40,397 bases of DNA from positions 1 to 40,397 of IMG/VR virus record IMGVR_UViG_3300021139_001858; one strand, given 5' to 3'. The position numbers were made by a program, and so were the translations under genes. This stretch comes from a virus. Below the pieces are notes generated by a model. That model did no database searches, was not told where the DNA came from, and saw only the letters and a list, made by a program, of their open reading frames with translations. Of the stretch, positions 1 through 40,397 are shown in pieces; positions within the stretch are counted from its first letter, which is position 1; every line of letters begins with the position of its first letter.

Positions 1-803
1 GGTCTGCCTGGCATATACTTAATATTAAGATCAAATCCAATAATTTTAGCTAATTTTTGAGCCAATTCATTGATTGTAATAAATTCTTCGTCTGGTCCAA
101 TATTAACAACTTGACCATCAACTACATCTGATTCACATGCAATCATTAATGGATTTGCTACATCTTCCCAAAAAGAAAAACAACGCATTTGATTTCCATC
201 TCCATAAACTATAGGCTGTTCACCTTTAAGCATACGGTTAATCATAATTGATGCTACATTTCTAAATGGGTCGTCATATTTTTGACGTGGGCCAATAATA
301 TTATGAGGAACAAGAATAACATATTTCATTCCGTGTGTTTCACAAATGTTTTTAATTAAAAGCTCTGCCCCATATTTTGCAATGCCGTAAGGATCTTGAG
401 GTTTTGGAATCATGTCTTCTGTAAATGGAACTGTATCTTGTGTGCCGTATCTAGCCATTGATGACATATGAACAAATTTCTTAACCCCGCCCCTAATAGA
501 TGCTGAAAGAGCAACTGTTGTAATGTGTGAGGTGTTGCGAGTTACAAGTGCAGGACTAAACACTGATAAGCCTTCGTAAGCAGTGCATGCTGTATGAACA
601 ACTAAATCTATTCCTTTAAAATGTTCTTTAACGGAATCAAAATCTCCAAGATCTTTTGAATAAAATTCAACACCAGTGGGTACATTTTCATAATAACCGC
701 CAATTAAATTATCAATACCAACCACAGAATGTCCACGTTTTAAAAACTCATCAGCCAAATGGCTACCCATAAATCCAGCAACGCCTGTGATTAAAACCTT
801 CAT
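1..803 (-). CDS. NAD-dependent epimerase/dehydratase (extended SDR), 3' end outside window
   Basis: I translated this from the ATG at 803; 267 codons are open to the window edge, so the C-terminus is missing. Residues 1-13 form a dinucleotide-binding start with G7-x2-G10-x2-G13, an acidic residue (D31) ends the second strand, and the catalytic pair Y139-x3-K143 is preceded by S114/S115. This is the extended short-chain dehydrogenase pattern of nucleotide-sugar epimerases and dehydratases, which use NAD(P) to remodel UDP-, GDP- or dTDP-sugars in the cytoplasm. The exact substrate cannot be told. A Shine-Dalgarno-like GAGG lies 5 bases before the ATG. The stop of the upstream glycosyltransferase gene is one base away (TAA-C-ATG), so the two are probably co-translated and act in one sugar pathway. 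Confidence 0.9.
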   Translation of the reverse strand, partial: MKVLITGVAGFMGSHLADEFLKRGHSVVGIDNLIGGYYENVPTGVEFYSKDLGDFDSVKEHFKGIDLVVHTACTAYEGLSVFSPALVTRNTSHITTVALSASIRGGVKKFVHMSSMARYGTQDTVPFTEDMIPKPQDPYGIAKYGAELLIKNICETHGMKYVILVPHNIIGPRQKYDDPFRNVASIMINRMLKGEQPIVYGDGNQMRCFSFWEDVANPLMIACESDVVDGQVVNIGPDEEFITINELAQKLAKIIGFDLNIKYMPGR

Positions 804-804
804 G

Positions 805-1458
805 TTATCCTCTTAACCATTCATTTTCACGTCTTCTTGTAAGATCCCAGCCTTTAACTGTATAATCGCCTGATCTTTTCTTTTCTCTGTAATATTCTCC
901 ATTTTTATTAAATGTTTCATGATTTCTATTCATTAATTTTGCATCGCTTTTAATTGTTTGTGAGCCACCGTGATCATCAACTTGTATTCCTGGACAAATA
1001 ATACTGTCAGATAATCCTGATAATACCATCCTGTCATCATAATCGTTATCTTCAAAATAGGCTGGATAAATATATTCATCAAACAAACCAACTTTTGCCA
1101 CTATGTTTTCTCCAATAGAGAAGCAACTATAGTGTGCGTTGCTTTTTACAAACTTATTGGGGGAACTAAACGAATGCATCTTTTCTAATTCACCAGATCT
1201 AAAACTTGTATCTGCAGAAGAAATAAGCCAATAAGGAACATGGGGGTAAAGCTTAATGCCTAAATTCCATGAGCCTGCTATCCCTTGATTTGAAGGAAGA
1301 TTTAAAACTCTAAAGTTTAAATCAAATCTTTTAGGCACGTATTCTTCAATTCCATTATTAATAATTAATATCTCATTAATTGGATAATCAATTTCTTCAA
1401 GAGATTCATCAAGCAAATCATATCTGTTTAAAACAGGAATAATTAATACTGGTATCAC
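805..1458 (-). CDS. Family 2 glycosyltransferase
   Basis: This 217-residue protein has the GT-A layout of GT2 enzymes. It opens with a strand and the segment PVLNRYD, continues with LIINNG near residue 32 and a NQGIAGSWNLG segment near residue 57, then SSADTSF near residue 80 in the place of the metal-binding DxD region. A later GLFDE...FEDNDYDDR stretch near residues 123-143 matches the acceptor-side motif of rhamnosyltransferase-like GT2 proteins. It should move a sugar from a nucleotide donor onto an unknown acceptor (phage DNA, a virion protein or host envelope glycan). It starts with GTG overlapping the TAG of the upstream HTH gene by one base, and lies one base from the epimerase gene. 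The middle motif is not a textbook DxD. Confidence 0.85.
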   Translation of the reverse strand: MIPVLIIPVLNRYDLLDESLEEIDYPINEILIINNGIEEYVPKRFDLNFRVLNLPSNQGIAGSWNLGIKLYPHVPYWLISSADTSFRSGELEKMHSFSSPNKFVKSNAHYSCFSIGENIVAKVGLFDEYIYPAYFEDNDYDDRMVLSGLSDSIICPGIQVDDHGGSQTIKSDAKLMNRNHETFNKNGEYYREKKRSGDYTVKGWDLTRRRENEWLRG

Positions 1459-1631
1459 TATTTAGTCCACTTTCTAGGTTTTTTAATAAATCCAAATTTT
1501 TCCAAAGCACGTTGAATTGTCATATGAGAACATTTTGCTTCCATTGCCATTTGAAGAACTGATTTCTTCTCAACAACATATCTCTTATGGACCCATTCTT
1601 TGTTTTCCCAAGGTGTAAATCCTTTAGCCAC
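1458..1631 (-). CDS. Small helix-turn-helix DNA-binding protein
   Basis: This 57-residue basic protein starts at a GTG placed 4 bases after GAGGAGG, a strong ribosome-binding site, and ends at a TAG that overlaps the glycosyltransferase start. After a KGFTPWENKEW opening, residues 22-45 read as a helix-turn-helix: a VLQMAMEAKCS helix, a short turn, then a MTIQRALEKFGF recognition-type helix, followed by a basic tail. Similar small HTH proteins occur in phages as regulators or as relics of HNH homing endonuclease DNA-binding domains. No catalytic residues are present, so I infer DNA binding only. The target is unknown. Confidence 0.75.
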   Translation of the reverse strand: MAKGFTPWENKEWVHKRYVVEKKSVLQMAMEAKCSHMTIQRALEKFGFIKKPRKWTK

Positions 1632-1640
1632 TATACCTCC

Positions 1641-2198
1641 TCACAAGATTTCGTTGACGGCATACCATGCGATCCCCGCAGCATCTGCAACATTGTCGGA
1701 TTCAGTCTGGATGCCGAGCGTTCGCACAAAATCAATAGTACGCTGTTTTCTGCGTTCTCTGATCTTTCCTTTGATCCAGTTGTCAGACCTGTCTGGGAAT
1801 TCATTTTTAATAGCCTCTTTTTCGGCTTTAGTGTAGTTCTTGTTTCCAAGATACGACTGCCAAGTTATCGGGTGAACCTCAACAACTTCAACATTATCAC
1901 TAAGCAACTCTCCCATTATAGCACCAAATACGTATGCCATCTTCATTCCCGTTGCTACAGACTTAACAGAAATTGCTGCTTCAATAACAACAAAGTCTGT
2001 ATCAAGCTCTCTTTTAAAAGACCTAATTTTTTGTTTAGCATCAAGAATTCTTTCATAAACATCTGACCCTTCAAAAATGATTTCTCCCCATTTTACTGGC
2101 TTTTTATCATTCATAAGGCAAAAAGCAATGCTATTTGTACTTGCATCTATACCTAAAACTTTGCTATGTTTACTTTTTGCTAGTTTTGCCAGAGACAT
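1641..2198 (-). CDS. RuvC-like Holliday junction resolvase (RNase H fold)
   Basis: This 185-residue protein carries the four acidic residues of the RuvC family in order: D18 in LGIDAST on the first strand, E73 in VVIEAA, and D168 and D172 in DNVADAAGIAWYA near the C-terminus. RuvC enzymes cut four-way DNA junctions symmetrically with two metal ions. In phages they resolve branched replication and recombination intermediates before packaging. Its length is close to that of bacterial RuvC. It overlaps the upstream zinc-finger gene by 29 bases and has only a weak ribosome-binding site, which suggests translational coupling. It shares the operon with RecA, a Cas4-like nuclease and a PD-(D/E)XK nuclease, in line with a recombination role. 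Confidence 0.85.
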   Translation of the reverse strand: MSLAKLAKSKHSKVLGIDASTNSIAFCLMNDKKPVKWGEIIFEGSDVYERILDAKQKIRSFKRELDTDFVVIEAAISVKSVATGMKMAYVFGAIMGELLSDNVEVVEVHPITWQSYLGNKNYTKAEKEAIKNEFPDRSDNWIKGKIRERRKQRTIDFVRTLGIQTESDNVADAAGIAWYAVNEIL

Positions 2199-2472
2199 TT
2201 CGTATCATTTCTAGTAGTTCTTGTCTTTCTTTTTCTTTTTGAGATCCTATGCACTTATCGCATATATTAGACTCATTATATCTGCTAAGTATGACCGTGC
2301 ACCCACGAGACTTGCATATTCTTTGCTTACCCGCAAGCCTAGCTTTTTTGTCATAATAAGCCTGCTTTAACTTTGCATTTGTTGCTATACGGCAACATTC
2401 ATCTGAGCAATACTTTTGATTGTGTGTCTTTGGCTCAAAATCTTTTCCGCATTCTTCATAAGCACATTTCAT
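2170..2472 (-). CDS. Small protein with two cysteine zinc-binding sites
   Basis: This 100-residue protein has two Cys4-type clusters. The first is C3-x4-C8 paired with C22-x3-C26 (C27 is adjacent), and the second is C53-x4-C58 paired with C71-x2-C74. The first cluster, with an NQKYCSDEC segment, looks like the short zinc fingers found beside HNH or recombination genes. The C-terminal 25 residues are charged and probably helical. It begins at an ATG overlapping the stop of the Cas4-like gene (ATGA) and runs 29 bases into the RuvC-like gene. A structural or nucleic-acid-binding role is inferred. I cannot assign a specific function. Confidence 0.75.
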   Translation of the reverse strand: MKCAYEECGKDFEPKTHNQKYCSDECCRIATNAKLKQAYYDKKARLAGKQRICKSRGCTVILSRYNESNICDKCIGSQKEKERQELLEMIRNVSGKTSKK

Positions 2473-3257
2473 TTTTCAAGTACCAAGGGCTCTATGTAAA
2501 TATCTCCCTCTTCTGCCTTCATGTCTTTCCAACAAACATTTTTGACTGGGCAACCTTTGCATGCCCATTGAGATTTGGTAAATGTACGTTCTGGCAAAGT
2601 TCCTGCCTGATAAGCTACATAAACTTTACGCATCCAATTCCACACATCGTCAACAAGCTTCTTATTACGCTCATCCATATTAATAGGAATAATTAAAAAT
2701 GAATTATCATTTTTATTTTCATAAAAGAAAAAGCCTTGATCTGCTCCACGAATCTTCATATAAGTAAGCAGTTGAACTTTGTGGTATGGCAGACCTTGCA
2801 TTTCTGCTTGTCTTATTGCAAAAATTTCTTCTTTAGCAGATTTAATTTCGCCTATTACTTCTTTTCCATTCCATTCAATAAAAGTGTCTGCAAAACCTCT
2901 AATTGGTGGATCATCATGGGTAACTTCTGTTTCATTTGCTTTGAATACTGGAGTTTTAGCCAGTACTTTCTGTATGCGATCATGGACATACGTACCATTG
3001 TCCATATTAATGACACCCATACTATCGGTTTCATTTTCAAATTCAGCACCAGTGAAAGCAATGAACCAATATCTAGGACAGTTACCGTTACCGTAGCCAA
3101 TAGAACTAGGACTAAAAGTCTTTTTTTGAGTAAATTCATTTGGTCTCTTTCCGCTTAATACAGCTTCTTCATACATTTTTGCAAAAGCAATAGGGTCAAA
3201 ACCCTCGGGGTCTGACATTTTTTGAAACTTTAAATTAGCTATGATGTCTCTTGCCAT
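2469..3257 (-). CDS. Cas4-like / RecB-family PD-(D/E)XK nuclease with Fe-S cysteines
   Basis: This 262-residue protein shows the full Cas4/AddB-type arrangement. C60 (GNCPRYW) lies N-terminal, followed by H92 in the TYVHDRIQ helix, D124 in GFADTF, the E137-I-K139 core in GEIKSA, and Q162 in HKVQLLTY. The C-terminal cysteines C233, C236 and C242 join C60 as a probable 4Fe-4S site. The family acts as 5'-3' exonuclease or endonuclease on DNA ends. In phages it usually serves recombination or host DNA degradation rather than CRISPR adaptation. It starts at TAATG with the upstream gene and ends in ATGA with the zinc-finger gene. No Cas1, Cas2 or repeat array is nearby. Confidence 0.87.
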   Translation of the reverse strand: MARDIIANLKFQKMSDPEGFDPIAFAKMYEEAVLSGKRPNEFTQKKTFSPSSIGYGNGNCPRYWFIAFTGAEFENETDSMGVINMDNGTYVHDRIQKVLAKTPVFKANETEVTHDDPPIRGFADTFIEWNGKEVIGEIKSAKEEIFAIRQAEMQGLPYHKVQLLTYMKIRGADQGFFFYENKNDNSFLIIPINMDERNKKLVDDVWNWMRKVYVAYQAGTLPERTFTKSQWACKGCPVKNVCWKDMKAEEGDIYIEPLVLEK

Positions 3258-3583
3258 TATGCCCCATATCTTGCTGAATACTTAAGAGCATCAACTAGTC
3301 TATTAATTGCTTCTTCTGCTGTGTAATATACGTTTTTCTTCTTGCTATTCTCCCCGCCTTTTTCAAAAGTGGTGTAGTAACGTGACATCATTGCAAACTT
3401 AGCAGACAAAGCCTGCATCTTTACAATAAGGTCGGGAGCTTTAGTTGAAGGAACATCTGGTTTAGCAATAAGCTTAATAATCAGATCTAGGGCGTAGTCC
3501 AAATCTGCATCATTCATATATGATTTCATATCATTAAACTCTGTAAGCTCACTAATTAAATCAATAACTGGTTTGTCTGTCAT
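3257..3583 (-). CDS. Hypothetical phage protein
   Basis: I do not recognise this 108-residue protein. It is acidic in its first half, with predicted helices around residues 8-50 (SELTEF..., ALDLIIKLIAK), then a second helical stretch near 56-72. A basic KKKNVYYTAEEAINRLVDALKY end resembles a short helical pair. It has no cysteines, signal peptide or membrane segment. It is locked in the recombination operon: its ATG overlaps the upstream stop (ATGA), and its TAA overlaps the ATG of the Cas4-like nuclease (TAATG). A nuclease accessory role is conceivable but is only context. Confidence 0.7.
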   Translation of the reverse strand: MTDKPVIDLISELTEFNDMKSYMNDADLDYALDLIIKLIAKPDVPSTKAPDLIVKMQALSAKFAMMSRYYTTFEKGGENSKKKNVYYTAEEAINRLVDALKYSARYGA

Positions 3584-3762
3584 TCTAATATCCTAACAAC
3601 AAATTGGCAAGGGTCTCCGCCAGCTTCCCATTCTTTTTCTTCTTCTTCATCAATTGGTGGAATGCCATCATGTGTAGCACAAACAATGTCGCTAATCCAG
3701 CCTCTATCAACACCATTGTTAAACCAAATAAAAAACTCTTGTTGATTTTCTTTAGTTATCAC
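3580..3762 (-). CDS. Small conserved-looking acidic phage protein
   Basis: The reading frame is open further upstream, but I place the start at the GTG at 3762, which forms a 4-base GTGA overlap with the stop of a 30-residue micro-ORF. This gives 60 residues. The protein has a WFNNGVDRGW segment near residue 15, ATHDG near residue 30, a strongly acidic EEEEKEWEAGGDPC stretch and a beta-like QFVVRILE end. It resembles small proteins I associate with actinobacterial phages, from memory only. Function is unknown. An alternative TTG start at 3786 would add eight residues. Confidence 0.65.
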   Translation of the reverse strand: MITKENQQEFFIWFNNGVDRGWISDIVCATHDGIPPIDEEEEKEWEAGGDPCQFVVRILE

Positions 3763-3851
3763 AGACCCGCTACCTTTCTTAAACAATCTGGGTTACACTT
3801 GCCACAAAAACAAGTAACTGCTTGCTCTTTAAAAATATAATTAAAAATCAT
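3759..3851 (-). CDS. Possible 30-residue cysteine-rich micro-protein
   Basis: An ATG lies one base after the stop of the PD-(D/E)XK gene (TAA-A-ATG). The frame runs 30 codons to a TGA that overlaps the likely GTG start of the next gene. The peptide has four cysteines spaced C14-x-C16-x2-C19-x3-C23 (TCFCGKCNPDC), which could bind a metal. Without it there would be an 86-base hole in an otherwise gap-free operon. There is no clear ribosome-binding site, so translation would depend on coupling. It may be a real zinc micro-protein or only a spacer that carries ribosomes to the next start. Confidence 0.45.
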   Translation of the reverse strand: MIFNYIFKEQAVTCFCGKCNPDCLRKVAGL

Positions 3852-3852
3852 T

Positions 3853-4167
3853 TTAATTATCTTCATTATTCTTTTCCCAACACTCTACCATTTGCTCAAA
3901 CAACGCCCATTCAATTACTGCAAGACGAGTTTTATTTGATTCCCCGCCCAAAATTAATTTAAGTACTGGATATTTATCCCGACTAACTTTGAAAGTATCA
4001 GTACAAATCTTTGCCCATATCTCTTTTGAGATTGATATTGATTTGGCATACTCCTTGTAATCAACCACGAAATCATGCCAAGTGGCATCACCCTTTTGAT
4101 AGTCACCACGGCCACTATTTTTTTGTTGTTTTGCTCCGTCACGCTTTGCTTCTCCACGCTCTGACAT
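3853..4167 (-). CDS. Small PD-(D/E)XK-type nuclease, candidate
   Basis: This 104-residue protein begins with a charged, Arg/Lys-rich stretch and GAKQQKNSGRGDYQKGD, then VDYKEY near residues 35-40 and a SISISKEIWAKI helix. The order E6...D27 (KGDA)...D36-x-K38 followed by a serine and a helix matches the compact PD-(D/E)XK nuclease core of archaeal Hjc-like resolvases and phage endonucleases. A PVLKLIL strand follows near residue 67. The second acid is Asp rather than Glu, which the family tolerates. It starts at TAATG with the preceding zinc-ribbon gene. Whether it cuts junctions, nicks DNA or is inactive cannot be told. Confidence 0.6.
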   Translation of the reverse strand: MSERGEAKRDGAKQQKNSGRGDYQKGDATWHDFVVDYKEYAKSISISKEIWAKICTDTFKVSRDKYPVLKLILGGESNKTRLAVIEWALFEQMVECWEKNNEDN

Positions 4168-4361
4168 TACATTGCCATACTTGATTCATGGTCTTTTACG
4201 CAATACCAAAATAATTTATTTTTATCTGGGTCAAAATAACCTTTAAGAGTAATGTCACCGCATTCAATATCTTGACAAACAAAGGTGCCTTCAACTTCAG
4301 CAAGGACATTTCTTTGATAGTTAGCATCTTTTTTACTTAAAAAATTTTCAAGATTTGACAT
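4167..4361 (-). CDS. Small zinc-ribbon-like protein
   Basis: I start this 64-residue protein at the ATG at 4361, which follows GGAG by 4 bases; an in-frame TTG at 4373 lies within the ribosome-binding region and is less likely. The N-terminal 22 residues look helical. C29 and C34 (VCQDIEC) pair with C54 and H58 (WYCVKDHES) around a beta-rich middle, a CCCH metal site. It overlaps the end of recA by 14 bases and its own stop overlaps the next gene (TAATG). The context suggests a DNA- or recombination-associated role, but the function is unknown. Confidence 0.65.
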   Translation of the reverse strand: MSNLENFLSKKDANYQRNVLAEVEGTFVCQDIECGDITLKGYFDPDKNKLFWYCVKDHESSMAM

Positions 4362-5352
4362 ATATCTCCTCAATAATTTTTTGTGCTACATCGGGGTTAT
4401 CTCTAAGATACTCTACTGATTTAGAGCGTCCTTGAAAACGCTCACCATTAACCGTATACCAAGCTCCGCCCTTTTGTACAATTCCCATCATTTCAGCAAC
4501 ATCTAGGATTTCTCCAACGGAGTCAACTCCAACTTGGTCACCTTGAAAATAGAAGTCGTATTGTCCTGATAAGCCCATTGGTCCTGTTTTGTTGTAGTCA
4601 ATAATCCAATTGACTGGTCTGCCAACCTTTTGTTCAATAATCTTATCACCAACTTGCACTCCCGATTTAATAGCATTCGCATCAGCTTCCGATGCCCAGA
4701 GCTTAATAACAGTACTGCTGAAAAATTTAACAGCCATTCCCCCTGTTGGAATGTGGGACGCATGCATGCTTCCAAATTGATTTCTCTGTTGAGAAATAAG
4801 AACGAGTAGCGTATTTTTATTAGCATAGTTAAGCATTTTGACTGCATGTGTCATATCCTTTGCTTCTGCACCGATTTGCTTGGTGTCTTCTAGTTTCTTA
4901 AGATCAGAACTATCTTTCTCAAAATAGATGGCGGGGAGTAGTGCTGAGATAGAATCTACAACAATAATATCTACTCCCGCCTCCATAAGTTGTTGTGCGA
5001 CGTCAACCATATCATTAATAGATTTAGCTGGTGAATAGATAAGAGAATCTGAATCAACACCTAGTCGTGCAGCCCATGCAGGATCATAAGATGCTTCTGC
5101 ATCAATCCATGCACATGTTTTGCCTTCTTTTTGTGCTTGACCAATCATTTGTAAACAAAACGATGATTTACCAGCAGACTTGTTTCCCCAAATTAAAACC
5201 TGACGGCCAAAGCCTAATCCGCCCTTTAAACCCATTGTTAAACCAATGCTAGGAGTCTTTTGCTTTTCTACGTTGACTGTTGTTGCCAGTTGCAGTCTTG
5301 CTCTTGTTTTTGGATCCAGCTTTGCTAGTATCTCTTCTGTTACCATCGTCAT
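4348..5352 (-). CDS. recA: RecA/UvsX-family recombinase
   Basis: This 334-residue protein has the RecA ATPase core: Walker A GNKSAGKS at residues 56-63, the DAEASYDP segment carrying catalytic E86, Walker B IIVVDS with D133, and a loop L2 region QQRNQFGSMHAS followed by PTGGMAVKF. A C-terminal helical domain (ILDVAEMMGIVQKGGAWYTV) resembles the end of bacterial RecA. It should form ATP-dependent filaments on single-stranded DNA and drive strand exchange during phage replication and repair. The ATG at 5352 has only a weak AAGAG ribosome-binding site and lies 104 bases inside the upstream gene, so the first 30 residues (rich in K, R and T) could be mis-assigned. Co-localised nucleases and resolvase support a recombination operon. 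Confidence 0.95.
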   Translation of the reverse strand: MTMVTEEILAKLDPKTRARLQLATTVNVEKQKTPSIGLTMGLKGGLGFGRQVLIWGNKSAGKSSFCLQMIGQAQKEGKTCAWIDAEASYDPAWAARLGVDSDSLIYSPAKSINDMVDVAQQLMEAGVDIIVVDSISALLPAIYFEKDSSDLKKLEDTKQIGAEAKDMTHAVKMLNYANKNTLLVLISQQRNQFGSMHASHIPTGGMAVKFFSSTVIKLWASEADANAIKSGVQVGDKIIEQKVGRPVNWIIDYNKTGPMGLSGQYDFYFQGDQVGVDSVGEILDVAEMMGIVQKGGAWYTVNGERFQGRSKSVEYLRDNPDVAQKIIEEIYVKS

Positions 5353-5512
5353 ATAAACTCTTTTCTAAATCAATTGCTAAGTCTTGAACTTTTTGCACCC
5401 GACTTGCAGAAAGTGCTTCAATCATGTCTTTAATATCTTTTTCATTTTCAGTTCTGACAACTAAAAGATATTCTTTATCATTACTACTTTTTAATACGTA
5501 AGCAACTTCCAC
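5249..5512 (-). CDS. Hypothetical protein overlapping recA
   Basis: This 87-residue protein starts at GTG with GGAG 5 bases upstream. Residues 1-50 look structured, with strands (VAYVLKSS, YLLVVRTEN) and a DIKDMIEALSASRVQKVQDLAIDLEKS helix. The last 30 residues are a basic, low-complexity Lys/Ser/Asn tail encoded in the 104 bases that also encode the RecA N-terminus in another frame. I think the gene is real because of its ribosome-binding site and tight fit after the preceding gene. The tail could have arisen by stop-codon loss or could be a disordered DNA-contacting tail. No family is recognised. Confidence 0.65.
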   Translation of the reverse strand: MEVAYVLKSSNDKEYLLVVRTENEKDIKDMIEALSASRVQKVQDLAIDLEKSLYDDGNRRDTSKAGSKNKSKTATGNNSQRRKAKDS

Positions 5513-5514
5513 AA

Positions 5515-5772
5515 TTACTCCGCTGTCTCAGTAACTGTTACTTCTTGAACTGGAGTCTCTGCAAGTTCAAAAATAATAGTATTATTTTCATCATCATGAG
5601 TAATTTGAATACTAAACTTTGAATAATCTTGCAATAGAACTGCTGTTGGAACTGAAATCTTTCCATCATTTTGAGCAATGATTGCTGCACAAATCTGCTC
5701 TAGGGTAATTTGAACCTGTGATAAATCTGGTGTTGCAGGTGAATCTGTTGCTACTACTGTCTCTTCTGTCAT
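5515..5772 (-). CDS. Hypothetical small acidic protein
   Basis: This 85-residue acidic protein has a Thr/Ala/Pro-rich N-terminus, a central VQITLEQICAAIIAQNDG helix near residue 20, and beta-like SIQITHDDENNTIIFELAE before a Thr/Glu tail. It has an excellent ribosome-binding site (AAGGAGGTGA, 4 bases from ATG) that lies inside the end of dnaE, and its ATG overlaps the dnaE stop (ATGA), so it is coupled to polymerase translation. It is not recognised. A small replisome accessory protein is possible on position alone. Confidence 0.7.
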   Translation of the reverse strand: MTEETVVATDSPATPDLSQVQITLEQICAAIIAQNDGKISVPTAVLLQDYSKFSIQITHDDENNTIIFELAETPVQEVTVTETAE

Positions 5773-8700
5773 ACTGTCACCTCCTTAACGTATAGTGTTC
5801 CATCATCCATCTTTGAAATGGCTGGGTCGCAAACAGTTCCTGGTTTCATTTTACCAAGTGCTGTTGTATAAAATTTAGGGAAAGCAATTACACGCTCTAG
5901 ATTTTTTTCTGAATCAGAAAGAATAATATGAGCCATCATTTTGTTTTGCTTTGTCTTATAGTGGGTAAAATCAAGAACCAATCTTTTACCATCATCAATC
6001 TTTAATTTATCTTTGTACAACCAGTGTACAAATGGGTCATCTAATTTTTCAACTACGCTATCAATTGTAACATATTTATGAATGCGATTGTCTCCTACAA
6101 GGAAAAAATACATGTTGCCAGTTTCAATTTGAGTGTTTTCTGCATGGAAAATACCTATTGATCCTGTATCATCTACAAGCTCAACACGGCTCCAGCCCTG
6201 CCCCTTCTTAATTGATTTAACCATTGCAAGAAGAACAAAGCAGCCTTGCTCCAAGAATTCCTCCAATGGGTTGACTTGAGCTTTAATCTTTGGGCTTAAT
6301 TTTCCAGTATCAAACTTTGGAATACCTAAGTATTCATAAAGCTTTTCATTTTCATTACCACGTCTTGGGTTATCAGGGTAAGCAGCAGCACCAATCATAT
6401 TAAGGGATTCTATGGCTCTAGCATTGATACCGCTGCCTTTTTCCTGGGCTTTATTCAGAAAATCTGTATAAGTTTTAAATGGACGTTGAGCAATAATTTT
6501 GCTACCGATATTGTCCGATATGTATTTAATATTAGATAAACCAAATCTTATTGAATTCCCTTGGATACTAAAATCAAGTGCTGATTCGTTAATATGTGGG
6601 AGCAATACTTTAATGCCCAACCGTTTAGCTTCCAGCAAATAGTCTGTTCTTGCATCCTTATCTTTTTCATTCTTAAGAATGGCAAACATAAATTCAAGAG
6701 GATAATAATGTTTGAGCCAAGCAGTATAATAGCTAAGCATAGAATATGCAATAGCGTGAGAACGGTTAAAAGAATAGCCAGCATGGGCTTCAAAATCATG
6801 CCAAAGTTTTTCTGCATCTTCCCTTGTGATGTGTTGAGAAGCACCCGTAACAAATTGCTCTCTATATTGATCAAATTCACTAGCGTCTTTCTTCTTTCCA
6901 ATAATCTTTCTAACTTTATCTGCATCAGCCCATGACATCCCGCCCAAATATACGCAAGCCTGCATAACTTGCTCTTGATAAATGATCACGCCATATGTAC
7001 GCTCTGTAAACTCATGCATAATTGGATGGGCATATGTAACCATCTCTTCACCCTTTTTACGGCGGATATAGGATCCTCCAACCGTATTCATGGCACCTGG
7101 ACGAACCAAAGCATTGGATGCTGCAAGATCTTCAAATGTGCTAACACCCATCTTCATAAGAAGGTTCGTATATGGTGTTGCTTCTGCTTGAAACACACCC
7201 TTTGTAAAACCACTTGATAGCATTTCAAAAACTTTTGGATCATCAAGCTTAATTGATTTAAGATTAATTTTTTCTTTCTTGATATGATCAATAGTTCTAA
7301 TTGCATCATCAATAACCGATAAAGTTTTTAATCCCAATACATCCAGCTTAATCAAACCCAAATCTGCTGTTTGTTCCATATCGTAGGCAACAACTGGTAT
7401 GCGACCAGAGATTGATTCGTTTGGGTCTTTTCGTGTTTCAATTGGGACGTACTTACTAATATCATCTTTAGCAACAACAACGCCTGCTGCATGCATACCA
7501 TTGCCACGAATTCTTCCACGTAGCATTGAAGCGTATTTTGTAATCTCTGGATATTTTTGACGAAATTCTGCTGTTGAAGGACTTACTTCATATTCTTCAA
7601 ATGTCTCTACACTTTTGAGTGCTTTATTAACTTCTCCCAGTGGGACAAGGAATGCACGTGCAACGTCACGAATAACACCTTTATCTTTAAAATAAGTATA
7701 AGTAGAGATAGATGCTACATGCTTAAATTTCTTTTTAAGATAATCTTTAACTTCACCACGACGACGATCCATAAAATCTGTATCAATATCTGGAAAGTCG
7801 TTACGCTCTGGATTAATAAATCTAAAGAACAATAAGTCAAATTTAATTGGGTCTACATCTGTAATACCCAACAAATAACATACTAACGACCCCGCTGCTG
7901 ACCCACGTCCTGGTCCAACAAGAATTTCATTCTGTTTCGCCCAATTAACCATATCACTAACAACGAGAAAATAACTAGCAAAATTTTTATCTTTGATGAC
8001 TTTAAGTTCTTCTTCAAGCCTTGATTTGTAAGCCTCATTTTCTAACCCCATATCTACTAGAGACTTCTCACACATTTCCTGCAATGTTTTTAATGCGTTC
8101 TTTTTAGGAACTGGTAACAAGTCAAGGTTTTCGTGAAAATCATATGCCTCAACTTTATTAGATATTTCTATTGATGACTCGTAGATGTCTTTTCTAGTGA
8201 TTCCCGCTTTTTCAAAGTCCATGCGAATCTCATCATAGGATTGAATATAAACGTTAATGTCAGCGAAACTGATAGGGCGGTTGGGATAAATATAATCAAA
8301 GCGATCAATAATACTACTGAATTTGCGACTGCTTGCATAATCTGCTTCTTTGTTTTCTGATGGCTTTGTTGAGAGGATGAGGAGTAGTTCTTCCAGATCC
8401 CTCTCCTCTTTCTTTGCAAAATGACAGTCTCCTGTAGCAACTGGCTTCACCCCAAATTTATCCGCCAAGTTCAGCAGATTATTGTTTAAATCTGAAGGAT
8501 TATGAGCCTGTACTTCTATATAGAAATCATTTCCAAATTGTTGTTGAAATTCATTAACAAGTTCTTCAGCTTTTTCATGTTCGCCACGTTCAATAGCTTT
8601 TGAAATAAGACCATTCATACATCCAGATACTACAATTATACCTTCTTTATTCTCAAACAATACTTCCATGTCAATTCGTGGCTTATGGTAATAACCTTCA

Positions 8701-9044
8701 GTCCACGCAATCTGTGAAAGTTTTTGCAGATTTTTTAATCCTGTATCATTTTTTGCAAGAAGAATAATGTGGTTGTATAAAGAGGTGTTATCTTCACGCT
8801 TAGATACGGCACGCTTATCAAATCTATCAGTTGCAGAAATATACGCTTCAAGTCCTAAAATTGGTTTTAAACCTAATTCTTTTGCAGCAATCTGCATATC
8901 TCTATGAGATGACAGCGTACCGTGATCTGTAATAGCCAATGCCGTTTGCCCAGCCTTTTTTGCAGCCTCAAGTAATTCATAAGGTGTGTTTAATCCATCC
9001 ATTAGTGAATAGTGACTATGGACGTGAAGGTGGGTAAACTTCAT
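5769..9044 (-). CDS. dnaE: DNA polymerase III alpha subunit (DnaE type, family C)
   Basis: This 1091-residue family C replicative polymerase starts with a PHP domain (roughly residues 1-270) that keeps its metal ligands: HVHSHYS at 7-13, ITDHGTLS near 38, GLEAY, and ATGDCHF near 205. The palm motif PDIDTDF lies near 415-421 and the third catalytic Asp lies in LIKLDVLGL near 566. A helix-hairpin-helix region follows, and an OB-fold-like GWSRVELVDDTGSIGIF segment lies near 970. It is slightly shorter than bacterial DnaE and I see no obvious C-terminal tau-binding extension. With no separate epsilon-like exonuclease in view, the intact PHP may proofread, as in many bacterial DnaE enzymes. It follows the SSB gene by 11 bases with no evident Shine-Dalgarno sequence. 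Confidence 0.97.
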   Translation of the reverse strand: MKFTHLHVHSHYSLMDGLNTPYELLEAAKKAGQTALAITDHGTLSSHRDMQIAAKELGLKPILGLEAYISATDRFDKRAVSKREDNTSLYNHIILLAKNDTGLKNLQKLSQIAWTEGYYHKPRIDMEVLFENKEGIIVVSGCMNGLISKAIERGEHEKAEELVNEFQQQFGNDFYIEVQAHNPSDLNNNLLNLADKFGVKPVATGDCHFAKKEERDLEELLLILSTKPSENKEADYASSRKFSSIIDRFDYIYPNRPISFADINVYIQSYDEIRMDFEKAGITRKDIYESSIEISNKVEAYDFHENLDLLPVPKKNALKTLQEMCEKSLVDMGLENEAYKSRLEEELKVIKDKNFASYFLVVSDMVNWAKQNEILVGPGRGSAAGSLVCYLLGITDVDPIKFDLLFFRFINPERNDFPDIDTDFMDRRRGEVKDYLKKKFKHVASISTYTYFKDKGVIRDVARAFLVPLGEVNKALKSVETFEEYEVSPSTAEFRQKYPEITKYASMLRGRIRGNGMHAAGVVVAKDDISKYVPIETRKDPNESISGRIPVVAYDMEQTADLGLIKLDVLGLKTLSVIDDAIRTIDHIKKEKINLKSIKLDDPKVFEMLSSGFTKGVFQAEATPYTNLLMKMGVSTFEDLAASNALVRPGAMNTVGGSYIRRKKGEEMVTYAHPIMHEFTERTYGVIIYQEQVMQACVYLGGMSWADADKVRKIIGKKKDASEFDQYREQFVTGASQHITREDAEKLWHDFEAHAGYSFNRSHAIAYSMLSYYTAWLKHYYPLEFMFAILKNEKDKDARTDYLLEAKRLGIKVLLPHINESALDFSIQGNSIRFGLSNIKYISDNIGSKIIAQRPFKTYTDFLNKAQEKGSGINARAIESLNMIGAAAYPDNPRRGNENEKLYEYLGIPKFDTGKLSPKIKAQVNPLEEFLEQGCFVLLAMVKSIKKGQGWSRVELVDDTGSIGIFHAENTQIETGNMYFFLVGDNRIHKYVTIDSVVEKLDDPFVHWLYKDKLKIDDGKRLVLDFTHYKTKQNKMMAHIILSDSEKNLERVIAFPKFYTTALGKMKPGTVCDPAISKMDDGTLYVKEVTV

Positions 9045-9055
9045 TATTTTTTATT

Positions 9056-9736
9056 TTACCATTCTACTGCAGAAGAAGTTGATGAAGCTGGTTCATCTCC
9101 AGAATCGGACGTAATACCAAGATAAAATGCTTCTTGCTCATTGTAAGGTACATCACGAACTGCAGACTTTTCAAGATCAAACAATTCGTACTTATCCAAA
9201 TCAATTGAAGCAACATCAGCAGTTGGCAGAGGAATAATTGAATAGTTTGTATCTGTTGCAGTACCCGTGCGCTTTAGCTTCCAAGTAAGGTTAGAGATAC
9301 TACCTGTTTCTCCTGCGTAGTTAATAATTTCAGGTGTTGCAGACTTTGGTCCAGCACCCTGCGAAAAGATTGCAACATATGGATCTTCTTGACCATCGTC
9401 AACAAGAACGTTTGCATAAAAGCGTGAGCGACCCTTCCAACCAGCCTTTGGGTCACGACGATGTTGTTCACATCCGAAGCAACGACCTTGGTCTTCAATT
9501 GTACAAAGTGCCTTGCGCTTATAATCTTTTGGATTTGTATGTTCAACTGCAATAAATGCTAGTCCAGCCTTTTCAATATAATTCTTTGAGTCTGCATCTA
9601 GCTCTTGCATGAAACGAATTTTTACTGATTGACCATCTTTAACTGATAGCCATCTTCCCTTTTGCGAGTCACCCGTGTGTGATGACTTTGTTTCCATTTG
9701 CTGGTTAAGTGCACTGAGGCCTTTAACGATTCCCAT
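9056..9736 (-). CDS. Single-stranded DNA-binding protein, T4 gp32-like
   Basis: This 226-residue protein has the gp32 zinc site: H66, C78, C86 and C89, close to the His-Cys-Cys-Cys spacing in T4 gp32. Aromatic and basic beta segments follow (GRSRFYANVLV, NLTWKLKRTG, TNYSIIPL). The C-terminal 30 residues are acidic and Ser-rich and end in VEW, like the partner-binding tail of phage SSBs. It should coat single-stranded DNA and recruit polymerase, primase and recombinase. The ATG has AAGGAG 7 bases upstream. It has its own putative extended -10 promoter at 9783-9791, as expected for a protein needed in bulk. The dnaE gene follows directly. Confidence 0.85.
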   Translation of the reverse strand: MGIVKGLSALNQQMETKSSHTGDSQKGRWLSVKDGQSVKIRFMQELDADSKNYIEKAGLAFIAVEHTNPKDYKRKALCTIEDQGRCFGCEQHRRDPKAGWKGRSRFYANVLVDDGQEDPYVAIFSQGAGPKSATPEIINYAGETGSISNLTWKLKRTGTATDTNYSIIPLPTADVASIDLDKYELFDLEKSAVRDVPYNEQEAFYLGITSDSGDEPASSTSSAVEW

Positions 9737-9782
9737 AGTATATCTCCTTGTGTAAGTGGGCTATATTATGCCCTTTTCATTT

Positions 9783-9791
9783 ATTATATCA
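9783..9791 (-). promoter_or_regulatory. Extended -10 promoter before the SSB gene
   Basis: The minus strand reads TGATATAAT, a perfect -10 hexamer with an upstream TGn extension. It uses the TGA stop of the primase gene as its TG element. No good -35 hexamer is visible at 16-18 bases. It lies about 45 bases before the SSB start and recurs in other gaps. Confidence 0.55.
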
Positions 9792-10754
9792 TATATTAGC
9801 GTACTCAAAGTGCGGAATTGCATTTTTTATACACTGTTTTATTTCTTGATCTGTGAGATCACCCACATCTTTTGCTGAATGTGGATAAATAGTATTATAA
9901 TCATACTTAGCCCACAATATATTTTTATTCTTTAATTTAGTAGCGATTGTATTACCAAGCGATCTGCCTGCTGCATCATTATCAGTCATTAATATAATTG
10001 TTGATGCATATCTATTTAAGTTCTGAATGTTAATATCTGATATGCTTCCACCTAATGTGGCTACAGCATTTGGAAATCCCGCCTGCCATAAACGAATAGC
10101 ATCAAAACTAGACTCTACGACTATAATAGTTCCACCTTGTCGCTTTGCTCTATGTAGATTAAACATGGTCTTATTGCGTGGCAGATTAGGGCTATTCTTA
10201 AAAGATTTGCCTTCTATTGATCTACCAATTACTCCAACCAATATACCATCAGGTGAATGCAATGGCACTGTTACCATTTTTTGCTCAGCAGAATATCCTA
10301 ATCCAAAATGTTCTTGTGCATCCTTATAAATCTTTCGCATTTCAAAGTAGGCTTGAGATGCATTGATATCATGCACTACAAGATTTTCGTGCAACTTATT
10401 TTGAACAGATTGTGGGAATTCTACAAATTCTGGCTTATCATCTAAAAGTTCTTTTAGCTCTTCTTCTAGCATTTCTGCTTGAGATAGCTTGCTTGCAGAT
10501 ATAAACCTAAGTGCTTCAAAATCATTGCGATTTGTTAATAATTTTACTAAGTCTAAAATAGTTCCAGAAGAGTTACAATTTTGGTTATAGCAAATATAAA
10601 GACCTTTTGAATAACTAACAGCAAATGCTGGCGAGTCTGTATTGTGATGAAATGGACATAAGCAAAGAAAATCTGAGCCAGTTTGAGAAATTATTTCAAT
10701 GCCACAGGATTGCAAAATAGAGCGGAGATCCGCTTTAGTGTATGCATCTAACAT
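9789..10754 (-). CDS. dnaG: DnaG-type DNA primase
   Basis: This 321-residue primase has the CHC2 zinc-binding domain at its N-terminus: C33-x2-H36 (CPFH) paired with C55 and C60 (CYNQNC). A TOPRIM domain follows, with E in IIVVESSFDAI near residue 214 and the DxD of TDNDAAG near residue 256. It should lay RNA primers on the template exposed by the DnaB-type helicase encoded upstream. It is much shorter than bacterial DnaG and seems to lack the helicase-binding C-terminal domain, which is usual for small phage primases. AAGGA lies 5 bases before the ATG. Its stop lies within the putative SSB promoter. Confidence 0.93.
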   Translation of the reverse strand: MLDAYTKADLRSILQSCGIEIISQTGSDFLCLCPFHHNTDSPAFAVSYSKGLYICYNQNCNSSGTILDLVKLLTNRNDFEALRFISASKLSQAEMLEEELKELLDDKPEFVEFPQSVQNKLHENLVVHDINASQAYFEMRKIYKDAQEHFGLGYSAEQKMVTVPLHSPDGILVGVIGRSIEGKSFKNSPNLPRNKTMFNLHRAKRQGGTIIVVESSFDAIRLWQAGFPNAVATLGGSISDINIQNLNRYASTIILMTDNDAAGRSLGNTIATKLKNKNILWAKYDYNTIYPHSAKDVGDLTDQEIKQCIKNAIPHFEYANI

Positions 10755-10777
10755 TTTTATCCTTTTTTAAATATTTT

Positions 10778-11302
10778 TTAAATGTACCTAGCATCGTATC
10801 CAATTTTAGAAATCATATGGCTTGCTTCTTCCCATGTTTCTGAATTTTCTGTTACAAAATGTCCTTCAACAATACGGTTATACATGTTAAATGCAGCACA
10901 TACCAATATTGCGTCATGAAGTTCTTCTTCTGTAAATCCCGCCTTAATAACATTATCATACTGCCAACTTTGTAGGCCCGATGGATTAAGTGTTAGTGTT
11001 TTTAAATAATTAAAAATTGTTGCCATTCGGTGGTTTTCATAATCACCAGATGTTACACGTTTAATTTCTTCTTGACCTGCTCCTTGCTCAATAGCAAAAA
11101 CAATATGTGAACCTGTACAAAACTTACATTTATTAAGTGATGATGTAAATGCTGCAATAAGCTCTCTGTCCGAAGAACTTAACGCTGAAGACTCACGAAG
11201 AACTTCTTGTGCTACTGAAAAAATTGCCTTTGCTTTTGCGCTATCATTTGAAAATTGAAAAACGTCTCTAATTCCTTTTAGAGGTTTTTGTGGTGTAAAC
11301 AT
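10778..11302 (-). CDS. AhpD-like / carboxymuconolactone decarboxylase-family protein
   Basis: This 174-residue all-alpha protein has the AhpD active-site pattern at exact spacing: E47-x11-C59-x2-C62-x3-H66 (CKFCTGSH). AhpD-type enzymes use the CxxC pair to reduce peroxides or recycle AhpC, with the Glu and His relaying protons. Residues 70-90 (AIEQGAGQEEIKRV) and 117-165 continue the helical core. It sits between primase and a small unknown gene in a replication operon, an unusual site for a redox enzyme. AAGGA lies 5 bases before the ATG. It may protect phage DNA synthesis from oxidative damage or act on another substrate. The family is quite sure, the substrate unknown. Confidence 0.85.
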   Translation of the reverse strand: MFTPQKPLKGIRDVFQFSNDSAKAKAIFSVAQEVLRESSALSSSDRELIAAFTSSLNKCKFCTGSHIVFAIEQGAGQEEIKRVTSGDYENHRMATIFNYLKTLTLNPSGLQSWQYDNVIKAGFTEEELHDAILVCAAFNMYNRIVEGHFVTENSETWEEASHMISKIGYDARYI

Positions 11303-11309
11303 TTTTTCC

Positions 11310-11600
11310 TTATCTGCTAGGTATTAAACTTTGACCAGAAAACCCTTCGTACTTTAATGCTTTTGATTTACCTAAGTAAATTCCATACATTACAAGATTA
11401 AAAGTGTAGTGATCTTTCTCTTCATTATATTTTACATTAAACTGTGGCTGCATGTCAAGAACAGGAACATAACCTTTGTCCCGCATCTGCTGGACCAAAA
11501 GCCTTTCATAATTTTCTCTTGAACTCTGAAATTTAGAATCATCTTTAATGGTTCCGCTTATCCAAAAATCATGTATTTTCCGTGGGTACATATCTGCCAA
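11310..11600 (-). CDS. Hypothetical phage protein
   Basis: This 96-residue protein is not assigned to a family. It opens with MYPRKIHDFWISG, followed by a NYERLLVQQMRDKGY helix near residue 30 and strands around residues 44-75 (VPVLDMQPQF, HYTFNLVMYGIYLG). The start may be the TTG at 11600, 3 bases after GGAG, or the ATG at 11591 (residue 4). It follows an extended -10 promoter at 11614-11622 and so may be the first gene of the AhpD-primase transcript. Confidence 0.65.
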   Translation of the reverse strand: MADMYPRKIHDFWISGTIKDDSKFQSSRENYERLLVQQMRDKGYVPVLDMQPQFNVKYNEEKDHYTFNLVMYGIYLGKSKALKYEGFSGQSLIPSR

Positions 11601-11613
11601 TCTCTCCTTGACA

Positions 11614-11622
11614 ATTATATCA
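11614..11622 (-). promoter_or_regulatory. Extended -10 promoter in the helicase-downstream gap
   Basis: The minus strand reads TGATATAAT, identical to the motif before the SSB gene, in one of the few gaps over 40 bases. It lies 14 bases before the start of the 96-residue gene and would drive that gene, ahpD-like and primase. No clear -35 is visible. Confidence 0.5.
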
Positions 11623-11644
11623 AGTTAAAGATTGATTACATAAA

Positions 11645-12871
11645 CTAAGCTATGCCTTTATCGTACAACTCAGTTAATACACCTCTATTAAGATCCCAAT
11701 CAAGATAGAATCCGAACTCCGTACCGTGACGATTTTTTCTGCTTACAATCTCCATCACATTTGAATCTGGGCTCTTATGAACTGCAATAGCCATATCAGC
11801 ATCATATTCAATTGCTTTTGACCAAGCAACCTGAGACAACAAAGGTGGGGCATCTTGATCAGAAACATCATCCATTGTTGCAGCAGTAATATCAATGATT
11901 GGAATATTATTTCTTACTGCAAGCAATTTAAAGTCACGAGAAATATTACGGTTACGTTCTACTTCTGATTTAGCTCCTGATGAATCATTAAATAGTTGAT
12001 GATAATCAAGGATTACAAGGTCGGGCTTATGTTGATCAATTTTTGCTTGTACTGTGTTTGGTGTGACTTGACCTGTTCCTTCATTTGAAACAAGAATAAA
12101 TTGATTCTTGTTAGCAAACTTTTTTGAACCCCAGTCATCAAATACATCTATGTCAACATTACCTCTTGAAAAATCTGAAGCTTTAAACAAGCCTGAACCC
12201 ATCATTGTATAGATACGGTCACGCATATTTTCTGGAGTCATCTCAAGGGATATGATCATAGGCTTAAAGCCCTGTTCCCACGCTTTACAAGCCAAATAAG
12301 AGGAGAACCATGTCTTACCCCTACCTGGCCAACCAATCATAACAATAAGGTGTCCTGGAGCCATTCCTGTGGGATAAGCATAGTCAATAGCTTTAAAACC
12401 AGTAGTAATTCCTGGGGCACCGCCCATTGCATCAGAACGATTCTTAACTGCTTCAAAGTGCTTTTCTGCTAACTTAAAGTCTGTTAAATCAACATCTCTA
12501 ACTGCGGATGTAAGTTTTCCTAAGGAGTTCAACTCGGATTGCATTTGCAAGATAACACGAGAAGATGCTTCTGTTTTTAAACTGGCTCCAGAGGTCAGTA
12601 AAAGGTTGCGTAGTTTACTTGCAAGATATTCGTTCTTAAGTTGATCAAGATAGTATGCAGTTTCACCTTTTGTAGATGTTGGTTCAAAATCTTTAAACTT
12701 TTCAATAAGAACTGAAACATCTGGCACTGCTTTAAACTTTAAATAATAAGACTTTAAGCCTTCCCACACATCCCTGTGAGATGTAAAAACTTCATCAATA
12801 TTTTCAGCAAGTACCGTTGCAATATCTTTATTGTTACAAACTGCTGTAATGACGGCGGACTCAGTGTTCAT
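11645..12871 (-). CDS. dnaB: Replicative DNA helicase, DnaB type (SF4)
   Basis: This 408-residue protein has a DnaB-like N-terminal helical domain (residues 1-110), a linker, and a RecA-fold motor. Walker A GWPGRGKTW lies near residue 180, a conserved ISLEMT segment follows near residue 210, and Walker B LVILDYHQLF lies near residue 287. A later SKAIEYDAD...VSRKNRHG region near residues 360-385 fits the H4/arginine-finger part. It should form a hexamer that unwinds the fork 5'-3'. It begins 11 bases inside the preceding 110-residue gene, with AAGGG just upstream of ATG. That neighbour may be a loader by position. Confidence 0.93.
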   Translation of the reverse strand: MNTESAVITAVCNNKDIATVLAENIDEVFTSHRDVWEGLKSYYLKFKAVPDVSVLIEKFKDFEPTSTKGETAYYLDQLKNEYLASKLRNLLLTSGASLKTEASSRVILQMQSELNSLGKLTSAVRDVDLTDFKLAEKHFEAVKNRSDAMGGAPGITTGFKAIDYAYPTGMAPGHLIVMIGWPGRGKTWFSSYLACKAWEQGFKPMIISLEMTPENMRDRIYTMMGSGLFKASDFSRGNVDIDVFDDWGSKKFANKNQFILVSNEGTGQVTPNTVQAKIDQHKPDLVILDYHQLFNDSSGAKSEVERNRNISRDFKLLAVRNNIPIIDITAATMDDVSDQDAPPLLSQVAWSKAIEYDADMAIAVHKSPDSNVMEIVSRKNRHGTEFGFYLDWDLNRGVLTELYDKGIA

Positions 12872-13193
12872 TGTCCCTTTCTTGAACCATAGACTTGGTT
12901 TTATTTCTTATTAATTCCCGACGAGATTTATCTTCTTCTGCTTGCTGTAATGTTAAATCTAATTTTTCAAAATTATAAAAAAACCATTGCAGTGGATGAC
13001 CAGACTTAGTGATCTTAAAATAATACTCTAAGAGTACTTTAGCCCTGTCGTAGCCAACGCTGTCAATTACATCTTGCATTGCCCATTTTTCACGGTATTT
13101 GTTTACAACTGGTGTTTTTTTATAAGTTTCTTTAAATAAAACACAATAAAGAGAAACTAGACCGTAGGCCAGCTTTGCTTCATCTTTTGTCAT
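12861..13193 (-). CDS. Hypothetical protein, possible helicase-associated factor
   Basis: This 110-residue, mostly helical protein has LAYGLVSLYCVLFKETY near residue 8, DVIDSVGYDRAKVLLEYYFK near residue 41, and a HPLQWFFYNFEKL segment near residue 66. A highly charged C-terminal tail (EEDKSRRELIRNKTK) follows. Small helical proteins directly before phage dnaB genes are often helicase loaders or replisome organisers, so I suggest that role by context only. Its ATG overlaps the upstream stop (ATGA) and follows AAAGGT, and its end overlaps the helicase start by 11 bases. Confidence 0.65.
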   Translation of the reverse strand: MTKDEAKLAYGLVSLYCVLFKETYKKTPVVNKYREKWAMQDVIDSVGYDRAKVLLEYYFKITKSGHPLQWFFYNFEKLDLTLQQAEEDKSRRELIRNKTKSMVQERDNEH

Positions 13194-13408
13194 TTTTTAC
13201 CTTTGTTAGACTTTAACTCTTCTTCAATTTCGTTAACTTTTTCCATTAACTTATGCTCTACAAAATTATACACTCTATTTGTGGCTTCGTCAATATTTTC
13301 ACCATCTCTTTGAAAATCTTCAATACCAATATTTATTTTAATACTCTCAAAGTTTCCTAGGTTACGAGTAAAAGATAATTCAACCTTAACGTTAGTCTTC
13401 GTCGTCAT
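13190..13408 (-). CDS. Hypothetical small protein
   Basis: I use the ATG at 13408 (72 residues); an upstream in-frame TTG at 13429 has no ribosome-binding site. The protein has a Thr/Lys-rich beta-like start (NVKVELSFTRNLGNFESIKINIG), an acidic middle and a C-terminal amphipathic helix (VYNFVEHKLMEKVNEIEEELKS). The alternating strands and final helix suggest a compact alpha/beta fold. It overlaps both neighbours by a few bases. No family is recognised. Confidence 0.6.
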   Translation of the reverse strand: MTTKTNVKVELSFTRNLGNFESIKINIGIEDFQRDGENIDEATNRVYNFVEHKLMEKVNEIEEELKSNKGKK

Positions 13409-13622
13409 CTTTCTTTTCTTCCCTTTCAATTAGTGCAAAGCCTGGCTTAAACTTTTTAATATTGCCTTCTGATAGGTGTTGATAAAGCATCATCAGTCTA
13501 TCCGAGATACCAATCATAGCATCAATATCGCCCTTTTCCTGTGCTAACTCCATTGTGAATTCTAACACTTTTAGTGCTTGATGCAATACGTGTTTAGCAT
13601 CTTTATCAGACTTATTTACCAT
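13392..13622 (-). CDS. Hypothetical helical protein
   Basis: This 76-residue protein looks like two helices (residues 8-28 KHVLHQALKVLEFTMELAQE and 30-52) followed by a short linker and an acidic EEREEKKDDDED tail. Acidic tails of this type occur on proteins that bind basic partners or mimic DNA. Its ATG overlaps the preceding stop (ATGGTAA), and it sits in the early DNA-metabolism cluster. No family is recognised. Confidence 0.65.
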   Translation of the reverse strand: MVNKSDKDAKHVLHQALKVLEFTMELAQEKGDIDAMIGISDRLMMLYQHLSEGNIKKFKPGFALIEREEKKDDDED

Positions 13623-14131
13623 TCAGGTTGTTTCCAAACTGGGACAAATTCCCCGTCGTTATTTTTAATATACAAAATGTTTTCTTGATTAATCATGGCT
13701 TCCAGTTCCGCTCTACTTGGCATATCTCCTGGAGTAATCATACCATCTTTTCGTGGTCTACCTCTATGAACTGTCTTAAAAAAATCGTGCATGTGACGAA
13801 CATCATCTTCACTCCAGTAATATTTTCCTGGAGTTTTATTTCCATTTAAAGAATAACTTTGTTGCGGAAATTTAAGGTTGCCTCTATAAAGGTGCCATTT
13901 TATAGTATCTTCGTGTTTTCCTATAAGTTTGACAACTTCTGATATTGGATAAGCGTGTTGTTTATTTTTATTAACATCTGTTAAATTATAAGCAACACGC
14001 TTTTCCTCTAGATAATTCCATGCGACAAGAAGATTTTCAGCTCTTGAGCGACGCAAAACTTTATGCAGTAAACCGTTTAGATAGAAATACCGTAAGCGTG
14101 TTGTAGTGTTTCCTCTAGCTTTGCCACCCAT
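13616..14131 (-). CDS. MerR-like / HTH DNA-binding protein with AT-hook
   Basis: This 171-residue protein has a basic N-terminal helical part (residues 11-45), then a winged-helix-type region: YPISEVVKLIGKHEDTIKWHLYRG near residues 61-84, a wing-like loop, and GKYYWSEDDVRHMHDFF near 102-118. This order of HTH, wing and WSEDDV helix is that of MerR-type and phage excisionase-like folds. Residues 123-128 (RGRPRK) are a textbook AT-hook for AT-rich minor grooves. It probably binds phage DNA as a regulator or at a replication site. The ATG has AGG 8 bases upstream. It overlaps the zinc-ribbon gene by 55 bases. Confidence 0.8.
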   Translation of the reverse strand: MGGKARGNTTTRLRYFYLNGLLHKVLRRSRAENLLVAWNYLEEKRVAYNLTDVNKNKQHAYPISEVVKLIGKHEDTIKWHLYRGNLKFPQQSYSLNGNKTPGKYYWSEDDVRHMHDFFKTVHRGRPRKDGMITPGDMPSRAELEAMINQENILYIKNNDGEFVPVWKQPEW

Positions 14132-14262
14132 GCTGCGAACCTATTGTCTTTCTTAATCATCCATCTTTTTCCGCACATAACGCAAAAGAGTTCTACTCTT
14201 AAATTTTGAGCATATATCCGATCAACGAATACTCTTCCTTTGCATTTTTTACAATTAAGCAT
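14077..14262 (-). CDS. Small zinc-ribbon protein
   Basis: This 61-residue protein has a clear Cys4 zinc ribbon: C4-x2-C7 (CKKC) and C27-x2-C30 (CVMC), with a beta hairpin between them (GRVFVDRIY, LRVELF). The remainder is helical (FAAWVAKLEETLQHAYG). Similar short ribbons are common in phages and usually bind nucleic acid or protein. The last third overlaps the start of the AT-hook protein gene by 55 bases. A clear ribosome-binding site is missing. Confidence 0.7.
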   Translation of the reverse strand: MLNCKKCKGRVFVDRIYAQNLRVELFCVMCGKRWMIKKDNRFAAWVAKLEETLQHAYGISI

Positions 14263-14283
14263 TATTAAGTTTTATCTTGCCTG

Positions 14284-14604
14284 CTACTTAGTAGTTGCTG
14301 AAGTGGTTGTTGCGTCAACAGCAGCCTTTGCTACCGCCTTTTGTGCATCTGCAACTGCAGTTGTAGCTACAGATGTCAGTGCTGCAGTTGTTACTGCATC
14401 AAGATGCTCCTTCTTTGCAAGATCATTTACAACACCCTTAGGGTTGAACTTTGCAAAAAGTGGACCTACTGTACCAATCAAAGCTGACCAAGCTACGTGC
14501 TTGATGCTGTGATTTCCAGTTTGCCAGATAGCCACTGCAGAAGCTGCAGTTGCATATACATAGTGCTCAACAAGAGCACGTTCTGATTGTGTGAACTTAG
14601 CCAC
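14284..14604 (-). CDS. Ala-rich small protein, possible membrane or holin-like protein
   Basis: This 106-residue protein starts at GTG, 5 bases after AAAGGAG. It has two moderately hydrophobic stretches near residues 16-30 (YVYATAASAVAIW) and 37-53 (HVAWSALIGTVGPLFAKF), and a long Ala/Thr-rich C-terminal region (AVTTAALTSVATTAVADAQKAVAKAAV) that may be helical. The size and two short apolar segments would suit a holin or another small membrane protein. No endolysin is visible nearby, so this is a weak inference. It lies between the phosphoesterase and the zinc-ribbon gene. Confidence 0.6.
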   Translation of the reverse strand: MAKFTQSERALVEHYVYATAASAVAIWQTGNHSIKHVAWSALIGTVGPLFAKFNPKGVVNDLAKKEHLDAVTTAALTSVATTAVADAQKAVAKAAVDATTTSATTK

Positions 14605-14619
14605 GTTTTCTCCTTTATG

Positions 14620-15381
14620 TTATGCGGTAAAAATTTTACCGTCTACGACACAGGTATAATCCCGTGTTATTTGAATTAGCTGCATATGTGGATAATCATT
14701 AACAACGTGTGCCACTGCAAATCCTGCCTGCCAATTCTTTTGGATGGAATAATCCATCTTATCCTCGTCGCAAAGATGCCCAATCTCATATCCACGAAGC
14801 TCTTGCCCCGTAATATTGTATGTTTGATAATAGGCACCCATGCGGTGAGAATGTCCACGCACTAGGGAAACACCCCAGTTGTTGACATCATTACGCACAG
14901 ATTCTCCAGAGTGCTTTGAAATGGACTCGCCGTGGTGACCATACATATCCCCAAAACGCTTAACAGGTGGCTGATCATATTCATGCCAGTTAATGCCATG
15001 CTTTTTATATTCATAGAGTGAATCTGGTGTAATGAATTCTAGAAATGCTGGAGCTTTCTTTGCTAGGTAATCACCATGTCTTGTCCAGCCATGATTACCG
15101 TCATGGAAATGAATATCAGCTTCCGACCCAGCAACAGTACGAACTTCTGCAAGAAAATCTCTTGTACCCGTAACGCCACCATCTCCCAGCGGGATTGTAA
15201 ATTCTGCAGGATAATCTGCAGCCCATCGTGAAGTTGAATCAGCATCATCAATATCGCCTAGCAGGTCTACTGCATCTGGCTTGAACCATTTCATAACATT
15301 CATAAATAGTTCTACTTTACGTGGATCATGGCGAGGGAAGTGGATATCCGAAACCATCATCCATTTGATGTCATTAGTCAT
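14620..15381 (-). CDS. Calcineurin-like metallophosphoesterase
   Basis: This 253-residue protein has all five metallophosphoesterase motifs in order: D12-x-H14 (SDIHFP), G42-D43-x2-D46 (LGDIDDAD), G95-N96-H97 (DGNH), H149 (GHHGES), and G176-H177-x-H179 (RGHSH). These bind two metals and cut phosphomono- or diesters. Phage members may act on DNA ends, nucleotides or cyclic nucleotides; the sequence does not say which. It has a ribosome-binding site (AAAGGA, 4 bases before ATG) and its own likely promoter (TTGACA-18-TACACT). The family's domains are complete with no insertion. Confidence 0.9.
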   Translation of the reverse strand: MTNDIKWMMVSDIHFPRHDPRKVELFMNVMKWFKPDAVDLLGDIDDADSTSRWAADYPAEFTIPLGDGGVTGTRDFLAEVRTVAGSEADIHFHDGNHGWTRHGDYLAKKAPAFLEFITPDSLYEYKKHGINWHEYDQPPVKRFGDMYGHHGESISKHSGESVRNDVNNWGVSLVRGHSHRMGAYYQTYNITGQELRGYEIGHLCDEDKMDYSIQKNWQAGFAVAHVVNDYPHMQLIQITRDYTCVVDGKIFTA

Positions 15382-15406
15382 ATAATCCTTTGTTTAGGTT
15401 TAATTA

Positions 15407-15436
15407 AGTGTAGCGTATTGTGTTGTATTTTGTCAA
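15407..15436 (-). promoter_or_regulatory. Sigma70-like promoter before the phosphoesterase gene
   Basis: The minus strand carries a perfect TTGACA at 15431-15436, an 18-base spacer, and TACACT at 15407-15412. It lies about 25 bases upstream of the phosphoesterase ATG and overlaps the end of the HNH gene. This is the only gap with a perfect -35 element. Confidence 0.6.
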
Positions 15437-15693
15437 GCAGCGTGTGCTTTATTATGCTCAATTCTTGAACACAAGAAAAGATTAATTAATTTATTATCTA
15501 TTTTTACTTCGTTTATGTGGTGGACGGTTTCCCAGTCCTGAAGAACTCTGTCAATTTCTTTTTCAATTATAAGGCGGTGTTCATAATACCAGCCTTTAAA
15601 ACTTTTTGGATGTTCTGGAACTTTAATTAGAACATAGCCTTCTTTGCCGATCTTCCTATCTCTCTTTGTCCAAGATTTGATAGGAATATACAT
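15433..15693 (-). CDS. HNH endonuclease
   Basis: I start at the ATG at 15693 (86 residues), one base after the preceding stop (TAA-C-ATG); an earlier in-frame ATG at 15717 is possible but overlaps the neighbour. The HNH core is clear: EH at 38-39, the VHHINE segment with H58, H59 and N61, DN at 67-68, and the CSRIEHNKAH end with H80 and H84. It is a free-standing small HNH nuclease, probably a homing endonuclease or a DNA nickase, acting on double-stranded DNA with one metal ion. It interrupts no gene in the window. Confidence 0.85.
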   Translation of the reverse strand: MYIPIKSWTKRDRKIGKEGYVLIKVPEHPKSFKGWYYEHRLIIEKEIDRVLQDWETVHHINEVKIDNKLINLFLCSRIEHNKAHAA

Positions 15694-15694
15694 G

Positions 15695-16093
15695 TTATAG
15701 TTTTTCTCCTTCGTCATGGACTAAAATTTCTTTTTGTCCAATCTTAATGATTTTACTATCAAGCCATTCTAACGCATCTGGATCTGTAATATGTCTGCGT
15801 TTTGAATCGCTTATTAAGTATATTTTACCATCAGAGATATCTTGCACCAAACTTCCATCACGAAATCCCAAAGTTCCCGCCGTAATAAAACCAGTTATTA
15901 CAGATTCTTTTGTTGTAACAATTGGAAGTTTCCATGACAACATTGCTCTATCAGAAACAAATTTAAATTTCTTTTTACCTTTAATGTAAAAATAACCTTT
16001 TTCTGTATGAGCAATTAACCCACTAGGTACTAGCGGGTTATGATTGTGCGGTTGCTTGGGTTGTGATTTCTGAAAGACTTTGAGAATATTCAT
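15695..16093 (-). CDS. Hypothetical protein with two repeat-like beta segments
   Basis: This 132-residue protein is not recognised. After a Pro/His/Asn-rich start it has two beta-type repeats of the style (G)xx(F)Y(I)x(G)xxxxx(V)(S)D: GYFYIKGKKKFKFVSDRA near residue 33 and GKIYLISDSKRRHITDPDAL near residue 88. The second resembles short SDxxRRHI repeats in cell-wall-associated proteins. It begins with AAGG 6 bases before ATG and overlaps the neighbouring coiled-coil gene by 56 bases. Its place right after the tail genes may mean a virion-associated or lysis role, which is only context. Confidence 0.6.
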   Translation of the reverse strand: MNILKVFQKSQPKQPHNHNPLVPSGLIAHTEKGYFYIKGKKKFKFVSDRAMLSWKLPIVTTKESVITGFITAGTLGFRDGSLVQDISDGKIYLISDSKRRHITDPDALEWLDSKIIKIGQKEILVHDEGEKL

Positions 16094-16244
16094 CTGCTGC
16101 CTTCTGTTTATCTTGAATGTCTTGTAATTGTTTTGTTACTTGTGTATAGTCTGCTCTAATTGATGCCAGCTGAAGTTCATAACTTGCTGTAAGTTCACCA
16201 ATACGTTGTTGTAGAGCAGTAATCATTAATTCTGCTTTTTCCAT
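16038..16244 (-). CDS. Small coiled-coil protein
   Basis: This 68-residue protein is almost wholly a predicted coiled coil. Heptad-like hydrophobic positions run through ALQQRIGELTASYELQLASI and ADYTQVTKQLQDIQDKQ, ending in a Ser/Thr/Gln tail. It starts at an ATG after AGGT, and its end overlaps the start of the next gene. It is one of three small coiled-coil proteins immediately after the fibre genes. Function is unknown; a fibre-assembly helper is possible. Confidence 0.65.
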   Translation of the reverse strand: MEKAELMITALQQRIGELTASYELQLASIRADYTQVTKQLQDIQDKQKAADEYSQSLSEITTQATAQS

Positions 16245-16259
16245 TTATTACCTGTTCTA

Positions 16260-16499
16260 TTAGTTAGATGCTGAGGTTGATGCTGCTGTTTGAGCGTCTA
16301 TCTCTTTTTGCAAAGCTGCAATTTGTGCAGTAATATCTGCATCTTGTGCATTTAACGAAGCAATAGTATCAGCATTTGGTTTAGCTGAAGCGTTAGCTTC
16401 AATTAAGCTGAGGCTTACGTTGTATTGAGAGTATAGCACATTTCTCATGTGTTGTTGTGCAATCTCAATCTTTTCTGCGGGTGTTAGTTCAGTGGCCAT
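16260..16499 (-). CDS. Small coiled-coil, Ala-rich protein
   Basis: This 79-residue protein begins with AGGAGG four bases before ATG. It has an N-terminal helix (AEKIEIAQQHMRNVLYSQY), an Ala/Asn/Asp linker and a helix ADITAQIAALQKEIDAQTA. I read a short coiled coil and no catalytic motif. It sits between two similar small genes downstream of the fibre genes. Confidence 0.65.
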   Translation of the reverse strand: MATELTPAEKIEIAQQHMRNVLYSQYNVSLSLIEANASAKPNADTIASLNAQDADITAQIAALQKEIDAQTAASTSASN

Positions 16500-16525
16500 T
16501 TTTCCTCCTTAGATAGTATATCAGG

Positions 16526-16750
16526 TTATTGATTTTCAGTCAACAAGCTTAATTCTTTATTTAGTGCTATTATTCTTAATTGAGCATCCTGCAAATACTG
16601 GTTGTATCCGTTTAAACGCCCCTCATCTGGTATTTCTTGAGATTGTTCTTTTTTTAAACAATCATTTGCATCATTGATAGATAATTTAATATTATTTATT
16701 CTATTATTAATTATTTCTACTTTTTCTTTTATACTTAAACTATTTATCAT
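16526..16750 (-). CDS. Small coiled-coil protein after the fibre gene
   Basis: I use the ATG at 16750 (74 residues), one base after the stop of the large fibre gene (TAA-A-ATG). A longer frame to 16837 would overlap the fibre gene in another frame and is not needed. The protein is helical (KEKVEIINNRINNIKLSIND and LQDAQLRIIALNKELSLL) and has a single cysteine. There is no strong ribosome-binding site, so coupling to fibre translation is likely. Confidence 0.6.
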   Translation of the reverse strand: MINSLSIKEKVEIINNRINNIKLSINDANDCLKKEQSQEIPDEGRLNGYNQYLQDAQLRIIALNKELSLLTENQ

Positions 16751-16751
16751 T

Positions 16752-19700
16752 TTAATATACCTGCGTAAATGAATCTGAGCTTGCTTTAGTTTTTGACGTA
16801 GTAATTGGAGTTCCTGATGTTCCAGTACCACTTGCACCCGTCCATGGGGTTAAAACTGCATAATAGTAATAGTTTGCTCCACCGTTACCAGTTCCTACCT
16901 GAGTTCCTGGTGCTGTAAATGCAGAACCAGTATACGTTCCACCCAATGTTGATGAACGATAAATTGTTCCAGTAATTGATCCTAAATTAGTACCATATGC
17001 ATAAAAAGTAATAAATGGATTACTTGCGCCACCTGTAGCATATACTGATGTGATAGATGGTTTTGGAGCTGTATAAGTCCATTGAGCATATAATGTTATA
17101 TTGCTTGTTGGTGAATATGATCCTCCACCGCCTCCAACTCTTGTTCCCCCAGAAGACGCAGTGTACCAACCATTAAATGTGTAATTTGCTACAGATGAAG
17201 GTGTTGGCAAAGTTACTGTGCTACCTGTTGTACTTCCGCCTGCGGAGTCAACCGAGTCTGAAAAAGTAACCGTATAAGATGGAGCAGTATAAGTTAAATA
17301 AAACGATGAACTGGTTGCAGATGTTGATTTTGCAGATGGAGTTACTGTTGAGCTGTAACCGTTTTGCAAAGTACCACCTGTTCCAGCACCAGTAGCATTT
17401 GGTCCAGACCATGCTGATACACCAGTTAATGTTACAGATGTTGATGCAGGAACAGAAAAAGTTATAGAAGTTAATGTTGTAGTTCCACTGTAAAGTGTGC
17501 TTCCTAAGCTATATGCATAAAAATAGCTTACAGCATTAGACGATGCCCCCCAAGTTAATGTTACTTGTTGGCTTGTGTTATATGCATAAACAGTTCCCGA
17601 TTCATATCCACTTGATGAGTAACTCCAAGTATCACTAAGGTTTGTTGCTCTATCATATAATGATGAATTATAAACTCCTGAAACTTGATCTTTATAGTCT
17701 GTTGCATATGTTGCAGCATTCCAAGAAATAGTCATTACGTTGTTAGATGCCCCAGATATTGATATCCCTGCACCACTTGGCCAATGAGGTGTATTTGTAC
17801 TGTCGTAAGCATAATATGTAAATGCGCCTGGAGCTGTTATTGCAGATCCTGTTACATAAATTGTTGAAGAAATATAACCAGATACTGAATATGTAACAGT
17901 TACTGTTGAATTTCCACCTGAAGAAAGTCCTGTAACTGTAATTGCACCAGTAGACGAGTTGATAGAAAGTGTGCCAGACGATGCTGATCCTGAATAGGTA
18001 CCGCCCGATGGGTTTGGTGAGTTATTTACAGAAGCTGTAAATCCATCACTTGTTGAAGTTAGAGTTCCATATGTTGGTGGTATTGGCATACTTGGCAAAT
18101 AAGAAAGTATTGAACCTGAACCATTATTAATAGTTACTGTAGTAGAACCTGTTGTTAAATATCCATGAGCAGAATCTGCACCACTCCAATAATAATATGT
18201 GCTTCCATTAAGCCCTACAACTGTATCTCTAGTTGCATAATTAAATGCTGGGTAAGTTGCGTCATTAGTATTAATTGTATAGTATGCATTTGTAAATGTT
18301 AATACTTCACTTAAAGGCCCGCCACTTGTTGTATAACCAGTGTGTTGGTTTAAAGTTAATGTAGTTCCATTAATAGCTGTTACATAACTTCCAGATGTTA
18401 TATATGAACCTGACACCTGTGTAATACCAGCAACTATCCCAGTAGTGCTGGGCACAACTACAGTATATTGTAAAGAACCATTTCCTGGTAAAGGCGACGT
18501 ATTTACTGTACTTGTTAAAGTAACTGATGCTGTACTTTCTGCATAAGTTAATCCTGAAAAATTTGTAACATTGGTAACTGGCACAAGATCTGTTCTTACA
18601 CTACTTGCAAGATTATATGATCCTGCGTTGTAGTAAAGATTTGTACCAGCTCGTCCGCTACCGCTTATTGTTGGATATGAATTTACTGTAGGTGCTTGAT
18701 ACGTAATTGGCCCAATTGATGGTGCACTTGCTGGATTTCCTAAACCACCTGAATTTCCTGCGTAAATAGATGTTCCTATTGTATAAGAAGTACCAAAACT
18801 AAATGTTATATCTACATAATTTGATTGATAATTTCCACTTACATCTTGCTGAATAGATTGACCATTTTGATTATTTAGATAAACTTGATATTCATAATAA
18901 GTTGGACTATTGCTCCATGTACCAAAATGCAAACGATATGTTGAGCCGACATAGTACGGTGCTGAAATTGGATTATTTGAAGTGTCAGTCCAGTAAGGGG
19001 CGGATGTATTTACTGGTACAGAAATTGTAACATTTCCCGTTGCTTGTGTTGCAGTTGTAACACCAACTGTTGGAGCACCTGTATTATAGGCAGTTACATA
19101 GCAACTTATTGGATGTCCAACATCTGATGCTTGAATAGTATAACTATTTTGTGGATTACCCGAGCCATATGCCCAACTATAATTATAAGTGCCTGATGCT
19201 GTAATAAATGTAGCTGTATAAGAATCTGGTAAATATGTTGCTCCCGTGTTCCAACTTGAGCTAATACTTAATATGTCACCAACGTGAGGGCTAGACGTTG
19301 ATCCTCCAGTATTTAAGCTTATTGATGATGAAATATTTACTGGCATATTTTTTGTAACTTCTATGGCGGTTGAATTGGCCGTTGTTGTTCCCGATGTATC
19401 AGTTGCTGTTACTGAAAAAGTTATATTTTGACCATCATATCCAGTTGTTGAAAATGTTGTTCCAGTGGACCCCGTTGATGTTCCATTAGACAACCAAGAG
19501 TATGCGTAGCTATTTGTTCCCGTTCCGTATGGCTCAGTCCAGGTTCCTTTTGAACTAGTCAGTGTGGATCCAAGTAATGCTTGATTTCCAGGGATATTTG
19601 TATTGGCATATGTTGGAGCTGTAATTGAAGGCAATACCGTGTTAACTGGGGTATCTATTGTGCTTGAAAACCATTTTTGCCATGTCGTGGTTGATGTTTT

Positions 19701-19805
19701 AACATAAGCAGATTTAATTGATGTCCATGCAGTTGTTGATGTTTTAACATACATTCTTTTTGCAGATGACCAGGCACTTGTTGATGTTTTAATATATGCG
19801 CCCAT
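16752..19805 (-). CDS. Large tail fibre/adhesin protein with Ig-like and InlB-type repeats
   Basis: This 1017-residue protein is rich in Ser, Thr, Gly and Tyr, typical of extracellular phage fibres. Residues 4-45 hold three copies of a 15-residue motif Y(V/I)KTST(S/T)xW. The middle (50-800) consists of Ig- or fibronectin-like beta domains with spacers such as TYSVSGY and GTY. A Listeria-Bacteroides-type repeat (NYTFNGWYT... ITLYAQWTY) lies near 840-910, and a FN3-like end follows. It probably binds host surface structures from the tail tip. The ATG follows AGAGG by 5 bases and directly abuts the upstream stop (TAA then ATG). Low complexity makes fold assignment approximate. Confidence 0.8.
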   Translation of the reverse strand: MGAYIKTSTSAWSSAKRMYVKTSTTAWTSIKSAYVKTSTTTWQKWFSSTIDTPVNTVLPSITAPTYANTNIPGNQALLGSTLTSSKGTWTEPYGTGTNSYAYSWLSNGTSTGSTGTTFSTTGYDGQNITFSVTATDTSGTTTANSTAIEVTKNMPVNISSSISLNTGGSTSSPHVGDILSISSSWNTGATYLPDSYTATFITASGTYNYSWAYGSGNPQNSYTIQASDVGHPISCYVTAYNTGAPTVGVTTATQATGNVTISVPVNTSAPYWTDTSNNPISAPYYVGSTYRLHFGTWSNSPTYYEYQVYLNNQNGQSIQQDVSGNYQSNYVDITFSFGTSYTIGTSIYAGNSGGLGNPASAPSIGPITYQAPTVNSYPTISGSGRAGTNLYYNAGSYNLASSVRTDLVPVTNVTNFSGLTYAESTASVTLTSTVNTSPLPGNGSLQYTVVVPSTTGIVAGITQVSGSYITSGSYVTAINGTTLTLNQHTGYTTSGGPLSEVLTFTNAYYTINTNDATYPAFNYATRDTVVGLNGSTYYYWSGADSAHGYLTTGSTTVTINNGSGSILSYLPSMPIPPTYGTLTSTSDGFTASVNNSPNPSGGTYSGSASSGTLSINSSTGAITVTGLSSGGNSTVTVTYSVSGYISSTIYVTGSAITAPGAFTYYAYDSTNTPHWPSGAGISISGASNNVMTISWNAATYATDYKDQVSGVYNSSLYDRATNLSDTWSYSSSGYESGTVYAYNTSQQVTLTWGASSNAVSYFYAYSLGSTLYSGTTTLTSITFSVPASTSVTLTGVSAWSGPNATGAGTGGTLQNGYSSTVTPSAKSTSATSSSFYLTYTAPSYTVTFSDSVDSAGGSTTGSTVTLPTPSSVANYTFNGWYTASSGGTRVGGGGGSYSPTSNITLYAQWTYTAPKPSITSVYATGGASNPFITFYAYGTNLGSITGTIYRSSTLGGTYTGSAFTAPGTQVGTGNGGANYYYYAVLTPWTGASGTGTSGTPITTSKTKASSDSFTQVY
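19660..19800 (-). repeat. Three 45-bp in-frame repeats in the fibre gene
   Basis: The plus strand shows gttgatgttttaacata at 19690-19706 and 19735-19751 and a close copy (gttgatgttttaatata) at 19780-19796. The period is exactly 45 bases. On the minus strand they encode the three N-terminal motifs of 15 residues with Y, KTST and W. They suggest recent tandem expansion or an N-terminal tail-attachment module. Confidence 0.8.
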
Positions 19806-22800
19806 TTATACCTCTATAAACAAATCGCCTATTAAACCAGTAGAACCATTTGGTGTATTCGTGGATGTTTTACCATAATAAATTGCAAATCCAGTTGCCA
19901 TATCTCCCGCAGTAATACTTGTGGTGTCTGGTCCATCAGTAGCACCTGAACTATTTGGTGCATACACCATAACTCTTGTAAATGGTGCTCCGTAAACTAG
20001 TGTCCCTACAGCATTTGTATAAGATCCCGTAGACATATAAGTTTGAACACGAACATCATCTCCGTAATAAGAAAGTCCATGAATGTGCATTCCATTTGAA
20101 TCAAGTCTAATTTGTCCCACGCCAGCTTGTGAGTGTGCGTATCCATCGGAACCAATATAAAATCCAGTTCCTGGTTCTGGTGTTTGCAAGGTTATAGAGC
20201 CATTTGTTCCATCAACATTTAACGATGTAGTTGAAGTTCCTGCATTAAAATTTTTACCGCCTGGAGAGCCATTATTATAATTCCAATAATTGTAACCATC
20301 TACATAAAATGATGCTCCAGATATTGTTGATCCTGCAGCAATTGTTCCTGTTACATAAACATTTCCGCTAGAATCTAAGACAAAGTTTGGAGATATAATA
20401 GATCCTTTGCCATCAAGAACTATTGACATGCCTGCCTGAGAATAAATACTTCCTGTTGCTGGTGCCGTATATGTTGTTGATTTAATTGTACCCGCGCTAA
20501 TATTACCGCCAGTAATTGTTGTATTGTTGGATGTAATATCTGCAGCTGCTCCACCGATTGTAATTTTCCCAGCTGCTGTGTTTGCTGCATTAGTTGCTGC
20601 ATTTGCTGCATCTGAAGCTGTTTTTTGTGCGGTACTGGCTGCCGATGCTGCATTTGAAGCTGTTGTTGAAATTCCAGTTAAAGAAGTTGATAATGCTGTT
20701 CCATTAAATATTGCACCTGTTGCATAAAGTGTTCCATCTACACCAACTCTAAAATTAGCACTTGGTACAGCTGCTGAGGTGTTTGCACTTGCACCCGCCC
20801 ACATGACATATGTATTACTATCTGAACCAACAAGGGGGACTGAAAGCGAAGAATAGTATGTTCCTGCAGCATTTTTTGCTGTAAATAAAGAGTTTGCACT
20901 ATCTAGGGTTATGGTGCCAGTTGACACAGTTTTATGAATTGTAGATGAGTCAATAGTCCACCCACCGATATTTGCACTTGCTGTTGTAAGTGTTCCTGTT
21001 GATCCATCAATGGTTGTTATATTAGTTGTACCATTATTAAATGTAATACCTGATGAATTAAGAATATATCCTGCTGATGTTAGGTTTCCAGAAACATTTA
21101 ATGTTCCAGAATAGATTGAAGCTCCTCCAGATACCCCAGAAGCCATCTTTATATTTCCGCTAAACGAACCGCCTGTTGCAGTAATTGTTCCAGATATATT
21201 TGCAGAGGTTGCATATAAAGATCCACCCGCAGTAATATGTGCACCATTTTGAGAAATAAAGTTTAAAGAAATATTTGTAATGTTTGATACGGGAGTTGCG
21301 GATAATACAACATTTCCAGTTCCTACACTTACTATTGTTGTTCCGCTTGCAATTCCTGTTCCTACTACATACATTCCTGCCGTTAAATTGGTTGTACTTG
21401 AAACATTTAATGTTGTAGAAGCAGTCGTGCCTGTTCCTGTATAAGTATATGAGTTTGAACCAATATCTAAGCTGCCGCCTGCAATTTGCATATTTCTTGC
21501 AATAACAGAGCCTGATGGAGATACGCTAAATTTAGCACTACCGTCTGAGTTGTCTGAACTTATTGCACCCGCCCAAAATGCATACTTTGAATTTGAGCCA
21601 GATAACCCTGTGTACCCAGCAGAGTAAGATCCACCAGATAAATCATTCTGTATGTGACTTGAAGTTATAGACCAATCACCAATATGAGCATTTGTTGTTA
21701 CAAATGTATATGGAGCACCTGCTGCTCCTATAATTTGTGTTGATGGTGTACCCGATGTTGTGCTAGTACCGTCATTTGGACCCCAAACAAAAAGTCCCGC
21801 TTCACCTGATGTTGTTCCCAAAATAACATTTGGGACAGAAGTATTTGATGATCCTAGATAGATGGAGCCTGTATTTGATATTTGAATTGATGAATTAATT
21901 AATGATGTTGTTGGGTTAGTTGGAGTTACTGTAATTGGATTTGAAAATAAAGAGTTATTGTTAAACTCATCATAATAAACTGTTACAGTCCAAACTTTAA
22001 CATAATTTGTTGTAAACCTTGTTAGTGGGGCATTACCACTTGCTACAAGTGCTTGCATGTGATAATTACCTACTGCTTGATCAGTTAAACTATTGCTTAA
22101 ATGTATTGTATAATTGTTAGCCCCTGGACCATCAGTAATTGATGTGACATATGTTAATGGAGGTATTCCATGTCCCGTAATTGCCATTCCATAACACATG
22201 TCTGGATTTTGGCCCATGTTATCTTGGTCTAAAAAGTTAGTAGCTACGATAGAATTTGTTCCTACTTTACCTATTGTTGGATCTGAAACAAAATCTGCAT
22301 CCATAAAATCCATCAAAGTTCCCATAGCATTTAACATTGCTGTTGGATCAACAAAATATTCATAAACTTCAACATGTTGTACTTGAGTAATTTCGTTAGA
22401 TACAGAAACGCTATACCCATCAATAATAGCTGAAACTGTTGGATTTGGAGTAATTGATGCAAGTGGATTTGTCCTTGATGCTACTGTAAAAGCAACACCG
22501 TTTGATCTTGCATCTACACCAGAAGCACTTTGAAATAGACCAGTAAATGAACTATAGTAGGTGGCAAATTGACTGAATAGTTGGGTATCTGTAATTGTAG
22601 CTGTTTGAGTTAAACTTGAAGTGCCGTCGGGATAAACATAAAAATAACCATTTAAATTGTTTGGTGCAGTTAATGTAACAATAAATCTAACTCCCGCATT
22701 TGTTGACGGAAGTGTATAATTAATAACAACATTATTTCCTGCCCATGTTGCAGATGTAATTGTTACTTCACTTGGAGGAATATAATTTACTGCAACTGGG

Positions 22801-23690
22801 GATGTTGGTGTAATTCTATAGGCTGTTGAATATCCTGTATAGCTGCCTGTGCTATCTGTAAATCTTGCTCTAACCCAGCGAGTCTGCGTGTCTGGAGTAA
22901 TGACAATTGCTGGATTAATAATCCCAGTGTAGACGTCTGCGTACCCCGTTCCTGGATCTGATGCAGCTGATGAAACAACTTCTTGAATTTCAATTTCATT
23001 AAAATCAGATTGAGTTGGAGTTGTATATGCAACAGAATATCCATTTTTTACCGAAGTAACAGTAATTACTGGTGTTGGCAAATCCATCATATACTGTGGC
23101 AAAACAAATGGAACTGTTGGTTGTGTACTGTCATTTCCAAAGGCATCTTGTACAACTGCCGTAACTGTTAATCCTGAAGTTATTGGTAATCCAAATAAAA
23201 TTCTATTTTCAGCAAGTGTAAGATCATAAAAAATCTGAGATGAAGAAACAGTAATAGATTTAGTTAACACGCCATTAGAAAATGTAAGAACAACAAATTG
23301 TGCATAAGCATTTACTGGATCTGTAGAATCCCAAGTCCATGCTAGATGAAGGGTTGAACCCACCCATTCTGTATTTACAGTGTCCCAAACAATTGGGTTT
23401 GGTGGAGTTACTGTATTTGCAGCTTTAAGAATATTTGCTGCTTGATAAAAGTTTAATAATCCACTAGTATCTGCATTACTAGAATTTGTATCTGGTGCTT
23501 TGAGGGCAACTTGAGAATCAAGTGAAATCGCACGAGCATTTTGTGCTTTTAAATCAACAATAACAACTTCAGCTCCTTGACGAGCCATTGTTTGTGCATA
23601 ATTACCATTTTTTAGACGTGGGTCATTAACGTCTATAAAGACTGTTTGTCTTTTAGAGACGCTATTGGGTGAGTTATATTTACTCTGCAT
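19806..23690 (-). CDS. Large tail fibre/minor tail protein with duplicated beta module
   Basis: This 1294-residue protein starts with a non-Ig domain (NDPRLKNGNYAQTMARQGAEVVIVDLKAQ) that may attach to the tail, followed by FN3-like beta domains to about residue 500. Two copies of a module follow: GDWSITSSHI...WAGA...AKFSVSPSG near residue 670 and GGWTIDSSTI...WAGA...ANFRVGVDG near residue 908. An Ala-rich coiled-coil linker lies near residue 1015-1050 (ASAASTAQKTASDAANAATN). The C-terminal 200 residues are Gly/Tyr/Ser-rich. It probably is a receptor-binding fibre. The start follows GGGGAGGG by 2 bases, and its stop abuts the next fibre gene. Confidence 0.8.
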   Translation of the reverse strand: MQSKYNSPNSVSKRQTVFIDVNDPRLKNGNYAQTMARQGAEVVIVDLKAQNARAISLDSQVALKAPDTNSSNADTSGLLNFYQAANILKAANTVTPPNPIVWDTVNTEWVGSTLHLAWTWDSTDPVNAYAQFVVLTFSNGVLTKSITVSSSQIFYDLTLAENRILFGLPITSGLTVTAVVQDAFGNDSTQPTVPFVLPQYMMDLPTPVITVTSVKNGYSVAYTTPTQSDFNEIEIQEVVSSAASDPGTGYADVYTGIINPAIVITPDTQTRWVRARFTDSTGSYTGYSTAYRITPTSPVAVNYIPPSEVTITSATWAGNNVVINYTLPSTNAGVRFIVTLTAPNNLNGYFYVYPDGTSSLTQTATITDTQLFSQFATYYSSFTGLFQSASGVDARSNGVAFTVASRTNPLASITPNPTVSAIIDGYSVSVSNEITQVQHVEVYEYFVDPTAMLNAMGTLMDFMDADFVSDPTIGKVGTNSIVATNFLDQDNMGQNPDMCYGMAITGHGIPPLTYVTSITDGPGANNYTIHLSNSLTDQAVGNYHMQALVASGNAPLTRFTTNYVKVWTVTVYYDEFNNNSLFSNPITVTPTNPTTSLINSSIQISNTGSIYLGSSNTSVPNVILGTTSGEAGLFVWGPNDGTSTTSGTPSTQIIGAAGAPYTFVTTNAHIGDWSITSSHIQNDLSGGSYSAGYTGLSGSNSKYAFWAGAISSDNSDGSAKFSVSPSGSVIARNMQIAGGSLDIGSNSYTYTGTGTTASTTLNVSSTTNLTAGMYVVGTGIASGTTIVSVGTGNVVLSATPVSNITNISLNFISQNGAHITAGGSLYATSANISGTITATGGSFSGNIKMASGVSGGASIYSGTLNVSGNLTSAGYILNSSGITFNNGTTNITTIDGSTGTLTTASANIGGWTIDSSTIHKTVSTGTITLDSANSLFTAKNAAGTYYSSLSVPLVGSDSNTYVMWAGASANTSAAVPSANFRVGVDGTLYATGAIFNGTALSTSLTGISTTASNAASAASTAQKTASDAANAATNAANTAAGKITIGGAAADITSNNTTITGGNISAGTIKSTTYTAPATGSIYSQAGMSIVLDGKGSIISPNFVLDSSGNVYVTGTIAAGSTISGASFYVDGYNYWNYNNGSPGGKNFNAGTSTTSLNVDGTNGSITLQTPEPGTGFYIGSDGYAHSQAGVGQIRLDSNGMHIHGLSYYGDDVRVQTYMSTGSYTNAVGTLVYGAPFTRVMVYAPNSSGATDGPDTTSITAGDMATGFAIYYGKTSTNTPNGSTGLIGDLFIEV

Positions 23691-23702
23691 GACCCTCCCC
23701 TG

Positions 23703-24188
23703 CTATCTTGGACCGATTGCAATCCAATTAATAAAAACGGTTCCAGTAACTGTTTTAGTTGTTCCCGTTCTATAAAGCCTATAAGCAAAGCCAGTTGAGG
23801 TTACATTGTATACGTTAATAATTAAATCGTCAAGCGTTGTTGATACTGTTGATGAATTACCTGTCCATATTGTTGCTGTAACAACAGGTGCTGCAGAAAA
23901 AGAATTTGTTCCTGTTTGAGCATCTGCAAATGTTACATTTCCATAATATACGTGAGGAGTACCAGAATTGTCTGGAGCATAGCTGGAAGCTTTACCAAAT
24001 ACGATTGCTTGTGAACCTGGATCATACTGGTGTGTGAGTGGAGAGGTGGTCCAATCAACAACGCTAGATGTTCCAAAATTATTGGTTAGATTATTAATAC
24101 TGTCACTGTGTTGGTTTACAACATTGATAACCTGGTGCCAGGCAGCCAAATCAATGATGTTTGGATCTGATATTTTAACGTATGCCAT
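23703..24188 (-). CDS. H-type-lectin-like tail protein
   Basis: This 161-residue protein has a helical start (ISDPNIIDLAAWHQVINVVNQ) of a kind common in trimeric tail proteins. Its C-terminal 90 residues read as an H-type lectin-like beta sandwich: GNVTFADAQ, SFSAAPVVTATIWTG, LDDLIINVYNVTSTGFAYRLY and VFINWIAIGPR, ending in the characteristic W-x-A-x-G. Such domains bind sugars, here probably host surface glycans. It begins with GGTGG six bases before ATG. A 16-codon micro-ORF and an extended -10 motif lie just upstream. Confidence 0.75.
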   Translation of the reverse strand: MAYVKISDPNIIDLAAWHQVINVVNQHSDSINNLTNNFGTSSVVDWTTSPLTHQYDPGSQAIVFGKASSYAPDNSGTPHVYYGNVTFADAQTGTNSFSAAPVVTATIWTGNSSTVSTTLDDLIINVYNVTSTGFAYRLYRTGTTKTVTGTVFINWIAIGPR

Positions 24189-24238
24189 TATTTTCCACCT
24201 TTTTTATTTATACATAGATTATACCATTTTTGAGCCAT
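24188..24238 (-). CDS. Possible 16-residue micro-ORF between tail genes
   Basis: An ATG one base after the hub stop (TAA-A-ATG) opens a 16-codon frame (MAQKWYNLCINKKGGK) that ends in TAATG overlapping the lectin-like start. It exactly fills the gap, and its last codons contain the downstream ribosome-binding site. It also contains a TGGTATAAT box. It could be a leader peptide that couples translation, or a chance frame. There is no independent evidence of expression. Confidence 0.35.
   Translation of the reverse strand: MAQKWYNLCINKKGGK
24218..24226 (-). promoter_or_regulatory. Extended -10 motif in the lectin-gene leader
   Basis: The minus strand reads TGGTATAAT, another perfect -10 with a TGn extension, about 30 bases before the lectin-like ATG. 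A weak TTACTA lies 17 bases upstream as a possible -35. It coincides with the micro-ORF. Confidence 0.4.
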
Positions 24239-24239
24239 T

Positions 24240-27200
24240 TTAGTAAGATAGTCCCTTGTCAATCTGATTTAATACCAGCGTAGTTTTAAGGCCTTGGTTA
24301 AACACATGGGAAACAGAGTGAACTGTATACTTTTGCTGATTTAATGCAGACAATGTATAATTAACCGTTATTACATCTCCAACTTGGATCATTGGGTTAC
24401 CAAAAATAATTAACTGTGTGTCTTTTGAAAACCCGTCAAAACCTTTTTCAATAACTGTCATTAATCTGTTTGCAGACTGTTCTGATTGAATCCATTGAGA
24501 ATCTACCTGTGCTACCTCTGTGGCATTTACTGGATCAACAATTTTTTCAATAACTTTGGGATCTGATGGAGCAATAATTTCATGAGTCCACAAATTTAAG
24601 TTTACTGTAAACTGATTTAAGTTATCTGATTGCTTACTTAAATATACCATGTGGTTTGAGTTATTTACAATAGCCATTTTTGCTCTAAACCCAGTATTGA
24701 TTGGGGTTGAGTACGCCAAAGAATACTCGTCAACAGTTTGTTGTTGATAGTATTGTTGATCCGTAGGAGTAGTTCCTGGAAAATAATACCACAAATATGA
24801 AATTGGAAGAATATCAACAGAAACCGCAGCTGGATTTGTATATTGAACATCATAAGTATTAATACCAACAATTTGAGGTGTTGTTTGCATCATATAGCTT
24901 TTATATTTTGAAAACAAATTATTTCCTTGAATAAGACCATTTAAAAATTCTCTATCTTGAAAATAATAACTTACGCTTCTTTCCTTAAAAGGTTTTTGAC
25001 AAGCATAAATTTCTTGAAGGTGAGCTGGAGTAACAGTAGAGCTTACTGTATTTGGATAAGTAATTCCTGATATTGTTACTGGTTTTGTTGAAGTATAAAA
25101 ACCAAAATTTGTGCCAGTAAAATCAAGAGCTGACCCACCAGTTGTCAACATATTTTTTTGTCTTAATCCAGTTACTGTATTCTTTGGCTTTGCCGTCCAA
25201 CCAGAAACGCCGTATCCTGTTGAATCAACAGTTCTTGCATCAGGTATTTGCCAGCCAGTAATTTCAATATTGTTTAAAAATATTTCAATAATTTCTCCGA
25301 CTTGCTCTCCCGCTGAAAATGTTTGATCTGTTCCATCTGAATAATAATGTGCAACTTTAAGATTAAATGTTTGATCAGAAGATGCAACATATGTATAATT
25401 TGAGTTTGCCCCTGAACCTGTTACTTTTGTTAAAACCTGCTCAAAGTTAGCAATAATATAATTTGCATGCCCAGTTACATCTGCCCAAGTTATGACAGTG
25501 GCTGTAGAGCCCGAAACTGAATAGACAGCAATAACATACCTGTATGAAGCAGTTCCAGAAGTTGCTGTATTAAATTTAATAAGCTCTACAAAATAAGCAC
25601 CCGAACCATTTGATCCTGTTTGGTTGAAGAATATTCCACTTGCAGATGTTTGTTGATTTGTTAAATCAAACTTAGCAGAATATGTATGATAACCTTGATC
25701 CGTGCTTGATGGATATACTAAAGTTTTAGTATTTGCTGCAGCTTGTACTGCTATTTTATTAACTCCTGGGAGACTTGGATAATTTGTTTTTGTATTGTAC
25801 CAAGAAGTGTTGGTCCCAGATCCTAGGGAATAAGACGAGTTAAATGTACCCTCAAGCAAATTTTTTGCAGAAATTGATTGTCCGCTTGAAAAAACAGTAT
25901 GTGCAGAAGGTACCGTTCCAAATAAACCTCTTTGCACATTTGTAATTGATTGTGAATTATTGTCTACACCCGACGGTGAGACCAAAACGTTATAGTCTGA
26001 TTTAGTTGTTGCTGAACCTGTTGAATCAACATTGGATGAAATTACAAGTCCTGTAGCATATTTTTTAATATATTGATTGATATAAGAAGAAAGTTCAAGA
26101 TCATTTTTAACAGATATAGTCATTGGGCTTGAACCGTCAAGATTGCTAATTGTATATTGTTTGTATGCAAAAGAAACTATTTCATTTTCAATAACAGCAT
26201 ACCCATTATTATTTAAAGAAAAGCTGTGAAATACATCAAGTAAATCATTTTTATTAATTGTATATTTATTATCGTTTGCACTCATTGAAGAATACAAATA
26301 GTTAAATCCAACTGAATCCAGGCTTGATTGTTGCCATACAACGTCATTTGATGTTGTATAAACAAATGATGGATCATTTTTAATTGTTGGATCTGTAGCA
26401 TTTTGTAAGGCTAGGGATTGTTTAATTTTAGGAGGTTGATATCTTAAAGAAAGTTTTCCTGGCTTTGCTTTATTGGTTATTGAATAGCCTTCCGTGACAA
26501 TGCTTGAATCAGATATCGTGAGAGAAGAATTGGCAGATGACAGTATTCCTGACAAACTCTTAAACCTCATAATTCCATATTCGTCAATAAATGCACCAAT
26601 TTGATAGGCCAAGAATATTTGGGATAAAGCATCTATAAGCGTAGTGTCTTTACTATTTACATAATAGTAGGCTAGGTCCAAAGGCATTGTTTTATCGTTA
26701 GATACTGCGTATAATGAATCGTAATCATAATCTGTAAATCCCGCCAAATCTAAAATGTTTGAAATTACATCCGATACTGGCTTTAAGTTAGCAACATAAT
26801 CTGGAGATGGTAAAGTTTGAAGATATCTTGTAATATCATAAGCGGTAATTTTAACATCTTTAATATCTGTTTCATCCCAGGCATCTGAGTAAAAAACACC
26901 AGCTGGTATGTAGGTTCCAGTGTTGCCATTTGGTTGAGTAAATGATCCTGTACTGCTATTAAAATATGATTTTAAAGTCCAGCCAAGATAAAACTTAATA
27001 TTTTTTCTAAGCATGTTTGCCAGTATGTTTGTAGATAAATTACTTTGACTTGAAAATACTGGAACAAAACCATTGTTTAATGCCACTGGGATTGCTGAAA
27101 GCGTAATCTCAGCATCATCAGCATTAATAGAAGAAATTGGAACAAAATTGTTTTTAGAATCAAGAGATTTATTAATTGTTACATCTTTTGTAAAGTTTGT

Positions 27201-28424
27201 TAAATCAATTTCTAATCTTGGAGACATTTCAATTAATTGCATTCTTGTTATATCTGATGTAAATGTGCTATTTGTATATCCCAAAAACGCAGAATTAATT
27301 GTTTGGCTAATCTGAGTTATTGCAATCTTTCTAAACGAAGTATAAGTTGTTAATGACCCAGAAGAATTAAATTGTGGCATTGTTGACCACTTAGTTTTTG
27401 TCCAAGTTGAGCCAGTCCAGTACAAAACTATCAACCCTTTTGAATCTGTTGATATTGAAGTGCTTCCGTCTACAGATATTTGAGTACCATCAATAAACAA
27501 GTTAATTGTTGGAACAGTCATAATTGCATTAAATTTAATAACAATTTTATTAGCATTAATTGATTGATTATAAATAGAGGAAATACTTCTTGAAGAAGTA
27601 TCTGAAACAAAATATTTATAAGAAGACATGTCATTTGGCAAAGCATTTTTGTAAAAAGGAACTGGTGCTGCAGCCATTGTAAAACCTGGAGATTGAACAA
27701 TTGGGCTAATAGGGAAGTATGTTGGGGAAGCTTGATTTGATACAAGTTGTGTTGAAACAGATCTATACCCAGACGGCAGGGTGCAGTTTGCATTTCCCGT
27801 AGTAACATATGAGTCACCTGGTCTAAAGTATGTAAATGGGGCATCTGTTGGCCACAATGAACCATATTGATAATCTAAATAAGTAGTTTGATAAACTTCT
27901 GGCTTTGTAAATAATACATTAGTTTGTGTTGTATCTGAGTCCAAATTGCTTGCATTGATTACAAAATTAAATGAGTTTATGCCATCAGAAGACCCTGAGG
28001 ACCCAACTATTGTTGTAACTTTTGTCCATCCAAAAGAGTTTGCTTCTGTTGATGAAGAACCATACTGAGTGCTTGTACCTGTGCCATATGCACTAATAAT
28101 TAATGGTATTGGATTATCTGTTTTAACCCAAAAAACAATTTTATATGCGGGTGATGAATTTGCAGTAGTAACATAGTAATCTACGTATGCTGATCCATTA
28201 CTTACTTTAAAAGAATATGTGCTAAATCCAGGCAAAGTAGTATCTGGGCCAATTGGTGTTACTGTCCCACCGCTGCTATATGTAACTGTTTCAGATATTC
28301 CCAGCCCTGCGGTAGTTAGGTAAGGAGGATTAAATAAATTTTGATTCCATTCGGCAGAAACTACTGGTTGTAATTCAACTGCATTGGATGTTGTAAAAAT
28401 TGCTGGATCAACATTGGTTAGCAT
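24240..28424 (-). CDS. Tail hub / large minor tail protein
   Basis: This 1394-residue protein probably is the tail-tip hub (Tal-like). The N-terminal 230 residues look like a carbohydrate-binding jelly roll. The segment near 430-700 (LEIDLTNFTKDV..., SPDYVANLKPVSDVISNILDLAGFTDYDYD) fits the beta-rich hub domains. A LamG-like beta region lies near 890-1040 (HTYSAKFDLTNQ...YFVELIKF). The last 130 residues (LIIFGNPMIQVGDVITVNYTL...KTTLVLNQI) resemble the closing beta domain of hub proteins. It begins at TAATG with the Dit-like gene, with CGGAG upstream. Gene order after Dit supports the hub role; the exact fold is inferred. Confidence 0.75.
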   Translation of the reverse strand: MLTNVDPAIFTTSNAVELQPVVSAEWNQNLFNPPYLTTAGLGISETVTYSSGGTVTPIGPDTTLPGFSTYSFKVSNGSAYVDYYVTTANSSPAYKIVFWVKTDNPIPLIISAYGTGTSTQYGSSSTEANSFGWTKVTTIVGSSGSSDGINSFNFVINASNLDSDTTQTNVLFTKPEVYQTTYLDYQYGSLWPTDAPFTYFRPGDSYVTTGNANCTLPSGYRSVSTQLVSNQASPTYFPISPIVQSPGFTMAAAPVPFYKNALPNDMSSYKYFVSDTSSRSISSIYNQSINANKIVIKFNAIMTVPTINLFIDGTQISVDGSTSISTDSKGLIVLYWTGSTWTKTKWSTMPQFNSSGSLTTYTSFRKIAITQISQTINSAFLGYTNSTFTSDITRMQLIEMSPRLEIDLTNFTKDVTINKSLDSKNNFVPISSINADDAEITLSAIPVALNNGFVPVFSSQSNLSTNILANMLRKNIKFYLGWTLKSYFNSSTGSFTQPNGNTGTYIPAGVFYSDAWDETDIKDVKITAYDITRYLQTLPSPDYVANLKPVSDVISNILDLAGFTDYDYDSLYAVSNDKTMPLDLAYYYVNSKDTTLIDALSQIFLAYQIGAFIDEYGIMRFKSLSGILSSANSSLTISDSSIVTEGYSITNKAKPGKLSLRYQPPKIKQSLALQNATDPTIKNDPSFVYTTSNDVVWQQSSLDSVGFNYLYSSMSANDNKYTINKNDLLDVFHSFSLNNNGYAVIENEIVSFAYKQYTISNLDGSSPMTISVKNDLELSSYINQYIKKYATGLVISSNVDSTGSATTKSDYNVLVSPSGVDNNSQSITNVQRGLFGTVPSAHTVFSSGQSISAKNLLEGTFNSSYSLGSGTNTSWYNTKTNYPSLPGVNKIAVQAAANTKTLVYPSSTDQGYHTYSAKFDLTNQQTSASGIFFNQTGSNGSGAYFVELIKFNTATSGTASYRYVIAVYSVSGSTATVITWADVTGHANYIIANFEQVLTKVTGSGANSNYTYVASSDQTFNLKVAHYYSDGTDQTFSAGEQVGEIIEIFLNNIEITGWQIPDARTVDSTGYGVSGWTAKPKNTVTGLRQKNMLTTGGSALDFTGTNFGFYTSTKPVTISGITYPNTVSSTVTPAHLQEIYACQKPFKERSVSYYFQDREFLNGLIQGNNLFSKYKSYMMQTTPQIVGINTYDVQYTNPAAVSVDILPISYLWYYFPGTTPTDQQYYQQQTVDEYSLAYSTPINTGFRAKMAIVNNSNHMVYLSKQSDNLNQFTVNLNLWTHEIIAPSDPKVIEKIVDPVNATEVAQVDSQWIQSEQSANRLMTVIEKGFDGFSKDTQLIIFGNPMIQVGDVITVNYTLSALNQQKYTVHSVSHVFNQGLKTTLVLNQIDKGLSY

Positions 28425-28903
28425 TAGATCTCCGTAAATTCTATAGTTAGATTTACGTAATCGTATCCCGCTCTTCTTTTTGTGACATCATATGTAAATG
28501 TAGTCATATAAGCAGATTTGATATCACCAGTTGTATTTGCAGAATCTAAGTATGACCCAGTAGGCAGGCCATTTTGTGTTGATCCCTCAAGGGCATACAT
28601 AAGTTTTACATAAATAGGATTAAAAGAATTACCTTCATAAAATGCTTTCATCCAAGCTGCGCCTTGGCCACCTGTATTATAATCTACTACGTTTGAATCC
28701 AATGTTGGAAAATCTTTCCATTCAATTTTAATAACAAACTTTTTAGCAACAATATATTTGCGAAGTGTTCCATTTGCCATTCTATCAGTTTGTTCTATAA
28801 GTGTGTACGTCAAACCCAAAGGCTGACGATTATGGTCAGACAACTTATACCATGTTGTTCCGTCTAAAGATACTTGAACTCCCTGCGGGATTGAATACGT
28901 CAT
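28424..28903 (-). CDS. Distal tail (Dit-like) / minor tail protein
   Basis: This 159-residue protein lies between tape measure and hub, where siphoviruses encode Dit. It is beta-rich: VQVSLDGTTWYKL, GLTYTLIEQTD, KKFVIKIEWKDFP, a helix AAWMKAFYEG and a closing strand YDYVNLTIEFTEI. The TYTLIEQTDRMANGTLRKYIV segment resembles phage tail adaptor proteins. It starts at an ATG overlapping the tape measure stop (ATGA), with GGAGGT 11 bases upstream. The fold is inferred from size and position. Confidence 0.7.
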   Translation of the reverse strand: MTYSIPQGVQVSLDGTTWYKLSDHNRQPLGLTYTLIEQTDRMANGTLRKYIVAKKFVIKIEWKDFPTLDSNVVDYNTGGQGAAWMKAFYEGNSFNPIYVKLMYALEGSTQNGLPTGSYLDSANTTGDIKSAYMTTFTYDVTKRRAGYDYVNLTIEFTEI

Positions 28904-31900
28904 GAGTGTGAACTACCTCCACCAACAACTACTTTGTTTGTTTTATTATTCTTAGCTAATGCTGAGGCTGTGCCAGTATGTGCTGCTGTTGCCACTACAT
29001 GGCCTATTGTCTTATGGTCTGCTCCTGCTCCCGCAGTAACTGTAATGTGATTATTTATAACAGGAGAACTACTGGATCCTGAACCACTTACAGATGGCTT
29101 AAACACAGACATATTTGAAATGTTCTTAATATTTTTATCAAGAACAGTTACGCCGTTTGCAATAGCATCATTTAAATCTGCAAGAGCTTGAGCAAAAGTA
29201 TCTGATTGAGCTTGAACTTTATCAATGTTATCTTGCATTCCAGCTTCTTTTTGGCTACCAATATAATCAACAGTAGACATATTCATTTGCTGCTTAAATC
29301 CAGCTGCTCCCAAGTAGTCACCTGTAATCAACGCATCTTTCATTTGGTTATTAAGATTTTGTTGATCCATTTGGTATTGCATTTGAGCTTTTTGTTCTGC
29401 AGTAATTTTTTGTTGTAACTTTAATTGATCTTGCAAAGACTTAAGAATAGATTTTTCATCTTTATCTTTCTTTGTAAGAAGATCTTTAGCTTTAAGTTCT
29501 TCTGCTGTTCCCTTAAATATTGCAGTACTGCCTGTTCCGCCACTACCCGCTGCTGCAGCTGCTGCTGCTTTATCTGCTGCTGCTTTTTGTTGTGCTGCAA
29601 GATCTTTTGATACTGCAGCATTAATAAGGCCCAGGTCTGCTGCAACTGCTTTAAGATTTCCAGCTTTTTGATCTTTAATTAACTTGTCTGTCATTGCGCT
29701 TCCATTAGGATCTTTTTCAAGCGCAATAATTTGACCTAATGTTAATCCCATTTTACCAAGTGTTGCTACACTTTGAGACAACTTATCGGCTGCATCTCCT
29801 TGCTTCTTAGAACTGTTTTCTAGTGCAAGTGCATACATGTGTGCACCTTCAGTGGTATCGTATAGTCCACCCTTAATACCATCAAGTTTTTGCTTATATT
29901 CATCAAAACTCTTTGTGTTAAGTGCTTGGTTAGCAACTGTTAATAGTTTATCTGCTGCAGATTTTGCTGTTTTTCCTAAGTCGCCGTAAGTTTTTGCTTC
30001 TTTAGTTTGTTGAGCAGAACCTCTCCCGCCAGCCTTCAAATACTCTGCGGTAGAATCAGAAGCATTTGTTGCAGCCTTAACTTTTCCAACCATATCTTTG
30101 TGCCCAGTTGATTCAAGATAAAGATCAATCATTTGTTGTGCTTGCTTTTGATTCATTCCATTAATTGCCATTTGTGTATCTGCAAATGATTTAGCAAGCT
30201 TTGCTGCGTCCGCACCATTTGTGTTTTTCATCTTATCATAGATGACTGACATAGCGTTATCTTTTGGAAGTTCAGAAATAGATTTAGCAAATGATTGTGC
30301 TTGAGCATCAATAATACTAAGTTGTGGACCAAGTGCTTTAACTTTATCTGTTAAAGTATCCATTGGAGTTGAAGCATTTTCAACTGCGGTACCAAAATAT
30401 TGTGCAGCTGATGCTGATGGGCTAAATGTTGCTTTAGATACCGCTGCATGCTGATGCATTAATCCAATAAGCTTTCCTATTCCACCAGCAGCTAATCCTA
30501 ACGCAGCACCTGCTGCTGCACCCCATGGACCAAACATTGCTCCAGTTGCAGCAAAATTAGCTGATTCAGAAAGTATTGACCCGCCTGGAATCTTTTTAAG
30601 CAATGGCTGAATTGCTGTATTGATAATACCAGCACCCATTGACATTCCTACACCCGCCATTAATCCTTTACCACCACCAAGCATACTTGTCATTTTAGAC
30701 ATTGCTTTGCCACCAAAGCCCATAAGCTTGCTTAATATTCCCGATTTTGCACCGATCTCTTCGCCTTCTTTTGCAAGATTACCGCTACCATTAAACAAAT
30801 TAAATATCTTTCCAACAATACCACCTTTGCCAGATGACTTTGTTTCTACATCTTTTTCAAGATTATTAATTACATTTGATCCTGCTTCATTTACAATTGC
30901 TTTATTTTCTTCAATACCCTTTGCAAGACCCATGTCAATATCAAGGCCAAGTTGCTCAAACTTTCTTGCTGGAGATGCAGCTTGTGCTTGTGTTCTTGCA
31001 CCACGTTCTGCTGATGCTGCAACATCTACTCCTGCTGAGTATGAAGCCATCATTGCTTGTCTATTTCTTAGTCCTGCTGCAGGCCCTGCTCCAGTTCCCA
31101 CCATCCTTCCAATTGATGAGTTTGCAGTTCCTTGATATTGTGCAGGAATATTACCCCAATCAATTCCCAGGCTTCTTGTACCTTCTGCTCCGCCTGAACC
31201 TCTAACTGTTTTAATTTGTTCAAAGTCTGATTGTAGATTACTTGCTCCACCTTGAGTTGAAATTTTACTCAAATATGGATTCATAATTTTATTTGCAAAC
31301 TCTTCAAACTTTTCGTTTTCTCCACCAAACACCTTTGTAGTATTTTCTAGTTCGGCAATTAAAGCTTCATGTGCTTGGTTTAATTTTTGAGCAGTATCTT
31401 TTGCATCATTTGCGCCTAATTTTAATGCTGCTCCATATGACATAGCCATTGGGTGAACATCATTTGCAAGAAGATTTCTAAGATCTGCTGCAATTTCTGG
31501 ACCACTAATTGGATTTTGACTATTTGAACGCATTCTTTGATTTGATTCACGAGACATCCACATCATTCCACCAGCTTCTCCTGGCATGTAATGTCCTCTT
31601 TCAAGAGGTCCTAATCCGTCTTCAAATCCTGGCAATCTTCCATTAATCATTGCATTAATAAATGGTGCATACTTAGCTGCCTGTGCTTTTGGAATAACAG
31701 CTTCGCCTGGAGTTAACATAGCTGGATATGTATCGCTATTTCCAGATCCTGGAATGTAGCCTCCTGTTGCAAATCCTGGAATCTCCATTTGTTGGTAAAT
31801 TCTTGATTCGGCAGTTGCAACTGCACCTACTGCACTTGTAAGATCTTGAATACCAGCTCCAACATTCATTGTTTCAACAAGCTTTGACATGTTTGCAGTT

Positions 31901-33759
31901 AAGGTTTCAACAGCAGCATTTAATGTAACAACTGCATCAGCATCTGCCAACATTTTTTCACTAAACATCTCTGCAGCATTTTGTGAAGCAATTAATTCTG
32001 GCGTAAGTAATTGACCTAATGTTTTGCCACCTGTGGCAAGGTTCTTTAAATTAAAATATCCTTTTACAAGCCATCCAGTAAAGTTAGCAAGCAAACCAGT
32101 AAGCATAAGAATTGGGCCAGACAAAACTACAAAGCCCGCAATAATACCAAGTACTGTTTTAACTGGACCTGGCAATCCTGTAAAAATTTTAGCAACAGAG
32201 TTACCAAAATTCATTAAGCCAGTAGCGATATCCATAATCTTTTGACCAATTGGGTAGATGTCTGCTTTAAATGTTTCTAAAGCTCTTTGAAATTTTGCAG
32301 TGCCTGATTCTGTTGCTTGTTGCATTTCTTGATTTGCAAGATCTGCCAACTGTCCTGAAGTTGCTCCAGCAACTTTAAGAGCATTATATGTTTGGCTTCC
32401 AACTTGGCCAAAGTTGTCAAGAAGTGCTGAGATTCTTGCAAATTGAAATTTACCAAATAGCTTATCAATCAATTGTTCTCTAACAAGTGGAGAAAGTTTT
32501 GACATTGATGATTGTAAAGCTTCAATCATTTGAACAGGATTGCCCTGTGTATTATCTTTGATTGCAGTTAAATTAATTCCATATTGTTGAAATTCTTTAG
32601 ATGCTGCAGAAGTTGGAGCAATCATAGATGCCATAGCAGACTTTAATGCGTTAGCAGCTTGTGCTGCTGGAACTCCCGCTTCACGCATAGCAACAAGCAT
32701 AACAGCAGTATCTTTGTATGTACCACCAAGCTGTTGCATAATTGGGCCAACACGTGGGATAGCTTGAGTCATATCTCCAAGCGTCATTGTTGTTTGCTTC
32801 TGAATATCTGATAAGAAGTTAACTGCGTTAGCAAGATCGTTTGTACTTACTTTGTAAACATTTTGAAGAGCAACAATAGTATTTGTTGCATCAGCGGTGC
32901 TAACTGCGCCCAGCTTTGACAAACGCATTGTTTGTTGGGTTGTATTAATAAGATCTTGCCCTTGTTCACCCATAGCTGCAAAGTTAGCTGCTGCTTTTAC
33001 AGTTTCAGATTGAGCAATACCCATTGTTGAAGCAATATCTCTTCCTAGCTGTAGAACTTGATCAGAAATCTGCTTAATTTGTCCTTGGTCTGGAGGAGTA
33101 AGACCTTCACCATAAAGTCTTTGCAATCTTGTTAATTCTGTATTTGTGTCTCTAAAAGAAGCAACGGCTTGTTGACCAAATATCATAAGAGGTATGGACA
33201 TACCAACTGTTAACTGACGACCTGCCCATTGGGTATTTTTACCCCAGTTAATAAGTTTTTGTGTTCCTTGATCAACAGCAATATTATAAAGATTTTGAGT
33301 TTGCGTTGCTATATTTGTAGCATCTTTAACGGCATTAATTGTGGTGGGCGTATAAACAGAAAATACACCTTGTTTTGTAGGATCAGCAGTAATAATTGAA
33401 TTGTTTAATTTTGCTTGCTCTACTGCAAGTGCTTTAATGCTGTTAGTAGCACTAGAGGAATTATTTTTAATTATATTGTAATAGTCGTTAAGCTTTAATT
33501 TTCCTGTGGTCAGTGCTTGACCAAAAGCTTGTGTTTCATTTTTAAGAGTTACTGTTTGTTGTGTAAATTGGCCAGTTGACAGCATTGTTGTTTTAAATGC
33601 TGCATTTGCTGATTGCAAATCTTTTGTAAGATTAGAACTTAATCCAACCCCAGCTACATTTTTATTAAGTAAATCTACTTGTGCTCGGAGTTGTGCAATT
33701 TGTGTATTGACGCTAGAAAAGTCGCCCAAGGCGACTATATTCAGTTCAACTTTTGCCAT
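28900..33759 (-). CDS. Tail tape measure protein (TP901 type)
   Basis: This 1619-residue protein sets tail length and is released during DNA entry. A coiled-coil N-terminus (residues 1-130) precedes a TP901-type core near residues 230-400 (TVKAAANFAAMGEQGQ, GTYKDTAVMLVAMREAGVPAAQAANALKS). Hydrophobic segments near 533-555 (LGIIAGFVVLSGPILMLTGLL) and 1035-1095 (Gly/Ala-rich) could span membranes. A GFATGGYIPGSGNSDTYPAML region near 670 is usual for this family. A C-terminal coiled coil lies near 1440-1520. The ATG follows AGGGG and sits 4 bases after the chaperone fusion stop. At about 0.15 nm per residue the tail would be roughly 240 nm. Confidence 0.95.
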   Translation of the reverse strand: MAKVELNIVALGDFSSVNTQIAQLRAQVDLLNKNVAGVGLSSNLTKDLQSANAAFKTTMLSTGQFTQQTVTLKNETQAFGQALTTGKLKLNDYYNIIKNNSSSATNSIKALAVEQAKLNNSIITADPTKQGVFSVYTPTTINAVKDATNIATQTQNLYNIAVDQGTQKLINWGKNTQWAGRQLTVGMSIPLMIFGQQAVASFRDTNTELTRLQRLYGEGLTPPDQGQIKQISDQVLQLGRDIASTMGIAQSETVKAAANFAAMGEQGQDLINTTQQTMRLSKLGAVSTADATNTIVALQNVYKVSTNDLANAVNFLSDIQKQTTMTLGDMTQAIPRVGPIMQQLGGTYKDTAVMLVAMREAGVPAAQAANALKSAMASMIAPTSAASKEFQQYGINLTAIKDNTQGNPVQMIEALQSSMSKLSPLVREQLIDKLFGKFQFARISALLDNFGQVGSQTYNALKVAGATSGQLADLANQEMQQATESGTAKFQRALETFKADIYPIGQKIMDIATGLMNFGNSVAKIFTGLPGPVKTVLGIIAGFVVLSGPILMLTGLLANFTGWLVKGYFNLKNLATGGKTLGQLLTPELIASQNAAEMFSEKMLADADAVVTLNAAVETLTANMSKLVETMNVGAGIQDLTSAVGAVATAESRIYQQMEIPGFATGGYIPGSGNSDTYPAMLTPGEAVIPKAQAAKYAPFINAMINGRLPGFEDGLGPLERGHYMPGEAGGMMWMSRESNQRMRSNSQNPISGPEIAADLRNLLANDVHPMAMSYGAALKLGANDAKDTAQKLNQAHEALIAELENTTKVFGGENEKFEEFANKIMNPYLSKISTQGGASNLQSDFEQIKTVRGSGGAEGTRSLGIDWGNIPAQYQGTANSSIGRMVGTGAGPAAGLRNRQAMMASYSAGVDVAASAERGARTQAQAASPARKFEQLGLDIDMGLAKGIEENKAIVNEAGSNVINNLEKDVETKSSGKGGIVGKIFNLFNGSGNLAKEGEEIGAKSGILSKLMGFGGKAMSKMTSMLGGGKGLMAGVGMSMGAGIINTAIQPLLKKIPGGSILSESANFAATGAMFGPWGAAAGAALGLAAGGIGKLIGLMHQHAAVSKATFSPSASAAQYFGTAVENASTPMDTLTDKVKALGPQLSIIDAQAQSFAKSISELPKDNAMSVIYDKMKNTNGADAAKLAKSFADTQMAINGMNQKQAQQMIDLYLESTGHKDMVGKVKAATNASDSTAEYLKAGGRGSAQQTKEAKTYGDLGKTAKSAADKLLTVANQALNTKSFDEYKQKLDGIKGGLYDTTEGAHMYALALENSSKKQGDAADKLSQSVATLGKMGLTLGQIIALEKDPNGSAMTDKLIKDQKAGNLKAVAADLGLINAAVSKDLAAQQKAAADKAAAAAAAGSGGTGSTAIFKGTAEELKAKDLLTKKDKDEKSILKSLQDQLKLQQKITAEQKAQMQYQMDQQNLNNQMKDALITGDYLGAAGFKQQMNMSTVDYIGSQKEAGMQDNIDKVQAQSDTFAQALADLNDAIANGVTVLDKNIKNISNMSVFKPSVSGSGSSSSPVINNHITVTAGAGADHKTIGHVVATAAHTGTASALAKNNKTNKVVVGGGSSHS

Positions 33760-33763
33760 TTAA

Positions 33764-34383
33764 TTACACCCCTAATTGCATAAGACCTAGACCTTCGCCA
33801 ATTCCAAATCCTTCTTCTTGTGCCTGCCAACCCTGCAAAGATGTAATATCTTTATCAGAATCATTGCTTGCTGATTCATCAAGTTCTACTCCTTGAATAG
33901 AAGCAGCAAACTTTTTGTCTTCATAATCTTTCTTTCTTGAAGCTTCTAATGTTGCCATTAGTTCTTCAAGTGAAAGACTACTTTCTAAATCGTCAAAGTT
34001 TTTCCAATGACCAAGTAGAAAAGCTTCGGACTCTAAGGAGCGAAGATCTAGTTCGTCCCAACTAGAGCTGCTCCCAGAAGGTTTGGGTCTGTAAGTTTCA
34101 GACCGCCAGCAACTTCAAGAATCTTCATCATTGTAGGGATCTCAATGACTTCTTCAAACTTATCTCTATCTTTAGATAGTTCTGGCTTATAGACTTCAAG
34201 GCAAATCATTGCACCTTTAATAAATATATCCATAGCAGCATCTTCTGTTTCTATGCTAGGATCATCCATTCCTTTAATAACTTCCATAAATTTTCTTAGC
34301 TGCTTGATTGGCAATGGCTTAAGGGTGAGTGTCTCACCGTTAGCCAGCTCAATCTCTACAATATCATATACCGTTGTTGCCAA
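33764..34383 (-). CDS. Tail assembly chaperone, -1 frameshift fusion product
   Basis: This longer chaperone is made when ribosomes slip -1 at CCCAAAC (34087-34081). The shared first 101 residues are followed by about 105 from the second frame, reading P-SGSSSSWDELDL, SLESEAFLLGHW, DLESSLSLEELMATLEASRK, and ending in QEEGFGIGEGLGLMQLGV. The SSSSWDELDLRSLESE style is common in the extended chaperone of actinobacterial siphophages. The fusion gives about 206 residues. Both proteins bind the tape measure and tail tube proteins during tail assembly. The gene lies directly before the tape measure gene, as expected. The second frame has no good start of its own. Confidence 0.85.
34048..34383 (-). 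CDS. Tail assembly chaperone, unshifted product
   Basis: This 111-residue protein starts at TTG, 7 bases after GGAG. It opens with VYDIVEIELANGETLTLKPLPIKQLRKFMEVI, a beta start and helix typical of short tail chaperones, and continues with acidic helices (AAMDIFIKGAMICLEVY). The last ten residues after N101 are made only without slippage. It should wrap the tape measure before tube assembly. It lies under its own promoter downstream of the tail tube terminator. Confidence 0.85.
   Translation of the reverse strand: MATTVYDIVEIELANGETLTLKPLPIKQLRKFMEVIKGMDDPSIETEDAAMDIFIKGAMICLEVYKPELSKDRDKFEEVIEIPTMMKILEVAGGLKLTDPNLLGAALVGTN
34081..34087 (-). other. -1 programmed frameshift site CCCAAAC
   Basis: In zero-frame codons the minus strand reads C-CCA-AAC, a perfect X-XXY-YYZ heptamer (CCC, AAA, C), ten codons before the zero-frame stop. 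Slippage by one base back joins the frame that encodes the SSSSWDELDL extension. No clear downstream stem-loop or pseudoknot was found by eye. Confidence 0.85.
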
Positions 34384-34407
34384 TTAATAGCTCCTTTGTT
34401 TAGTTAA

Positions 34408-34435
34408 ATTATACCAACATTATGCGTATAAACAA
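34408..34435 (-). promoter_or_regulatory. Promoter before tail chaperone
   Basis: The minus strand has TTGTTT at 34430-34435, a 16-base spacer, and TATAAT at 34408-34413 with the extended TGG. It begins just 8 bases after the terminator that follows the tail tube gene, so it may restart transcription at a different level. It lies 24 bases before the TTG start. Confidence 0.6.
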
Positions 34436-34443
34436 ACTCAAGA

Positions 34444-34463
34444 CCCCACCATTTCTGGTGGGG
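34444..34463 (-). terminator. Rho-independent terminator after the major tail protein gene
   Basis: An 8-base-pair GC-rich stem (CCCCACCA / TGGTGGGG) with a GAAA loop on the minus strand lies 36 bases after the tail tube stop. It is followed by TCTTGAGTTTG, a weak T-rich stretch. It would limit transcription of the chaperone and tape measure genes relative to the tail tube. Confidence 0.75.
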
Positions 34464-34498
34464 CTTGAATTCAATATTAAGTTGTATATTAAGTTATA

Positions 34499-35248
34499 TC
34501 AGACTGTACCGTAAACACGGTCAATTACTACACCGTATTCTGCGCCTGCGTATGATGCGTCAGCATCATCTGGCAAGCAACGGAAGTTTACTGGGAAAAC
34601 AGTAGCTGCATCACGCTTCAAAGCATGCATTGTTGTATCAATTTGAACAACACGACGAGCAATGTAAACACGCTCTTTTTGCTTAAGATCTGAAGTATGT
34701 GGAAGACCTACTGATCCACCTGCACCTGCAGATTGTGATGGGTCATATTGTGAACCAATTTGACGTGGAGCTGAGCTTACGAAAACAACTGTACGCTCTA
34801 CTGGAGTATCTCCAACTGCACCTGCAACGAGGTTGAGTGATGCTGTTGATGATGATGTGTTATTCAAAGTATAAACTGTTGAACCTGCTGATGTCTGAAC
34901 GAAGTCTGATTGACCCCATGCGATATTTAGGTTTTCAAGTGTACCTTCTGCAAGCTCTGACTTAAGCATAACCTTAAGTGTTTGCTTAAATAGACGCGCT
35001 GCGTCAAGAAGCTGATCAACCATTACTTCACCATATGTTGGTTCGTATGAAACTTCAAGTCCTGTAGATGTATAACCTACTTGACGAAAATCTGTTCCTG
35101 CATTGAGCTGAGCTGAAGCTGAAGAGCCAGCTGCTACAATGTTTGTTGAAATATAACTTGGAGCTGTGATTGGACGAGCTGCGCCATTTTTGTTTGAGAC
35201 AAAGAGGTTTGCTGCACCAACGATCACGTTTCTAGTATTTGTAGCCAT
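34499..35248 (-). CDS. Major tail tube protein
   Basis: This 249-residue protein has the usual composition of a tail tube subunit: an Ala/Gly/Ser-rich beta fold with VIVGAANLFVSN, QVGYTSTGLEVSYEPTYGEVMVDQL, and a closing AEYGVVIDRVYGTV. The gene order of head, terminator, tail tube, chaperone, tape measure is the standard siphovirus order. It starts after AAGGCGGTGA and lies beneath a promoter at 35314-35341, with a terminator after its stop; both fit a highly made structural protein. Confidence 0.85.
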   Translation of the reverse strand: MATNTRNVIVGAANLFVSNKNGAARPITAPSYISTNIVAAGSSASAQLNAGTDFRQVGYTSTGLEVSYEPTYGEVMVDQLLDAARLFKQTLKVMLKSELAEGTLENLNIAWGQSDFVQTSAGSTVYTLNNTSSSTASLNLVAGAVGDTPVERTVVFVSSAPRQIGSQYDPSQSAGAGGSVGLPHTSDLKQKERVYIARRVVQIDTTMHALKRDAATVFPVNFRCLPDDADASYAGAEYGVVIDRVYGTV

Positions 35249-35249
35249 T

Positions 35250-35268
35250 TTTTATTTCACCGCCTTAT
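35250..35268 (-). promoter_or_regulatory. Strong ribosome-binding leader of tail tube gene
   Basis: The 19 bases before the start read ATAAGGCGGTGAAATAAAA on the minus strand. They differ at one position from the leader of the major capsid gene (39616-39634). Confidence 0.75.
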
Positions 35269-35313
35269 TTATTTTTAAATTAAACAAGAGGCATTGTTAC
35301 TTCCTCATGTAAA

Positions 35314-35341
35314 AGCATACCATTGATGTTAAATAAAACAA
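35314..35341 (-). promoter_or_regulatory. Promoter before major tail protein gene
   Basis: The minus strand has TTGTTT at 35336-35341, a 16-base spacer, and TATGCT at 35314-35319 preceded by TGG. The -35 sequence and spacing match those of the promoter at 34408-34435. It lies about 70 bases before the start codon, and the first part overlaps the end of the tail terminator gene's gap. Confidence 0.5.
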
Positions 35342-35344
35342 ACT

Positions 35345-35860
35345 TTAAGCAAATCTGCCTGTATTTGGGTCAACATTTCGTGTGTATGAATAGTGGATTG
35401 TAATGTCTCCACTCATATATCCGCCTTCATCCGTAAATGGCTGTATTGGATCGGTTGTGTCAATCTTAAAATAGAAGAAATCATAGGGGCTATTTTGAGC
35501 TAGTTGGACATTTACCCCCTGTGCTGCCAAGTCGTACCTTCTAAATAGATCAACCATAAAGTTAATAATAGTTTGAATTTGAGCAGAGTCTCTGGATATA
35601 ACTTCAAATATCATAGACTCTTGAGACATCCACCACTGAACTCCGTAATTCTTTTGAATTACATTGTATGTCAAATATGGCTTGCCAGGTAGCAAGTTAT
35701 TAAATTCTGGGATTTGTTGTGCAGGTACAATTGGTATTAAAGGCTCATCAAATCCATCTGGATAGTAATCTTGCTCATTTAAAATACCCGCGTTTTTAAA
35801 TTCTTCCCACAAAACATTTCTTACATCGTAAGCTGCTACATATGTGTAATCTGTTGTCAT
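35345..35860 (-). CDS. Tail terminator protein
   Basis: This 171-residue protein lies in the usual slot between the tail completion and tail tube genes. It has a helix VRNVLWEEFKNAG, a strand-rich middle (YLTYNVIQKNYGVQWWMSQESMIFEVIS), a long helix IQTIINFMVDLFRRYDLAAQ, and a beta end (GDITIHYSYTR), like tail terminators of the lambda gpU type. It should cap the tail tube and join it to the head. Its ATG overlaps the upstream stop region (ATGA style), and its own stop is followed by the gap that holds the next promoter. Confidence 0.75.
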   Translation of the reverse strand: MTTDYTYVAAYDVRNVLWEEFKNAGILNEQDYYPDGFDEPLIPIVPAQQIPEFNNLLPGKPYLTYNVIQKNYGVQWWMSQESMIFEVISRDSAQIQTIINFMVDLFRRYDLAAQGVNVQLAQNSPYDFFYFKIDTTDPIQPFTDEGGYMSGDITIHYSYTRNVDPNTGRFA

Positions 35861-36585
35861 CTAATCATCTCCTTGCCTTGACTTGCTTGCTCTGCTGCTC
35901 TTGCAACTGCTGCTCTTACTTGCTCCGCATTGGAACCTGTTACATTTAAAGCTACTGCTGCATCATTAACTATTCTCTCATAGAATCCAGAAGAATCCAT
36001 AATTACTCCTGCGTTTGCAACATACCAATCAACCATGAATCTTGTAAATGAATTTTTAACCTTTGAGCCACCTGGATTTAAGATATTAACTGGTGTTCCT
36101 TTAGCAATAAAGGCAATTCCATTATTACCCATAAACGACAAAACTCTTTTTGCGGTAAATCTTACTGCAGTTCCGCCTTCCATAATTTCAGCTTTATCTC
36201 TAAAAATATTTTGCGCTGTTACAGTTTTTCCTGTAGGGCCAGGTACTTGAAGTTCTGGATTAATTGGCACTGGCAAAGATGATGGTAAAAATTCTGAACC
36301 AATTTCTAATGTTCCACCTAGCATTGAAAGCATGTTTATTACAAACAATCTTCCTTCTGGGTAACCAATTTTTCCCCACTCATAAACGTGATGCATAGCT
36401 TTTGGATTTGATCTTGCATAAGAGTCTGCTGCTAACACAAATCTTTCGCCCGTAATAGTAAATACTGCTTTAGAAATTTGTTCTAAAACGTAGGGCTTTG
36501 TTAACTCTTCTATTCCTAAAAGCTTGTTATCAATTTCTTTAATTAAACTATCAAGATTAGCTTGATTAACTTCCAGTTGGATCAT
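35857..36585 (-). CDS. Tail completion / neck protein (HK97 gp10-like slot)
   Basis: I start at the ATG at 36585 (242 residues, IQLEVNQANLDSLIKEIDNKL); an upstream in-frame start at 36648 would only read through the neighbour's end. The helix at the start and a middle with VPGPTGKTVTAQNIFRDKAEIMEGG, then an Ala-rich helical end (AEQVRAAVARAAEQASQG), are compatible with a neck protein. Position between stopper and terminator supports tail completion. I do not recognise a specific family. Confidence 0.65.
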   Translation of the reverse strand: MIQLEVNQANLDSLIKEIDNKLLGIEELTKPYVLEQISKAVFTITGERFVLAADSYARSNPKAMHHVYEWGKIGYPEGRLFVINMLSMLGGTLEIGSEFLPSSLPVPINPELQVPGPTGKTVTAQNIFRDKAEIMEGGTAVRFTAKRVLSFMGNNGIAFIAKGTPVNILNPGGSKVKNSFTRFMVDWYVANAGVIMDSSGFYERIVNDAAVALNVTGSNAEQVRAAVARAAEQASQGKEMIR

Positions 36586-37018
36586 TGTCTTGTACCGACA
36601 CTCTTTGTAGAACTGCTTCATAATAAGCAATTTTCCCAAATGGATCAAGGACTGCGTGTGATGATGTTACTTCAAATATTGTGTTTGGCGTGTCATATCT
36701 ATCAATTTCAATAAAGATTTGCTCGTTAGATGTTGAGCGTATATTTTCTATTCTAGCTCTCTTTGAAAGTAGTTCATTGCACTTAATTCTGAGCTGTAGC
36801 TTTTCGCTATACTCTCCCTCAGAACCGCCAGCAAATTTTTTGTTATCTGTTCTGGTTGAAGAACCGCCTACCTTAATTGGCTCTACTTTGCAACGAATTG
36901 TTTTTGCATAAGACCATTCACGGATAACTGCACCCGTATTTTTATTTTGTGAATATTGCTGCTCATAAATATCTGCAGTCATATTCATAATTGATGACAT
37001 AAAGGTATTTGATAGCAT
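36566..37018 (-). CDS. Head closure / stopper protein
   Basis: This 150-residue protein follows the connector gene with a TAATG overlap. It has a strand-rich composition (TADIYEQQYSQ, TIRCKVEPIKVGG, EKLQLRIKCNE, EIDRYDTPNTIFEVTSSHAVLDPFG, YYEAVLQRV) typical of gp16/SPP1-type head stopper beta barrels. It should close the connector after DNA packaging. No sequence motif is decisive; gene order carries most of the weight. Confidence 0.7.
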   Translation of the reverse strand: MLSNTFMSSIMNMTADIYEQQYSQNKNTGAVIREWSYAKTIRCKVEPIKVGGSSTRTDNKKFAGGSEGEYSEKLQLRIKCNELLSKRARIENIRSTSNEQIFIEIDRYDTPNTIFEVTSSHAVLDPFGKIAYYEAVLQRVSVQDNDPTGS

Positions 37019-37968
37019 TAGATAATTACAATATTAACGTGGCGGTATTGATCAAGAATATTATCAACATTCAAGTTACCCGTTCCGTTAAATGCTCCCT
37101 TATGCATTTCAAACGAAATTTCACTAAGGTCAACCTTTGAAAGGTATTTAACTCTCCAGTTGTAATCGTTTGAAAGGATATCATTTACTAAAAGAATTGT
37201 TGCAATTTTAATGTCTTCTGGAACATACTGATATCCCATAAGACCCACAAAACGATACCTGGAGCGGTCTCTGAAACGTCCGTAGTAAAGGATTGTTGGA
37301 TCGTAACCGCCTTCGTAACTGATATCCCATTCTGGTCTATATAGTCTTACACCAAAATTTGTTGGTGTAATTGTAAGATCATATTCAAAAATATTATAAA
37401 CTGGGTTTTGTGTATAATCAATCATTAATTGATCGTTTTCATAAAACTGATCAATTTTTAAAATCTTTTCTGTCAATTCAATTGAATCGGAACCAATTCC
37501 AATTACTTCTTGAAAACCCGTATAAGATCTAAATTTTTGACCAGTGTAGCCGTCAACAATTGTTCTTGCTAGTTTTTCTGCATTCTCAATTTCTTTTATG
37601 TCATGATAATTTAATTCAGATGGAGTTGAACCCCATTGAAGAAAATCAATAATTTCATCTGGCGTTGCGTATACAGTTTCAACACTGTAAAAAGATGTTT
37701 CTGTTGCTTGTACTCCATTAAGTCTGTAACTCCAAACAACTTGCAAAACTCTTGCAATGTTTGTGATAGCTGGAGTAAGCAAGAATGAATATATACCAGC
37801 GGGTGTCTCATCATAAGCAGTTAAATTGCTGAAACCAGCTATAGGGGACGAGTTGTTGTCTGCATCAAATATTTGTAGCGTAGGAACGGTATCTGCCTGT
37901 GTTAAAACTCCGTCGCTAAATACCTGTAGTTGAATTTTTTCCTGAGTGTTTGTTGTTATTGTTTGCAA
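37018..37968 (-). CDS. Head-tail connector/adaptor protein
   Basis: This 316-residue protein starts at TTG with GGGGG about 9 bases upstream. An N-terminal beta domain of about 100 residues (LQVFSDGVLTQAD, GIYSFLLTPA) precedes a helical adaptor part: ATPDEIIDFLQWG near residue 104, IKEIENAEKLARTIVDGYTGQ near residue 125, and VPEDIKIATILLVNDILSNDYNWR near residue 253. That second part resembles gp6/gp15-type connectors that bind the portal. The added N-terminal domain is unusual in length. Confidence 0.75.
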   Translation of the reverse strand: MQTITTNTQEKIQLQVFSDGVLTQADTVPTLQIFDADNNSSPIAGFSNLTAYDETPAGIYSFLLTPAITNIARVLQVVWSYRLNGVQATETSFYSVETVYATPDEIIDFLQWGSTPSELNYHDIKEIENAEKLARTIVDGYTGQKFRSYTGFQEVIGIGSDSIELTEKILKIDQFYENDQLMIDYTQNPVYNIFEYDLTITPTNFGVRLYRPEWDISYEGGYDPTILYYGRFRDRSRYRFVGLMGYQYVPEDIKIATILLVNDILSNDYNWRVKYLSKVDLSEISFEMHKGAFNGTGNLNVDNILDQYRHVNIVII

Positions 37969-37988
37969 TCAAAACGCCCCCTTATTTT

Positions 37989-38384
37989 TTAGTTGTAGTA
38001 CTCCTGAGCCTCTCTAGGAGTTGCAATTCTGAAACCTTCTTGGGTATCAAAAAGTCTTTGTGCATCTGACTCTGGCATTGCAACAAAAGGGTGCTCTTGG
38101 CTGAAGGTGTAGCCCATAGCCTGATAAGAGTAATTACCTCTTACCATTCTTACAAGAATAGTGTTTTCGTTCTTAGACAATTTTTCCCTCTTCTTTTTTT
38201 CAACTTCTGGGACTTCAATATCTTGCTTTTCACTATTGTCAAATTTAGCATACATTTGATAAGTAACGCCCTCTTCTTCAAGAAGCGCAACTAGCTCATT
38301 CTTTGTCTTTGCAGCTGAAGATTCTACTCCAAATTGATCTGCAATCTTTCTTAGTTCTGTGATTTTTAGGTCTGTAAATGACAT
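37989..38384 (-). CDS. SAP/Rho-N-like small head-region protein
   Basis: This 131-residue protein has an N-terminal SAP- or Rho-N-type helical motif (residues 3-40: DLKITELRKIADQFGVE...KTKNELVALLEEEG), a charged linker with KKKREKLSKNE, and a beta C-terminus (TILVRMVRGNYSYQAMGYTF...HPFVAMPESDAQRLF). SAP motifs bind nucleic acids. Between capsid and connector genes it may be a minor head protein. AGAGG lies 7 bases before ATG. Confidence 0.7.
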   Translation of the reverse strand: MSFTDLKITELRKIADQFGVESSAAKTKNELVALLEEEGVTYQMYAKFDNSEKQDIEVPEVEKKKREKLSKNENTILVRMVRGNYSYQAMGYTFSQEHPFVAMPESDAQRLFDTQEGFRIATPREAQEYYN

Positions 38385-38406
38385 TTTATATCCTCTCGTT
38401 ACGTCA

Positions 38407-38415
38407 ATTATATCA
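38407..38415 (-). promoter_or_regulatory. Extended -10 promoter after the capsid terminator
   Basis: The minus strand reads TGATATAAT. It directly follows the major capsid terminator and lies about 23 bases before the SAP-like gene. No -35 is visible in the hairpin sequence. It may restart transcription into the neck genes. Confidence 0.5.
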
Positions 38416-38421
38416 GAAAAT

Positions 38422-38453
38422 AGTTAAGGGAGATATTGCTATCTCCCTTAACT
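38422..38453 (-). terminator. Rho-independent terminator after the major capsid gene
   Basis: A perfect 14-base-pair stem (AGTTAAGGGAGATA / TATCTCCCTTAACT) with a four-base loop (GCAA on the minus strand) lies 17 bases after the capsid stop, followed by ATTTTCT. This is the strongest hairpin I see in the window. Confidence 0.85.
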
Positions 38454-38470
38454 TTGCAACTAATTAGAAA

Positions 38471-39613
38471 TTAGTATGTGTAAGTTCCTGAGCCACCGAA
38501 GGTACCAGCACCGTTTGTAACGGAACCAAAAGCACCTGTAGCAACTGAACCTGCAACCTTAACGTTCTTCACAATAACGTGAGCGTCATAGTTTTCCATT
38601 TGTGCGCCAACACGGATGAAGAGTGTATATTCAATTGTATCCTTCTTTGGTTGGAACAAACGATAAACAGTTACATCGCGCTTGATACCAATGATGAAGT
38701 TCTGAGGGAAAGTCAAGTGGATGTCACCGTGCAAACCAGTTGCACCGTTGTAATCTCCTGCCTTTGTCTCGTCCATCAATGGAACGTTGATTACTGGGAT
38801 ACCGAAAGCGAAAGGAGTTGTAGTTCCTGGACCGCCATCGTTAGCAGTAACATCACCACGGATAACGCCAGAAGCGATATCAAATGGGTTGACCGAACCA
38901 GCGTTAGCTGTTAGGTTGTATAGGTAATCTTGAACTAGGTTTGATCCTGAGAAGAAACGAAGTTGATTACGGCGTTGCTTGTACTTACGAGGAAGTGTCT
39001 TGATAGCAAGGTTGAATACAGCCTTGTCAAGTCCTACACCTTGTGCGTCAACAACGTGAGCGTTAGCAAGTGCCAATGCACGGAATCCTGCGAATGCAGA
39101 AAGCAAACCAGAGCCAGTACCGAGACCATTGATTAGTACATCCTCAATGTCGTTACCAGCTTGTGTTGCCATAAGACGTGCGATGTGGTCTTCTAGATCT
39201 GGACCCTCAATATTGTCTTCAAGAGACTCTGAAGAAAGTTCCCAGTCTAGGCGAAGCTTGCGAGTTGTCAAAGAAATCTTTGAGAATGTAGCAGCAGCGT
39301 TAGAGAAGTTTCCAACGTTTGCGCCTGAAGTATCATATCCTGTGTAATCACGAGGATTTTCTTCTGAAGCGACTGTCATAATTCTCTGACCGACTGATAC
39401 ACGGTCAATTTCTGTTGTGTTTGAGCGCATACGAATAGTTCTTGCAGCCTTAGCAAGAATTGTAGCGTCCCACATGTAATCTAGGAAGCGATTAGCCTGA
39501 TCTGGATAGAGGAGACCGTCACCGCTGAGGGTTGATGTATCTGTTGATGCATTAACGCCAGCTGAACCAAGATTTGTTGTATCAATTACTTTTTGTAGAA
39601 GTTCATTACTCAT
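38471..39613 (-). CDS. Major capsid protein (HK97 fold)
   Basis: This 380-residue protein matches the HK97-fold layout: an N-terminal arm (residues 1-45), an E-loop-like stretch near 65-95, a long spine-type helix with LEDHIARLMATQAGNDIEDVLINGLG near residue 140, and P- and A-domain beta segments (FIIGIKRDVTVYRL, YTLFIRVGAQMENYDAHVIVKNVKVAG). There is no cleavable delta domain, so scaffolding is likely separate, which fits the neighbour upstream. A strong leader (AAGGTGGTGA) precedes the ATG, and a strong terminator follows. Confidence 0.9.
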   Translation of the reverse strand: MSNELLQKVIDTTNLGSAGVNASTDTSTLSGDGLLYPDQANRFLDYMWDATILAKAARTIRMRSNTTEIDRVSVGQRIMTVASEENPRDYTGYDTSGANVGNFSNAAATFSKISLTTRKLRLDWELSSESLEDNIEGPDLEDHIARLMATQAGNDIEDVLINGLGTGSGLLSAFAGFRALALANAHVVDAQGVGLDKAVFNLAIKTLPRKYKQRRNQLRFFSGSNLVQDYLYNLTANAGSVNPFDIASGVIRGDVTANDGGPGTTTPFAFGIPVINVPLMDETKAGDYNGATGLHGDIHLTFPQNFIIGIKRDVTVYRLFQPKKDTIEYTLFIRVGAQMENYDAHVIVKNVKVAGSVATGAFGSVTNGAGTFGGSGTYTY

Positions 39614-39615
39614 TG

Positions 39616-39634
39616 TTTTATTTCACCACCTTAT
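39616..39634 (-). promoter_or_regulatory. Strong ribosome-binding leader of major capsid gene
   Basis: The minus strand reads ATAAGGTGGTGAAATAAAA just before the capsid ATG, differing in one base from the tail tube gene leader at 35250-35268. Confidence 0.75.
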
Positions 39635-39640
39635 TTTATC

Positions 39641-40171
39641 TTATTTAGTTAAGCTATTAACACCGAGGAAGTGTCCTTGCCATATACTTGTTTTTTGTAT
39701 CTTACTTACACCAGCTGATCCGTCAAGATCGCTGGACTTCTTAACTGCCGTTGCAGATTCAAAATTCTTGAGTTGATGATCAACATACTCAATCTTTCCG
39801 AACATATCTGTAACTGACTTACTCAAGGTTTCGTACTTTTCTACTAGATCAGCATTTGCTTTTTGAATATCCTCATAATTCTTAGACAAACGCGCCATCT
39901 CTGCTCTTGTTTCATTGACAATGTTGTACATGTCTTGAACTGTTGCAGCTTGTGTAGCATAGTTCTTTTCAATAGACTCACCAAAGAAGGTCTTAAGGTC
40001 TGTGACCATCTTTTCAAAATCAAGGGTATCCTCTACTTCTGAAATAGATACGGCTTTCTCAATTGTTTCACCAGCATCAACTGCTGCTACTTCTTCAATT
40101 ACCGCAACTTCTTCGGCTGGAGTTTCAACAGTTGTAGCTTCTGCTACCTCTGCAGTTGTATCTTCTGCCAT
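39641..40171 (-). CDS. Nested scaffold protein from an internal start
   Basis: Within the larger frame an ATG at 40171 is preceded, six bases away, by AAGGAGGT at 40178-40185, one of the best ribosome-binding sites in the window. Starting here gives 176 residues: an acidic head (AEDTTAEVAEATTVETPAEE), then helices and a coiled coil, just what a free scaffold needs. This is the arrangement of lambda gpC/Nu3. It predicts both a full-length fusion and a separate scaffold made in excess. Confidence 0.65.
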   Translation of the reverse strand: MAEDTTAEVAEATTVETPAEEVAVIEEVAAVDAGETIEKAVSISEVEDTLDFEKMVTDLKTFFGESIEKNYATQAATVQDMYNIVNETRAEMARLSKNYEDIQKANADLVEKYETLSKSVTDMFGKIEYVDHQLKNFESATAVKKSSDLDGSAGVSKIQKTSIWQGHFLGVNSLTK

Positions 40172-40397
40172 TTTGTTACCTCCTTCGTTGAGCGAAATAT
40201 CATCACTCTTTTTAAGCCCGTCATTAAACGTGACTTTCTTTTTTTCATTTTGATCAGGATAAAGATTAATTGAAGCATTGCTATCAATTACATTACCTGC
40301 CAAACCTGGAGCTGCTGTCTCCGTTGCTTCGTGTGCTGATGTTGGTGCATCATCTTTCTTAAAATAAGAATCAATTACTTTTTCAATTGCTTCAAAT
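39641..40397 (-). CDS. Head maturation protease/scaffold reading frame, 5' end outside window
   Basis: The frame ending at 39641 is open to the window edge; 251 residues are visible and the N-terminus is missing. The first 75 (EAIEKVIDSYFKKDD..., DDISLNEGG) precede an acidic, coiled-coil scaffold-like part with EDTTAEVAEATTVETPAEEVA, a helical core (DFEKMVTDLKTFFGESIEKNY) and a long coiled coil near MARLSKNYEDIQKANADLVEKYETLS. The position just before the capsid gene suits a prohead protease fused to a scaffold, such as XkdF-type proteins, but the protease domain lies outside the window. A portal C-terminus is less likely. Confidence 0.7.
   Translation of the reverse strand, partial: FEAIEKVIDSYFKKDDAPTSAHEATETAAPGLAGNVIDSNASINLYPDQNEKKKVTFNDGLKKSDDISLNEGGNKMAEDTTAEVAEATTVETPAEEVAVIEEVAAVDAGETIEKAVSISEVEDTLDFEKMVTDLKTFFGESIEKNYATQAATVQDMYNIVNETRAEMARLSKNYEDIQKANADLVEKYETLSKSVTDMFGKIEYVDHQLKNFESATAVKKSSDLDGSAGVSKIQKTSIWQGHFLGVNSLTK

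Follow-up and report, generated by a model that had tools for sequence, protein, structure and literature searches.

Very probably, the TGnTATAAT boxes in the gaps of this viral DNA serve as extended -10 promoters for the host primary sigma factor SigA in a large actinobacterial phage related to the Stanwilliamsviridae. The window analysed here, 40,397 nucleotides long, is an entire 40 kb IMG/VR record and represents one fragment of a larger phage genome. As expected of a functional promoter family, the TGnTATAAT columns are kept at orthologous gaps across dozens of relatives although the flanks have diverged strongly, and this conservation supports the promoter family that a first-pass annotation had read from the window.

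Placement of the boxes in the window

The window contains six copies of TGNTATAAT. All six are on the minus strand, the coding strand for all evident genes, and are therefore co-directional with the genes. Five of them are the boxes from which the promoter family had been proposed, and their positions were confirmed. All five had been called intergenic, which holds for four of them, while the box before the gene for the single-stranded DNA-binding protein (SSB) begins with the primase stop codon and is intergenic only in part. The sixth box (TGCTATAAT, 1915-1923(-)) lies inside the ORF 1641-2198. At the five sites the distance from box to gene start is 13-46 bases and a ribosome-binding site is present; overall, distances range from 9 to 46 bases.

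In an AT-rich genome such boxes might be chance matches, and the raw count of six, with a shuffle mean of 3.56 and 16 of 100 shuffles reaching six, is indeed unremarkable. A generic promoter scan of the window likewise returned sigma-70-like sites without excess. However, the gaps make up only about 2-5% of the sequence and hold five of the six boxes, against 0.08-0.12 expected from shuffled gap sequence. This placement, together with near-total conservation in orthologous gaps, rules out the chance explanation, to which we assign a negligible probability.

Conservation in relatives

Orthologous gaps were cut from IMG/VR loci located with the capsid and helicase proteins. TGnTATAAT was found after the capsid gene in 55/55 distinct gaps, before the tail assembly chaperone gene in 37/37 relatives, before the SSB gene in 41/54 and before a gene of 96 residues in 40/59, where TATAAT alone is present in 54/59. 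Shuffled gaps of these four sites yielded fewer than 0.5 TGnTATAAT each. After merging of gaps whose sequences outside the box were over 75% alike, the two late sites still gave 11/11 and 8/8.

The first-pass annotation had also suggested that gap enrichment be checked in a full genome. In a 108 kb relative (G003), with genes taken from a mechanical gene call, the dominant strand carries 18 boxes, 13 of them in gaps compared with 0.39 expected, and the opposite strand carries 4, so the enrichment was borne out. Among nine relatives of 81-112 kb the strand bias of the boxes is mostly strong (e.g. 14:1, 17:2 and 16:2); relative G006 has mixed strands (15:22).

Sites in the structural region

Between the capsid gene (38471-39613) and gene 37989-38384 the box TGATATAAT is located at 38407..38415(-). 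A terminator hairpin (38422..38453(-)) lies immediately upstream, and its 3' arm fills the -35 position. The sequence of this terminator varies among relatives, and by eye its arms remain complementary. A second terminator (34443..34464(-)), also present in relatives and in Streptomyces phages, separates the tail tube gene from the chaperone promoter. The latter consists of the box TGGTATAAT at 34408..34416(-), ahead of the chaperone gene 34048-34383, and a -35-like core TTTG (34433..34436(-)), with a 16-base spacer from TTGTTT; the TG of this core is kept in 36/37 relatives. At these two late sites the pairing of terminator and promoter would reset transcription beyond the capsid gene and the tail tube gene, respectively.

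The chaperone gene is followed by an open stretch at 33764-34047(-). The annotation of phage Sham gives the second chaperone as a join of two pieces, and by this analogy a programmed frameshift is likely at 33764-34047(-).

The tail tube (major tail protein) gene 34499-35248 is preceded by a weak extended -10, TGGTATGCT (35314..35322(-)), with TGnTAnnnT in 42/42 relatives and TATAAT in 0/42. The earlier description of this element as a relative of the boxes, sharing the TTGTTT-16 spacing of the chaperone promoter, was correct. Its -35-like block, TTTGTTTTAT (35333..35342(-)), has the form TTTGnnTT(A/T) exactly 14 bases ahead of the hexamer in 40/42 relatives. TTTGnnTTAT at fixed spacing is confined to the tail tube site and can equally be read as a TTG -35 core. 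Presumably, this site belongs to the -35/TGn variety, in which a weak -10 would be backed by the TTG core.

A further box TGGTATAAT (24218..24226(-)) lies before gene 23703-24188 and is found in 27/28 relatives. This gene had been labelled a lectin, for which there is no support, since no Pfam or PHROG match was obtained.

Sites in the replication region and other promoter types

Before the SSB gene (9056-9736) the box TGATATAAT is located at 9783..9791(-), and the TGA in it doubles as the stop codon of the primase gene. With TGnTATA(A/C)T allowed, 46/54 relatives have the box in the gap, fused to the primase stop in 28 and downstream of another stop in 18; in 7 of the remaining 8 a TGnTAnnnT box overlaps the stop.

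The same box TGATATAAT precedes the 96-residue gene 11310-11600 at 11614..11622(-). One clade has TAGTATAAT here and has lost the TG. An inverted repeat, CTTGATA-TAAT-TGTCAAG (11607..11624(-)), spans this box. Of its 7 arm positions, 6 or more match in 27/55 relatives, compared with 1.4 expected. The repeat could be an operator. It is also the observation that would fit the boxes being sites for a phage repressor or another DNA-binding protein and no promoters at all. By eye, however, no similar repeat is evident at the other sites, and the conserved core is TG-n-TATAAT, followed at short range by a ribosome-binding site. We therefore consider this explanation very improbable.

The five sites thus form a real set, although an incomplete one. 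An additional member of the family, TGATATACT (16515..16523(-)), had been missed before gene 16260-16499; TGnTATAAT occurs within 70 bases upstream of this gene in 20/27 relatives. Furthermore, another promoter type is present. Gene 14620-15381, named metallophosphoesterase by PHROGs, is preceded by a plain -35/-10 arrangement without TG (TTGACA-18-TACACT, 15407..15436(-)), and relatives keep this block as TTGACA with TACAAT. Among the promoters of the phage the extended -10 box is therefore the predominant type, alongside others.

Two subclasses of sites

With a spacer of 16 bases, a TG at -18/-17 from the box forms the core of a -35-like element. This TG is found at the tail tube site in 39/42, at the chaperone site in 36/37 and at the 96-residue site in 40/43 relatives, compared with 0/55 at the capsid site and 0/53 at the SSB site, where the -35 position is occupied by the terminator arm and the primase gene, respectively. 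By this pattern the sites form two subclasses, distinguished by whether a conserved -35-like block is present. They show the mix-and-match behaviour known from -35/TGn and TGn/-10 promoters (PMC2613000). The TG itself seems dispensable at some sites, judging from the clade with TAGTATAAT and from CGCTATAAT after the capsid gene of phage BillNye.

Cultured Streptomyces phages

The 96-residue and chaperone proteins each match 127 Streptomyces phages, and the capsid protein matches 127 plus other phages. Gene order from capsid to chaperone and from helicase to polymerase agrees with that of the Stanwilliamsviridae. Since capsid identity to the Streptomyces phages is at most 57%, the phage of the window likely represents a sister lineage to this family.

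Extended -10 boxes are present at syntenic junctions of most of the cultured Streptomyces phages (Stanwilliamsviridae) that were read. After the capsid gene a terminator is followed by TGCTATAAT in Sham, Faust and Comrade and by TGATATAAT in Wakanda. Divergent cases at this junction are BillNye, mentioned above, Enygma and Birchlyn with TGTTATAAT, and Coruscant, which is gapless here. The gap between tail tube and chaperone genes contains a terminator and then TGGTAAACT in Sham, Faust, Wakanda and Comrade, and TGnTATAAT in Enygma, Birchlyn and Coruscant. Before the SSB gene, the four phages read have TGGTACAAT, TGGTAAACT or TGCTATACT. In three replication regions with tightly listed coordinates the gap from helicase to the small gene is small or absent. 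Consequently, the 96-residue promoter would be either a gain in the lineage of the window or a loss in the Streptomyces phages. No promoter mapping for the Stanwilliamsviridae was found in the open-licence literature.

Elements in mRNA leaders

The leader of the SSB mRNA contains, close to its predicted 5' end, a hairpin of the form GGGC-loop-GCCC (9758..9773(-)). All four base pairs (4/4) are changed on both sides among relatives, and 98.9% of cells pair. When the hairpin was slid as a control, pairing fell to 21-53%, and 0/500 shuffles reached the covariation score. The mean folding z of the leader is -1.7. By eye, the SSB leader of Streptomyces phages has a hairpin too, with a different stem. 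Given that the hairpin sits close to the predicted 5' end and leaves the ribosome-binding site uncovered, we favour a role as a 5' mRNA stabiliser or as a protein-binding site.

In the tail tube leader, GAGGAAGTAA (35297..35306(-)) is a conserved element near the predicted mRNA 5' end. The leader element at these positions, GAGGAAGT, lies about 7 bases past the -10 and is kept in relatives and in Streptomyces phages. Some 10-14 bases beyond it, GCCA or GTCA is found. In mycobacteria, the katG mRNA carries a purine-rich stabiliser at its 5' end, four bases before the start codon (PMC2358910). Like the katG stabiliser, GAGGAAGT is purine-rich, close to the mRNA 5' end and part of an actinobacterial system; in contrast to katG, the ribosome-binding site of the tail tube gene is a separate one located downstream of GAGGAAGT. 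By analogy, a purine-rich mRNA stabiliser is a possible function of GAGGAAGT.

Two other candidates in this leader were rejected. A hairpin was convincing by eye but gave a mean folding z of 0.07 over 47 leaders. A short leader peptide after GAGGAAG is open in many relatives, is absent in several and, by eye, was also unseen in Streptomyces phages. A search for known RNA families gave no Rfam match. The SSB hairpin and GAGGAAGT of the tail tube leader are two leader elements worth study.

Probable host sigma factor and possible phage regulators

No phage sigma factor was found as reader of the boxes: a search whose control worked detected no sigma-70 region 2 domain in nine relatives and three Streptomyces phages. 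Given this result for all 12 records, host SigA is the simplest reader. Sigma region 2 would read TATAAT and regions 2.4/3 the TG, and little or no -35 contact would be needed. Such a low requirement would suit gaps where a terminator fills the -35 position, as after the capsid gene, or where the preceding gene ends there, as at the SSB gene and gene 23703-24188. Start sites, recognition by SigA, activity and timing are what we infer from the DNA.

WhiB proteins are encoded in all 12 records searched first (12/12; relatives G001-G009 and the three Streptomyces phages, loci L223-L235), in 3/15 further, mostly shorter, records and in 10/11 relatives larger than 80 kb. Two copies are present in G004 and in G005. 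The phage proteins keep the four cysteines, and most keep the GVWGG motif. WhiB has been described as exclusive to actinobacteria (PMC6282962), and its presence in 12/12 records therefore supports an actinobacterial host. A host assignment from the genome collection was rejected: the single match is a 110 kb contig (CAINGU010000031.1, L213) binned as a cyanobacterium, which is most likely a misbinned phage contig. It carries a 79% identical helicase. The translation of an open frame at 1-804(-), cut by the window edge, resembles a nucleotide-sugar epimerase by eye.

Instead of being simple constitutive host promoters, the sites might depend on a phage regulator, for instance one contacting the TTTGnnTTAT block or SigA region 4. 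This would account for the tail tube -10, which is always weak, and for the 10-base block that is kept near -30 at fixed spacing. WhiB, present in nearly all the large relatives and in the three Streptomyces phages, could be such a regulator, since host WhiB-like proteins bind SigA region 4 (PMC6282962). However, an ordinary -35 element at a spacing of 16 bases would already account for the TTG core, sites without the block carry a perfect extended -10, and binding to SigA is a property of the host proteins that phage WhiB may share. No MotA-type domain (PF09158) was found in the 12 records, although the control genomes were likewise without a match; a search for a single-subunit RNA polymerase also gave no match, but none was obtained in its control genomes either. 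Taken together, dependence on a regulator is conceivable but unlikely.

A more speculative possibility would be a takeover resembling that by T4 AsiA, which also binds sigma region 4 and spares TGn/-10 promoters (PMC2613000). Since host WhiB-like proteins bind the same region, phage WhiB may block SigA region 4, and the extended -10 promoters of the phage would escape without -35 contact. If true, this would account for the WhiB genes of actinophages. Evidence against a simple form of such a takeover comes from the plain -35/-10 promoter of the same genome and from the -35-like blocks found at three sites, and we regard the takeover as doubtful.

Comparison with known promoters

Recognition by host SigA agrees with the consensus of strong SigA promoters in C. 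glutamicum, TGnTATAATnG (PMC3917453). The exact motif of the phage boxes is common to this consensus, to E. coli galP1 and to lambda Pre* (PMC2613000), and the host of the window is itself probably actinobacterial. As in the extended -10 promoters galP1 and Pre*, the distance to the gene is short, and a -35 element is absent at several sites. Unlike galP1 and Pre*, the phage boxes occur at most of the conserved gaps of one clade and twice stand directly behind a terminator.

The tail tube site resembles gapAP1 and Pminor, both of the -35/TGn type (PMC2613000), in combining a weak -10 and TG with a -35-like TTG core; in contrast to them, its TTTGnnTTAT extends beyond the -35 hexamer by three bases and is without ACA. 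With the T4 middle promoters (AsiA/MotA, PMC6755090) it has in common an extended -10 and perhaps the block centred near -30. These promoters, however, need an excellent match to the -10 consensus (PMC6755090), whereas the match at the tail tube site is weak; this site also differs in driving expression of a structural gene. Like AsiA, the WhiB family is known to bind sigma region 4, but the two differ as families.

The promoter type is well conserved but ordinary in kind. What is new is the conserved map, which places promoters by their conservation in a large clade of metagenomic actinophages and in cultured Streptomyces phages, the latter allowing a direct test.
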